Source: Parelaphostrongylus tenuis | Lineage: Eukaryota; Nematoda; Chromadorea; Rhabditida; Metastrongylidae | Assembly: GCA_019055375.1 (NCBI GenBank) | Contig: JAHQIW010000772.1 | Span: 1-64,000 of the forward strand | Direction of reading: 5' to 3' | Length of the DNA: 64,000 bases | Part shown: one piece after another, positions 1 through 64,000 of the stretch | Layout of the letters: each line of letters begins with the position of its first letter | How positions within the stretch are numbered: position 1 is the first letter of the stretch | The notes under the pieces: model-generated | Told to the model about the DNA's origin: nothing | Databases searched by the model: none | The model's input: only the letters and a program-made list of their open reading frames with translations | Translations under genes and position numbers: made by a program

Positions 1-74
1 TCAGATGCTTATTCCATATCCAGGATGGTAACAAAGTTGGATCTCCGGATCGTCTCGGGACTTGTTTTGTGTGC

Positions 75-320
75 CTGTGTGTTTTTTTCGTTTTCCCATT
101 TCTTCATCCTACTCTTTTTTTCCTTCTTACCTTTATCTCTTTTTCTCTTTTTTTGCTCTCTCTTTTCTCTTTTTTTCCTCTTTTTTTCTTTTCTTCCTTT
201 TTTCTTTCCTCCTTTTTTTCTTCGCCCCGTCCCTTATTCTTGTTTTTCCCTATTTTCCCCTCCTTTTCTTCCTCCTTTTCTATTACCCGTTCTTTTTTCA
301 CTTTCCCCTCTTTTTGAGGG
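75..320. repeat. Polypyrimidine (T/C) low-complexity tract
   Basis: The plus strand is almost pure T and C for about 240 bases, with irregular runs of TTTC, TCTT and CCTT. Open frames through it encode only Phe, Ser and Leu (or Lys, Glu and Arg in reverse) and are composition artefacts, not genes. It lies just outside the first hammerhead-bearing element. No clean short unit is repeated, so it is a cryptic simple repeat. Confidence 0.85.
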
Positions 321-394
321 GGTGGGGGAGAGGGGCTTTATGGGGGGGTAAGTCCTTTGTCCTAGATTATTCAAATGGGTGAGGGTTTGGTGGG

Positions 395-1005
395 TGCGGC
401 TGGCTCGGGGCAGACCCGCGTCTTTCGATATTTTCTCGACTAGCTCAGTTCTCTCGGGAGCTCTTCATCAGAATTCACAGAGAGATTACTCGAGGACTGA
501 CGTTTTTACGCTCGATGCCAGCTCAAATTTTCAACCCTATACATCCGCGAGTTGAGTGCACTTCGATGCTCATTGGCTATGCTCACTTTTATCATAACTT
601 ATTAAGCTTTATCTCGGAGTTGACGTTTTTTGTTAGACGCCAGCGTCTCAAATGTGTCTTTTACCATTGACACCATTATCATTCCGACTTTATGTAGGAG
701 TGGTCAATATTGAGCCTTTCATCGATTATACATGGTTAGCTAACGATACATTTTTCGTTTTTTTTATCGTGACTGTCATGTGATTTGGTTAAGGGCTGTA
801 TCTCTCGGGGGATGAACTCATCCTTTCACACTTCTGTATGTGTAAGGCTCCCGAGAGAAACTGAACCTGAAAACAGATCGACAGACCGGGTTCTGACCCG
901 CGCTGAAGTCTGTAGGACGAAAACGGTTGGGGCTGTACAAAAGCCTTTACAGAAAACATGACATGTTGGCTCAAAGAATGATTGAAAGGGATGTCATATG
1001 AAATT
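395..1005. mobile_element. Hammerhead-bearing inverted-arm element, locus 1
   Basis: The left arm (about 405-480) holds the sequence that lies inside the hammerhead in the other copies: a degraded GGGCAGAACCCGTCGTC block, then CTTTCGATATTTT and GTTCTCTCGGGAGC. The right arm (about 830-1005) is its inverted counterpart, running from CTCCCGAGAG through a decayed hammerhead to ACATGACATGTTGGCTCAAA. About 350 bp of unique sequence lies between. Both ribozyme cores are broken, so this is an old copy. It belongs to the subfamily whose stem II is GUC/GAC. No protein-coding capacity is visible, so it is non-autonomous. Confidence 0.5.
888..945 (+). ncRNA. Decayed hammerhead ribozyme, locus 1 right arm
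   Basis: It aligns to the family hammerhead. CTGAAG replaces the conserved CTGATGAG, stem II and its loop (GTCTGTAGGAC) and GAAA are kept, and stem III and the 3' side of stem I are scrambled before the conserved GGCTGTACAA. Loss of core bases at the CUGANGA box predicts no cleavage. Its value is as a family member showing the arm's outward orientation. Confidence 0.5.
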
Positions 1006-1639
1006 ATGACGCGTCCCGGTCCTAAACAAAGGCACTCGGAGAAGAAAGACCCCTCCAGATAGCTTGAAAAGTTCCGTCTCTTACATACCTGAAGCTTGTT
1101 CTATTATGAAACCAATTGCATATCGCTTGCTAGGACCTTGAAAGGATGATATAATACATGTTAACTCTGTTATTAAATTAATAAACGATTATCCGATTTG
1201 TGAAGATCATTAGTGCCGATTGTGTCTATAATGTCTTATGAAGGATTTGTATTTTGAATGATTATATTATAGCTAAATGATTAGCAATTCAATTCTATCA
1301 GCCTTTTTTCGTGTTGCCAAGAAAGACCCTAAATTAGTCATCGGAAGAACATTTCTCACATATTTTCTGGAAAAAATAGAAGAAGAAGCTAGCCAAAGTC
1401 TGTGTCTTATCCTGTTTACGCAATCACATAAGTATACTTATTTGGAGCTCCAAGCGTGTCCATGTCGATCTTACTTGCTTTAATGGGGCTCTTAGGTACG
1501 CGCGAGATATGGTCCGGCGCGTGCTTTCCTCATATTTTCCAACCCACACTCATCAAACATATACTACACCGCGTGTGCCTTTCTTTTGATATAATAGTGT
1601 TCCCACGCATGAATGATTCAATGGTGCGACCATTTCGGA

Positions 1640-3130
1640 AAGTGAGAGGTACATGGCTCGTATATGGCACCCTACTTTCATCAAACAAACACTCTTCTAC
1701 ACTAAATCAACATGTCGGTCCGTGTAGATAACGTATTCAGTCCGCCCTGCGGTTTCATAGTTGGTATGGAGAGGGGAAGTAGGTGGGCTGGAGTAAAGTA
1801 ATTCATAGTGACGCATAGTTTTGGAAGGAGATTTGTGTGTACCGCGCTTGCAGGTTTTTTGTCTCCCCCTCGCGCAAGGAGGGCGATCTATTGATCGCTC
1901 AATACATCAACTCCGTCGTGTTTGTCTGATCTATCTATACCCCTGGTGCCGTGCATTGACGACGCTTGCTCCATGCTAGGGTGGGTTTTCTAACTATGCG
2001 GCTATAGAGTCGATTAGCTGCGGGGCCTACCCGTCTCGCCGACTATATTTGGTATTCGCTACCACCGACTCTGCATAGAAATTAAGTCGACTGTTACCTA
2101 CTGCTTCATATAGCAATCACCGTCTCTGCCGCGTCAGGAGACATATTTTAGAATACAGGCAGTCTTCTGTGCGTGTGCTCTCACCAACTCTTTCATTATA
2201 CAGAGACGGTCCATAATATAATCGGGTTACGAAAACTAGTTGTCGTCTTAGAGTATTTGGGTGGCGTTTCCAATAAGAGCCTCAACAGGATTGCTCTTAA
2301 GTCTCGTTTCTTTTCAAACAGTCCGTTTTTTTGTATAGCTCGTACTGACATTTTCTCATATGATTTCTCTGTGTATCCCATTGAATGCTTGGCTATATTT
2401 TCGAAACCAGTTTTGCGGGATTCTACACTCTCCCTCCATCCCGTCTCTGTACATACATATGACTCGCCTGTTTCGACTTAAGCTACATGTCTGTGACCTT
2501 TTTTATTACTAGCGTCCGTTTTTCGGGCATGTTGAGGAATGAGAAGAAAAGATAGTAACCAAATCTTCTTAGAGTACTCGATAGGACTTTCGTCGGTGCC
2601 AGTTTTGTTATATGCAAACCGTCCTCGGTGTAAGCTTATTCATGCATGTTCCAAGAACGGTAGCCTATTTGTCTTTGGTCATCTCACGGCTATGAATGTA
2701 CTCTACGCTGAACTGTCATCTCAGAAATCTAAAGCAGTTTTTATCCAGCTCCTCTTGAGAACAGATAATAAAAACAATCATCTATATAGCATACAGAAGA
2801 GTAACGACCTTGCCATCCATGCACTGGTGCCTGCCACTCCTCTTTCGACATAAAGACATTAACCAGGTCAAGTGCCAGTCGGCTGCCCCATTGCCCTCCC
2901 TCTCCTTTGAGCATAATATTTTCTAGGAACCATTTGAGAGATTGAAAGCAGAATCTCAGCTGCGCTTTTCCATAATGATGAATTCGTGAACAACTCAGTC
3001 GGCAAGTCAGGCATGTTGCCGCCTGTATGCTGAACCTGTGTAATCAGACGCAGCCTGATGTTGTATCAGAAGTTCAAGTGCTGGCTTGCACATGCACGAG
3101 CCGCCATTCGACATGTTAGTGTATCAGAGC
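1640..3130 (-). mobile_element. Penelope-like element copy 1, degenerate
   Basis: Read on the minus strand, conceptual translation in shifting frames gives Penelope-like order. A palm region with YIDDC (the RT catalytic Tyr-x-Asp-Asp box) lies near 2775-2790. It is followed by a GL-x-ITK block near 2600, a linker near 2160-2480, and a GIY-YIG endonuclease remnant (VGETGRP-like near 2030, KHDGVD-like near 1910). An upstream block resembling the RT region before the palm reaches about 3130. Frames are broken many times, so it is a pseudogene. The 3' flank near 1640-1740 matches the 3' flank of the copy at 13.9 kb. This copy lies head to head with the copy at 3950-5240. Confidence 0.65.
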
Positions 3131-3949
3131 TAGATGAACGTTAGACTGACTCCATTACTTGTACGCGTTGTCTCGGATTCGGCACTTACGTAGACGGTCC
3201 AGTGTTAGGACATGTAGATTCTTTCCTCTGAACCCATATGTTATGGTTTTTATACCTATAGCTAAAGGTACTTTGAACAGGACATGTTGGGTGATTTGAG
3301 TTTTAAATGAGAAAGTGGTAGACGGTCTTAAGCCTACCACTTTTGCCGTATGGACCCACTCATTGTTTAATTGCGGTTTTGCCGTTGAATTCCTTTACAG
3401 AAGATGATCGTGTAAAATGAAGCATCTTAAAGATGCTTATTCGTTATTGCGATATCTAACTATCGAGGAATTCACAACAAATTCGCCACCTTATCACTAA
3501 TTGATAGCCTTATCCTTCCTTCCCTAATCAGTTCTCAAGCCTCTTTCATGCCACGCTTTGTAGTTCGGCGAGACTCGATTGAAATCTTTTTGTGCGAAAG
3601 TGAGTGAAAGGTCTAAAAGTCTCGTCCACAAATTTTTGGGACAAAACTATCAACCTCCTCGGTGGGGTCTTTGTTGTCTGTAGAACGGCTGAGGAAATGG
3701 GTGGTATTAGTGCAAACTTCTACTTGCTGCTCATTCTTAGTAGTCTCTTCAGCTTTTTTACGTTGATACTTGCAAATCATGTATGTCACATGCAACCTTA
3801 CGCAAGGACACCCTAGTAAATGGGTTGGTTTGCAAATGGTAGAAAGCTTGGACCCCCAATTATAATATCGAGCGCGCTAAGCTTTTGATAGAACGGCAGG
3901 AGAGCTGTACACATGTACGGCTCTTGTCGACTGGGCAGAGTTATATGGT

Positions 3950-5240
3950 CCTATTAAAAGAAAGCGTCTACTGAACTGCTCAATCTTCAGATGGTCGGCG
4001 AGAAATATTATGCTCAAATGAGAGGTGTTTGGCAATGGTGAGCAACGAGTGGCACCTAGCCTGGGCGATTGTTTTTATGTCTAATGTGGACAGCACCAGT
4101 GATAGATCTCCGGCCATTGTCTCTACTGTAGGCATACAGACAATTGTTTGGTTATTTGTTCCACTCAAGAGAAGCTAAACAATTAGTTGTTTTAGATTGA
4201 TGAATAGAAACAGTTTAGAATATATGAAAATTCACCAGGAGATACCAAAAAGGACGATTGGCTCCCATTCATGAACGTGAAAATAAGCTTAACTGAGAGC
4301 GGCTACATAGCAAAGTGATACCGAAAGCAAAGCAAGTAATTAAAATCCTCTCATCATCTCCTCACACCACGAAAAAGGCGCTGATGAAAAGCATGTTTCG
4401 AACAGCAACCAATGTATGTACCGGGGAGAAGAGACCAGAGAGTAGAATCCGTGAAAGTGACTCGGGAAATAGCCACTTCTAATGAAACACGAATTGTAAA
4501 CATCTCAGGTTAGGTTAACAGAAAATAATCATGCCTTCGAACGAAAGCTCGAATGAAAGGAAAGTCCCGTTCATCCTCCCGTTTTTTCAAATAAGATTAG
4601 TACAGCTATAAAACGTTTCTGAAAAGAGCGAGTTTCAGAGCTGTCGGTGACCATTACTGAAATACCACCGAATACTCTAAGACGCCAACTAGTTGTGGAC
4701 AATACCGCTTATATGATGCATCTGTATAACCAAAGGTTTACAAAATATGTCCTAACGGCAGAGACGGTGATTGCATGAGCGTATAGGTACAGTTGATTTT
4801 GACATCGAAGCCACCATCCTTACGCAGGAAAAAAACATCAGCGACGAAAGGTCTTGGAAGCGCTTTGGCCTTGATACACACCAATCCAACCATTAAACCG
4901 CAGGGAGGAAACGCCTCGTTATCACTCGAAATTTTATTCAGAATATGAGGACTTTTGTTTTGTTTGGGTAGAGGTGCAATTAAGGCCTGTGTGATCTCCT
5001 TCAGGTGATCTCCACTGTGGATCATTCAGTGGACCGGCATATAAAAAGCGGTACAATATTTGAGCGTGACTTTGAGCTTGATGCGATCAAATTTAGTGTC
5101 TGGGTGATTTTCTCTACTAAAGAATAATTAATGGAGGTGTTTGACTGATTAGACCGCGGACGATTTGACCTTTCCAGCCTCTGAAGAAGGCGAACTGCTG
5201 AAACGTCAGCTGTGAAATGAAGTTTATTGTAACACCTCTT
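3950..5240 (+). mobile_element. Penelope-like element copy 2, degenerate, with 3' hammerhead-like motif
   Basis: Translation in several frames recovers RT palm sequence around 4000-4160. The catalytic YIDD box is changed to an HTDN-like form near 4130. Next come the downstream RT block (MFRTAT-like near 4400) and then, near 4790-4900, the second half of a GIY-YIG endonuclease (VDFDIE, KRLVITRNF-like). The central YIG segment is missing: the sequence jumps from the Cys-rich linker (NGRDGDC-like, 4755-4775) straight to VDFDIE near 4790. About 330 bp further on lies the 3' motif at 5175-5212. A dead copy. Confidence 0.7.
5175..5212 (+). ncRNA. Hammerhead-like motif at Penelope 3' end
   Basis: CUGAAGA is followed by one extra A, a 4-bp stem (GGCG with UGCU, two wobbles) with a 3-nt loop, and then GAAACGUC. 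That is the hammerhead order CUGANGA, stem II, GAAA, minimal stem III and a GUC cleavage triplet. The flanks CAGC-CT and AGCTG can pair as stem I with one bulged base. Penelope-like elements are known to carry small hammerhead motifs in their terminal repeats. The extra A before stem II departs from the classic core, so activity is uncertain. Confidence 0.45.
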
Positions 5241-5677
5241 GCGTGGCTTAAAGAAGATAATCAGGTGATTATACTAAACACACTGTTGGAATTACTAAAA
5301 TTGGGTGTATCGAATAGTTGCTTGAACTTTTTAAGAAAAGTTCTGCAATGCTGGAAATGTAATGAACGAGAAAACAACACTTTGTTTTTTTGTTTCTTCA
5401 GTCGTCCGTTCAAATATACCCTTCTTCGAAACAGATCAAAACAGAATAACTCTTTCAAACAGTTTTGATTTCGACTACCGAATGATAGTTCAAATATTAA
5501 AAACGGCACAAAAAATTAAGTTTTTTTCAGAAGAGCCCGAAACAGGACACGGGTAACGCAAACAAACGTCCTTGCACGAGGAGTTTCATTAAATATTTTT
5601 TCCTAAGTTTCTGTCTATATCTTTGCACATGATCGATAGTCCGGGTAACCGCTGATTTTAATAAAATGCTTGTTCCT

Positions 5678-6090
5678 TCCTTCGAGTGCTTTAATCAGAC
5701 CACGCTCAAATTTCAATAGATCCTTTCATTATTATTTGAGCCAACATGTCATGTGGTCTTGGTAAGGGCTCTTGTACAGTTCGAGACACGTGTTTCGTCC
5801 TTACAGACTCATCAGCCGGGCAGAACCCGTCGTCTGTCGATCCTTTCATAGTCAGTTCTCTCGGGAGCGTCACACTCCTTATATATAGTTATCGACGACC
5901 CTACGCTTTACACTCTATGTCAGGTGAAGCATTCACCTAACACAGAGTGTTTTTGCTAGCTGGGTGGTATTTTTATCATATTATACCTTTCCTTCGAGTG
6001 CTTTTATTAAGACCACGCTCAAATTTCAATAGATCCTTTCATTATTATTTGAGCCATAGAGTGCGAAAACACTCTGTGTTAGGTAAATGC
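5678..6090. mobile_element. Hammerhead-bearing element, locus 2, rearranged
   Basis: The left arm runs from 5678 through an outward (minus-strand) hammerhead at 5772-5827 to the internal CTCTCGGGAGC block near 5860 and an internal region shared with locus 5 (ACTCCTTATA). Instead of a matching right arm there is a direct duplicate of the outermost 65 bp (5678-5742 repeated at 5992-6057, nearly identical). A 23-bp inverted repeat at 5931-5954 and 6066-6088 (TAACACAGAGTGTTTT and its complement) surrounds that duplicate. The structure suggests a second, solo-arm insertion or a replication-slip rearrangement. Confidence 0.55.
5772..5827 (-). ncRNA. Hammerhead ribozyme, intact core, locus 2 left arm
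   Basis: On the minus strand the core is CUGAUGA (5815-5809), stem II GUC/GAC with loop UGUAAG, GAAA (5795-5792), then the self-complementary ACACGUGU as a loopless 4-bp stem III, ending in a GUC cleavage triplet. Stem I pairs poorly: GCCCGG faces UCGAAC, leaving about three pairs next to the core. All invariant core bases are present. Loopless stem III hammerheads generally need to pair as dimers to cleave. Confidence 0.65.
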
Positions 6091-6094
6091 TTGT

Positions 6095-7440
6095 TTTATG
6101 AAAAAATCCTGTGATATGTTGTATTAACGGAGGAAAAGAAAACATTTTGATGTTGTTGTGATTAGCCCTTGTTTGCACATGACAGTGGGCTTTGTGGCAG
6201 TTATATAATAAAACTTTAATACTAAGAAACCTTTATTGCTACGAAAAGATAATTTATCACTGAAGGAGCTGTTGTAAGCGTATTTCCCGTAAAAGGGGAG
6301 CCTGGTGATTTCTTGAAGGAACACTACTCTCAATGCGTAGGCTGCATTCCTGGAACGACACCGCAGCTGTGTTGGTTAGTTGACGCATGCTCGCTTCGTT
6401 CATCCTGCCGCGCGGAGCTTTCGTTGTCCGCCGTAGAGAAAGACTGAAACTTGACTAATCAAACCTTCATACACATAACATCAACAAATCAACAGTATTG
6501 ATAAATGCACCTAAGAATTAGATGAATAATACGCGATTAGAAGCAAAGCATTAGAGTGAAGCAGTTCTTCGGAGCCATGTATGCAAGAAATAGTGAGTAA
6601 CAATGAGTCCTGATGCTTGACAGCTTCTCTGAAAGGGCTGCTGGTATAATGTTATGCGCCGCGGTAGGATAAGACGCAATGGCATCAAATGCAACTCTAA
6701 TAGGGCATTACAGTGAGTTATTTAAGAGATTCTAATACGAAGTGACAAGTGAGAGGACATAAGAGACTGACCTAATAGGAAGCGGGAAGTTCCAGATCAT
6801 CCGGATGGCCAGAAATATGTTGATAAGGCTATACCTATTAAAGTGCACAAGAACTGGATTGGTATGGCAATAGAACCTCATGCAGATTACTTACCAAGAG
6901 AGCTTAGCATCAATCGAGTTTTGTGTTAATCAATGTAGAGGTGGACGGATAAGATGAGCAAGAGAGCAAGCAAAGAGACCGGATGCTGGCGACTTTGATT
7001 GGGCATCTAGACGAATACCATACTATAGTAAGCATAATCATTTGCCACTCTTCTGCAGGTGTTCGCCTGTAACTGGCTGACAAAATACAGTCCAGTTACC
7101 AGCTGAGAACCGAAAAATCAATCATCCGCCATCCGAAGCCACTAACGGCCGCGATAGCTCATTAACTGATTATTTGATTATCTATAATGAGCATATTCAA
7201 GATTTAATGAGACGCGATAGAAGCAGGCATGGATAAAAGGGAAATAGCAGTTATCTGAGTGAAAAAATTGTTATGGCAATTCTAATTCTTTTTCTATTTT
7301 TTCTTAGGATATTGTTTTCTAACATCTCATCGGAGTATGCTTAACAGAGTTCGCATTCATCATTTGGGAAGCAATTTTTTGTCGAGTTTTATGACCGATG
7401 CTATAGATTTAGTTTTTTTTCGGTCATCCGGTGTCAAATT
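6095..7440. other. Stretch without recognised genes
   Basis: About 1.3 kb of AT-rich sequence. I see no coherent coding frame, tRNA-like element or member of the repeat families found elsewhere in the window. Short open frames here are not supported by splice sites or composition. Confidence 0.5.
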
Positions 7441-7449
7441 AGGAAAGCG

Positions 7450-7780
7450 GTGACCGACTGTTGAACTAGAACTTTCTATACGAGTGTTCGTAAAACATTC
7501 GAAAGTGTGAGTCTCTAGCTGGTGCACTACAAACTTCTTTCTTAAAAAAACTTTTTAGAAACTTGTGGCATTCAAAATAAAATTGGTGTGTTACACCAGC
7601 ACTGCACTCTAAACTATTACTTGATGAAAGCAGAAAAAGCATATGAACCGTCTGGAGAAATCCTTTAGTATCAGTGCTATGCACGTTCTTTCGAGTTTCT
7701 TCTAAGGCGGAGGAATAATCTCTAATTAAAATAACAAGAACTCGCATCCCACATGTGCAACGCGCCAACGCGGTCGACTG
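7450..7780. repeat. R3 foldback repeat fragment
   Basis: It shares its order of blocks with the inner part of the R3 element at 58.4-59.3 kb: AAAAGCATATGAAC, then CTTTAGTATCAG, then CACATGTG-like near the end. Identity is patchy, indicating an old copy. An open frame of about 100 codons on the minus strand lies wholly inside the repeat and was not called as a gene. Confidence 0.4.
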
Positions 7781-7964
7781 ATTACCGCGAGAAATTCACG
7801 GCCAGCGCCCTCATTTCCCCCACCCCTCCCCCTTCTCCTGTGTAGGCCCAGCCCACAGTCGAAAATATACTGTAGCGGAACGGCTTTTTCAGAAATAAGA
7901 GCCTTTGAAAATTCTAGTACTTTTACTGAACTTTTCGTATTATCTGTTTTATATATCCTAAGAG

Positions 7965-8060
7965 AACTGAGTGGTGATCAAGACTGCGACCTCAGACGAA
8001 AGTCGAAACCGCGTCTCATCCATACCGAGATCACGCACTACCACTACACCACCGAGGTAC
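7965..8060 (-). repeat. tRNA-derived SINE head
   Basis: On the minus strand GGTGGTGTAGTGGTAG (A-box-like) is followed about 35 nt later by GCGGTTTCGACTTT, a B-box-like T arm. After it comes GGTCGCAGTCTTGATCACCACTC, close to the SINE tail GGTCGAATTTTTGCACACCACTC seen in the array at 62-63 kb. The D arm and T arm are recognisable but the cloverleaf is not intact, so it is a SINE or tRNA pseudogene, not a functional tRNA. Confidence 0.5.
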
Positions 8061-8251
8061 ATTCGCGCTACCACTCATTCCTCAACAACTCTATGTTAGC
8101 TGTCAGCTACCAACCTTTAATAGGTGATGATGGGTGTGCGATTTTGCTTTCTAAAGGAGAAAAGATGAAGGAAAAAGCTTTCGGTGTTGATCAATCCCTG
8201 AGAGATGCGCCATGCATTCCTATTTAATTTTCGGCTTCGTTTGAGGTGATT

Positions 8252-8475
8252 GAATGCATATCTGGCCTTTACAATGACTCGCGGTGGCCACCCGCTGAAC
8301 CGAGTCAGTGCTGCTTATCCACTCAGACAAATCTGAGACCAGTCTGGTACCAATTTACCGACCGCGGAGTGATGGATATGTTGGTGAGCCGTGAGCGCAA
8401 GATCGAGCCAATGACCTCGTGTGCGCCGCAGATCACCTTTAAGCACAGCCCTACATGCGCTCACTTCGCTTCATA
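8252..8475 (-). mobile_element. tRNA-derived SINE, copy 1
   Basis: This is nearly the same sequence as 35818-36045 in reverse orientation. It starts with a tRNA-like head holding a B box (TTGGCTCGATCTTGCGC-like). A body follows with the landmarks CGGTCGGTAAA, ACCAGACTGGTCTCAGA, TGAGTGGATAAGCA, TGACTCGGTTCAGC and CACCGCGAGTCAT. Two copies with the same boundaries at separate places, one with clear A and B boxes, show a SINE. The open frame on the plus strand here is a by-product of its higher GC content. Confidence 0.75.
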
Positions 8476-8539
8476 AACCAACAGAATTACTAGAAGTTTA
8501 GAATATTAGTTACTACAACAGCTGTCAGCTCAAGTGGTT

Positions 8540-9000
8540 TAATGGCAGTCAACGACAAGCTATACAAAGCAGATTGAAGATCTGCAAGAAACCGGTCGAA
8601 ATACGTCAAAGAATTCCTGTGGCCAGATGTGAAGATATTTACATTGAACAACCTTGTTTTTCAGCAAACAAATGTCATACGCGTAGAATTGCTACAAACC
8701 GAGTGGTGATCGAAAGATGAACGACCTAGACAGGAGCCACAGCAAATGAGAAAATTTGTACGGTTTTTGTTTTAACTAAAGTCGACCAAAATATGGGAAC
8801 CGTACTCAGGCGATGACGAGGTATTGTAATCACAAAACTTCTTCTTAGGGATGGAGAAACTCCAGCAAGATATAGCGACAGAGCCTGAAGAATGTTCGTA
8901 TTTTAGATGCTCATGCACCAGTAGTAAAGCACGAGAATATATCTTAGAAGAACCAACTTTGACTATGTTTCGACATCAAACCATGACGGAAATCAAGTCA
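8540..9000 (+). repeat. Dispersed repeat R4, copy 1
   Basis: It is inverted relative to 12850-13230. The best block, GAGTGGTGATCGAAAGATGA followed by ACGACCTAGACAGGAGCC and GAGAAAATTTGTACGGTTTTT, differs at only a few positions. Flanking blocks (CTGCAAGAAACCGGT, CTTCTTCTTAG) keep the same order over about 400 bp. Family and coding capacity are unknown. The 71-codon open frame starting near 8851 lies inside it. Confidence 0.6.
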
Positions 9001-9949
9001 CAATGTTTAACAAAGATTTTGGAAACGTCCTCTGGAACGACCATACATCTTTCACGCCATCATTAGAAATTCATATCTTAAGGTCCTCACCTATAACAAC
9101 ATTCGGAAACGTCGCACTGCAATCCAAAGATTAGAATGGAACGGACATGCGCGCAGAATAGCCAAAGGGCACTTCACCACCAACGTTTTGAAACAGTTGC
9201 TTAGTGTACGCTATTCTCATCTCACATAGATTATTTCTCTTCCCATATCGAAGACCTAGGATGAGGCACAGCAAGCAAAGCGGCAGGATTTCGACGAATT
9301 GCGCTGTGTGGAACACGTTCAGAAAGTGTTGGGGTTTCGGTAACTTATGAAAGCGCATTTCTCCTCTAAGCTTCATCATCTGTAAAAGACGCTTGTTACC
9401 TCTAGACTGCACGCAATTCTTTCAGCGTCTTTCAATGCGGAAAAAACCGATGTGGAACAAAAGTGACTGTTTTCGGTGTAGCACAAAAATCGTACTCGCA
9501 GGTGGGTAATTTTAATGAATTCATAAAAAGCTCTTTCAAACATCTATTTACATCCAGACAGGGATGACCATCTGAGCTACCAATATGCATCTTCGAACTC
9601 TCCATCTTTTGGTTAACAGTGTGACACATATTGGAAAATAATTATTGGAAAGAACAACAAACTTGGTAGGCATTGTGACACACTATTGATATTGACACTG
9701 ACATTCATGTCATTTTTCATAAGCAGTATTAACAGAAACAGCATCTAAACAATCTCGAAAATGAGGTTGGCCAGAGGCAAACACATTTCCGGAAATTAGA
9801 CCCACAGAGAATAGATAAAAAAAATTAAAGGCGGATTTCTCTGAAATCAGGGAAATAAATGTAAACCCACCTCATTCGCAGCACGCAAACACTTCATAGG
9901 AGTGTTAGTAACTGTCTGAGAGCTGAGACTTCAGGCTACAGCTAGATTC

Positions 9950-10170
9950 CCGGTTTGTGGAAAAGCCCTTTTTTGACCTTGACACAAGAGGAGAATTCAT
10001 GTGTTGCAGAGGTGCATATTTCTCGCCGGACAGGGCACTTTCTTCGAATTACTGGTAGACACTCTCTACTATAATTTTTTCTGATTCCCGCTGTTCTTAT
10101 ATCCTGAAAAAACCATTTCTCTGGACCGCGGCAAATGTAATAAGTTGAATTCACATCTACAGTAAAGGTG
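9950..10170. repeat. R3-related repeat fragment
   Basis: GCATATTTCTCGCCGGACAG then GGCACTTTCT matches the arm landmark CGCTGGACAG-GC-TTT of R3 (compare 15.33 and 23.4 kb). Diverged and of uncertain extent. Confidence 0.35.
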
Positions 10171-10629
10171 ATCTTTGGATAATTGACCGGTCGCTAGCTG
10201 AAGCAGTGATGGGGGTTGAGTGACTATCGATCGATTTTTGACCAATTTTATGCTAGTGCGATCGCTGTTGCTCAAATAGAAATTGTATCTTCCCTATGAA
10301 AGAAAAACTTCAAATAAAACGTACGACTCTGCTGCAAAAAGGCTGTAAATACTTCTACTTTGCCGTTATCACGAGTAAATCAGTCAACAATATGACCATT
10401 TATATAAGAGTCCAGAACTTCTCAATTCTTTTCAACATTTACTCGAAAACTATTCAATTACTACAAAATTTTTTTATACGTTCATGTGCTCGAAAATTTA
10501 TCGATATCGTCTCAGCTGACTTTGCTGGCACACCCAGCGGCCGGTGAATTTGTCAAACCACCTTGCTCGTGCATGTGAATCAATCTTATTTTTCCTGCTG
10601 CTTGTCAGAGAAGTGGTCTTCCCAGGACA

Positions 10630-10910
10630 TAAAAACGGCATCGGAATCAGAAACGATTATGCTATCGAATGATTGCTAGTAATCAAGACAAAGAGCTTTG
10701 TCCGGTGAGAAATATGCGAGTCCTAAGACATAGTCTTGTGTGGAATTTACAGCGTTATAGAAGTAGTTTTTGGAAAACGAGCGAAGTGGAGCTCTAGCCA
10801 GAAATTAAACTTTCGAACGATTACTAATACCTTCATGAGAACTTTTTCTGCGGCTAATGGAATCGGCTCTCATTTGCGGCCTTATAATCAGGAAGAACCC
10901 TAAGAGCATT
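10630..10910. repeat. R3 repeat copy
   Basis: It contains CTATCGAATGATTGCTAGTAAT, an AGCTTTGTCCGGTGAG block and CAGCGTTATA, in the same order as at 18080-18500. The pair reads as two diverged R3 copies in the same orientation. Confidence 0.45.
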
Positions 10911-10999
10911 GAAACAGCAAGTTGCACTTTGGGTGTAGTCAACATCGACATCTGAGAGATCGATATCCTTCTCAGCAGGAGGCTGTCCGTCCTTACTAT

Positions 11000-12090
11000 C
11001 TCGGCTCCGTCTTGCCAATTTTGAGGCGAACAACGCTCTAAGATTACGAGATCATCGGCACGTTGGTTTTGTAGAACGTGAACTTATTTGAATGTTAGTT
11101 TCAAAGATCTCTGCCTTCCACAGGTGTTGTTTGCCCTTTTGCATAATTGAGATCACGCAGAAACTGGGTGATTCCTGAGCTATCGAAGGATGCCTGGGTT
11201 TCACAAAATTTAAAACAAATGAAAAAGAATCATTAAACATACTTTGAGTGGAGCAGATTTTATTTTCCTCTTATTCCATAACTATTGCAGATTAACCAAA
11301 TCCCTGCTCCATATGCTTCCTAGAACTCGCTTAAAACACGTTTTACCCATACCCATATGAAACAAGAATTTGCCGTGAATATCCTCATGATAGACTGTTT
11401 GATACAATCTGCAAACCCTCAGCCATTGTTCTGCTATTCCGCCTCCATTTCTTGTAAAACAAGGCAGCATATGAATAAGATCCTCCGATCATCAAATAGA
11501 CCAATACTACATACGTTCAGGCTCTGCAGAAGGCGGTCGCCGAAAAGTCAGTCGAGTTGCTACGACTAGCTTAACAACCTCGCATCAGCTAATCAAGATA
11601 AGTTTCTCTTGATTTTCATGCATTAACTAAGTATAAAAATCATTACAGACTTGCGTATACTTTGGATATACACACGAACATGTAGATTGTAGTCGAAACA
11701 ACGATTTTTCTAAAACAATGCATTCGAAAGTACTGAAATTATAGATTAGGTAAGGGGTCGTTTAGAATAAACAACATCACTATCAGGAGGAGCTACTATT
11801 TTACACTTGGTTGCGCTCAATATCTATGGCAGAGCTCGTGAAATTGGCAGTTCATACGCTATTCGTATTAAGAAAAACAAGAAAAAGCGAAAAAGTAATC
11901 ACTTAGTGTACATCAAACAGAACATTACTGTGTCTACAGCAAGTAGTGCACAAAGAGAACATTGAAGCTCGCATCTCATCAATAGAAGTGACAGATAAGC
12001 GATAAATACCTTCATATTCCACTGTTTTTTTAGACAGCTCTAAAAACATGATAATGCAACAATGTATTTTTTGGAGTCTTTCATGGTCTT
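11000..12090. other. Stretch without recognised genes
   Basis: I find no supported exon, RNA gene or repeat-family member in this 1.1 kb. Two opposed open frames of 60-70 codons near 11280-11570 overlap each other and carry no splice support. Confidence 0.4.
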
Positions 12091-12104
12091 TTATAGGACT
12101 TACC

Positions 12105-12150
12105 GACTGCAGTACAGTGTTTCAGCCTTGCAGCCTCGCGGTTGCGCGAT
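12105..12150 (-). ncRNA. Decayed hammerhead ribozyme, locus 3 left arm
   Basis: On the minus strand it reads CCGCGAG in place of CUGAUGAG, a stem II of GGC and GCU around UGCAAG, an intact GAAA, then ACACUGU and CUGCAG in place of stem III and the GGGCUGUAC tail. The CUGANGA box is lost, so it is not expected to cleave. Confidence 0.4.
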
Positions 12151-12444
12151 GCCTTTCGTCTGAATCAATGCCCTATGGTAAAGAATCTTCTTAAGTAAAG
12201 AAATCTTCAGCGAACATGCTGCACTGCCACAAGCAAAGTGAAAATTCACTCCACGTACTGCAGCGTCAATATATCACTGTATGCCAGTGACATGATCACC
12301 GCACATTGCAGTGATTAACCGTCATTAAAATTCAGTAAAAAAAATAAATCATCACCTCACACGCAGCAGTGTAGCATGCTCGTCAACATTTCCTTTATGT
12401 AAGGCGGTTCTACCCAAAAAAGTGATCGGCTCAGACGAAAGGCA

Positions 12445-12500
12445 CCGTGGAACTGATGAGGCTAAAAGGTTCGAAGCACGTGTATTGCGTTGTATGAGTG
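12445..12500 (+). ncRNA. Hammerhead ribozyme remnant, locus 3 right arm
   Basis: The core CUGAUGA is intact at 12453-12459. It is followed by a decayed stem II, GAAG in place of GAAA, CACGUGUAUUGCG for stem III and the cleavage side, and GUUGUAUGAG. The change of the last A in GAAA removes the invariant A-U pair at the base of stem III, so activity is unlikely. Confidence 0.5.
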
Positions 12501-12849
12501 CATATATAAACGTCACGCAAGGCTTAAAGAATATATTGTAGAAAGGTGAATGTAGCATGTATCTAAGCGTGTAACTATTACAATCTTCACCCTGTTCTTC
12601 GCCTTGTCCAAAGATGAAAATCCTGATAAGCATCAAGTTTGATATTCATATTAACAAGTCTTTGTAACAGTAGAGCGGATGAAGTTATCTCAGCGAATTT
12701 TCAAATTGGAATAGGCTTTGTGAATTCGTACTCCTGCTTTCCGACGTTGAAAAGCGCTGAGAGAATTGCATATAGTTCTTAGGCATCGAGTGGGTTTTTA
12801 AAACGATAAAGCTTAGGGGGAAAGTGAGCCTTCATGGGTTTCTAAGTGC

Positions 12850-13230
12850 CGGACACTTTTCGGATGTATTCTTCTCAGTACAGTTCGTCCAAATCTTTCC
12901 CGCTTACTTGCTTTGCCTCGTTCCATGTCTTCGCTAAAAAGAAGTTTCGTGAGTACTACACCTCATTATCGTTTAGGTCCAGCTTTCGAATTTGGTCGTC
13001 TCCAGTTGAAATAAAAACCGTACAAATTTTCTTATTTGCTGTGGGTCCTGTCTAGATCGTTCATCTTTCGATCACCACTCGGTTTGTGACAATTCGATGC
13101 TTATGATATTCGTTTGCTGAGAAATACAAGGTCATTCAGTGTAAAAATCTTCACATCTGACTGCAGAACATCTTCGATCTTTCTCAACCGGTTTCTTGCA
13201 GATATTCATTCTGTTTTCCATAGCTTATCC
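12850..13230 (-). repeat. Dispersed repeat R4, copy 2
   Basis: Inverted partner of 8540-9000, about 3.9 kb away. The minus strand contains GAGTGGTGATCGAAAGATGA, CGATCTAGACAGG, AGAAAATTTGTACGG and ACTTCTTTTTAG in the same order as copy 1. The open frame at 12846-13055 on the plus strand is antisense to the repeat. Confidence 0.6.
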
Positions 13231-13683
13231 TTAACTGTTATTTACTTATAGTTCCAGAATGTATGATATTGTTCAATTATAAATTGGTCGCAGGCGCGAT
13301 CATCTCCACAACTTTGAGGAGGGCCGTCAAGTCGTTATATGCGTCATTTGGCTTCTTGGTTATTTTATTTTTCTGCTTGGTGTGTTGATCACCTTTCAAG
13401 AGCGGCTAGAGCATCAATCCAACATTTTCTTCACCTCTCTGTTGTTCGATAATCACGTGGACAGTTTTCAGTGAAAACTAAAGCTATTTTACATGGATGC
13501 GCCTATCCAATATACTCGTTAAATTTACGATTTGAACACGATTCGGCGGCTTCTAAGCCCCAAACTTGATGAGTGTCAGTTGAAAAGGCAATAGCTGAAC
13601 ATCAAAAAGTTCAAATGCTGGTTTGTTTTTCTTTCTAATTTTGTTCTTTGAGCCAGCACGTGTTATGCTATCTCTTTATTTAC

Positions 13684-14810
13684 CAGCTGAGGTTTCGGCA
13701 GCTCACCTTCTTCAGAGATTCAACAGGTCAGGTTGTCTCAATTCAGTTACTCAAACACCTCCATTATTCCCCAGGAAAAGTCACTGGACCTAGATTTCAG
13801 TCGCATCAAGCATGAAATTAACTCTCATCATAATCACCGCATTTTATATGTGTTCCACTTGATTATACAATGGAGATCACCGGAAGGCTATCACATAGGC
13901 TCGCAATGCACCCTACCCATCAAAACAACACTCTTATACACTAACTCATATCACGAGTGATGTCGAAGCATTCTTCCATTCGGTTCATAGTTGAACTGGT
14001 AGTGTGAATCGAAAATGCTTCCAAAAATCTTTCGCGCTGATATTCTACGTTAGTGCCCAGGGATGGTGACTTCTATGTCGAAATCTACTCCGTCATGCGC
14101 CTGTGCTCTATGTGTTCCTAGCGGGGTGTTTCGTCTATTATGACGCTTGTTAGCTAGTTGTCTTTCTATGCGAGCACACGGGTTGCCTACCCGTCCCGCC
14201 AACATAATTATCGCCGCACGCAAGAGGTTAAGTAAACTCTTCCCAAAAACGTGCAATCACCGTCTCTGCCGTTGGGACATATTTTGCAATCATTTATTGT
14301 ACAGAGACTGTCATATAAGCGGTTACGAGCTAATTGGCGCTTAGAGTACTCTGTGGCATTTCAATGATAATCACCGATTGCTCCAAATCTCCTTTTTTCG
14401 AGCAGCGTTCCATAGCTACACTTATCCTATTTGAAAAGAACGAGATGATAAACGGGATTTTTCCTAAATTCAAATTTTTGTTCGAAGGCACGTTGTATCT
14501 TCTCAGCCTAAGCGTCGGGGTTAGAAATTCGTATCCATTGAAAATGGCTATTTCCCGAGCCAGTTTCACGGATTTTATTCTCTGCTCTTCTCTCACATGC
14601 GAAGAGGCGTTGATAAAAAACATGTTTCGAACAGCTGTCATTGTGTGTACCGTGAGGAACAGACATTGGACCCACCTCGCACCCTTGTCAGGGACGCGTG
14701 CAGCCAGTTTGCCACCGAGGTTATCGCTTTCCTCCACCCTTTGATATAAACTACTGTACTTGTCAAGAACTAACATTTGACGAATTTTGCCTGATATGCA
14801 CATGCCGACA
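13684..14810 (-). mobile_element. Penelope-like element copy 3, degenerate
   Basis: A 157-codon open frame (14803-14330) carries the region after the RT palm: the MFFI-like/REEQR/KLAREIAIFNGYE block, then GKIPFIISFFSNRIS and EMPQSTL. Past a stop, another frame gives a Cys-rich linker (LCTINDCKICPNGRDGDC near 14290-14240), then GDNYVGGTGR and NTPLGTHRAQAHDGVDFD, the GIY-YIG endonuclease (to about 14050). The 3' flank ends at the hammerhead-like motif near 13700. Frame breaks make it a pseudogene, but it is the best preserved copy between linker and endonuclease. Confidence 0.75.
13686..13722 (-). ncRNA. Hammerhead-like motif at Penelope 3' end
   Basis: On the minus strand CUGAAGA is followed by A, stem GGUG/UGCC (loop AGC), GAAA and CCUCAGC. 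It is placed as in the copies at 5.2 and 52.1 kb. The stem differs in sequence from the other copies but still pairs. CCUC replaces the CGUC or CGUU cleavage side, so this copy is probably inactive. Confidence 0.4.
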
Positions 14811-15169
14811 TCGACTCAGCTAAGAAACTATCAGTTCAGCTCCCGCCTCGGGGATGAAGTTTTGCATATTACAAGTTTGCACACTCAATATCATCGCATA
14901 TGGAATAAAAGTATTTTAACAGTAGCAAGCGGTAAAGTAAGGAATTGCGATAGAGGCAGTAGAATCAAAAAAGGACCTGAATTTTCAACCTACACAATGG
15001 AAATATGACAAGGAAATAACGTTAGTGGCGCACAAATCTTACCAACAATTCTTTTAAAAATTCTAGCGAATCATATGTTCTGCAAAATTGATTCGTTTCC
15101 TCGTATCCACTTTCTATATACTTCATCGCTGCACTTTTCCGTTAGACTGCACGTGATGAAGAAAAAATA

Positions 15170-15400
15170 TCTCTCTCTGAACAAAAACTTCACATAAGAA
15201 TTTTAGCAATCATTTGAAGGCTTAAATCTTTGGCTAGTGCGTTAATTGATCGGTTTTTGAAGAAGTCTTTATTGCAACTTTTCAGTAAAAGGATTATATT
15301 TGTGTTTTGCACACGCGTTTTTCTTGCAAGACAGGGCACTTTCTAGGAACTACTAGTGGTCATTCGATAATGTACGATTAGAGGATGTCAATGCGATGTT
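15170..15400. repeat. R3 repeat copy
   Basis: Landmarks in order are TTTGCACACGCG, TTCTTGCAAGACAGGGCAC, ACTAGTGGTCATTCGATAA on one side and GCAATCATTTGAAGGCTTAA on the other. The latter recurs near 17.68 kb as GCATTAGTTCGAAAGCTTAA. Diverged. Confidence 0.4.
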
Positions 15401-15434
15401 GATTTTCTGGCAAAACAGTTTCTAAGCAGTGCAG

Positions 15435-15544
15435 GAAATTGAACAAGTTTGATCCACAAACGCAACAAGCGTACTTTAGCCAATTCACAGGCCGCAGGCT
15501 GGAGCGGCAGGAGGTGGACGCGATCGTCAAGCGATGGCACCTAA
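15435..15544 (+). CDS. Candidate host exon, function unknown
   Basis: A short island that is clearly more GC-rich than its flanks, with a continuous frame of 36 codons: KFDPQTQQAYFSQFTGRR, then LERQEVDAIVKRWHL. It is bounded by an acceptor-like GTGCAG at 15434 and a possible donor (CTAA/GTGAAG) at 15545. The sequence is hydrophilic and charged, without a motif I recognise. No neighbouring exon in the same strand could be joined with confidence. The composition contrast with the flanks is the strongest argument. It could also be a fragment captured by a repeat. Confidence 0.35.
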
Positions 15545-15734
15545 GTGAAGTTCAATTCTTGTTATTTGATGAGAAATTGTTTCTTCGCTTTGAAAAGAAG
15601 AACTTCAGATCATACGTTTGACTCTGATACTAATAGAGTTTCCCTACACGTTCCTTGTGCTTTTCGTGCTTACAGTGAGCTAACAGTTGAATTGTGCAAC
15701 AGATGTTAAACATGAAATTATGCTAAATTTTACA

Positions 15735-15850
15735 CAGCTAGAAGAGCGCTTTTTCAAAAAGCTGGTTAAGTATTCCGGTGCACAGAGATGAAAGCTTCCG
15801 AGTGGTTATTGACACTCTTATGAAAACTTCTTGTCCAGCGAAAGGCGTTA
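15735..15850. repeat. R3 repeat fragment
   Basis: On the minus strand CGCTGGACAAGAAGTTTTCAT, AAGAGTGTCAATAACCACTCG and CTTTTTGAAAAAGCGCT reproduce three R3 arm landmarks in order. This explains part of the 120-codon minus-strand open frame here, which is therefore not called a gene. Confidence 0.5.
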
Positions 15851-16134
15851 GCTTTTGATCCTGTGCCGTCTGCAAAAGTACCTCAATTGGAAATTTCATC
15901 TGCTTTGAGTGCGCTGAGGATTTCGCCTTATTCACGGACTTCGTAGAACCACTGACAGATTCGATTCTATTGTTTACTGTGTAAAAATAATTCTGTTTGA
16001 TCATTGAATACCACATATCTGTGAACTTAGTTGGGTACAATGTCGATATCGACTGCCCTGGCCACACCGTTGACGACTGCTTGCTAACAGAGAGATGCAT
16101 TCTGGCCTAGAATGAGTAATGAGAAAAGACGAGC

Positions 16135-16205
16135 GCCTCTAGTGCAGCGGATGAGAGCATGCGCCTCCAGATAGGCTAAAATGTGAATTCGAATTTGTGC
16201 ATGTT
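16135..16205 (+). repeat. tRNA-like SINE head
   Basis: AGTGCAGCGGATGAGAGCAT (D-arm-like), GCGCCTCCAGA (anticodon region shared with the tRNA-like sequences at 61.0 and 63.96 kb) and GTGAATTCGAATTTGTGC (decayed T arm) occur at tRNA-like spacing. It does not fold as a full tRNA. Confidence 0.45.
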
Positions 16206-16209
16206 AATT

Positions 16210-17640
16210 AGCATCATTAGGCAGATGCAAATTTCATTAGAAAACTCCTATGTGTCATTCTGTCGCATCGAGAAAAATTTTGCTTCATCATTGGGTAGGT
16301 AGCCTTGACCTCAGCAGCCAATTTGTTTGTAATCATATAGTAACTCTAATCACGTCATCGTTACAATATGCAGATATTTTTTGTAAGTTCAACGCCATAG
16401 TAGTAAGTTTACGATAATTTACAAAAATCTGACAACATAATTAGGGCCTTTTATGGGGTGTGTTATGGCACTTCTAAATTAAGGTTTCGACTTTCCAACT
16501 CTATTACGAACACGATTCCTTTCGTTTCCGCTAGCACTTATAAGGGGATATACTTCTTACATATAAAGAATGCGATGACGAACATGTTACACTGAGCGTC
16601 AGTGGAAGATCGAAGGCTGAAACGCACGTCTAGTATTATGTAAGTGCCATAACAGACATCGAGAGAAACTCAAATTATGTTATGTGCGTTTCTACAGTCT
16701 AAAAAAATTTGGTACTTTTGAATGCTATTTCTCAATAAAAGTAGAGAGCATACTTACTAGAAACAGTTAAGCGGACCAGGATGTCTCTGATGTACTGCTG
16801 GTCTTTCTAAGCAATGTGTATACTCGCGCTAAAGTTATTTGAAAAGCTGGAAACTAGAGAGGGCTCAGAAATTGTCCTCAAAGCATTCAACTAAAAAAAA
16901 TGACCTGAGCATGTAAAATTGGTGTCTCTTATCAATGCCAAAGGTGACAACGACGAATAATGTTTAAAGGAAAGCACATGGATTGAGTACAATTAGTTAA
17001 CACGCATAAGACGACTGAACAAAGTCTGTTCTAGATCCTCATAGAGGTTTCAACTTCTGAAGCATATATTTAATCATAATCTGTCACTTAATGACGAGAG
17101 GACTTTCCTTTATGACGGTAAAATTATATTTGATTAGTAAACATATTTGATATACCGATTGTCAGGGCACGTACTACGCAGACTGCATTGATCAAAGCCA
17201 TATTTAGAAGTTGATGGCACTTTCAAGTCATCAAAACAGCACATCAACCATGAAAATCTATAGAGGTATTTATGGCGAGAAAGCGCCTGCACGTCCTAAC
17301 AATTCAATCTTTCAATTGAAAATGCGATTACTTGGGAACTGAAAGTGCTTTTAACTGCATATGCGCTTTCATTTTGCTTTCCATGTGAAACTGAAGCCAT
17401 CCTACCCCATTCATAACACTTTTGATCGCCTTAGACACTTGCCTGTTTTACAATAGCTTCCACACATCAAGTATGTAGAGTTCTACATCTAAGTGATCCG
17501 TTGGTTTCTTCCACCTCTGCGCCACGTTGTTTGGAACGCCTCTTGTAATGAGCAAAGAGTGGTATAGATTCCGGTAATTTTACGTAGGTCCCAGGTTCCT
17601 GTCCATTATATGGAGACAAACAAATATTCGGCCCGATTCG
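16210..17640. other. Stretch without recognised genes
   Basis: About 1.4 kb of AT-rich sequence with very few open frames of 60 codons or more on either strand. No repeat-family member or RNA gene was recognised. Confidence 0.5.
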
Positions 17641-17649
17641 CTGGGCAAG

Positions 17650-17900
17650 AATTTTTCATAGTAGTGTTAGCATTAGTTCGAAAGCTTAAATCTCTGGCTG
17701 ACGCGATACTCAGTCGATTTTTCAAAATACACTTTTGTAAAGCGGTAAAACTCCAGATTTGATTATTTTTCACATCGGTCGCTCATTTCCACTGTTCCTT
17801 CGCTGAATTCACGGAAAGCACTTGAACGTGTAGAGAAAATCTTGACGTCTCATAGTCACAAGTTCAATCTGGAATTTCTTTTGAAACACAGAAGCCGTTC
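17650..17900. repeat. R3-related repeat fragment
   Basis: It shares the blocks AGCTTAAATCTCTGGCTGA and ATCGGTCGCTCATTT, in order and spacing, with 15200-15340. An old copy. Confidence 0.35.
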
Positions 17901-18079
17901 TCATTTAAACAATAAACATCTCATTTTCATGTGAGAAATCGATCAATCATAGCGTCGTCCCCTTGCCGCTTACACCGCGACACGTGAATAGGCAAAAACA
18001 CATCATAGCATGATTGAAATAATTCTTCTTCACCCTGCTACTCTGCAACGAAGCGGTCTTCTGAGAAGGTTAGCACAGC

Positions 18080-18500
18080 GTTAAATCCATTGAATCTTGC
18101 ACCATGGAATGATTACTAATAGTCTGAAAAATAACTCTATCCGGCGAGGTGTAAAACACAAATGGTTCTTTCTTATACAACGCCATCAAGAGAGATTCTC
18201 CAAAAAGAGAATATCTTCAAGTTTTTCGGGACTTTTGTTGTGAGAGAGTACTAGCAGTCTGATGAAGGAGTTTGCCTAGCGAATTATCGGCAAGATAACA
18301 AAGAAGACTTGTGATCAAGTGAAATATAATTTTTCTTCGATTATACAGCGTTATAAATTGATGTCTTAAAAAATCGGCTATTTATCGCTTTAGTCATCGA
18401 TTTAGAACTTCAAATGATGACTATCGCTCTTAAGAAAACCTCTGGTCCTGCGAATGGGATCGACTACTCATTTGCTGCCATATAATGGACAAGTACGAGT
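18080..18500. repeat. R3 repeat copy
   Basis: It parallels 10630-10910: GGAATGATTACTAATAGTCTG, CTCTATCCGGCGAGG, then TATACAGCGTTATA. The arms are degraded and no coding content is seen. Confidence 0.4.
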
Positions 18501-19110
18501 CCCGACTCACGAAGTGCACTAGTAATCGATGAAAATATTCAAAGTTATGGATGATTAGCGATTGCATGCAGTATCAATTCCTATCAACCATTCATTGATT
18601 TCTTATTACCAATCACTGAAGTGACTTTGAGTGTTCAATTTGATGAGGGGATGTCAAGACTGAAGGTTTATATCCTAACACCTTATTTCAGAAGTGCACT
18701 TCGATAATTCTATTGCTTGACAGATTTACACCGGGCAAATTTGGTTTTGAAAGTATAATTATGTTATGCATTTGATGATCAGGTAGTTCTCTATTTGGTG
18801 CTATATATTGGAATAAATTGCTTATCGCTCAAGGAATAAAGATATAAATGGCAAAATTACGAACAACAACAAGCATGAGAGGATGGGAAATTCAAAAAAC
18901 AGTTAAAAATATAAACTTTTCGTGGTCATTTGGTTTTTCCTTCAAAGAAGTGGGGTGTTATAGACAGTATGGGAATTTTAAAATTGCTCATAGCCTTATT
19001 GGGGTTTGTTCTATCGTATTTCACCATTCAGCGACAGTTGTATACCCTTCCATGTTGTTGAAAATCTATTGTTCTTTAGAAATGACAACATTCTCGTTTG
19101 ACCACGTTGT

Positions 19111-20310
19111 ATAGCAAACCTCCCGAAGGAGCTTTGACATCTTCTCTCGAATTACATGATAATTTAGGCAACGCACATGATTGATGACCTTAGCAATTGG
19201 CATCGCAGAGGTTCGAAGACCTTAGACAAAAAATGGTCCAAGTGGCGAGGACCGCACCCAGCTGCCGCCAACCTCAACAGTCACTGCGGTCGTTTGACAT
19301 TATCCACACGGCCGTTTGACTTCACCCGGACCACGTCACCTCAAATCGTTATCGATCCATTATTGCTCTTTCTACACAGTCCTCGTTGCCGTTCATCTGC
19401 TTGCTATCATAACGTTGCATTCATACAATTCTCAGATGAACTCAATAGAACTGCGAGCGGAATATAACACTTACGTGGCGGAGCAAACTCACTTAGGCAA
19501 TGCTCGACCTATTAGCGCGGTCAAGGAATTCTCTTTATAAACGATCAGTAGTGACCCCACTGCTATTACAACGTATCTCCTTGATTTTCTTATTCAGCAA
19601 GTGCGAGGTTGTTATTCTGAAGATTTATTTTGTACAGATGAACGGTACAGTGAACTTGATTGCAATGGCTGGCGGTTCGCAAACGTCCAAACGGGCTAAA
19701 CGTTATAAACGATGATTGATTTTCACAAAACTGCTCTTGCGCCCTGTAGGTAGCGAGCAGGTAGTATCAGCCCACGTCTCTGTTGTACATCAAGGTAATA
19801 GAGGGAGCACTAAATCGAAAAGGTAAGCACGGTATTTAATGTCCGCTATCTGGGTGGTGGCTTTTTTGAGATGCTCAAATGCGTCCTCTGCAGCGCCATC
19901 TTCTGTCTAATAGTTCCTTGACATCGTATTCCATATTCATTGAACTCAAGATGTAAGTGCGAGGTGACCTCCATAATAAGCAACATTGAGTTCATTGAGT
20001 TCTTTACCTTTCTACAATAGATTCTTTATAAAGTAGGTTTCGTCCATGATTAAGAGCCCGATCAATCCCGCTTCATTGAGTTTACTGAGCATTGTCCCTG
20101 CCTCAGTGGTGTCTTCAGAAACGGTGATAATATTATTCGCAAAACAAAGTTTTGATAGGATTTTCCATCTACACTTATGCCCTCTCGTAGTCGTCGACAG
20201 CACGATGTTTTCACAAGCCGTAAACAGATCTGAAATTTTGGTAGTTTCGCCACCATCACTTCGGCGAAGATCCAAGTCTGCTATCTCCATCAGTTGATAA
20301 AATGTCACCT
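19111..20310 (-). mobile_element. 3' part of an RTE-like LINE, family 2, degenerate
   Basis: Minus-strand translation in several frames recovers LINE RT sequence. VDGKSYQNFVLR lies near 20160 in one frame, with FANNIITVSEDTTEAGTML (a FADD box changed to FANN) next to it. Then come FEHLKKATTQIADIKYRAYL and ETWADTT near 19770. The 3' part has no clear frame and ends at TATAGC next to 19111. The same terminal sequence ends the fragment at 31634-31930, which fixes the 3' boundary. Non-functional. Confidence 0.6.
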
Positions 20311-20313
20311 GTA

Positions 20314-22260
20314 TCACCTGTCGTCCCGCTGATTGTCGAGTGACTCGAGCGGGCACCAACAGCACTTCCATATTTTCCTGTCCTGTGGAAGAGTACGGTA
20401 GTGGGCTTTCCTCGCTCTAAGGATTCGTTGAGCATTATACTTTCCTTTCATGCTTTTCGTGAAGAAACCAGACTATCGCGTTGGTGGTCTTCATGTAGAG
20501 CGCTTGATATGACGAGGAATGTAGTCGGTAACCATTCTAGTCCATCGGCTGTCGTTGAAGCGTATCACGTGCCCAGCTCACTTTATTTCATATATTCTGA
20601 CCTGCGAAACGGCGTCTTTAATCTTCTATCGTTGATGTAGTTCGGAGCTTCCAATATTCCTTTTTTTGCGAGATATGGGATACTTCTAGCATCGACCTTT
20701 CGACTGCGCGCTCAATAACACCAAGTGCTCTTTCATCCTGCTTACGTAGCGATCAGGTTTGTGCTTCATCCGCTATGGGCAAGGATAACTGCAGAGTCGA
20801 AAATGTGGGCACGGAGTCGGATGTTCTCACTCCTCTTCATTACATCCCTGATGCTGTTACACACTTCACAAGCCCCTCGTTTCCTCATACTCAACTCTAG
20901 AGCTAGGTCGTTCATCATGTTGACTTCACGACCCAGATAGACATAACTGGATCATTCGGAGATATCAGTTTCGTTCGAAGTGAAGGGGGCGTTGTAAACC
21001 CACCCGTTCCTCATGGACATCGTTTTCGTTTGATTTAGTTGAAGGCTAATCATTCCACTGGTGTTGTCGAAATCATTTAACATTCTTTCTATTTGGCCAA
21101 TGCTCAATGTTGTGAGGACGATATCATGAGCGAGGCGAAGATGATTTAATCGTTGACCGCCAGTTTTCGCTCCCATATCGTCCCATTCTAATGTTCGCAT
21201 GGCGTTTTGTAAGGTGGCAGTGAATAGTTTTGGTACAATTGCATCGCCTTGTCGAATCCCTCCTCTTACGTCAATGTTGATAATGTTGTAGAATAAAGAT
21301 ATTTGGTTTTGAAATCTTTATAAAGCTCACGAAGGGTCATTATGTACCGAGTAGGGACGCCCTGGTTAACCAGAGCCTCTATAACCGCTTCTGTTTCCAC
21401 TGAATCAAAGGCTTTCTTCATATCGATAACAATGGGATAGATCGGTTGTTTGTGCTCTCGTGAAACCTCAATGAGTCTTGTAATCGTGTGGATGTGGTCT
21501 ATGGTACTAAATCCACTTCGTGAACCCGGCTTGTTCGCATGGCTGTCCTTCTTCCAGTGTTCTGTCAATCCTGTTTGGGATGACTCGAGTGAAGAGTTCA
21601 TAGAAAACGGACAGTAAGCTGACTGGGCGATAATTGACGATGTTGTGAAGGTCTCTCTTTCAAACAACAACACGATCTTGTTGGCTTAGCATTGATTGGG
21701 GACCTTGCATTCTGAGAGATAGTGAGTGGAGAGCCGAGCGAGGGTGTTGATGAGAACTGGTAGTATGTTCTTCAAATGTTCTGATCTGATCCTGTCTGAA
21801 CCGGGTGCCATTCTGTTCTTCACCGACGATGAAGCATGTCGGATTTCGAAAGAGAGGGAAAACGGAAAGAGTGTTTCAACTTCCTTCAATTTATATGACG
21901 GTAAGAGAACATTGCTAGCGAAGAGGTCCTAGTAGTGCTAGTCGATGATTTTCTCCACTGCCCTTGTGGAAGCTGTTAGTGTCCATTAGGACGTCGGAGT
22001 GCAATCATCTTCGTATTGTAATTGGCGAAGCTTCGCTAGGTATTGCGAATGCTCTTACCAGCTTCTGCAGATTCTGCCATAACTGCTTCTTATCTCTTTC
22101 TGGCATCTTGTTCTATCACTTCCCTGCCACGTTTGGCAAACTTGGATGTGAGATTTCGGTTGTCTGTAGCGCTTACGATTCCACGTTGACCTATGAGCTT
22201 GAGTATTTGCTAAGAGAAGAGTCTCTTCGTGAATTTAGGACTCTCGACTTTATAGCGCTA
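20314..22260 (-). pseudogene. RTE-type LINE reverse transcriptase, broken
   Basis: The minus strand carries most of an RTE-type ORF in pieces. A pre-RT region lies near 22200-21990 (AEAGKSIRN-like). SSVKNRMAPGSDRIRSEHLK is at about 21830-21770. SGFSTIDHIHTITRLIEVSR then VIDMKKAFDSVETEAV is at 21520-21380. MRTLEWDDMG to NGWVYNAPFT is at 21200-21000, where the catalytic FADD reads LAHD. The C-terminal end, with PPTR and W-C-W-C-PLESLDNQRDDR, stops with TGA at 20314-20316. Several frameshifts and stops separate the pieces. No RTE 3' tail follows: the sequence goes directly into LINE family 2. Confidence 0.85.
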
Positions 22261-22299
22261 ACGTAGAGTTATTCTACAAGCCGGTTGTTTTACTCGCTA

Positions 22300-23330
22300 A
22301 TGTTGTCGACAATTGTATTTTGACAAGAATCGACTAATGATTGAATACATCTCAGTTCATGGTAGTTCTGAGACTTCGTTGTTTGGATTTTGCGACTTTC
22401 TCTCCTTTACGATAAAACGGTGAAGCAAAACGGTCAGGAAGCGGTACGGTAACAGTATAAACGTAAGAAGATGAAAAAAGATGTGTAGTGTAAAACAGAG
22501 TGCCAATACTTGAACACTTTAACGGCTTCACATCATATGAATTTGTGCCGAACGATAACAGCGCCAAATATTCTCACGTAAGAAAGACGTTTACTGGTAA
22601 CATTGTGCCAGGATCTTGGTCGGAATGGTGGTAAGTAATTATTGGCGAACAGATGCTGCTCAAGTGATGAAGTGAGTTTCTGAGTTGGGGCAATTAGTGA
22701 TATTTGTTTCACAGGAGAATACAAAATGTGCGTAATCTGTTCCCTAGTAGCCTAGGGCACAGAATCGCACCATTAATCACGTAAGAGTCGCATGGCACTC
22801 CTAGACACTGCGCCACATATGCTCTGTTGTCAATCATTCATTATGTCGATAATAAGTACTATAGATTCTGTTATCCTACTTTGGAGCGTTTAGCGAGTGA
22901 TAACTACTTCTCAGCAATATCTTTACTTTGAGTATTACACCACTCATCAGTAGAAATCCATCCTATACAGAAATTACAAACGATGGAGAGCACTTGCTTA
23001 TTTGCATACCTCTATCAATCAGCAATAATGTACCGGAAGCCTGGCCGATGCTGCGAACAGCGTTCTGCAGCTCGTTCAAAGCTTGAACTTCTATATCGGG
23101 CAGAAGGCCTTTCTGAAAAATAATTTAGTGGTGAGCTTTGTGAATAATAAGTTTTTTATAGACTGGGTAATCTTGACCTATACTTGATATAAATGAGCCA
23201 GACCTGAATCGTACCCCAAGTGCACCCGACGGAATTTTAAATCTCCTCAAATCTGATTACCTCAATTGCGCTTCGTCGCTAAACGTGTCGGCCGAGTACT
23301 TGAAACCTTGAAAATCGTACGATAGTTGTG
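22300..23330. other. Stretch without recognised genes
   Basis: It lies upstream of the LINE on its minus strand. I see no continuation of the LINE 5' end beyond about 22260, no tRNA-like unit and no convincing exon. It may include the preinsertion host sequence. Confidence 0.35.
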
Positions 23331-23485
23331 ATTTCTACATGACTATAGAATTCTGGCAAAACTTTCTGCAATTTTCCATGCGTCTTAAACTAAAAAAAAT
23401 CATGTTTCATACGCACATATTTTGCGCCGGACAGAGCTCTTTTTTAGCCTATTAGTAATCGATCGGAAGCGTCAGTATCATTGAT
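23330..23485. repeat. R3 repeat fragment
   Basis: CATGTTTCATACGCACATA, TTTGCGCCGGACAGAGCTC and CCTATTAGTAATCGATCGG follow the R3 arm order (CACACTC, CGCTGGACAGAGCT, ATTAGTCATTCGATAG). Confidence 0.45.
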
Positions 23486-24637
23486 TCTTCCGGGAATAAG
23501 GCTGGTGATTGAAGTCATGCTAATTTAAAACACAATAAGAGGCTATAGTAGGCAAGAAACAGTACACGAACAGCGTTAGATACTTGTGGTACTATGAACA
23601 CTTTGCGACGGCACTCGATGTGCTTCTTTGAGCTCAATGATTCGAAACATGAGCGCATTGTTGGTTACACACTGTTATATCAGATAAAGCGGAAGAAAAT
23701 TAAGAGAGTCAAACCTTTACCTAGCTTTTCACGTTATTACTTGCTTCGAAAAGGTCATATGATCGTTTGTATACGACAGAGAAGGATTTTATGCTTACAG
23801 TGACACAAAAAGAATGAGCCAGCTCGTGTGCAACCACGGCAAAGCAGAACAGAAGCAAGACCGATGGTGAATGCGCTAGAAATGAATGCACCACTTCGTA
23901 ATACCATTAAAGGAGATCTAGATGAGAAGTTTCGAACTCGACGCTGTATTTCTCAAGATACATATAGGGCAAAAAGGCAGAAAGGTGACGATTTAAAGGA
24001 GGTAGCCGTAGTCCTAGAGCGTGAATAAAAAATAGAGCGCAAAAGTTTTGAGGAGCTTAGATATATCTCAAAAATCCGAGAACTGGTACAAAAGGAGAGC
24101 GCCTGATTATCACACGTGCCTTATGTCAGGTTGGTTTCCGATCTAAGGAGGGTTCACTGTAAATGAATCTGTGAATAACACAAAAATGACTTTGCTCTGC
24201 TTGAGAAATTGAACACCGTACTTTTTACAGGTGGCCTTTAGATGATTTTTCGATTTAAATTGTATGAGGAATAGGAAATATCAATCAACTAGTTAAATAA
24301 AGTATAGAATATCACAATAATATTAATGTAAATTAGTTGGCGTATTTTAAACAAGTATCTGCGGAGCAGATAATCAATTCTTTACCTAGTGAACTGTTAT
24401 TTTTAGCTATTAGTTGTTCATCTACATCAAATTTGTCCATTTGCTCTCTATGCTAAATCGAGTCTAATGTTATGATACTCAAATACCATCGTCCTTAAAT
24501 ATGGAATTTGAGATTTTAAGCCCTAAGAGACGACGTGTGCCAGCTGAAGTACACGATTGCTTAAGAACCCTTCTAGTTGCTTAAAAGCTTCCTCTCAGAC
24601 ATTTGGTATTCATTGAAAAGCTTGAACCTCTGCCATT

Positions 24638-24922
24638 TCAAATATATATGATTTCTAAAAAAGCCTTTTCATTACGTTGAAAACAGTGAAAATAATATTT
24701 CCCACACTCAATTTTCTTCGATTGCTCGGTTGAAGCTTCGATATGGCTTTTCACTAATGTTTTATCAGTTATAAAGTAGCCCAAATCTCGAAGATTTCTA
24801 AAATGTAAATAGTGTTTCGGAAAACTATCATAGAAGGCTGTCAGAGCAAAATTAAGTTTACATATCACGTCTAAAATCTTACCCGGCTGCTTGGCTGTCA
24901 TAGGTGGTTTATTGGTACTCAT
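24638..24922 (-). CDS. Small open reading frame, 94 codons, doubtful
   Basis: An ATG-initiated frame, MSTNKPPMTAKQPGKILDV to a stop at 24638, with a hydrophilic first part and no recognised domain. GTAAGATTTT directly after codon 14 would be a good intron donor, and ACATTTTAG about 80 nt later a good acceptor, so the true product may be spliced. The frame length alone is within chance expectation here. Confidence 0.2.
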   Translation of the reverse strand: MSTNKPPMTAKQPGKILDVICKLNFALTAFYDSFPKHYLHFRNLRDLGYFITDKTLVKSHIEASTEQSKKIECGKYYFHCFQRNEKAFLEIIYI

Positions 24923-25299
24923 GGTGAAGTTTATAAGTCAGAGGTTATCGTTATATAAAGGATGAAATGTCACTTATGAATTTTTTACAAAGTGTTTTGA
25001 TATAATAAACAGACTTTCAACAGCTCCTATGCTTTTTAAAGCCTGTCTTGGAGGAACATAAAGCATGAAAGCGCATCCTCTTCAACTAAGTATAAGGTTT
25101 ATGTGGAGGTAATTCTAATATGTAGCTCAAGCATGTATAGGAAAAACGTGTGTTCATCATTGCATATGATACGGGACTTCCCCTATCAGCATCCATCTTC
25201 AAGAAGGAGTATTCTTTAGCTCTTTTTAACCATTTTAGTAGGTATTAGATAGCTTAAATCTCATAAAATTGAAAGGTGTGCTTCATTTTTTGAAAGGCC

Positions 25300-25590
25300 T
25301 CCGTATTAAACAATAACTCGATATACAGCAGAGAAGTGGGCTGGTACTACCTGCTACTGGGCTCATGAGCAGTCTTGTGAATCGAAAGAGTGCTGTCGAA
25401 AGAGAACTAGCACCTTCAGAGAAAAATTTTTCCAGCGAAATATGAATGAGATGAGAAAAACACATGAATGTGTGCAACATGATTCTATTTCGAATTTTAC
25501 AGCTTGTTTCATGAAAGAATATTTCAGGAAACCGGCCACGCACGGCGCTAGTCAGAGATGTAGCCTTTCAAATGATTACTCACTGCTATA
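25300..25590 (+). repeat. LINE family 2 fragment joined to R3 sequence
   Basis: ACAGCAGAGAAGTGGGCTGG then TACTACCTGCTACTGGG matches the ETWADTT region of LINE family 2 near 19.77 kb in reverse. Directly after it, TTTTCCAGCGAAATATGAAT and GTGTGCAACATGATTCTAT are R3 arm landmarks. A small nested or chimeric repeat. Confidence 0.45.
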
Positions 25591-26920
25591 AAAAGTTACT
25601 ATTCAGCGAATAAGGTTCAGTATCTAATTGTCCTCGGATAACCGAAAGTACCAGGTGTCTTTAGTTGAGAGAATCTCAATTCTAGTTGATACACTCGTGC
25701 ATTATCCATCATATGTCTCAAGAACCGCAGTTTCTAATGAGATAGCTATATTTTTGTGTAAAGACCATATTTCCAACTTATTGCGTGTTTTATCACAAAA
25801 AAGTGTAACTCGAAACACTCATTCCGTACGCAACTCTTGGAAGAGACTTATGGTACTTTTAGCAACTGAATAAGGCAAGCGTAGAAAGAGCACGTATTTT
25901 TTAGAATGTAGAGCACTTGCTTGTAAATATGCATATTTCCGACAGACATTCTGCATCTTGCTGATGCTGCAAACAGTTTGGTCAAATTGTTTACTTAATA
26001 GTGATCAGCTTATACGATCATACCTCTTTACAACTAGCCTATTTATTCAATACCTGTCGGCAACTTACCCATGTCGCATTGAGTTTGTACTTTCTCGGAG
26101 GTCAGATTTCTCTCTCCGACCATAGTATTTTCCATTCAGCCTTCTTTTGCTCGTTCAATAGTCATGTGTTCTGTGATAAACAACCCAACAAAGCCATCAA
26201 CAGTTCGCAGAATTAGGCTGACTCCTTTTACGCGAACTATACGCTGCCTCAAAAACCCGTCGTTGCTCACAAAGCGCAGGGTTTTGAGAGGCAACATTAC
26301 CTTTAGGCGTTTTCCAATGGTCAAGTGTCCTAATAACTATCAGACCTTCACGAACATTCCAAGATAAAGCATTTGCTCCATGCGTTGAATGTTGTCTACA
26401 GCACTAATCACTATCACAAGCTATTGTCTATACAGCGTTATCACAGTTGTTATCCATTTTTTCTTTTGGGGTAATTCATTTCTCTTTGCAAACGCATCGA
26501 ATTGGAGGTGACGGCGGACTACAATCGAATGGAAGTGAGTTTGAAACGTAGTCATCTTTCACCAACAACGCGATCCCATCCCTAGAATGTGTATAGATAG
26601 ATATAGATGATGATTAGTACAAGGAACATATAGATTTTTTAGCAGCTTTCACAGCGTGGACTTCTTGCAAATGAAGCAATCTTGGATAGTGAAAAACGTA
26701 TTTTTCTTGAATTACCTCAACAGCGGAACACACCATACGCTAAATAAGTGCACCTCCTACAATCGCTTTGCCTCTAATCGACTATTCTGAAGGTCACGAA
26801 CGCTGAATAATGTGAAATAGTCGGAATGTTAAACGAAAGTTGAACCGAAATTTCATTTTTACTGAAAGGGGAGGCTAATCTCCGCAATGCCTGGACCTCT
26901 GTTCTAAACTCATTCCTCAG

Positions 26921-27509
26921 TGATGTAGAGTATCGATGCTGCCAACGAAAGCCAATCGTCGACGATTTCGGTTTTGTGAGCACTACCATTATCGAACCGA
27001 GTTATGCCGACAACTATCAAATGCGTCTAGTCAACAAGAATTCTTTTGTTCGACCACGTTATAGCAGTGATATGATGCTATATCACAAATACCACTATAT
27101 ATCCGAAAATGCTAAGTGGTTTACGAAACACGAATCATCAGGGGCGTGGTTGAGTTTGCGTTTTAGCCTTGCCAGGGCACACGTCAAAAAGAGTATTGTT
27201 CTACAGGCATAAGCGCTTGAGAAGCTGGATTAAACCGTTCCGGCGCAAAGTACCAAGATGATATTTTACAGGAGGCAGCGGCTTTATAGTTTCGACGCAT
27301 GTTCAGCTCCAATATGCCAACTCATTTGCCGCATCCTGAGATATAAAAGCATACAACACTCTCCGGCAGTTAGCGTCGAGCCCCTTATGGAATGCTACAG
27401 CCGGGCTATCCGCAAGATTACGGAGAGACGCACTCAGCCGTTTCCTGCGACGTTTAAGAGGAAGACGAACAAAAAGATTTTAAACTTAGCAGTGGATTTA
27501 ATAATGTAA
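26921..27509 (+). CDS. Candidate two-exon host gene 3' part, function unknown
   Basis: The proposed exon at 26921-27148 follows the acceptor CATTCCTCAG and reads DVEYRCCQRKPIVDDFG on through PSYADNYQMRLVNKNSF to SSGAW. The proposed exon at 27272-27509 follows ATTTTACAG and reads QRLYSFDACSAPICQLICR through IRKITERRTQPFPATFKRK to DLIM and TAA. A donor GTTGAG at 27149 keeps phase across a 123-nt intron. The second exon is GC-richer than its surroundings and basic at its C-terminus. No family is recognised. The donor is non-consensus, and an open frame also exists on the opposite strand, so the model is tentative. Confidence 0.35.
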
Positions 27510-27800
27510 AGTCGAATCAAAGTAAATAACCAAGTAATATTTAGACTCTACCATCAGTGGATTCACGCTTTGGGCTTTGTTGGTTAACAAACGATTCTCC
27601 AACTCGCCGCGCGAAACAATTGTCATGCCGTGCTGTCATGGGCTATCGTGAATATAAACCTCGTTTGCTAATTTTGTTTGTTCAAGCTCAATTCAGGAAA
27701 GATTTTGACCTTACCGATCAAATAGTAACTAATAGTAAAGTTATGTCTCAGTTCCCTGTCTTTTGAAAAGAAGACATCGGTGACGCCAGTGAAAAAACCT

Positions 27801-27931
27801 ACAGCTTTGAATTTTGGCAACCCGGATAAGTCATATATTGTAGCTGTATATTGTCGCTTACAACTTGAGCTACGTCGTATCGGAGATGATTTACGGTCAA
27901 AGGAACGCGTCCGCTGGTTTCTGCTGACTTT
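27801..27931 (-). CDS. Candidate host exon, doubtful
   Basis: On the minus strand an acceptor-like AAAGTCAG precedes RNQRTRSFDRKSSPIRRSSS and TATIYDLSGLPKFKAV, followed by a possible donor TAG/GTTTTTT. It is Ser/Arg-rich then hydrophobic, with no recognised domain. The plus strand is also open here, so strand assignment is uncertain. Confidence 0.2.
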
Positions 27932-28439
27932 GGTGAATATGGTCAAACAAACAAGACGTCTTGAAGTTTTGAGAACCAAATGTAGTGTTATCTGTTGAAA
28001 GAACACTTAGCTAGCTATCGTACATTGCTTGATTAACTGTGCATTTTTGCTGCATCGATGTGCAATAATCATACAACCAAACCTGCCCAAGATGTATTCA
28101 CGAAAACGATTAGGTAATTTTGGAAAAGGAGAGAAGGTGCATCGCTTATTCTATGGCTAATCGGCTTGAAATGCTTCATTTAGGGGTCCCTGTGTTCTTC
28201 ATCGGTGTTTCTCTTAGTGGGATTAAACATAATATAGTGCAACAATGTTCGCTGTAGTTTTGAGGGCATTTTATTTCTATGAAGCTTGAGTAAGTCAAAA
28301 TGACTGGCAATTTCAAAGTGACATTCTCCTCAGTCTTCAAGTCTTAAGGGCATGTTTTTGATGACAGTGAATGGCTAGTGAGAGCAATGAACGAGCGAGA
28401 GATATCCAGTACTTACTAGTTTCCTCGAAAACGTCCGTT

Positions 28440-28640
28440 GCTTTTCTCACTGAACTCTTTCGTAACACAAGCGCGTTACACTCTTCTGCGTATATATAAA
28501 TTACAAATAAGCCACAGAAACCAGCAAAGTTTATGCATTCAGACGGCGAATATGAATCAGGAGACCCTTGGGAAGCAACTGGGCTGACCATGTCGGTGGT
28601 TTACTGATGGACGGCAACAACCGCTTGCGCGTGAGACACC
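28440..28640 (+). repeat. Dispersed repeat R5, copy 1
   Basis: It shares ACCCTTGGGAAGCA, then GGTTTACTGATGGACGGC and ACAACC with the minus strand of 50230-50480, plus diverged matches upstream (GTTTATGCATTCAGACG with GTTTGCATGCAAGCGATG). Unknown family, possibly a SINE body. Confidence 0.5.
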
Positions 28641-28789
28641 GAAGGTATTTTGAAGGGCTATGACTTCAGCAAGCACAGTCACTTTATCTTGTGCACAATC
28701 AACTATTTTCTACTCTATCCGCGCTCATCTTCAAAAAAGGTGTTTTTTTTGCTCTATGGGCATTTCAAAAGTTTTTCAGTAGCTTCAAC

Positions 28790-29455
28790 TCGAATTTGAA
28801 CGGTGGTTTAATTTTGAAGGAGAGATAAAGTCGTATTTCACATTCAGACCTTCATAGCTGAGCAGAATTTTGTCTTAAGAAATGCTCTAATTATTGACAG
28901 CACAAATTTCGACAAATCTAATAGTGCTTTGATTTCTCAGAAAAAGTTTTTAATGCGCTGAACACTAATTCAAAATTGCATTTCCACGAGGCGCGTATAC
29001 CTTGCACTTGTAGGTTGATGGATTTCGCAGCATTTGCATCAAACTATCGCCTCTCATTAGCCAGTTAATGGCCAAATTTCGAAAACTTCAATGGTGTGTA
29101 TGCTTTTTGAAAGAAATATCATGACGTACTGTATCAATGAAAAGTAAACTGTGTTTCACATTCGAGCACATTTTGCTGAACACAGCTTTTTTCATACTCA
29201 TAATAACCATTTCATGGCACTATTCTCATCAAATTCAATGACATCTTCGATTTTTGAAAAAGACTTTTTAGTACGTTGTTACAGCTACAAGGCCCTTAGG
29301 CTTCGCACTCAGCGCTCATCCTTCGCTGCGGTATCTAAATGGATTTCGCAACATTGGCATCAAGCCATCGCGTTTAGAAATTAATGCGAAATCCAAAGTT
29401 GTTTCTTCTGTAACAACGCGCTAAGAAGTTCTTTTCCGTAACCAAACACACCCGT
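28790..29455 (+). repeat. Two tandem R3 arms
   Basis: The R3 arm occurs twice in the same orientation, at about 28836-29060 and 29150-29380. Each has TTTCACATTC, GCTGA-CA-AG-TTT, then AAAAAG-CTTTTTA-T-CG, then TGGATTTCGCA-CATT-GCATCAA. Both open frames in the region follow the repeat. A third partial arm ends near 29440 at ACAACGCGCTAAGAAGTTC. Confidence 0.55.
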
Positions 29456-29551
29456 TGTTCCGAGTGTTTTCTCAAGACGACGCTCAAAATTGAATATATC
29501 TTGTGATTATTATTTGAATCAACATGTCATGTGTTCTGTTATGCGCCTTTC

Positions 29552-29602
29552 TACAGCCCGATACACTTGTTTCGGTATTGCAGCCTCATCAGTCGAGCAG
29601 GT
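29552..29602 (-). ncRNA. Hammerhead ribozyme, intact core, locus 4 left arm
   Basis: On the minus strand: stem I GCUCGA with UCGGGC (five pairs plus one G-U), CUGAUGA at 29592-29586, a weakened stem II (GGC facing ACC), GAAA, then ACAAGUGU, a partly paired stem III, and a GUA triplet. All invariant core residues are kept while stems II and III have each lost a pair. Confidence 0.6.
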
Positions 29603-29760
29603 CCTTCGTCTTTAGCCAATTTTCTCTTGTGCCCTCACATCCTCCTATAATGAGTAAGAAACGCCGAACGATGTACATCAGCGACTTCAAGTGAAAAATC
29701 ACTAGATCGGCATTTTTTCACACTAGATTACCCTGAGAGGATAAGCTAAAGAAGAAGGAT

Positions 29761-29812
29761 CTGTTCTATGACGAGGCTGCAAGGCCGGAACACGTGTATC
29801 GTGCTGTACAAA
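29761..29812 (+). ncRNA. Decayed hammerhead ribozyme, locus 4 right arm
   Basis: AUGACGAG replaces CUGANGAG (the first C is lost), stem II GGC/GCC with loop UGCAAG is perfect, GGAA replaces GAAA, then ACACGUGU and GUA lead into UCGUGCUGUACA. Two core changes predict no cleavage, but the perfect stem II defines this subfamily. Confidence 0.55.
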
Positions 29813-29924
29813 AGTCAAAACGTGCTATTGAAATCGTTAAGATTTGTGCTATCGAATCCTTATTGAAAGTGTGAGTGAAAACTGTGTCCGACTAGAGATA
29901 GCTGAGTGTGGAATGAAATCTTAT

Positions 29925-30015
29925 TTTTACTCTTAAGCATGATATAAAAAGCAATTGAAAGATAAAACGCAGTTCAATTTCTCGACATTCAAGCCATCGA
30001 ATGATTACCAAAACA
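29925..30015 (-). repeat. R3 repeat fragment
   Basis: On the minus strand GTTTTGGTAATCATTCGATGG, CTTGAATGTCGAGAA and TTTCATTCCACACTCAG are R3 arm landmarks. Confidence 0.4.
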
Positions 30016-31027
30016 TTAAGGATAAAAGGCAGGTTTTTAAAAAATAAGTACGTATAGGGGGAATTACCAACTAAAATTAAGTGAAGCGCGCAAGGCACTG
30101 GGTTTGTTCTCTAGCAAAGCTTGCAAAGCCAAATAACAGTCAAAGCAAAATGTAAGTGGATATACAGAGCAAACAATCACTATTGAAACGATAGAAAAAA
30201 GGCTGTTCCATTTATCGTGCAGGTCCCAACTCTTCAACTGCACCAAGAATCCAAAAATATTGAGAGTATCGATGAACTGGTAAGTGTTCGGTGTTTGCAT
30301 CATCATTCTTAATCTATAATTCATTCGGAAAACCCCAAAATTTCTACTAAACGGAGAAAAAGATCCTGACTACTCAATAAAAATGGCGCGACGCCTGGCA
30401 ATTAGCTCCCTTCGAGGTCCGTTGCAGTCCCGAGAGGGTCAACTTTTTTTTGGTGGACTCGGGGAGGAATCGTATCATCAAAAATCGTCTATAATGAGAA
30501 ATTTAATACATCTCAGCAACGTTCTACGGATCTTATCTGTTTCGAAGACTGCTATAAAATTTGTTCGCAGTTTCCTTCAAAACTGACTTGGGAACATTTC
30601 TTTGTTTGTCTACATTTGCTACTAATCACTATTTCTAATTGCTTCAGTTGTATGAGAGACCAGTTTTTGGACTTTTTGCTCGAATGTGTCTGTTTGAGTC
30701 ACTGTGAGAAAAGTTCATCCAATTTTGAGTATTTATAGTAAGCGTCACGAGCAGGAGTTCAATACAACTTGTGAAATTTGATCTTCGGCAGCCAATAGTG
30801 AGTTCAGGTATCAGTCCTCGTTTTTGTGGTGGATACGGCGTAGTTCCAATCTCTCTACCGACCAGCTAAAAAGTGTTCCGGAATCACATATTTCATACTC
30901 GTTAACGGCCATTTCGTTATGCTCAGTGGTTCTCGCATTCTATATCTGTCATGCAGTGAAGTTTTTCTCGGGAATCTCGCTGATTCAATTTTACTTATTT
31001 TATTGATTTCTTATGCTCATTCGGTAG

Positions 31028-31158
31028 CTTTAAGAATGTTAATTTCAATCTCAAGTTCTCTGATTACGAGTAGACCTTCGTATTACGTTCTGCTCTCTGA
31101 ACATGGACTTTTGTCTAGCAAGATGTATGCGCGATATGAAAAAATCAAGCCGTCCTAA
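31028..31158 (+). CDS. Candidate 3' terminal host exon with poly(A) signal
   Basis: After an acceptor-like TCGGTAG the frame reads LRMLISISSSLITSRPSYY, then VLLSEHGLLSSKMYARYEK, IKPS and TAA. AATAAA sits at 31197-31202, about 40 nt past the stop, the usual place for a cleavage signal. An upstream frame at 30824-30955 encodes a hydrophobic segment (SLTAISLCSVVLAFYICHA) that may be an earlier exon, but its nearest donor is out of phase. No family is recognised. Confidence 0.25.
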
Positions 31159-31518
31159 AGAGCATAATTTTATTTGTGAGAATTATCTGTCCAGCAAATA
31201 AAGTCGGTTTTCATTTGTCGCCTGGTTTCTATTTCTCCTTGGATAGCGCAGCCAGTCTCTAGCCCGTCACTGAAACGACCATAGGAGTTTTCCACGGAAC
31301 AACCTCGTAATCTCTTCCATAATTTGATCACAAAATCTAAAAAATCAATGATTTCAACCCAGGTAAACGTCGCTTACTTATTAGCAAAACTTAAACTTAC
31401 TTGAACAAATTACTGCTTACTATTCACTACAAATTTCTAAGTCACTAACTTACTTAAACGAATCGCACTTCTTCAGAACATCTCAAAACTTGTCGTGTGG
31501 TCTGTTAGGAGCTCTTGT

Positions 31519-31567
31519 ACAGCCCGATACACGTGTTTCGTTCTTACAGACTCGTCAGTCGGGCAGA
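31519..31567 (-). ncRNA. Hammerhead ribozyme, best preserved copy, locus 5 left arm
   Basis: On the minus strand: stem I GCCCGA/UCGGGC (six perfect pairs), CUGACGA (31558-31552; the variable seventh base is C), stem II GUC facing AAC with loop UGUAAG (two pairs plus a C-A mismatch), GAAA (31539-31536), stem III ACAC/GUGU without a loop, and cleavage triplet GUA. Every invariant core base is present. Hammerheads with such a short closed stem III usually act as dimers in tandem or paired transcripts. Confidence 0.75.
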
Positions 31568-31633
31568 ACCCGTCGTCTTTCGATATTTTTATAGTCAGTT
31601 CTGTGGCCTCGTGTGCTCGAGAAAGAAAGTATA

Positions 31634-31930
31634 TAGCAAACCTCCCAAGGAGAGTTTTGTTATCTTTTCGGGAATTACATGATAATTTAGACAACGCAGA
31701 TTGTCCATGACTTTAGAGAGCAAGTGGTATTGAAGTGGTTCGAGGACCATAGACGGAAAATAATTCAAGTGGCGAGGGCGGCACACATCTGCCACCACCC
31801 TCAACAGTCAGTTTGATGGCGGGGCATCATCCGAGCGGTCGTTTGACTTTATCCGGGCCACCTCACCTCTAATTGGAATCAATCCATTATTGCTCTCTCC
31901 ACACAATCTCGTTGTCGTATACTTGATTGA
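31634..31930 (-). mobile_element. LINE family 2, 5'-truncated 3' end
   Basis: It matches 19111-19395 over its whole length, and both end at TATAGCAAACCTCC. A common 3' boundary with different 5' ends is the hallmark of target-primed LINE insertion. It sits inside hammerhead element locus 5, so it inserted after that element. Confidence 0.65.
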
Positions 31931-32073
31931 TACCCGTTGAAGCTTTTAAATAAAACGAGTTCTCGTAGAGCGCTCTATATTTCGACATTGGTATTTATTC
32001 CAAGGATGAATCCCTATAAGGAGTCTAAGGCTCCCGAGAGAACTGACTTCAAAAATATCGAAAGACGACCGGT

Positions 32074-32127
32074 TTCTGCCCGACTGGCGAGTGTGTAAAG
32101 ACGAAACACGTGTATCGGGCTGTACAA
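32074..32127 (+). ncRNA. Hammerhead ribozyme with one core change, locus 5 right arm
   Basis: Stem I is GCCCGA/UCGGGC (perfect). The core reads CUGGCGA, so the invariant A at position 6 is G. Stem II is partly paired, GAAA is intact, and ACACGUGU and GUA follow. Only one invariant base separates it from an intact core. Confidence 0.65.
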
Positions 32128-32284
32128 GAGCCCTTACCAGACCACATGACAAGTTGGCTCAAATAGTAATGAAAGGACGTTAGGGTATAGTTGTTATATA
32201 TTTTTACAGCTGAGGTAAAATAATATGCTCTCAGTAACTTTCTCTACTTTAGGAATTTTCTTCCCTCGTGTCAAAACAGTCGTA

Positions 32285-32380
32285 GCCTCACTTACTTGCT
32301 GGAGGAAGAGGTGATAGGTGCGGTTCGAACACAGCAGTTTCACCGTCCTGCCCACTATCGCCAGGACAAACGGCTGTTTA
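32285..32380 (-). repeat. tRNA-like sequence, possible SINE head
   Basis: On the minus strand TGGCGATAGTGGGCAGGAC resembles an A box, and GTGTTCGAACCGC, about 28 nt further, a B box. The region is GC-richer than its flanks, is open in one frame and ends at a strong donor-like GTAAGTGAG, so a host exon is an alternative reading. I favour a tRNA-derived sequence because both promoter boxes occur at the right spacing. Confidence 0.35.
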
Positions 32381-32521
32381 CAGTCGAACGTCGCTTTCAA
32401 GTAACACTGGATTTCCATGAAACTACTTCACATAAGGTTTGCTTATGTTCCAAAAAATCTCATGGCTTATGCGTTTTTATGCACACACGATTCCTAGCAT
32501 ATCTAACGTGATATGAGTTAC

Positions 32522-32861
32522 TTGTGAAAAGTATAGCCAGGAATGCTTCATTCATTTCATGGTGAAAAACGTCGTTGTATTCGTTGTGGCAGTGAACCAA
32601 AATTGAAAGATTCATGCCGCACTTTATGGCTGCAGAATTGCGATATGATAATGTAGTCAATTATCTGCAATATCCGTTCGCGTCAATTCCTGAGGCATAA
32701 TTGATGTTGAGACAGGTTATGAAATAGATATCATTAAATACAAAGACGGTTGTATCAAGAATATCCAATAAAATATAACCTTTTGAAAAATGTTCGACAT
32801 TCCCCTTCAACAACGCGAAATTTTGAAGGAAGCCCTGGCATTGCTCTTCTCCGACAGCCAT
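32522..32861 (-). CDS. Candidate two-exon 5' end of a host gene
   Basis: The proposed first exon, 32861-32780, starts at ATG and reads MAVGEEQCQGFLQNFALLK then GNVEHFSK before a donor AAAAG/GTTATATT. The proposed second exon, 32629-32522, follows ATTCTGCAG and reads IKCGMNLSILVHCHNEYND then VFHHEMNEAFLAILF before a possible donor A/GTAACT. Phases agree across the 150-nt intron. No domain is recognised. Later exons could not be followed with matching phase into 32.3 kb. Confidence 0.3.
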
Positions 32862-32999
32862 AGTGAAATCCTTTCTATCATATCTCATGATATAATGGAG
32901 ATGGGTGCTTTTTCGATGAGGATAAGAGCTTGAGTTCAATTATGAAGCTATAATAAAGCGGGTGATGACAACGTCCCGTCCATAGGCTGACCCTTCGAG

Positions 33000-34830
33000 C
33001 GTGAGGCTATCAGAGAACGTGATACTGAACACATTAACCAAATGTATCCGAAGCAGTTGCCGTAGCCACGATTTCAACTCTTACTCGCGGCCGGATGTTC
33101 TTCCATCACATAATGCCTTGTGAACTGCACCCTCAGTGATTCAAGGATGTAAGCAAGATAAACTCTGATTGGATTTGGAAATCGGGATTACCCTTCCTTG
33201 CGTTCCGCGTGCATCCTCTACACCAACCGAGTCTGTGCATTATTTGCCTGAAGTGTAAATATGACAGAAAAGCGAAGCAAGGTGTCCTTTGATGCAAATG
33301 TAGATGATTCTATTCTGATGTTAACTTGGCTACCACTTGAGGATTCTCGCAGAAGAATTATACCATTCCTGCCAAGCGTGACTTTCTCTGGAAGTCCACG
33401 GCAATCGATAATGGCATAAAAGTGCTTGTCTACGTGGGTACTTGATTGGTCATCCTAACGTATCGGGTACGGGTACTATTACTTCGTTTGTTTCGTCGTC
33501 TTTCATTCGCCTCTAGGCGTTAGTGGAATGCGCTCATGAATTCAGATGCGGCTTGGCGACTTTTGATCAGTAATGATTTGTTATCTCTCTATGTTGACTC
33601 ATCCTGCTCATTTTTAGTGAGTTCTCTGTGGTTACTCTTATTGTCATGCTAAACTCTTCTCAACGCAGTTTTTCTCGTTATAATGTATGCGAACAGTTTT
33701 AGAGTGTGCGCAATTTTCCAGCACACTCAGCGGTGAAGTTCGCGTGCTCGCAAGTTTGATACATTGTAACTCAGATTCTTCCAGGTCAGAATCGATAACG
33801 TTATGATGTCAGCATTTGGTGGAGTGGTAGATGAAGTGTGGTCGGCGTGGAAAAACAGAATCACAGAAGGGAATAATGAAAGAAATTCAGATTGTTTAAT
33901 TGAATACAACTGGTTCTAGCTGTTGATTACGTACAGACCATAAAATTCTCCGCTTTTACTGCTCTTTAGCGGTGATTTGATGATGCAAATATACATTTGA
34001 GAACGTTGAGTGGTACACAAAACATGTGACCCCAGATTTCGAGTGCTTTCAGTGCATCATTGATATCGCACCTTGTTGTCACTGCTGAAAATAAGTGAAA
34101 TAAGCAATTCAACAGATTATACATGTCCAATAACTGCCAGAGTATTTGGAGTTTGATGACGATATCTGTTCACTAGTTTTAACACTTGACTATTGATTGC
34201 TATCAGTATGAATACCTTGTCATACAATAACTGTGATAGCAGTGCAGACGCTCTGCTTCGACAATGGTTGTCTCATGTAGCCGTACAGGATGAAGCGCCG
34301 TTTCGGCTTCCGTCGGAGAGCCGGACTATCTGTATCAATTAGCACCTCTAAATATATAGCTGTAACATCTCCTTTTTTTCTGGAAAAAGGTTACTTTTTT
34401 TGAAAGCAGATGTTGAGCAGGTTTAAGGCCACAGATAGGTTGTGGGAAGAATTTCCGATAATAGTTCGCGTTTTTTACAGAGCTGAGAAACTACTAACAA
34501 AAGAATAGCCAACGGCCCATCAGTTCACATGCAATCTCTAGGTCACTCAAGTCTAAGAGTTCTGGGAAGTCTATGAGAACATTTACGCTGTGCTTTTGCT
34601 GTGCACGCTGCAATGACGTCATTGTCGAGTCAGCAAAAGTTACAGCGGTGGCTTAGACTATTACTACTACTGTACAATCCACTCAAGAATCTTTTACTCT
34701 CGCATTTATATGTATCTAATACTATTGCTCTTTACTCTGTTGGTTATTGGGATTAAATTGGATATGTAATTGAAGTGATTTACAATTGTTTTTGTGAATG
34801 AATCTTGGATACTGCCCTTTTAAGCTGACA
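33000..34830. other. Stretch without recognised genes
   Basis: Around 34.0 kb ACGTTGAGTGGTACACAAAAC recalls the SINE-tail sequence GAGTGGTGTACAAAAC of 60.95 kb. Nothing else matches a repeat family of this window, and no exon is convincing. Confidence 0.35.
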
Positions 34831-34885
34831 TGAGATAGATGTCACTTGTTATCACTGTTGTTATTGTTGCTGTCTTTTCCTGTAG

Positions 34886-35374
34886 ATCGATGGTTGACCT
34901 TTCAGCGAATTTTCCTTCATTAGAGAGTAAAGGTGTTTACGTAGCATTGCTCGTTTGTGCTGGTGGTTTCATACTAATAAAAGTCTTTTTATCAGTAAAC
35001 GTAATTTTATCAAAGAGAAGCTTTTGCTTTGACAATATGTTCAAATCCGCCATCAATTCGGATGATCAAGTAAAATAATAGTATCATATCCATAATTGCA
35101 TTACACTCGTATTTGCTCATCATTTTTGACTTTTGGGCGTTATCCGTAACAAATCAGAAGTTTTGAGCTCTGATGTTTTCGACTCTTGTGCCACATGTCG
35201 TGACAGTCGTCTCAAATCACCAACAATGTGGGATTGGTGTGACCTACATTGAGGTTTTGGAGTGTTAAAGAGATAATCAGCAGAGTATGGAAAATTTTTT
35301 GGATAGAAACGCGGTATGGATACCAGGATAATCGAATGGGAAGTGGGCGCCATCACATGGTTGCCTATGATTGA
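34886..35374 (+). CDS. Candidate three-exon small gene, 71 codons
   Basis: Proposed exons are 34886-34932, 35158-35236 and 35281-35374. The first follows TTTTCCTGTAG and starts at ATG 34890 (MVDLSANFPSLESK), with donor AAAG/GTGTTT. The second follows AAATCAG and reads VLSSDVFDSCATCRDSRLK and SPTMWD, with donor TTG/GTGTGA. The third follows ATAATCAG and reads RVWKIFWIETRYGYQDNRM, then GSGRHHMVAYD and TGA. Phases match throughout and the total is 72 codons including the stop. The product has one CxxC and no recognised domain. The alternative is an unspliced frame from 34839 with a hydrophobic segment. Confidence 0.3.
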
Positions 35375-35817
35375 ATGTAGAGCGAGCTCTTCAGAGAGGG
35401 TCGCTGAGCTTGTCTGAGACTTCACCTCTCATAATACGCCTTCATTAGCACTCTGAAGTGCGTTGCCTCTCCATTACTCGACTGAGGCTATTTGATTTGG
35501 AAGCAGGAGGAAGAGGTGTAGAGTATCAGGCAACACATAAGTAATGGAATGTGAAGTTTTGTCAAATTAGCATGCGTACGAGCATAATATAAATAATTAG
35601 CCGCTGTTTGGCAACAAGGTCTTCATAATTTCACTCGGTGTTAGTTATGTTTCGCCTCAGGTCTTGTGAGGTTCTTTCTGCTGTGGGATAGATTAGACAT
35701 TTTCTAAGTTTCACAAATGATCGAAGAGGTATCATACCGTTCGCTGGAAGTTTTCTTTCAAGATCACACTCAAAATTCCGAAAGTTTGACTATTGCTTTT
35801 CGGCTTTTTTGGAGCGA

Positions 35818-36045
35818 GAGTGCATGTGGCGCAGTGGTTAGAGGTGCTCTACGTCGCGCACGAGGTTAATGGTTCGATCTCCAGCTCATGACTCATCAAG
35901 CCATCCATACCTTCGTGGTCGGTAAACAAGCACCAGACTGGTCTCGGACTTGTCTGAGAGGATAAGCAACACTGAGTCGGTTCAGCAGGACCCCACCGCG
36001 AGTCATCGTAAAGGCTAGACCTCGCGTCTTTATGATAAAATAGAA
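35818..36045 (+). mobile_element. tRNA-derived SINE, copy 2
   Basis: The head is a decayed tRNA: GTGGCGCAGTGGTTAGAGGT (A box), then GGTTCGATCTCC (B box) 32 nt later. The body has CGGTAAACAAGCACCAGACT, TGTCTGAGAGGATAAGCA, GAGTCGGTTCAGCAGGACCC and GCGAGTCATCGTAAAGGC, ending near 36045. It matches 8252-8475 on the other strand from head to tail. The internal promoter boxes identify it as a pol III-type retroposon. Confidence 0.8.
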
Positions 36046-37730
36046 GTTTAATCCGTGCTACCGAGATTCAACTGAAGACGATCTTTAAGATAATGCTACA
36101 TTTGTACAAATTTGCAAAATTCTGAAAGCGTAGTGGAAGATGAAATAATCAACATTCATGTGTGACTTCGATACATGCCACACTTTCTCCGATTTTCCAT
36201 CCTGAACCGTGCACAATCTTAGCCCATCTAAAACTGTCTTGTCTGTTAGAGCGCGTTCACAGTGGTTAGAGGTGGTTTTTATCATCTTTATAATTTATTG
36301 CAAACATTATTCATCGCTGCAATCTTTGTCACATGTCAGCAGCACTAGTCTTATTTGACTTACGTGCTCCACATGATGGTTTAGAAGTACCAGCAGTACA
36401 GAAGTGGCGCTCTGGTTCGCTCAGCTGCTTGCAATAAGAGCCCTTCTCCATTTTAGCAAAAAATCTCATGTGGGAAGGGTCAAATCTTTGTAGACTTTTG
36501 TAAGGCTATCAACTGTAGAAGTTGTGACGGAGTAGTTGGCCTAAAAAAATTTTCATCTCTGAATTTCGTGATACCTGCAAATGATGACTAGGAAAGCTTG
36601 TTGATTTCTTTCTGGGAAACGATGACGATGAGGTCGATGATGTTAAGCTGCATGCTGTACAAGTTGTGAGAAGATGTATGTTTAAATGAGTACTGAGAAC
36701 AAAATGACTCGAAAATCAGATAGCTTTACAATGAGAATTTGCGCGCACTCCAAAGGCGCGTTCTACACCGCTCAGTATTTGATTACTCGCTCTTTAGAGT
36801 TTTCGGATGTTCACCTTCAGACATGGTCATCAGAGAAGATGTCGTAACCAAGAGTTCGCCGTTCTCTTTGATGACGGAGTGATGTGCACAAGGGGACGTA
36901 ACGCTCAGGTGCAAAAAAAAAACAATCGGCCTCTATGAAATGCAGATGAACGATGCTTGGGAAATGATTACAGAGCAGGCAAATGTGACGGTAATTCGAA
37001 CAAGAGAAGATTTTAGGGCACTCTTCTCGTCCTTCACGTGGGAATACTTGAGTGTGTCGCAATCCACCTATCGAAAAGATGTTGATTGTGCTTATTAAAT
37101 ATTCCTCAGTTTACTCCATTGGATGTACGGCTTTGTTATTATTGCCAGGCTTGCAGTACGAGTACACATATGCTGCTGTGTAACATAGGCATATCGTCAA
37201 CTAATACTTCATTTACATATGGCTACACGTTGCTGTTTCTCAAACTTATCTTCAATTGTTGTATTAAGGGAGGCTGTTTCTAACGCATCATTCTGATAAA
37301 TGGGCTTTAGATCGTTATAATGATGCAAGCTAAATTAGTGAATAAACGCTATTTACACAACTCGCGTGGGTTACCTACTTAGTTGAACAGACCGCCATTG
37401 CTAGAAAGTCGTATAGACTGAAACTCATTCTTCATTTGACTGTTGCCATAATGGTATGTTGCCAACCACAATCTTTTCTTGGAGATTAGAATACCCACTC
37501 GAGTCCGGATGTTTATTCATCGTTACAGTGGACGGTCTTTGTAGAGCTAGTCTATTAAGTGGTGACCAAGCTTCTTCTTGTGTAGTAGCGATGTCCGATA
37601 ATGATTCGTTCCTAACTAAATTTCTGAATAAAGATATCGATGAGCACATTTGGGTATGTGCAAGAAAAGTCATTGTCTCTATTACGCCTTACATATTTAA
37701 CCCACATAATCAATGACTAACCATCTAGCG

Positions 37731-38180
37731 AGCACCCATAGAGCCTGCATTTGCCCCTGTTCCTTACCAGAGATGCTCAATGAGTACAGCATATCCCATG
37801 GACACAAAAAACATTGTTTCATTTGATTTAAACGAACACACAGGATACTCTCTCCATATTTCAGCGATTCAATGTGATTGTGAAGCCTGAGCCTTTTTTC
37901 CACGTTTCCTCTCCATGTTGCTACATAGGGAGCTCATTCTGCTTCAAAAAGGTGATGGAAGTTTAACTAAACTTCATTTCTATTTTTAGTGAGAAAAGTA
38001 ACCAAAATGGCTTTCCAAACTTTTCAAGGTGCAGCGAGAAAGATTCAGAATAAACGAAAAATGAGCGTGAATTATTCAGTAATTCTCCTACATTGCACTG
38101 AAAATAGCTTTGAACCCATGCCGCACAATTTCATATATGCGACGAGAGAGCAGATGGAAAAAGCGCGTGTAGTTTGGTAT
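37731..38180 (+). repeat. Left arm of a 450-bp inverted duplication
   Basis: It matches the reverse complement of 39857-40307 nearly end to end, with a few single-base changes and one or two small indels. It starts at AGCACCCATAGAGCC and ends at GTGTAGTTTGGTAT. It contains an open frame at 37989-38201 (MAFQTFQGAARKIQNKRK to EYI) that is disrupted by a 2-nt indel in the other arm, so coding function is doubtful. Confidence 0.85.
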
Positions 38181-39856
38181 CTGTGTTCAGAGTATATTTG
38201 AGCTGATTGTATTCTTAGATTCCTTTCTCCCGCATGTTGCTCCGACAAGCGAAAGAAATTAATCAGAGAAACAATAACATAGGTATACGATAGATGTAGT
38301 ACCGTAGTTCAGCTCTATTTCTTCTGCATGTGCCGAGTTGAATTTACGATGTGCCGAATCAAACGTTATCCTGGAATAGAGCAGCGCTGAGTCTTCTCAC
38401 GGTTCTCTCGTTTTTGGAAACTCTGCAACCACTTCCAGAGTTGTAACACTTAGACATCGGCATTCATCGTCACTTCAAAATTGAGCAGTTTCTCAAGCAT
38501 CATGTCTTGCCAATTTTGGAAAAACAAGAGGTCACGCGTATACTGCGGTCGTAGTGGGCCAATATATGAGGTGCAGATCGAGGTGTGAGCTTTTTAGCAA
38601 TAATTTGATTTGAAATAGGAAAAAAGAATTAGACATGGTAACTTTGTGCAGTGAGATCTAAAACTTGCTAGGGCTGCATATCCGTCGAAACTAGTGTTAT
38701 GCCTTCTTAGACGGGTCCGCTACAATTTCTGTGGCGTTGAAAGACGATGGTTCAATATTTAGCACTAGGATAAACTGAGGACTGCAACAGTGTTACTTAG
38801 CATTAATGACCACTCTAATGTAGCTACAATGCTAAAGAATTGAATTTTAACACTTTTCTTTAAAGTTGATACCTCTCAAAGCTTGCATTATGGTCGAATA
38901 CTTTTGATTTTCTCTTAATACAAGTTATTGGCATTTCCTGAACATTGTCGCTTCCTTCATTAGGGGGTTATTTAAATTTAGGGGTTGAAGAACATTAAGG
39001 GGTTAGAGAAATGTTAGCGTGATAGTAATAATAGCGCTCAACTCGTGAGAAACATAATATAATCTAGAATACTATAGAGTTGTAAGGTCGCTTTTCTACA
39101 TGAAGGCAACTCTTTAGACCAATCAAAATTTATGCCATATAAAAGTTGACTATAGTTTGAAAAAACCTTTCCCCAAAAGATATAGGCGTAAAACTGATAA
39201 AAGCGCCCGGCACGCGTTGAACATAATTCTTTCGATGTTTTAGTCTCTGAAATGTTCTTTTGAGAAAACAAGGGGGTGTCGCAGTTTACCAAGCTTTCTG
39301 ATTGATAACGATTAGCAGCACTTTTATTGAAATTTCTTGTCCAAAAAAAGATACCATTAAATGCTGGATAACCATAAAGGACCAAAAAACAGTAAACAAA
39401 GTGTCACGGCAAACAAATCAATGAAAGATTCGCATAATCTCAAAAAGTATCGAAAAAGAAAACTTGCAGCAAAACTTCGCTCCAGTGAATAGCAGCTAAG
39501 AGACTGTTCAGGTTGGGCTGTTGTGATTAACAATGTTGAAGATGAGGAAACTCAAAAAGGCAGGTTAAGCACGGCGGATTAGCAGTATTCTCAGGGCCCT
39601 AAGGATTTTGTCAACACTACGATATCTATAGAATAGAAGAGTCAATGTTGAATCAATTTCAATCAATTTGAATTTGTCGATAGGTGCTATTAATTCAGAT
39701 CTTACAGTGTTTTACTACCTCTAAGACAATATTATAGAAAAATACCTCTGGCGTCAAGAATTTTTTTCCTCCATGTTTTCTGGAAGTATCTTGGGAAACT
39801 ATAATGAAGCCTACGAAAAAAATTTTCTGCTGATTTTTAGTTTAAACTTATTAGTC
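38181..39856. other. Spacer between the inverted arms, no recognised content
   Basis: About 1.68 kb flanked by the inverted duplication. No transposase motif, RT block or tRNA-like unit was recognised. A 115-codon minus-strand open frame (39385-39038) lies here without splice or composition support. If the arms are terminal inverted repeats, this would be the body of a 2.6-kb DNA element that has lost its coding region. Confidence 0.4.
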
Positions 39857-40307
39857 ATACCAAACTACACGCGCTTTTTCCATCTGCTCTCTCTTCGCAT
39901 ATAAGAAATTGTGCGGAATGGGTTCAAAACTATTTTCAGTGCAATGTAGGAGCATTACTGAATAGTTTATGCTCATTTTTCGTTTCTACCATGAATCTTT
40001 CGCGCCGCACCTTGAAAAGTTTAGAAAGCCATCATGGTTACTTTTCTCACTAAAAATAGCAATGAAGTGTAGTTAAACGTCCATCACCTTTATGAAGAAG
40101 AATGACCTCCCTGTGTAGCAACATGGGGAGGAAGCATGGAAAAAAGGCTCAGGCTTCACAATCACATTGAGTCGTTGAAATATGGAGAGACTATCCTGTC
40201 TGTTCGTTTAAATCAAATGAAACGATGTTTTTTGTGTCTATGAGATATGCTACACTCATTGAGCATCTCTGGTAAGGAACAGGGGCAAATGCGGGCTCTA
40301 TGGGTGC
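39857..40307 (-). repeat. Right arm of the 450-bp inverted duplication
   Basis: Inverted partner of 37731-38180. Differences include a TGG to TGA change in the frame that starts at 40137 and a 2-nt insertion in the frame opposite. The mix of silent and replacement changes suggests neutral drift since duplication. Confidence 0.85.
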
Positions 40308-40939
40308 CTATGGATACCACGTGCTTAGTATTCGTAATTGACAAATCACGTGTATTCGTAATTGTAAATTGAAATTCTCGCGCTGGAGACAGTTTATAAG
40401 CAGAATAGATGATGTTTTGCTAAAGCTTTTTATAAAATTTTTTAGTAAGAAGAAGGTCCGCGTGTCCTCGAAATTCCCACTTTTAGAGGCGAAAGCCACA
40501 GCAATGGGGACACAACGCATCTCCTTTTCTTACTTCTTTTAACCTGGCATTATGCAAAGGTTTTATTTAAAAATATAATTTTTTATTGTCTAAATTTTTG
40601 AAAAGCTTTATATGGTGTGACTTTTGATACTTAGTCGAAATAAGCCTTCATAGAACCCACAATCGTCAATTTGTAGTGCACTTCTTTGTAGAGCTCGAAT
40701 ATTTCCAACTCTAAATTTTCAAACCTTTTAGTGATGTTGTTGAACTTTTGTTTGAAATATTTACTCAGCAATCAATAATTTATAGAACAAGCATCGATCC
40801 TTAACTGTCACACTAAATATCAAAACCAGTCAACATTGAGCCGCGTTGCATAGAATTTTGCTTGTTACACTCATCAATCCATGCGTTGTAAGAAGTAAGC
40901 ACCAAACTCTAAAATAATCAGTTCTCACTTCCTTATTGT

Positions 40940-41325
40940 CTATAGTACCATGCAGCATGATTTTTCAACCCAAATATTATAGAACTTGTCAAACGCTATA
41001 ACCCCTAAGAACATGATTCCAATAAGCAATATTGGAACAAGGTCAACAAATATACTGCCTAGATCGACTGCACCTGGTGTTTCCTCGTTTAATTTTGCCT
41101 CGAGCATTTTCAGCACAAAATCAACAGCACGAAATTTCTTCTTCTACGCAGACATCGTAGACTTTCCACGCTGCATGGGGCAGATATGCGTCATCAGATG
41201 GAAGAAAGGCGGGTGTTCCTAAACTTGAAATCAGATATTGCGAAGTAATATCGCAGCGAGATGCACCGCCATTTACATATCTCCCTGGATTATAATTAAG
41301 ATGAGGAGCATTTTGGCAGGTAAAA
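40940..41325 (-). CDS. Candidate host coding segment with a membrane span
   Basis: Two minus-strand frames join near 41140. The first reads CQNAPHLNYNPGRYVNGGAS, RCDITSQYLISSLGTPAFL and PSDDAYLPHAAWKVYDVC. The second reads KFRAVDFVLKMLEAKLNEE, TPGAVDLGSIFVDLVP, the hydrophobic ILLIGIMFLGVIAF, then DKFYNIWVEK to TAG at 40940-40942. The change of frame falls in a GAAGAAGAAATTT run, so either a small indel (a pseudogene or assembly error) or an unseen splice separates them. It looks like an extracellular Cys-containing part followed by one C-terminal transmembrane segment. Family not recognised. Confidence 0.3.
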
Positions 41326-41510
41326 TCCACAAGAAATTGTGCTTGTAGTAACTATGCACGGCCGTCACAAATTTTCTCGTTGTTAGGTTCATGGTGGGAG
41401 CGCACGCTGTGGAAATTGTCACAACATCTCTCTTGCCATTTCGTCTAGCATCATTACGCCTTTCTAATTCTGTACGGCCATTGTGTGCCCTTTCTTTAGT
41501 TGATGTTGCA

Positions 41511-41580
41511 TGAATTAGGTAATGCTAGGTAATGCTAGGTAATGATACAGAATGCTTAAGGTAATTAGGTAGTGCTCGCT
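41511..41580 (+). repeat. Short tandem repeat (AGGTAATGCT)n
   Basis: Three near-perfect tandem copies of a 10-bp unit, AGGTAATGCT, followed by diverged copies (AGGTAATGAT, AGGTAGTGCT). Confidence 0.7.
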
Positions 41581-42299
41581 TATTCCTTCTGCACGTTCCG
41601 ATCGAAAGCGCTTTTCTGCAGCAAACTCTTGATAAGTTCAGCACTAGCAAACCTATAACGCTTTAGAGGTGTCGGCCCTCATCTACTAAGTCATACATTG
41701 GGTCCATTACATTACCATCTCAGATTCGTGCGGAGCGCACGAGAGTTGTGCTGTACTTGTGTATGGGAACGTGCTGTACGTGTATCCTCCTAAACCGCAC
41801 AGTTTGATCAGTTCATTCCGTATCTGTGCTTTTTGCTGCCACGTCAATTACGTCAGGCTCAAAAATTCTTCCGGGACAGAAAAATTTAATAAATAAATGA
41901 CAAAAAGCAAGATTTTCGAGCGAGAAATGAAATATCTGCGCACAGCGCAATCAGAGTCAACACGATTTTCGCTATTTATTTAGGAATATATATTCTGTCC
42001 CAGGAAAATGTTCGAATATTTTGATAATCCAATTCAACATGATTACCTCTACATGCTCATATGATTTCGATGCTTATATATGTCCTTTGTATGTAGACAA
42101 CGTTATTTTTCTTTTGTTCTCACAGCATCCAGTAAAAACTTTTTGCAACAAGAAATCAGTAATAAACTTGCCATTGATAAATGCTATGAAACGCCTGCTG
42201 AACTTTGAATGGAAGCTATTTGCAGACCATAACCGAGCGAGCAAAGAAAACCGGAGTTGAAACGCAACTTTGCATTCGCTGTTACGGTACACTGATTAC

Positions 42300-42440
42300 T
42301 TTTCAAAACTTGTCTAAGAAATCGTAATCACCAAAAATTAAGCTATCGAATGAATATCTAAGGCCTAGAGAAAAAGCTTCCTTCACAGAAAGCTCGGTTT
42401 CAAAAGGTTTTTTTACGTCTTATTATCGATTGCCTGGCAT
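42300..42440. repeat. R3 repeat fragment
   Basis: GTAATCACCAAAAATTAAGCT, TATCGAATGAATATCTAAGG and CCTTCACAGAAAGCTC fit the R3 arm order with substitutions. Confidence 0.35.
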
Positions 42441-42999
42441 CGCACGTACTTTGCGACATCTTTTTTTGACAGTATATACATTATTCTCTGGTTTTTAATC
42501 ATTGTTATAACTTTCAAGTATTGCATGTAATAAAATTTATCAAAACTCATGCATTTATATCATTGTGTTCTTGGTACAAGCTATTACAATTACCAGAACG
42601 CCAGCATCGTTGTGGTTGCGTAGTAAAAGAGAGCTTTTTGAGCAAACATAAATATTATATCTGCACCAAAAGCGTACGAGCATGGAGAAAATTATGAAGT
42701 ATCGAACAATTGCAAGAGACTCTATATTCACTTTCAAAATGGTGAAAAAAGCCCAAATAAATAACAAAATCGTGCATCGGCTGCGATTTGTATTGCACGT
42801 GGCGATTACAACTGCTGGACCTGAAAGGGTTAAAAATCAAACTCATAGATATATCCATGTTCACGCTTTGGTAGAAATTCACGGTTCAACTCTTTACGTG
42901 GGAACACTCACTTCTGTTGAAGTGCACTACAGATAATAAAGTGTTCAGATTTAAAAGTCAGTCTGAAATCGTATGTTATACCATTATAACATACAAACC

Positions 43000-44700
43000 C
43001 TTTCCCGATCTGCTCAGTCTTGAACTTTTCATAGTTATTTAAAAAGCCACAGGGGTCTTACATGTTGACGTTTTTGACTTGTGCTCCGTGCCTGGGACAA
43101 GCCCGTCAGAGCCGTCAGCGCTTTGCATTTATGTCCGACATGTTTAAAAAGGAGTGCTTATTCGTGTTTTGCGATTTTCATATAGGTGTTCTATTATGCG
43201 CACACAGAGTAGTTTGAGCGTTTCCCTTTTTTATTCGTCGCCTCATGTAGTATAAAAAGTGAGCGAGAAGCAGTTGGCGTCGTGTCGTGGGAGTGCTCGA
43301 TTGTTGCGTTCTAAATGGCGCCATATTGAACTCGAAATTTGCTTACCTATCACCAGGTCCTCTGACTGGCCGACGTCGTAAACGCAAACACCCAATGTGT
43401 GGAGTACCGTGGCAGAAATTCTGCTGAGCTAGACACTGTTATTCCTGAACTGTTGAGGTCTACGCAACTGAAGTTTTTTCTCTGATCGTCAACTTAGAGG
43501 GGTTCAAAGTGAGATAAGCCATCTTCCGTAGTTGACGCTATTATGGTAAATTTTTCTTCTGCCGCCAGTTATGCCGAGTTTCGTATCAAAACGTCGGACT
43601 TACTTTTAGCTAGAAAAATCATGTTGAGGAAATTAACTTTCCTTCAAATATCGCAGTTCAGCACTAAGAAACACCTTCCACTCATAATGAAATCTCAAGT
43701 AAAATTTGCTCCTTTTCAAAGTATTCCATCGGTAATAATGGCTACTGCAACTCTTACGAATAACCACCTAAAAACCATAGCGCACAAAAATCCTTTGAAC
43801 AATAAACTTTGCTATATATCATTTGAACACGTTGCACACCAAATGCATAAAATTTCATACCCTAACTGCTGCGCCGCATGGCGCGAAATTAGCAATGGCG
43901 CGCAGCGCAATAAAACTAGGGGAATTTACTTAGAACTTTGAGATTTAAATGACACCTTATGGTCATTTAATGACGGAACATTACAACACAGATTTATATT
44001 TGAAAAATTTCAAGGAGGAGAATGCCTATACGCCGAGTCATTTAAGTTTCATCGAAAGAATCATATTCTTTTGAATAGGTACATAGTACAAACTTTTATG
44101 TAGCATTTAATTGTTATTTTATCCATGAATTTGTTGTCAGCCACTAGCATGATGAACGCACATTTTACTACATAACTTGGTTTTTGGGAAACCTTCCTGG
44201 TACATTATATTACCAGAAAGAAAACCAAGATGTTCTTGTCGACGATTTAGCACCGCGTGTAGTTTGCAGCGTCATTTTGCTAAACTATTTAATGCCTTGT
44301 AATTTTTTAAAAACTATGGCAACATTTGGACAGCAAATGGAATGAGGAAACATGAAAACTGAGAAATTTTGATCGCAATCTTTTATTAGAAGTACATAAT
44401 AGGAATACAATCATCTGACTATTTATTTATCTGCGATAATGTATAGAGGTGTGTTGCTGTTGACATGGCAAATGAAGGATTAATATGATCTAAATATGGT
44501 CAAACATAAATAAACTAGTATTGACTGTAATGAAAATGGTGACTATTGGTTCCAATTTGACCTTTAGTGCAAGCATCTAGTTTTTTTTCCCTGAAAACGA
44601 GGGTTTTTGTAGGAACGGTCCACGTTCTTTGGTTTACCCTGGCTTGCTAAAGTCTCTCCATTATGTTCTGTTATTTACTGACAATGAATTTTCCTTCAGT
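43000..44700. other. Stretch without recognised genes
   Basis: A 132-codon plus-strand open frame at 43543-43941 is the long item here. It has no recognised motif or splice context and is within chance length. No family repeats were identified. Confidence 0.35.
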
Positions 44701-44713
44701 GGTGGTAAAAAGC

Positions 44714-45007
44714 TTATTTTACTACCATAATGATTTTTGCGCTCGTCCGCCAATCGGAAACCGCGTTGTGTGCTAGGCGAAGTGCCAACTCGATCCTCGA
44801 ATTCATAAAAATCATTTCGTGAGGTGCAACGTATCTCATTTTATTTTTGCTAATCGATTTCAGCAGTGGGTATAGACAACATCTTTGCATACACTCAGAT
44901 TTGTTCTCGATAACTTCCGACAGCCGACTTCTTGGTACTGCCTTCATGAATTTCCAAGATAATGATCTTTTTCCGACGTTAATACCTGACACATAGACGC
45001 CGTTCAT
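44714..45007 (-). CDS. Open reading frame of 97 codons, doubtful
   Basis: Starts MNGVYVSGINVGKRSLSWKF and ends RIELALRLAHNAVSDWRTS and AKIIMVVK. A donor-like CAG/GTATTAA after codon 7 and GTAGTAAAA near the end suggest parts could be exons. The last third has the most coding-like composition. No domain recognised. Confidence 0.2.
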   Translation of the reverse strand: MNGVYVSGINVGKRSLSWKFMKAVPRSRLSEVIENKSECMQRCCLYPLLKSISKNKMRYVAPHEMIFMNSRIELALRLAHNAVSDWRTSAKIIMVVK

Positions 45008-45589
45008 AAATCATGTCATAAGAAACCTCATGTAAAAGTCTCATCTGTAATATTTAATTATTCAATCCCAATAAAGTTTTTTTAGAACCTCAATCTATGA
45101 ACTATTTTCCTATACGACCGCGCGCCGAGCGGCCCCATCGTCGCCGTATCATGCGCCGCACAGCGGAGGATAGTTTACATTGGCACATGTGCATTGGAAA
45201 AATGGAAATTTATTCGCTTAAATTATTTTCTAAGAAAGCATTGAGTTTTCTCATGAGTGTTAACACTAGAACAATAAACACCAAGTTTATTAAACGGATC
45301 AAACTTTGGTCGAGAGGCCATCATCGAAGCAATTGAAAAGGTTCCGTCTTCGACTATCGTAATGTTGGACGACGGTTTTGACTGTCGCTATGCGACAATC
45401 AGAAGAATTTTAAAGGCAATAAGCAAGAAGTAGAAGAAAGGTCGGCGGATTACACACGATCTTACCTAAGCGCAGATGCACAAACGCAAAAACGTCGTCA
45501 GAAAAACTGCTCCACTGTCATCTTTACCCTCCATTTCTGGTCTAGCTCATAACTGTCTACAAAAACTAACTTTTAATTTTTCAGGAGTC

Positions 45590-45965
45590 AAGTCGCCCGA
45601 ATCGATGGTTGTCACTAGAAAAACAAAGAGCCCCAATTCCTCGTTCAAAACTGTCTTCGCCAAAGGTCATGCTCCTCATCATTTGGGACCCGACGGGACC
45701 GGTTTAGTGGCTTTTGCTGCTGGCCGGAGAGGCGATGAACGCCAGGCGCTGCTGTGAGCGCTGGACTGCTGCGGTCGGGCCCTGTCACGTCGACGTCGCT
45801 GTAGTCTCAACCTGCTTCAGGACAGTGCAGGGTTGTCCGCCATCAAATTGACAGAGAGAAGGTTGACCGCAATGAGGTGGGAGTTGCTGGATCGTGCGCC
45901 GTACAGTCTGACTTGTCACCGTCTGTCTATCACCTCCTCCTATCGCTGGAGCGTTTCCTAAGCAA
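45590..45965. other. GC-rich island, nature unknown
   Basis: This stretch is markedly more GC-rich than anything around it and rich in CpG-containing words (GGACCCGACGGGACC, GTCACGTCGACGTCG). The plus strand is open in two successive frames (to the TGA at 45755, then on to about 45960: CCGRALSRRRRCSLNLLQD, then RLTAMRWELLDRAPYS). It may be host exons with a frameshift, a fragment of a GC-rich mobile element or a foreign insert. I cannot decide. Confidence 0.3.
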
Positions 45966-46854
45966 GAAAATTCCGCGATAAATCAGCCATAAACGTCGAG
46001 AATTGATAACTTTCTAAAATCCGCAAACGACCCAGTTATGTGAACGTGGTATTGAGTTGTTGCCTGAGAGATGGCAGAAATGTGTTCAAGCTGATGGCGT
46101 ATACTTTAAATAGTGTTGCTTATCAATTTCAATAACTTTCGTTGAATAATTTTGATGTATATTACTCTAATGCCAAAACATATGAGAATACCCACTGTCA
46201 TCATCATTAAATAATCGAATTTCTACTAGAAAAAACATCTAAAAAGACGAAGAACTACTAGAAAGGTTTTTTTTTGCATAAAAATGCCAATGTGTCGACA
46301 TGCCTTCTATTTTCAATGAGAAAACCATGTCCTTTCAAAGGAACCTTTTGAGGTGTTACATAACATCAGTTTCTTCTCTGTTTTACACCACTGCTTTTGC
46401 TGATATCCCGCAGCTTGAAAAACTTTGGTTATTGTACTAAGTTTTCTCTGTGTAGAAACTTTCAAAGTCCGTTCTACTAAAAAAACGAAGACCGCATTTC
46501 CATTTCGCAGTTCTTCTTTCCCTCTCCAGAAGATATCTTTCATTGTCATTCAGTAGAACTTTGACTCTGAGCGAACTTCATCGCTGAAAAAAAATTCACT
46601 ATTACTGAGGAGATCTTTTTGAAAGCGTTTTAAGTAAAAAAGCTTCCAAATATTCCAAAAAGTCTCACTCTCATTGTAAAGTGCTTTTAGTGCTGTCGCA
46701 TTCTTTGGAATGCGCTCGTAGTTCTCTTCTTTTTACCCGAAAGAGTACTCACTAAATTTCTAGCATTAATTTGGCAATAGTTTTTGAAATGCTGATTATG
46801 GAACAAATCTTGATCCAAAAAAAATATTCGTAGTGCGTCCTACTAACGAGAAGA

Positions 46855-46937
46855 AAATCAAGTGTGCTTGCTAAGCGCGTTGTTCTAATTCGCAGTGAAC
46901 TTTCTGGTGGCATATAAAAAGCTTTCGTTTCTAAGCC
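46855..46937 (-). CDS. Candidate host exon, possible member of a minus-strand gene
   Basis: After an acceptor-like GTGGGCTTAG the frame reads TKAFYMPPESSLRIRTTRL and ASTLDFLL, with donor TTCTC/GTTAGT. Hydrophilic and rich in Ser and Arg. It is in line with the other candidate exons at 47514-47610 and 48977-50946, but phases to them are untested. Confidence 0.25.
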
Positions 46938-47513
46938 CACTTTGTTCTTACAAAAAAAAAACTATTATTGTTCAATGGACTTCTATAAACGCACTTTTGA
47001 TGAAAAGAGCACCCAGTCGTCTTCAAATTAAATTGTTCATGCGGAAGCTACGTAGTTGGAAGGTTAACACATTTAGAATTTTTCTCCACATTTTTTTCGA
47101 TGATGCCGAATAAACGTTTTGTTCAAGCACATTTATCATAACGAACGACTTTTGAATAAGACTTTTATTGAAGGAGTTTTGAGTATGTGGCCGTAGCAAG
47201 CCCTGATGTAGTTTGCATCTGTTCATTTCAGTTCTTTTTCGGAATAATGCTTACCCTAACCTCTTACTATACCTTAACCACTGCAAAAAGGTTCGGTTAA
47301 AGAACTTACCACTCATAATTTATTAACTCAACAATCAACAACTTATACTTACTTCATACGTGAAAGTGGTACAGTACAAGTATTGCCATGATACCGTACA
47401 ATGTAGATAGTGCTTGATCACGTCATTTTTGCTGATTAAACCTGTAGCACGAGGTTCCAATAAACAGCTTCATCCGATTAGCATTAGGACGCGTTTCATT
47501 CTCTTAAAAAAAC

Positions 47514-47610
47514 CGCCGAAGATTCGAGTCGATCGTCCACAGTTGTTTGTCGTCGCCGTGAATCTTCACCTCCATTTCGTTCTAATCGAAGTTTCTTTGG
47601 TGAAGAAATG
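47514..47610 (-). CDS. Candidate host exon
   Basis: An excellent acceptor, TTATTTTAG, is followed by ISSPKKLRLERNGGEDSRRR and QTTVDDRLESSA, then a possible donor GCG/GTTTTTTT. The highly charged composition looks like a disordered segment. The opposite strand is also open, but its frame lacks splice sites. Confidence 0.3.
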
Positions 47611-47759
47611 CTAAAATAAGTAAGCTCATTGAGCGAGGTCCTTATATACAGTATACAGTTAATCTTAGTCGGCCTTTTGTCTTGTTAATCAGCATGTGAT
47701 TTCTCGTGCATATAAGATCCGACCATAACAAAATGAATTTGAAGATTTATGGCGAGGAC

Positions 47760-47860
47760 AAATGAGAGTGGACTATCGACTCGAATCAGTGATTTTTGAG
47801 AAGACGAACGCGTCGAAACGTTAGCCAAATAGAATTGCTTATTGGAAATTCAGTTCTGCA
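47760..47860 (+). mobile_element. Lone Penelope 3' end with hammerhead-like motif
   Basis: UUGAGA-A, stem GACG/CGUC (four perfect pairs, loop AA or AAC), GAAACGUUAGCC occurs at 47796-47825. This is the same layout as the PLE 3' motifs at 5.2, 13.7 and 52.1 kb, but one base is missing in the CUGANGA box. No endonuclease or RT sequence precedes it, so this is a strongly 5'-truncated copy. Confidence 0.45.
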
Positions 47861-48976
47861 GGCTCAGTCTACAAAAATATGATTGATTGATTATACCGAG
47901 AAAAAGGAAAATCGGTTTACAACATGCAATGTTGATATTTGGTGAAGTTATGAAATCAGCATAGATCTACACCAGTATAGCTAAAAAATTAGTACATCAA
48001 ACAGCTCTCAGTTGTGATCACAAAGCTGCACTTTTTTAAGGTGCTCAAAATATTCGCTTACATTATTCTTATAATTTTCGCGGCTACAACCATTTTAATA
48101 GCCTACAAAAAGTCGATCCTTCGCATGCAATTTTTAATACCTCCTCACAATTACATGAACAGCATACTTAATACACTTCCGTTTTCTAGAACATCATTGG
48201 CCAGGAAATTTTGTGGCACATGCGGACGAATGCCACCATACTTCGTGCGCTTGATACGACAGCCAACACAATACGCCGTCCAGATGTTAGGCTTTGGTTC
48301 TTAGTGCAGAACAGGTGTATACATCTAAACTATGACTACATTTTGAAATCTCTAAAGAAGATGGAAACGAGAAATGTTCACTGCTTGCTAGTTGTGCTAA
48401 ATCATTGGCGACACTTTAAACATAGTTGTACTCAAAAGCTAAAGCATCCGACTTCATTTCGCATAAGTGCGCTGTGCAGTTCGTAGAAATCAACAAAAGC
48501 TGTGTTGATAGATAGAAACTCTAATAAACATCTAAAGAAAGTAATTGATGTAATTCAGTGGTAACATCGCAGGCCGAAAAAAGGGAAGCAAATCATGAAG
48601 AGAGGAACTACTTACATTGGTGAAAGTGATAGAGCTTCCATCGGTAGAAACTGGGCGGACAAGGGGCTCTCTGATGTTTTTATGAGCCACCAAATCTATT
48701 TACACGTGATCTCATCAGAGCTCATTAGCGAGACGAGAGCTGGAGAAGGTCTAGGAGGCAACCTCGCAGACATATTGAGCTAAAAAATAAGTAGATCACG
48801 TAAAATCAGTGCGCATAACTTGTGTCAAAAAATTGCAGCGATGAATAACGTGAATAGCAGAATACGTAAGTAGTATAAAAAGTTATTACCTCTCTAGTAC
48901 ACTTCAACAAAGTCTTCTCTACGATTCTATAAGTTCTAAATTTTCAACGACAGCAATTTCAAAAAATTGTTAAGCC

Positions 48977-49302
48977 TTATCGATGAAAGGGCACCACACT
49001 GGAATGTACAGTATCATTTTTGACAAATGGCTGAATGTCTCGTAATTCATTTCCTACGTTCAAAATCAGTTCGATAGATTTTTTTTCACTAAAGGAACAG
49101 GCAGCTTTTCCAAAGGAATTCAAAAGAAGTGTTTCATGGGTAACAACAATGTTTGGTGCACGGCTATAGCTTGCTTCAAGGCTCCATGGTCGAAATCCTG
49201 TTGTACGTGTATCAACAACCGATTAGAAGTGTATGAGGCATCATATGAGAATGAGTATTTCTCTTGAGTTGGTGGGCCATTGATTTCGAACATTATGGCA
49301 AT
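48977..49302 (-). CDS. Candidate pair of host exons, function unknown
   Basis: The proposed upstream exon (about 49302-49145) reads MFEINGPPTQEKYSFSYDA, then SYTSNRLLIHVQQDFDHGA and LKQAIAVHQTL. A 56-nt intron with acceptor TTCCTTTAG leads to the exon at 49088-48977, which reads EKKSIELILNVGNELRDIQ, PFVKNDTVHSSVVPFHR and TAA. Phase is kept. Short introns of this size are normal in nematodes. There is no poly(A) signal close behind the stop. No family is recognised. The start of the upstream exon is not defined. Confidence 0.35.
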
Positions 49303-50229
49303 GTTCATCTTTTACAAACAACAAATAAGGTTGTTGAATTAATTGACGGTACTCTCCGAGTTTTGATTTTCCCAACACGTTTTGGTAAGCAGAACTTCAG
49401 TCAAACAGAATCTTTTCTTAAAACGGACCATTTTTTTACCGGCTCGTGGATGTCACAATACCGTTCTACAAGAACTGAAATGTGACGTTATCCCAACTGA
49501 CGACTTAAACTTTGTAATCGACTTTCCTTCAATCTTGGCACCGACATAGAATCATTCTTTTCAGATGATTAATCCATAAGGGAAGGCTATGGAAATCGAT
49601 TCACGCAGCGCGAAATGCGCAGCGGTGCGCGATTTTCGCTGTTTGATTAGAGTTTTTTTTCTCTATCTTGGGATGACTTTTATGTTTCTTGTATTGTTCA
49701 TGTAGCACCATTTTCTCTACTCGCTCATGTGCTTTTGGAACATGTATAGCTCTTCTGTGTAAAGCAAAGCTCCACTTTACGTCGCAATCATCGTGTTTTT
49801 GGCATTCGACCAAATGTGATATGTTGTACCAACACCACTACAATATAAATCTTCGAATCTTTAATAATTTTCATTATATACAGTACCCAAAATCATTACA
49901 ACTATCAAAAAATCAAAAACAATGGGTAGTCAGTTATTAATTACCATGTCTACTGAATGCAATAGCGGTTCATCGGTGACACTCAATAATTTGGAGTTTT
50001 AGTGTACTGCAAGAATTGGGATATATGTACAAATCTAGAAGAGCATTTCATTCTATCGTTCTATGAGTTTGATTGTTGTGTATCGATTTATCCATACTAT
50101 GAGCATTATTCGTCGTTGCAGTCTTTGCCGCTGTACATGCGACTTGCTTTGCGTATTGTATGCATATTCCTCGTTAATTGCCCTCAAAGTGATTTCATTT
50201 ACCTCTCCCAGGTTTCAGTAACTCAAAAT

Positions 50230-50480
50230 AACTCCAATGTGGTCAGCCGCAGCTGGTTGTGGCCGTCCATCAGTAAACACAGACCTGGTCGCCCTCTGCT
50301 TCCCAAGGGTATGTTATCCTCCACGTTCATCGCTTGCATGCAAACACTATGCTGAGTATTACGGATCATTCATGGTCGGCATTTGCGAAGATGAGTCGAA
50401 TACTTCTGCATACAGAAATACTCTGTGCAATAAGCCATAGACGTGCTAAGAAGAACTAGGCAGTAGTGCATCTTTCTCGT
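50230..50480 (-). repeat. Dispersed repeat R5, copy 2
   Basis: Minus-strand partner of 28440-28640: ACCCTTGGGAAGCAGAGGGC, then GTTTACTGATGGACGGCC and ACAACCAGCTGCG. The plus-strand open frames of 70-117 codons across here are explained by the repeat. Confidence 0.5.
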
Positions 50481-50497
50481 TTGTTCGTTATTGTTAC

Positions 50498-50946
50498 TCA
50501 ACATTGACTTCTTGGAAAGTATGCCTTCGAAGTGGTCGACTGAGGAAATGCGAGTCAATTTGGCCTCCCTAAGCTTCGATGAAAGGGAGACCTTAGAATT
50601 TTCGGCCAGCATTGCATAATATTGTGCCAAATCGCAGAAAGAGGATAATGATGAAGAGATAAGTGATAGATAATCGTGAAAGGTGCTGTCAACTAGAATA
50701 TTACGTTACTCTTTGGTAAGGATAGGAGGTGTTTGAGAAAACGTGAGTATCAGGTATAAGGAACTAATCGACTTCTACGTACTCTCCATGCCCGACTTTG
50801 AGAGCTGATTGTAGCACAAAACATATCCATGACGATCAAAAGAATGGGTTTGAAAAGGGCGCTCTCTTTCTCGGCATTATGTAAATTATTGGACAGAAAT
50901 ATAAGCCTCCAAAGAAGTATTCTCTTAACATCTCCCTTACCAGCAC
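50498..50946 (-). CDS. Candidate pair of host exons, function unknown
   Basis: The exon at 50946-50779 follows TGAATATAG and reads AGKGDVKRILLWRLIFLSNN, LHNAEKESALFKPILLIVMD and MFCATISSQSRAWRV. The exon at 50692-50498 follows AATATTCTAG and reads DSTFHDYLSLISSSLSSFCD, LAQYYAMLAENSKVSLSSKL and REAKLTRISSVDHFEGILSK. Phase is kept with an 86-nt intron. The second exon has regular heptad-like leucines and is the most protein-like stretch in this half of the window. No named domain is recognised. Confidence 0.35.
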
Positions 50947-51059
50947 CTATATTCAGAAAAACATACCTTTTATTCCTCTTCAAGACTTTAGTAATTATTC
51001 GACAACTTGATTTTCGAGAACATGAAGGGTGTATTTCTAAATAGGTTTATAATATGCTA

Positions 51060-51490
51060 TGAAAGTGGAGTTAATATTTTATTTCACACTCAAACATCTT
51101 TAGCTGGACATAGCTTTGCATTCACACTTCCAATAACCATTCGAAAGCACAGATCTCAATGAGTTCATTGATATATTTGCTTCTGAAAAAGAGATTCTAG
51201 AAAACTGTTACAACTAAAAAATACTGGGTTTCGCACTGAACGTGCTTCACACGCCACATGTGAACTGCTCTGCGCGATTTACGAGGCACCGAATACAACT
51301 CAATATTCCTTCTGCTGTAACAACGTATTAAGAAGTTCTCCTCAGACACCAAGCATATTGTTGATATCGTTAAGATTTGAGCTATCTAATGGGTATAAAA
51401 GTCTGAGAGAAAAGCACTGTCCAGCAAAAAGTACTTGAGTGTGCAACACATTTTTTTACTTATTGCTACGGCTCTCTAAAAGGCCTTTTT
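51060..51490. mobile_element. R3 foldback element, complete copy
   Basis: The left arm (51070-51230: TTTCACACTCAAACATC, GCTGGACATAGCTTT, CCATTCGAAAGC, ACAACTA) and right arm (about 51310-51490) are inverted copies. On the right, minus-strand landmarks are GTTGCACACTCAAGTAC, TTTTTGCTGGACAGTGCTTT and CCCATTAGATAGCTC. The centre holds CACGCCACATGTGAACTG. No coding frame. This is a MITE-like or foldback design with arms of about 170 bp. Confidence 0.6.
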
Positions 51491-51524
51491 TTAAAAAGGC
51501 AAGCACATCATTGAGGCTCTCGAA

Positions 51525-52160
51525 ATTTGAGCTATAACCGGTTATTTAAAGGCGATGACTTGAATCCAATTTTGCGCCGATTCACATACCTCGTACAATT
51601 TACTCAATCTCTTGCGAGGGCATGCGGCGATGAGTACATTGGCCAAACGGGTAGACCACTATTCCTCCGTGTAAAAGAGCACCTAGCTGGGTTACGCAAC
51701 TTTGATTCAAAAACTCCACTAGGCACGCATAGGAACCAAAAACATGTAGGGGTAATGTTCGGAGTCAAATTCACGTTCATCGCACAGGAATCAAGAACAT
51801 CTGCGCGTAAAACATTAGAAACCTTTTGGATACATAACAAAGGCTAGAAAATGAGCCGAAAAGAGGAGTGCGTCGTAATCACGCGTGACCTCGAACCATA
51901 CCTCAGGCTGATTTTTCCGGCCCGAGTGAGGCACAGCCCACTGATGCACTGACCCTAAGCGGCTGGTCTTCAATTAATAATTGATAGACCCAAACATCGA
52001 AACGGTGAGTGTTTTGTAAATTAGTTTTCTCTATACGATCCAAAATTCATTTCTAATGTTTCTGCTAGGGTCATGGAGGTTTTGGTTTAGTGGATTGTAA
52101 ATGCGATCTGAAGAAGGCGACACGCCGAAACGTTAACCACCTTGATTATTGTAATATTCA
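51525..52160 (+). mobile_element. Penelope-like element copy 4, 5'-truncated endonuclease and 3' end
   Basis: An open frame (51527-51847) contains a GIY-YIG endonuclease: CGDEYIGQTGRPLFLRVKEH, then TPLGTHRNQKHVGVMFG and ARKTLETFWIHNKG. After one in-frame stop the family C-terminus continues (MSRKEECVVITRDLEPYL). About 200 bp of 3' flank leads to the hammerhead-like motif at 52108-52135. This is the most nearly open endonuclease in the window. RT sequence is absent, so it is 5'-truncated. It lies between two R3 copies. Confidence 0.8.
52095..52145 (+). ncRNA. Hammerhead-like motif at Penelope 3' end, best stem II
   Basis: CUGAAGA (52108-52114), one extra A, stem GGCG/CGCC with loop ACA (four perfect pairs), GAAA (52127-52130), then CGUUAACC, giving a 2-bp ACGU stem III and a GUU triplet. 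Layout as in the other three PLE ends. The extra A before stem II and poor stem I pairing make activity uncertain. Confidence 0.5.
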
Positions 52161-52249
52161 TACTGCATTACTAACTCTGTTGTTATATACTTCGCTGGTA
52201 TTCAATAAATAATATCAATCACACCTCGGAACGGATAAACGAAAAAAAA

Positions 52250-52560
52250 TATTCATCACATACCGGTGCAAGGTATGCGTTTCGCAAGTGAAATGGAATC
52301 TTAAGTTCAGTGTTACAGCGCAATGAGAAGTTTTTTTCTTTGAAAAACCAAAAGCATTATTGAATTTACTAAAATTTATGCTATTTGGTACTTACTAGAT
52401 TTTTTGGTGGAAAGCTATTGCCAGCGAAAAATGCTTGAGTGTAGAGTTATATTTTCTTTACACTGTTACAACGTTATACAAAGGCCCTTTAAGAGGTAAA
52501 ATGCACTATTCGAATTTCTAAGCTATCGAATGACTACTATAATGTCTGGAAGAACAAGTT
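52250..52560. repeat. R3 repeat, two partial right arms
   Basis: TTGCCAGCGAAAAATGCTTGA then GTGTAGAGTTATATTTTC, and CTAAGCTATCGAATGACTAC further on, are right-arm landmarks. They appear twice in tandem with partial loss. Confidence 0.5.
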
Positions 52561-53029
52561 GAATTAGGATGCTAATAGTGGAAGTGGTGTATTCTTCGCA
52601 ATAATGAATGCGCGCTCTTCCTACACGTACTCCAACTACATACTTCAATCACCTTCACAGACATCTATTAAAGGTGCCTAGTAGTAAAAGGTGTGCTTTC
52701 TACCTACGTTCCCGCAAGAGAGGCGATACAAATGAACGTGAAGGGTTGGAAGTCCACCTTTTTTCATAAGGCTGTGGTATTAATGCTGAAAAATAAAAAT
52801 TTTCAAAACAAGAAGTTATTCTTCTAATCAAAAGGACCTCTATAAAACTTTTACTTTTGATGTTCTATTCTTTACTGACGACAAGATAGATCTGATCGAT
52901 AAACTTTACCTACAATTACCGATAAAGCAGCATGACCTCCAAGCGGCGGGATAACATTGTAGGCTTGAGATTTAATCATTGTTTCGCTCCAACGGTCCTC
53001 TATGCTAAGATTTCAAAAAACCAACCAAT

Positions 53030-53135
53030 TCGTCGAAATCCTCGAGAATTGGGCTATCGAATGATTAGTAAAATTTGCTGCTGAGCCATAACTAAGCTTC
53101 AGCCGAGCAAATGAAGCAATTAAGTGTCAAACATA
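53030..53135. repeat. R3 repeat fragment
   Basis: TCGAGAATTGGGCTATCGAA, TGATTAGTAAAATTTGCTG and AAGTGTCAAACATAATTTTAT are right-arm landmarks of R3. The repeat ends where the candidate terminal exon's poly(A) signal begins. Confidence 0.45.
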
Positions 53136-53137
53136 AT

Positions 53138-53143
53138 TTTATT
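53138..53143 (-). terminator. Poly(A) signal AATAAA
   Basis: Canonical hexamer on the minus strand, placed directly downstream of the candidate terminal exon's stop codons. Close spacing is plausible for nematode 3' UTRs. The hexamer alone is common in AT-rich DNA. Confidence 0.3.
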
Positions 53144-53157
53144 TTGGTTGTCCATTA

Positions 53158-53242
53158 TTACTCGTCCTCATTGCTGTCTTCGTCTTTAATGTCGTTCAAA
53201 TCGTATCTTTTCCGTGGAGTGTCGATCAAATGAAGAACTTCG
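53158..53242 (-). CDS. Candidate 3' terminal exon of a host gene
   Basis: The frame reads EVLHLIDTPRKRYDLNDIK, then DEDSNEDE and a double stop TAA TAA. AATAAA lies at 53143-53138, about 15 nt beyond the stop. A short acidic tail, a tandem stop and a close poly(A) signal make a coherent 3' end. The acceptor (CATGAAG before 53242) is weak, and upstream exons were not identified with confidence; an open frame at 53514-53290 is one possibility. Family unknown. Confidence 0.35.
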
Positions 53243-53299
53243 CTTCATGGCGCCCTTTTATACAGAACAAGTGTCAATGATGTGATTGCCTAATGCCTT

Positions 53300-55900
53300 T
53301 TTTGCGCTGAATCTTGCTGTAGGTGATATGATATCGGCTTGCACAAAGAGAAATAATGTTTTGAAACCGACTGCCCTTTACGTTGGCACTGCCGAACAAC
53401 AGTACTTCCTTGGATGAATAAGCTTTCACAAGCAAGCACTCTCATTAACAGTTCTATGCATAAAAGCATCACCGAGTGAACTTCTTCATTCAAGCATGTT
53501 TCACTAAAAAGCATTTGACTCGAACGACAGCGAGGGCCTCTGAAGAGGATTTAGCAGTCGAAAAGTCAGCCATTCATTAAAATGTCATTGAGTGACTACG
53601 TACAGTACTTTTCAAACAGTAAAATAGCACTTAATTTGTGGTACCAATCTAAGTGTCGTGCTCTCATGGTGATAGGTTCATTCACACAAGAAAGTTTATC
53701 TTTTCATAATGTCTTTGACCAAGACGTCATTATGAACTGATCGAAATTTGTGCTATTTTAATAAGCATAACGTGTCTTCCTCCAGTCTAGTTGAAAAGTA
53801 TCCTTTTTCTAGTTCAGTTTCTGAAACTTATCAGCGCATTTGTGTACTAGTAATATAGTTTATCGGTGCGATTCAGGCAGGTGTCTATCAGATGTATTGC
53901 TAAAGTACATCATAAACAACGTTAAAATTCTTTTTGAAATATTTTTTTGAATCCCAGTGCTGTGATAGACGGACATCTCATTTTGTGAAGAGCCAGGATG
54001 TAATCGTTTTCAGATTATCGTTGTTCTTTACTCTCTTACGATATAGTTTCCATTCTTCAAATCAGATTGCTGCAGAAAGTTTGCTTAGAACTAGCACAGA
54101 CCTCTAAGCTTGATTCTACAACTTATTGCATGAAACTGGCCGTTCTCAAAGCCTAAGGATAAAGCCTTGATGTTCATCAGCTCTCAAGGGTTTGCAATGT
54201 TCGACTCGTCTTCATCGTTGAAGAAAATTGAGTGCATAATTGGTCTACACAGTGAACCGCGGGTGACGTGGAGATGTATCGAATCAGTGTTGTTATTCTC
54301 TTGAACAAGTCTGTTATCACTTTACCGAGCTTGCAAGGGCCTTGAGTCTGGATCGCGAGATTAAACTAGTGAGCACATGTACCTGAGGAATGGAAGGGTT
54401 TGTGAGCCTACAGGGTGGTATTCAGCAAGCTACATGCTTGCTGGGGGTAGTCTTGATCAGAACGAAATAGTGCATCACGACCACTTGTGTAAGACTCCTC
54501 TAACTACTGTGATGCATGCATGCCCTTCGTCGCTCTATCAAAACAAGATCCTGTAAATCTTGAAGAGGGCTCGTGATTCTGCGCGTATGAACCGGAATCC
54601 TGGCGCTGTGTATAACTCAGTCATGACTTGTCCAGAAATATGAAGTCTCCTTAGTGCTTAAATATCTTAGACCACCAACGGTGACTTCGATTTATCACGT
54701 GATGCTGGATTTCGCGACATCTACATCACAAGATCAGCGTTTGCCTATCTTCACTACTTTATTTAGCTTTCTTTCCGGCTCTATTGCTTCACTTCAGCTG
54801 GAAAGGTCCACTAAGAGTTCTTATTCTGTGACAATCCTCTGTCAAATTGTCATTTTTTGAGACTCATTAGATCCACACGATTATCAAATCACGACATTCG
54901 TTATTGTGAGCGAGAGGCAAGTATTGAAGCCAGGTAAAGAAGAAAACACAAAACATATTTCTTCACCGGACGCTAGAGCAAGCGACCATTTCTAACGACA
55001 GAGCCAAGTCGAAGCGCGTCAGTGTGCCGTGAAACCTGGCTATGACGAAAAACGTCACATAGTACATAACTCAGGACTTTCTAGGTTTCAGTGGTCGAGG
55101 AGGCGAAACCATTCACAGTGTTCAACTATGTAAAGGGCCACTTATTCACGAGGAAACAGATTCATCAAAGGTTGTCGAGATACAATTGACGTATATGTAG
55201 ATGTTGCGTGAAGCTGATGCTAAGGACGATCGCGAAACGACATGATTGTTACTGGAAAGTTGAGCGACGAACTCCTTTTCTTCAACATTAGAAAAGATTT
55301 CGTCTTGATGTAATTTTGAATAATTTTATTTGGTCACTTGCAGACCATGAGGCTCAGCTTATGTGAACGGTGTTCTGGATTTCATGCTATGAGTGATGAC
55401 AATTAAACTCATTTACAGCTCCATATTTATTACAACGGCAGGCTACGCTGCGTTTTTGATGCCAATTAAAAGAGGAATAAGTAATTTTTTTGTTTATTCA
55501 ACATGAGAAAAAGCGCATCATTTCTATTCTCTTCTATTCATCGTTTCTTTGCGGTTGATGGGGTAGACAGAAACCTTGACATTTAACATGGTTTTTTTTA
55601 GTTCGTACACGGAAGAATGAGTTTGAAAGTTTCCTGCTTATTTTAGTAACAAACAGCTGCTTCAGCACAAGAAATAATTTCAGCTAGTTGAGTCATTCTA
55701 GTCCTTTGCCGAAGTCTACGATACAGGTTCGATCTCCTCCAAAGCGTTTCACAGCGCCTTTCTGATTTGATTTTTGTTTTCAGTCCTATATACACCGTTT
55801 CAGTAACACATCATATCTCACCGTATCTCTAACTGTAACACCGTAACACAAACGATTTAATCATTTTACCACTTAGTCCACAATCTTTTCGCATCAACAA
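53300..55900. other. Long stretch without recognised genes
   Basis: About 2.6 kb. A somewhat GC-richer part at 54.2-54.6 kb has no sustained open frame. I recognised no RT block, tRNA-like unit or hammerhead core here. Confidence 0.4.
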
Positions 55901-56017
55901 GCAGTGAACTGTTGAAAACTGGGAGTCTTTTTTGCTATAAAATCTACGTATATCGAAGAACTTTCAATATCAATCGATACCGAAAAAATCTGCTGTCAAT
56001 AGTGATTAAGGTGATAG

Positions 56018-56096
56018 GATGCAGTGATAGAGGATCGAACCAGCAACTTTCTTTCTTTCGCTTGGCAACACTAACCACTCGGCACGACGGACTGCG
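56018..56096 (-). repeat. tRNA-like SINE head
   Basis: The minus strand reads CCGAGTGGTTAGTGTTGCC (A box), then GCTGGTTCGATCCTC (B box) about 30 nt later, with an expanded, GAAA-rich anticodon region between. The plus-strand open frame through it (55912-56157) is not a gene. Confidence 0.55.
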
Positions 56097-56435
56097 CTGC
56101 CGCGCGCGGTGGCGAGGCGGAGCTAGCAGTATGAGCCTGGCGTACCTAAACAGTTAATCTAGGCTTCCTATGAAAACGAACACTCCGGATAACCACTCTT
56201 ACCCGAAGCGGATGGGACTACTTAAAGATTACTCTCATTAGAACGCAGCCAACATTTACTGTTGTCTCCTAATACGTCAAATGGATATTTAAGAGTCGAT
56301 GTTCACATCAGACGTTCTTCACCGTAGAAGATGTGGATGAACAATTGGCTATTGCTTGAATGATGTTAAATAGGCAGGCAAGATGTGCCTGATAATCATT
56401 TCTTGAGCCATGCATATGGTCTGTTACATGGCAAC

Positions 56436-56490
56436 CTATAGAATCCGATACACGTGTTTTCGCCTTGACAGCCTCGTCACCCGGGCAGTA
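56436..56490 (-). ncRNA. Decayed hammerhead ribozyme, locus 6 left arm
   Basis: On the minus strand GUGACGAG replaces CUGANGAG (first C changed to G). Stem II has lost a base, GAAAA replaces GAAA, and ACACGUGU with GUA then UCGGAUUCUAUAG follow. Not expected to cleave. Confidence 0.5.
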
Positions 56491-56651
56491 CGCTTCCTCT
56501 TTAGCCATTCCCCTCGCAGGAACTCAAGCTCTATATAAAGTTGGTGCAGACGAACTTTTTACATATGCCATTAAGAGAAAATATCACTGAATGGACAGTG
56601 TTTTACACTCGATTGCTCTTGGATGGTATTGTCAAAAATAAAGATGAAGAG

Positions 56652-56704
56652 TATCGACCGACTAATAAGAGTGTTAAAGTCGAAACACGTGTATCGGGCT
56701 CTAT
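56652..56704 (+). ncRNA. Decayed hammerhead ribozyme, locus 6 right arm
   Basis: CUAAUAAG replaces CUGAUGAG. GAAA, the palindromic ACACGUGU, GUA and UCGGGCU are perfect. The loss of both G residues in the first box (G to A changes) is the kind expected from CpG or UG decay. Confidence 0.55.
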
Positions 56705-58026
56705 AAGTTGCCCTGTAACAGACCACATGCGTGGCTCAAAAAATGGTTGTCAAGCATGTTAAAAGTTGGGTGTGATTTTAACAAAACACAAGAAACGAAA
56801 GGAAAGATAAGCAGCAATTACCGACTTTGCTATTCCAACAAATATACGTATAAACAGTATATATAAGCAAAGCACAAAACTAACATGAGAAGAGAAATAA
56901 CAAATTGTTGTGCTAAGGAAATACTAGCAAAAAGAAGGCAAAGGAGCGAACAAACAATATGGGATGCTATACACTACTATAGATTGATAGATTAGTGAGA
57001 GGATTTCAACCAATACCCTCTGTTTTACCATTCTACGCCATGGTCCGAGTTTCACGATCGCCAATTTGTGATCCGGCTTAGCACGTTTACGCATATTCAA
57101 CGCATTATAAACCGCGAACAAAAGTCAAACTGGCGTTATTCAATTCGCTTTGTACACAGCACTCAGAAATCGCTAAACGTCATTCATATTGTTGTCATTA
57201 CCGTCATCAGTATTATCTCAGGTACGTCTTACAATTTTAACCATAAAAATATTGACTGTTTAAAGAACTGCTCCTTACAGTGGTTAGGTGTGTGAACTGA
57301 ATATTCAAATCAATTACGAAGATAAATGGGAAGAGCAAGAGGGAAAAAGTAATTTAAGTTGGAATCGTTGAAGAACGCTGGATGCTATGATTCAATTTTG
57401 CTACTCACAGGAATCCAAAAACAGTAAAAAAATAGTAATGATGAGTCTCAGATGAGTATCACATGACCTCTTTTTGCTTTAAGAGCGACGTAACAGAACC
57501 AAATGTAGATATAGATGTTACTAAAATACATGGTCAAGCATTCGGATAGAAGTTGGATGTGCAATGAACTTTATAGTTTGAGTGGTACGAAACAACAGAG
57601 CTCGGTGTTTCTAGCGCTTCGGATTGAAAAGTCACGAGACATTGACTAAAGTTGTGGGTGAGATATATTCAGCATTCATATGCGTGTGATCTTCGACTGC
57701 TCTGGGTTAGATGACTATTAGGTGATTCCATAGTAGGTAAGGGTCTTCAGAAGTACACATGTTTCTTATAATGATCTCAAAATGATGCCAAATTTAAACC
57801 AACAGTGCCAAATTTTAAAACATTATGGATACTCTAAAAACATCAACTACTTTATTGACTAGACATTTCGATAAATGAATTTACTGACATGTTATAACAA
57901 TTCAAACACCTCTCGATTTAATATAATTAAACAAGTATTTGCTATTCTTCTAGAACAAAACGCAGTTAATAATACTCATGAGACAAATGTAAAATATCAA
58001 TTAGCTGGAATCAGCTGTTCTCCTAG

Positions 58027-58099
58027 GGCTGGCTTTGTAGCCGGAAATCTTGAATGGAGAGACGCCATGCTACGATGTAAATCAATAGAAGTACAATTG
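58027..58099 (+). CDS. Candidate internal host exon
   Basis: Acceptor CTGTTCTCCTAG and donor CAATTG/GTAACAAG enclose 24 codons open in one frame: GFVAGNLEWRDAMLRCKSIE, then VQL. Both splice sites are good. An isolated exon with no recognised domain. Confidence 0.3.
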
Positions 58100-58439
58100 G
58101 TAACAAGACATACATACCTACTTGGAGATTGAGAAGGCCAGTCTTTGAGAGTGGCTTCTTTTTCTTCCCTTGAAATCGTCGCAATAGTGTTGTGTTGCTT
58201 TGATTATGTCTAGTATATGATATCTGCCTGTCATCCTATGATCTACAAAAACGTTTGTGTGCCCGTATAGTTATTTGGTGCCAACACCACATACTTTCAC
58301 TGATCGGCACCCCGTTTCAGCCCTATGAGAAAAACGGGCTCTCTGCTCTTTTCAGAGGTTTACTAGCCATTCAGTAGCTTGAATCTCGATAATTCCAGGG
58401 GTTGTACTTGTGTTTAAAAAAAGAACTGTCTATGGCGCT

Positions 58440-59260
58440 GTGGTAGTGGAAATAAAATTACGTTTCACATCCAAGAATTTTACGCTGAAAAGAGCTTTCC
58501 ACTAAACTATCGATGATCATTCAATAGCAAAAACCTTGACGATTTCAATGGTGCACTGGTTTTTGAAAAGGACTCCTTAGTACGCTGTAGCACTAAAAGA
58601 AAATTGAGTTTCGCACTCTGCGCGCATTCTATGCTCCGATATGTGGATAGGTTTTCGCAATATTGACATCAAACCACCTATTTTTGCAACATAACAATTA
58701 CGGGCAACCACAGATTTAGTTGATTTAGAAGTTAAATGTACAGAAACTTTGTTCTATCTCTGTTGGTGTAGGCTTTTCATCTTCATTTCCTAGCTTTAAA
58801 AGATGCCGCTGATATGGAAGCCTAAACAGCCTAAGCCGACACATGAAAAGCATATGAACGTATAGAGGAAACCTTAGAGTATCAGAGTCATATGTTTTAC
58901 TTGATGTTCTTCCAAAACAAAGAAAACCCTTAATTTAATAACGCAAGCCAGACGCCACATGTGAGTCAAGGTGCGCAATGAAATAACCATGCGATCAATG
59001 TTACAGCCACTCACATATCCCGACCGACACGAAATGCAGGGAGAGGAGTGCGAAATTCAATATTTTTTGGCTGCTACAGCGCACTAAAATAGACCTTTTC
59101 ATAAATTAAGTCCACCAGTGATATCTTCGAGATTTAATCTACTGAATAATCACTAAAAGCCGGCAAAAAAATTTTCGTCCACTGAGAGATGCCCGAGTGT
59201 GAAACATGATTTCATATTTACTGCTACAGTGCACTTAGAAGTTCTTTTCAAACACCAACG
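58440..59260. mobile_element. R3 foldback element, longest copy
   Basis: The left arm (58450-58690) and right arm (about 59035-59260) are inverted: TTTCACATCCAAGAATTT, AAAAGGACTCCTTAGTACGCTG and GTTTCGCACTCTGCGCGC on the left against their minus-strand equivalents on the right. The centre includes AAAAGCATATGAACG and ACGCCACATGTGAG, which also occur at 7.6 kb and 51.2 kb. No coding frame. Further partial arm sequence follows to about 59310. Confidence 0.6.
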
Positions 59261-59319
59261 CTATTAAAATCTCAAGATTTGAGCTATCAAGTGACTAATA
59301 AAACTTTAAAAAAACAGAA

Positions 59320-60660
59320 AATCTGTTTCCTCAAGAGGTTGAAACAGAGCGCATATAACAAACGATCGACATCTCTTACCTTGAAATGATCATCTTGGAG
59401 AACACTTGATTCCGTTGTAATCCGATCTAGTGTTCTTGTACATCAATTGGCGTGTCCTCACACTCCACTACCTCTTCATCTGGTACGCTTTTGAAACATA
59501 TTCCACTGGAAACTCAGATTCAAACCATAAGGGAGAAAATATTCGTCTAAAGCAAACAACTTCGTAAAGTTCTTCTCAAAAACATGTTCGAAGTATGCGA
59601 GGAATGAAAAGATCGCAAACATGTAAGGAAGAATGCGGCGTTTCAAATCACTAACTGATTTGGTGATGCTTAAGAAGTGACGCGAAGCAGACTTAAACCA
59701 AGTATGTAAACAACAATATGTCTAAAGATCAGGCCATTCTGGCAAGATAGCATAAGGATATCATTTCGGAACTCTCAAAAATACTAACATCGATCCCACA
59801 ATGATTTATCCCTCATCATGACTGGAAATCCTGACGTTTGTTCCTCAACAAAAATCTTGCCCCGAAAAACAACACACGATTTTAATGAAAAGCTGTTTAG
59901 ACATAAAGCATTAGTCTGAACATTCGACTATTGGAAGAGTGAAAAGAAAAGGAGAAACAAAGCAAAGCGGACTTGATAGTTCGTAATTGCTATTAATTAT
60001 TGCTAGCTGTAAGGTGAAAGATTGATGTTAATTCAGTAAGACTTCCAATTAACCAAATTTACTGCGAGCAAGGATCTTCTAGTCGGCTTAGGTCACCTTA
60101 CTAAATCGTGGTCGTTTACGCTGAAATGGCATATGCTTGCAATACTTCTCTTCATAGTCACTTTTTCTTCATTGAACGTGACCACTAAAAATACCACTGA
60201 ACGATGTCGTGGTTCCATTGTGAGCTTTGGTACGCACTACATTTAGGCGATATTTACTTCATTCAGAGTAGAATCCAGGTATAAATAGTCTCCCGTATTT
60301 CTCCTTTTTGTGATCACTTTCCCTGTGAGTACACGACGACATAAGGAAACGTACGCCGACCCCATGTATTGAACCTGGTATCCTTTGTGCAAGCTCTGTT
60401 CTAAGGAATTTAGAAAAAATGAAGGCAATTTTGGAGCGGCGCCTCAATGTCTGATGTTTGACATCCGTATGGATGATATCAATCGAAGCTTTCACAGCTA
60501 CCACCATACTTATCAGCACTATGTTAAATTCCAACACCACGGTTCTCCCTGTAGCTTATCATTATCGTTTTTTATCGATGAACTAATACAAAATTCCTCA
60601 TCACTTTTCACTAATATGCCTAGCTGGTGGCGACCCTTCATCAGATTCATCAAACGAGTT
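59320..60660. other. Stretch without recognised genes
   Basis: Opposed open frames near 60240-60690 overlap each other on both strands and cannot both be real. I found no decisive splice structure. Confidence 0.35.
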
Positions 60661-60670
60661 AAGGGACCAC

Positions 60671-60754
60671 ATATGTTCTTTCTTTGATGTTGGTTTTCGC
60701 AGCCATCCCCTGACACGGATCTTCATCAGATTCACGACGACTCAACTCGGATGG
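60671..60754 (-). CDS. Candidate host exon, doubtful
   Basis: After the acceptor AACTTCTGTAG the minus strand reads PSELSRRESDEDPCQGMAAK and TNIKERTY before a possible donor GTGGTC. Strongly charged. The donor is weak. Confidence 0.2.
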
Positions 60755-60934
60755 CTACAGAAGTTTCGCTTTCTTCGATGTTAGCCTTCGTGGTTATCGT
60801 ATTGAAACGAAATCAATAGAGCTGCTCACCAAGTCACGTCCTCGACGTTATTCTTTTTGCTTTTTTCTCCTGAACACCAGCTCCACTGAAGTGATCTAGC
60901 ATGCTTCAAATTCTGAAGACTTTTGAGATATACA

Positions 60935-61085
60935 ATAATGCTGAGTGGTGTACAAAACTTCAAACGTGAGGAGGGAATCGAACCCGCACTTCACCGTGAA
61001 GCACGCGCCTCCAGAAAAAGTGAAATACGAGGTAAAATCACGTCGCACTTTCAAAGTTTTGCACATCACTCAACATTATTATATA
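60935..61085. mobile_element. Small foldback element carrying a tRNA T arm
   Basis: Ends are inverted copies: AATGCTGAGTGGTGTACAAA at 60938 and TTTGCACATCACTCAACATT at 61061. Inside, GGAGGGAATCGAACCCGC is a T arm on the minus strand while GCACGCGCCTCCAG is the anticodon-side sequence of the same tRNA-like family on the plus strand. It is therefore an inverted fold of one SINE. Length about 150 bp. Confidence 0.5.
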
Positions 61086-61408
61086 TACATTCGTAACAGC
61101 ATACACAGCCAAAATCCTTGAATAAAAAGAGTTCCACGGAGTCTACTTTTGAAATATTTCGAAAACCGACTTTCCTTTAACTTCGGTATTACCAATCAAT
61201 TGCATTATCTTCGTTAATCGAGCTGATAGCACATGGTTGATAGCTCCCCTTATAAAATTTGATAACTAAAAAAAAGCCTTTGAACCAAAAGTGAAGTACT
61301 AACGTGCATTTGACCCTATGACTAAGTGATAATTATAGGATAATATATTTCGCTAGCCTTTTGAAATATATAGTGTTCATTTGTCTCTAATGAACTTTGA
61401 TTTTTCAG

Positions 61409-61550
61409 TCATAATGACGGATCATAAAGATACGGAACAAAATGAGATGCCTGGAACACTCAAATCAAGTAATAGACAGAAGAGTCGCAGTCAACCAACT
61501 GGTCTTGAACGTGTGAAAAGCTTAACCAGGAAGCTGTCGGCGAAATCAAG
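61409..61550 (+). CDS. Candidate first coding exon of a host gene
   Basis: A near-ideal nematode acceptor, TTGATTTTTCAG, is followed five bases later by ATG (61414). The exon reads MTDHKDTEQNEMPGTLKSSN, RQKSRSQPTGLERVKSLTRK and LSAKS before donor AATCAAG/GTTTGC at 61551. An ATG this close behind an acceptor fits a trans-spliced or 5'-UTR-spliced start. The segment is hydrophilic and basic, like a regulatory N-terminus. Downstream exons were not identified. Together the two splice sites and the start make this one of the better host exon candidates. Confidence 0.4.
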
Positions 61551-62459
61551 GTTTGCATGTTGATCTACAATCAATAAAAAGATAGGCTAATTATTGATAC
61601 AAACTGAATGGAATTAAGAGATTCACTAAGAGTGAATTAGCTCACATCTCACTTTTTGCTGGTGATGAATTGGATTGACAAAAATTTTCCGGGCTTTCCC
61701 GCCATTGCTGATTATATTTAATGCATTTAGGTTTTTGCTTTTACTGTCGTTTATGGCAACGTTTTTGCGATTATTTTGATATGAAACACTAATACAATTG
61801 TGTCATGATGAAACTGACTCGATAACAAAAACAATTGCGATGCCACGCAAGTATCCTTTGGGCTTAAGGCTGTTGAGACATTGTTGTGGGAGACTCGCCC
61901 TTGATCGTGCGTCAGTTCTCCATTTCCGGCCTTTAGTTTATTGAAATGATCAAAAAAAAGCGGTTCTCTCAACTGTTCCGTCACGCCAGGCCTCATTAAT
62001 CCGCAGAAGAGTCTCAGCAGCACCAGAATCCAAACGATACTTTTGTAGCATAAACAATCGTTTCTGCTCTCAAGACAATTCCATCTGGAAACAACATTAG
62101 TGTAATATATCAAAATAAGCGTAAGAAGCGAAAACAAAAGCTTAAATGCATGAAAAGTAATCCATAAGGACGAAAAAGTCCAGAAATTGCTTCTAACCAA
62201 AAAAAAGTTGTTCTCGTGATTTCTGATAACAGACACGTTTGAATAGCGCGAAAACGTAAAAGAGAAGAGTAGAAAATAGAATACAGTTGTTGGTAGATCT
62301 CTTCGCAAATAAAACCTGCTATCTCTTGTCGCTTTCAGATTTTGACATCAATGAAAAACAATCGAAAAAGATCTGATGTAGCTACAATCACCACTCATTG
62401 AGCTTTTTAGAACCATATTTCTTTAATTTAATTGTTATCTAGTAGTGATATGCTGTGGA

Positions 62460-63240
62460 ACAATCCTTCTAAGAAGACTAAGAAGACTGAGTAGTGTGCA
62501 AAAAATCGACTCAGTGTGGAGTTGAACCAGCGTTACTAACAATCCTTCTAAAAAGATTAGGTGGTGCGCTAAAATTCGACCGCAACCGAGAGTTGAACCA
62601 GCATCACTACCAATCCTAAGAAGATTACGTGGTGTGCAAAAATTCGACCTCAGGAGGAAGTTTAACCACCGTTACCACCAATTCTTCTAAGAAGACTGAA
62701 TGGTGTGCAAAAATTCGACCTTGGACGGGAATTACACCAGGGTTACTACCAATTCTTCTAAGAAGGTGAGTGGTGTGCAAAATTTTAACCTCAGGCCGGA
62801 GTTGAACCAGTGATACTACCAATCTTTCTAAGAAGATTAGGTGGTGTGCAAAAATTCGACCTCAGGCTGGAGTTGAACCAGGGTTACCACCAAATCTTCT
62901 GGAAAGAGTGAGCGGTGTGCAAAAATTGGACCGCAGGAAAAAATTTAACCACCGTTACCGCCAATTATTCAAAGAAGACTGAGTGGTGTGCAAAAATTCG
63001 ACCTCGGGCGGGAATTGAACCAGGGCTACTACCAATCGTTCTAAGAAGAATAGGTGGCGTGCAAAAATTCGACCTCAGACGGGAGTTGAACCAGCGTTAC
63101 TATCACTTCTTCTAAAAGATTGGGCGTGCAAAATTCGACGTCAGACGGGAGTTGAATCAGCCTTACTACCAAATCTTCTATGAAGATTGGCTTTGCAAAA
63201 ATTCGACCGCAGACGGGTGTTGAACCAGCGTACTACTTTC
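62460..63240 (-). repeat. Tandem array of about 11 units of about 70 bp derived from a SINE 3' half
   Basis: Each unit reads, on the plus strand, CCAATTCTTCTAAGAAGA, then GAGTGGTGTGCAAAAATTCG, ACCTCAGGCGGGAGTTGAACC and AGCGTTACTA, with changes between units. On the minus strand GGTTCAACTCCCGCC is a tRNA T arm (B box) and the following GGTCGAATTTTTGCACACC is the SINE tail seen next to the full tRNA-like head at 63.25 kb. Unit starts lie near 62461, 62541, 62611, 62681 and so on. Open frames across it simply follow the period. Confidence 0.85.
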
Positions 63241-63285
63241 CCGGGAGCGTGCTACCGCTACACCACCAAGGCCGCCGTTCTGTCA
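63205..63285 (-). repeat. tRNA-like head ending the tandem array
   Basis: The minus strand reads GGTGGTGTAGCGGTAGCACG (D arm, A box), CTCCCGGGA (anticodon region) and GCTGGTTCAACACCCGTC (T arm), followed by the tail GGTCGAATTTTTGCA. It supplies the full-length ancestor of the array unit. The acceptor stem is not convincingly paired, so it is a SINE rather than a tRNA gene. Confidence 0.6.
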
Positions 63286-63589
63286 CAATTTTAGCGGTGT
63301 TTTTTGTTCCTGGCAAAAGTCTATGATGACAGCAGATAGTGAGACTTATTTACCACAGGGCTCTCCCGATTGATATTCGATTTGACTCAAAATTTATCGG
63401 GAATTCCTGAGAGATTCCCTCGTCGTTTATTCGTCACTATAATCGTGTGGAATTCTCCAATATTAGATCCACATTCTTCCTACTATTAGAATCGATCTTT
63501 TCGGCAGGAATTCTTCCTATTTAACCGATTTTTAGAGGTGGTATGACGATACATATCAATTCAATGACGATAAGAGATTTGCAAAACGT

Positions 63590-63668
63590 TGACCACAGGC
63601 GGGACTCGAACTCGTATCTCGTTCTTTCCGGAGGAGCATACCTTGAACCAATCGCACCACCGACAACG
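63590..63668 (-). repeat. tRNA-derived SINE head
   Basis: The minus strand reads GTCGGTGGTGCGATTGGTTC (D-arm-like), GCTCCTCCGGA (anticodon region) and CGAGTTCGAGTCCCGCCTG (good T arm), then TGGTCAACGTTTTGCA (tail). Same family as the array units. Confidence 0.6.
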
Positions 63669-63933
63669 GTTTTTGCGGGTTCCGGTTCGAATTCCGACTG
63701 AAGTCGAAGTTTTGCATATCACCCAATGTCGATGGTTATATATGCAACATCACAGCACCGCTAAAAAGGGATAAAATAAGAACAAATTTTGTCGATAAGA
63801 TATACATCCAATATCCAGTAGCATAAGTGGGTTCAGTCTCGATATCGACTGACAGTCCAGGCCTTTGACGGTTGGTTGCTCTTGACAGATAGAGGAGTCA
63901 TAGATTAGAAAGACTAGTGGCAAAACCGGCGTC

Positions 63934-64000
63934 GGTAGTGCAACTGTTAAAAGCACGTGCCTCCGGAGAGGGTGAATCGCGGGTTCGAGTCCCGCCTGAC
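63934..64000 (+). tRNA. tRNA-like sequence cut by the window end, SINE or tRNA pseudogene
   Basis: GTCGGTAGTGCAACTGTTAA, AAGCACGTGCCTCCGGAGAG and GCGGGTTCGAGTCCCGC form a D-like arm, an anticodon-side region and a perfect 5-bp T stem. GTCGG can pair with CTGAC as an acceptor stem with one G-U. The same core occurs in SINEs at 16.1, 61.0 and 63.6 kb, so a SINE head is more likely than a functional tRNA. The 3' end is outside the window. Confidence 0.4.

Follow-up and report, generated by a model that had tools for sequence, protein, structure and literature searches.

The 64,000-nt stretch of Parelaphostrongylus tenuis DNA analysed here (the window) contains six loci with hammerhead ribozyme motifs, most of them in inverted arms, which raises the question of what these arms are and how they came to face in opposite directions. 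A first, sequence-only reading described them as similar to a foldback element or MITE, with inverted terminal repeats around a centre. Our analysis showed that the paired arms are instead unequal stretches of one head-to-tail unit of ~320 nt. An inverted pair likely arose in one insertion event, with a Penelope-type reverse transcriptase (RT) that would prime cDNA synthesis from the two 3′ ends of a staggered break; we give this reading a probability of about 0.68.

With the covariance model R1, hammerheads were found at ten places in the window. Four of the six loci (12.1-12.5, 29.5-29.8, 31.5-32.1 and 56.4-56.7 kb) have one in each arm, and the other two have a single one, at 883-949 (plus strand) and 5763-5835 (minus strand). 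Seven of the ten were in A1, the training alignment of R1, and those at 12092, 12433 and 29750 were outside it. Rfam at gathering scores listed no hammerhead in the window, only a tRNA. The motif consists of CUGANGA, a 3-bp stem II, GAAA, a loopless stem III (ACAC/GUGU) and GUA, followed by UCGGGC, which closes stem I by pairing with GCCCGA. Analysis of 77 arms revealed 34 cells with double changes vs 10.4 after shuffling (0 of 500 shuffles as high). The intact-core regular expression matched 42 of these 77 arms, and 34 of the 77 when ACACGTGT was included. The hammerheads proposed for the arms are thus confirmed by the ten R1 hits, by covarying base pairs and by parts that are as described. 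No ORF of at least 130 codons overlaps the arms within the window.

At 395-1005, where two long arms had been proposed, the right arm (872-1005, plus strand, short 3′ end) is substantial and has a hammerhead with a decayed core at 883-949, whereas the left one is a remnant with a partial match only, at 408-461 on the minus strand (blastn of W1left 14-67 to other arms). The supposed rearranged pair at 5.7-6.1 kb proved to be one long arm of ~1.2 units with a long 3′ end (5681-6057, minus strand; hammerhead 5763-5835). At the third locus, a decayed left hammerhead arm (12092-12161, minus strand; R1 E 9.6e-5; nhmmer 12112-12158, E 0.022) is accompanied by a right arm with a truncated 3′ end (12367-12502, plus strand; hammerhead 12433-12506). 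The fourth has a left arm with a long 3′ end (29457-29734, minus strand; hammerhead 29540-29611) and a right arm that breaks off at unit position 278 (29722-29814, plus strand; hammerhead 29750-29820). The fifth has a left arm matching to unit position 304 (31487-31606, minus strand), whose hammerhead at 31506-31578 has an intact core, and a right arm with a short 3′ end (32021-32178, plus strand; hammerhead 32063-32136). The stretch between them (31607-32020), taken earlier for the centre of the element, is not part of it and holds an unrelated repeat, at 31632-31918, that is 77% identical to 19110-19392 of the window. At the sixth, the left arm has a short 3′ end (56384-56637, minus strand; hammerhead 56427-56500) and is abutted by a right arm with a long one (56640-56794, plus strand; hammerhead 56642-56715).

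The unit is non-coding and carries one hammerhead motif. A 31-letter core pattern gave 10,635 matches in the genome, while the reversed control gave 0. The 3′ end positions of 101 sampled arms had a bimodal distribution, with 45 short and 45 long ends and 11 others; short and long ends lie ~70 and ~115 nt past the hammerhead cut as read by eye, and the long ones run on into the start of the next unit. Thirteen of the 101 arms were flagged as passing back over the unit boundary, the one at locus L033 not cleanly; in such arms the end of another unit, instead of an ORF, lies upstream of the unit start. The longest of the 101 arms is 471 nt, or ~1.4 units.

We then examined how arms are arranged at the sampled loci, with pairs defined by a spacing of <150 nt, so that wider ones, such as that at 31.5-32.2 kb in the window, are outside the counts. 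Exact hammerhead matches numbered 35, and loci L009-L028 represent the first 20 of them. Loci L032-L051 were picked from 40 scored contigs, mostly with a second match nearby and a few with one, so that paired arms are over-represented in the totals; the window and L009-L028 form the less selected subset. Adjacent arms faced outward in 36 of 40 cases, with 3 inward and 1 direct, which bears out the outward-facing inverted arms seen in the window. Independent solo arms in random orientation, the outcome that the sequence-only reading had set against its own proposal, were thus not found, and they are ruled out by the orientation and subfamily tests together. Solitary or otherwise unpaired arms account for 29 of the 101. 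In the 36 outward pairs, arm lengths range from 58 to 471 nt and the gaps between arms from −43 to +51 nt, and a shared short centre is not borne out.

A short 3′ end was combined with a long one, ~45 nt apart, in 29 of the 31 outward pairs that could be classified (13 of 15 in the less selected subset). The remaining two, at L021 and L025, are long/long, none is short/short, and 5 further pairs have no end class. A search for target-site duplications, which the earlier reading had proposed, was significant across 30 pairs: the mean score was 7.63, against 5.19 when flanks were mismatched, and none of 20000 permutations reached it; scores of at least 9 occurred in 9 of 30 pairs vs 0.48 expected. 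This test covered 30 of the 31 pairs, since the second pair of L024 ran off its locus, and two of the 30 are neighbouring pairs at L009 with common flank letters. The length of the duplications is not fixed. Of the 36 outward pairs, 14 were untyped; among the 22 typed ones, the two arms agreed in subfamily in 21 (7.4 on average after permutation; none of 20000 permutations as high), and the one with mixed subfamilies is L021. Private variants common to both arms are clear in some loci and near zero in others (the first pair of L009, L018, L019, L039, L041, L042, L045 and L051). In 30 of 32 comparable pairs, one or both arms were more closely related to a copy at another locus than to the partner arm, which could be due to age differences.

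Coding Penelope-like elements (PLEs) of the same genome, of which the one at L029 has RVT_1 and GIY-YIG, show a similar arrangement. Among the 150 GIY-YIG places listed, pairs within 12 kb were outward in 21 cases, inward in 0 and direct in 2. One short and one long end were present in 13 of 13 coding pairs, a median of 48 nt apart, at ~61 and ~104 nt past the hammerhead cut as read by eye, and the pairs are flanked by direct repeats, seen without a shuffled control. Of the 23 PLE 3′ regions inspected, 21 (3 of 3 in one set and 18 of 20 in another) have a hammerhead core, which belongs to type I and has a minimal stem III, while the ACACGTGT hammerhead was absent from all 23; for the other ten PLE end pairs, outside the 23, the analysis covered alignment to the first PLE only. 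The hammerheads of the 21 coding copies are of another type and lend no support to the suggestion that Penelope copies of the window mobilise the arms. The broader proposal of a non-autonomous Penelope derivative holds as regards the lack of a long ORF, the hammerheads, the non-independence of the arms and a Penelope-like integration anatomy, but not as regards inverted terminal repeats and a centre.

Animal (non-LTR) retrozymes, as described in PMC7229834, are likewise non-coding, with one type I hammerhead in 170-400 nt, and coexist with PLEs. The unit has a type I hammerhead with open stem I, in which GCCCGA and UCGGGC flank the core and covary, and its ~320 nt fall in the same range. Retrozymes are arranged as short tandem repeats that range from dimers up to large multimers (PMC7229834), whereas the arms of the unit are inverted, often in outward pairs; in the sampled loci 1 of 40 adjacent pairs is direct. 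The word 'inverted' does not occur in the main text of PMC7229834. Head-to-head inverted arms like those of the unit, and an optional tail on one inverted pseudo-LTR, like its long end, are described for EN(+) PLEs by Arkhipova et al. 2013 (PMC3846280), with target-site duplications of 8, 9 and 10 bp in the described copies. These elements encode RT and GIY-YIG, while the ~320-nt unit has no such ORF. The signature of PLE integration, namely inverted arms, outward RNA 3′ ends, one tail and a short target-site duplication, is present in the unit. In the Poseidon element PAc of Anolis (Frangieh et al. 2024, PMC11167929), two internal start sites set the tail, like the two ends of the unit; both DNA strands are cut and extended in vitro, and a hammerhead lies near the start region. 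PAc is autonomous and its activity was seen in vitro, whereas the unit is non-coding and known here from sequence. PMC11167929 describes PLEs as tandem or partial-tandem repeats, in contrast to the inverted arms of the unit.

The best reading of these loci is a retrozyme-like element mobilised by Penelope-type enzymes, for which we infer the enzyme link, the ribozyme cleavage and the form of the template. An RNA longer than one unit would be made, as the long ends and boundary-crossing arms suggest. A Penelope-type GIY-YIG endonuclease/RT would cut the two strands ~8-14 bp apart, a distance taken from the duplications. Copying would begin at the short site on one DNA end and at the long site, ~45 nt downstream, on the other; the short and the long end themselves are seen in the sequence. 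Both cDNAs would extend toward the RNA 5′ end, halt independently and be joined where they meet, and this would leave RNA 3′ ends and hammerheads outward with no separate centre, which is the anatomy observed. Both templates would derive from the same source RNA, or from sibling transcripts of a single locus, consistent with the common subfamily. The hammerhead, whose palindromic stem III has no loop, would cleave in dimeric form, and its role in the cycle is putative. Small PLE-linked hammerhead variants with dimeric cleavage were reportedly described by Lunse et al. in 2017.

We favour double-ended priming because of the excess of outward pairs, the bimodal ends with their short/long pairing, the target-site duplications and common subfamilies within pairs, the like orientation, end pairing and end geometry of coding PLEs, and the precedents of PAc, whose enzyme extends both strands and has two internal start sites, and of the one-tailed inverted PLE insertions known from rotifers (PMC3846280). 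Counting against it are the absence of the ACACGTGT hammerhead from PLE 3′ regions, the two long/long loci, the near-zero common variants in some loci, the closer relatives elsewhere and the arms outside outward pairs. The predicted hairpin of the start region also counts against it: its pairing occurs in 86% of cells vs at most 46% when slid, but it shows no covariation (1 double change), and folds of four sequences were mixed (z −3.42 to +0.58). So do the PLE 5′ ends, which lie away from the hammerhead cut. Among 15 regions fetched, 5 were informative in sense orientation, with 5′ ends at reference positions 271, 227, 91 or less, 281 and 200, the cut being at 237. Ribozyme cleavage as the maker of template 5′ ends is thus not supported, also because the boundary-passing arms of the unit cluster only loosely around the cut (ends scattered from 80 to 17 nt upstream of the boundary; cut 58 nt upstream). 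A speculative extension, which we consider rather improbable, is that Penelope-type integration is obligately two-template: each insertion would use two RNA copies dimerised via the loopless palindromic stem III, one begun at the short site for one DNA end and the other at the long site for the opposite end. The true function of the ribozyme would then be to pair RNAs for insertion at both DNA ends, and very small non-coding RNAs with a hammerhead would have multiplied to ten thousand copies by retaining that part alone.

Self-priming, whereby the 3′ end of one cDNA loops back to prime synthesis of the second arm from that cDNA, was favoured in PMC3846280, on an antisense template, for head-to-head PLE copies of Adineta vaga. 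The common subfamily of paired arms agrees with it, as do two young PLE copies with 99.8% identical arms in our data. We find it unlikely here: it predicts an equal 3′ position in both arms, but one arm is regularly ~45 nt longer. It is quite unlikely that the arms are 5′-truncated pseudo-LTR pieces of an autonomous PLE with this hammerhead and an ORF, with no separate non-coding element. The insertion anatomy resembles that of coding PLEs, whose hammerheads are likewise type I with minimal stem III; but boundary-crossing arms have another unit's end upstream and no ORF, no arm exceeds 471 nt, and the hammerhead of the unit is in none of the 23 PLE 3′ regions. A fixed inverted element, transcribed and reinserted whole, is very improbable given inner junctions that vary by locus and the spread of arm lengths, although L009, L015, L018 and L020 mutually align across arms and centre at 72-77%. 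A foldback element or MITE moved by a DNA transposase is scarcely credible, since despite the inverted arms and target-site duplications it is contradicted by the one-short-one-long rule, unequal arms, variable duplication length, the head-to-tail unit, and arms that abut or nearly so, with no separate centre flanked by matching terminal inverted repeats.

Inverted one-tailed Penelope insertions are already known; a non-coding hammerhead unit with such anatomy, of which we found no example in the literature searched, is the new aspect. Cervera & de la Pena 2020 (PMC7229834) suggested PLEs as the mobilising enzymes of animal retrozymes, leaving it open between LINEs and PLEs with PLEs a strong candidate, and relatively little is known of the PLE transposition mechanism (PMC11167929). 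That a non-coding hammerhead element shares the Penelope signature with coding PLEs of its genome argues directly, at the genomic level, for mobilisation by PLEs. The one-short-one-long rule (29 of 31 pairs, and 13 of 13 coding ones) gives PLEs a testable model of two start sites with both DNA ends primed, and the 10,635 core matches make this genome a large natural data set of such insertion events.

The genome searched comprised 481.5 Mb in 5105 contigs, and the window spans positions 1-64000 of contig C622. The inverted arms with hammerheads described in the sequence-only reading were recovered by repeat search, by regular expression and then by a covariance model. The model, whose own alignment already included seven of them, found ten hammerheads in the window: four loci have one in each arm, and two loci have one in a single arm. 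Rfam at gathering scores reported only tRNA and no hammerhead across the whole window; a tRNA gene lies at 63929-64000, truncated by the end of the window. Across 77 arms, 88.1% of the paired cells were standard pairs, against at most 41.4% in slid pairing registers, and 34 double-side changes were counted versus 10.4 in shuffles, none of the 500 reaching 34. It is a type I hammerhead, open at stem I, and its stem III (ACAC/GUGU) is indeed without a loop. The core was intact in 42 of the 77 arms by regular expression.

A pattern of 28 positions, 17 of them fixed, matched 35 places in the genome, and its reversed control matched none. With a 31-letter core plus tail pattern and up to three mismatches, 10,635 places were found (5290 + 5345; control 0). 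Among the matches listed for this pattern, neighbours within 1 kb on one contig were, by eye, four outward, one direct and no inward. The single-copy query of the unit, the non-coding element of about 320 nt, gave 6187 first-look candidates, 40 of which were scored.

Loci were decomposed with a unit profile of 370 positions, in which the unit restarts at about 321. The paired arms are opposite-direction stretches of one unit with their RNA 3′ ends outward. Neighbouring arms less than 150 nt apart were outward in 36 cases, inward in three and direct in one. The arms of the outward pairs are unequal (58 to 471 nt), with gaps of −43 to +51 nt between them, and in many pairs they share a few nucleotides. 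The short non-coding centre claimed earlier was not borne out, as no centre is common to the loci. At the 31.5-32.2 kb locus, a non-related repeat lies between the arms (31632-31918, 77% identical to 19110-19392). In two inward cases, in loci L009 (at 4779) and L035 (at 433-441), the arms have a few bases in common, as though a copy had inserted at the end of another; copies adjoin end to end at L009 4400-5400 and L035 433-441. In L009, near-identical letters ATATTGTCTCAATA precede the first pair on its left, separate the two pairs and follow the second on its right, as though a further insertion had made use of the duplication from the earlier one.

Aligned outward, the arms have two preferred outer ends, the longer of which repeats the unit start. 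The outer ends of 101 arms were bimodal, with 45 short, 45 long and 11 elsewhere; the end of the profile clips the long peak, whose place in the sequences is about 45 nt past the short peak. Of the 36 outward pairs, 29 joined one short and one long end, two were long/long, none was short/short and five were not classable, an excess over the half-half expectation with p ~5e-7. The rule held in 13 of 15 pairs from the less selected loci (the window and L009-L028, the first 20 exact hammerhead matches). Thirteen of the 101 arms were flagged as crossing the unit boundary, L033 not cleanly, and stop 17 to 80 nt upstream; two other arms, in L015 and L022, have flags further out that seem to be artefacts of chaining in decayed arms. 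These crossings and the 45 long ends show that the template runs head to tail; it could be a multimer or a circle.

Both arms belonged to the same subfamily, typed by a 12-nt variable stretch, in 21 of 22 pairs that could be typed (14 of the 36 could not), compared with a mean of 7.4 and a maximum of 16 in 20000 shuffles. Locus L021 is likely to be two insertions, because it has mixed subfamilies and long/long ends. Shared deviations from majority letters averaged 0.060 within pairs versus 0.016 between loci (31 of 36 pairs usable); they were zero in several loci, so that either one RNA molecule or two siblings may have served. At least one arm had a closer relative elsewhere than its own partner in 30 of 32 comparable pairs, which age differences could have caused.

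The flank duplication score averaged 7.63 over 30 pairs; mismatched flanks averaged 5.19, and none of 20000 permutations reached the observed mean. It was at least 9 in nine pairs, with 0.48 expected. The second L024 pair was left out since its flank lies beyond the locus edge, and the two L009 pairs, having flank letters in common, are not independent. L032, for example, has a 12-bp duplication and L041 one of 13 bp; many pairs have no clear one. At the one-armed locus of 5.7-6.1 kb, the scripted search reported no duplication. By eye, identical 11 letters AAATGCTTGTT stand at 5664-5674 and 6085-6095, and the 27 nt preceding the right copy resemble a short opposite-direction unit piece. The two copies are possibly a duplication, but their letters also resemble an internal stretch.

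Coding Penelope-like elements (PLEs) of the same genome were compared. Among 77 relatives listed for a PLE ORF of this genome, the best had 73% identity, and most of the named ones came from Necator americanus, Ancylostoma ceylanicum and Haemonchus contortus (48-63%), which makes a strongylid nematode the most likely host. GIY-YIG matches within 12 kb were outward in 21 cases, inward in none and direct in two (150 scored of 1723 candidates). In three young copies the inverted arms are 98.8-99.8% identical, and one of these copies has an 893-codon frame with RVT_1 and GIY-YIG. Together with ten further outward pairs, all 13 had one short and one long end, with a median spacing of 48 nt. Direct repeats of 7-14 bp, counted without a shuffled control, flank the 13 pairs and are weakest in C626, C2832 and C4780. 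The pairs are not read palindromes, because their flanks differ between the two sides. By eye, the short site is about 61 nt and the long site about 104 nt past the hammerhead cut in the coding element, against about 70 and 115 nt in the unit. This suggests to us that integration machinery of one kind acts on both.

The window's own decayed head-to-head Penelope copy (2533-3877 minus, 3962-4783 plus) has a Penelope-type hammerhead core CTGAAGAAGGCGAACTGCTGAAACGTCAGC alongside, at about 5181 (+). The 3′ region of a second Penelope subfamily (loci L090, L092, L094-L101) carries a hammerhead of the form CTGAAGAAGGCGTATTTGCCGAAACGTCAGCC. Locus L031 (328-3084) holds a young Penelope insertion, a near-perfect 2.7-kb palindrome with different flanks and a duplication. 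Unit pieces lie about 200 nt or less from a Penelope 3′ end in L030 (2371-2435) and L092 (407-470, reverse strand), which may reflect chance or a target preference common to both.

The rotifer Penelope copies described in PMC3846280 have inverted pseudo-LTRs, one of which may bear a tail, and duplications of 8-10 bp, and self-priming is offered there as explanation. Self-priming of a single cDNA would account for sequence common to both arms, but it leaves the 45-nt end difference unexplained. For the Anolis enzyme, PMC11167929 describes cutting and extension of both strands, with two internal start sites that define the tail. For the unit, two staggered nicks would give two DNA 3′ ends, a Penelope-type enzyme would extend each on RNA of one kind, starting at the short site for one DNA end and at the long site for the other, and the two cDNAs would be joined at their stopping points. 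Such double-ended priming and joining would leave arms of differing length with their 3′ ends outward and no centre between them, together with a single tail and a duplication. What the sequences show is the anatomy, the end rule, the common subfamily within pairs and, taken as a group, the duplications; the identity of the enzyme, both of these steps and any ribozyme part in insertion are what we infer.

Animal retrozymes are presented in PMC7229834 as tandem repeats, with PLEs as proposed carriers. The accessible parts of PMC7761336, PMC12910113 and PMC8490949 contain no inverted hammerhead element. Among the titles and abstract openings listed, largely of literature outside subscription journals, none reported a non-coding hammerhead element whose inverted arms come in pairs, which does not prove that none has been described.

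We hold the claim to Penelope-like insertion, because no PLE copy with the unit's hammerhead was found among 23 inspected, the start-region hairpin showed no covariation, and the ribozyme cut as template end failed in the coding element. Judged from sequence, the unit appears to insert like a Penelope element, and it is most likely moved by Penelope-type enzymes.
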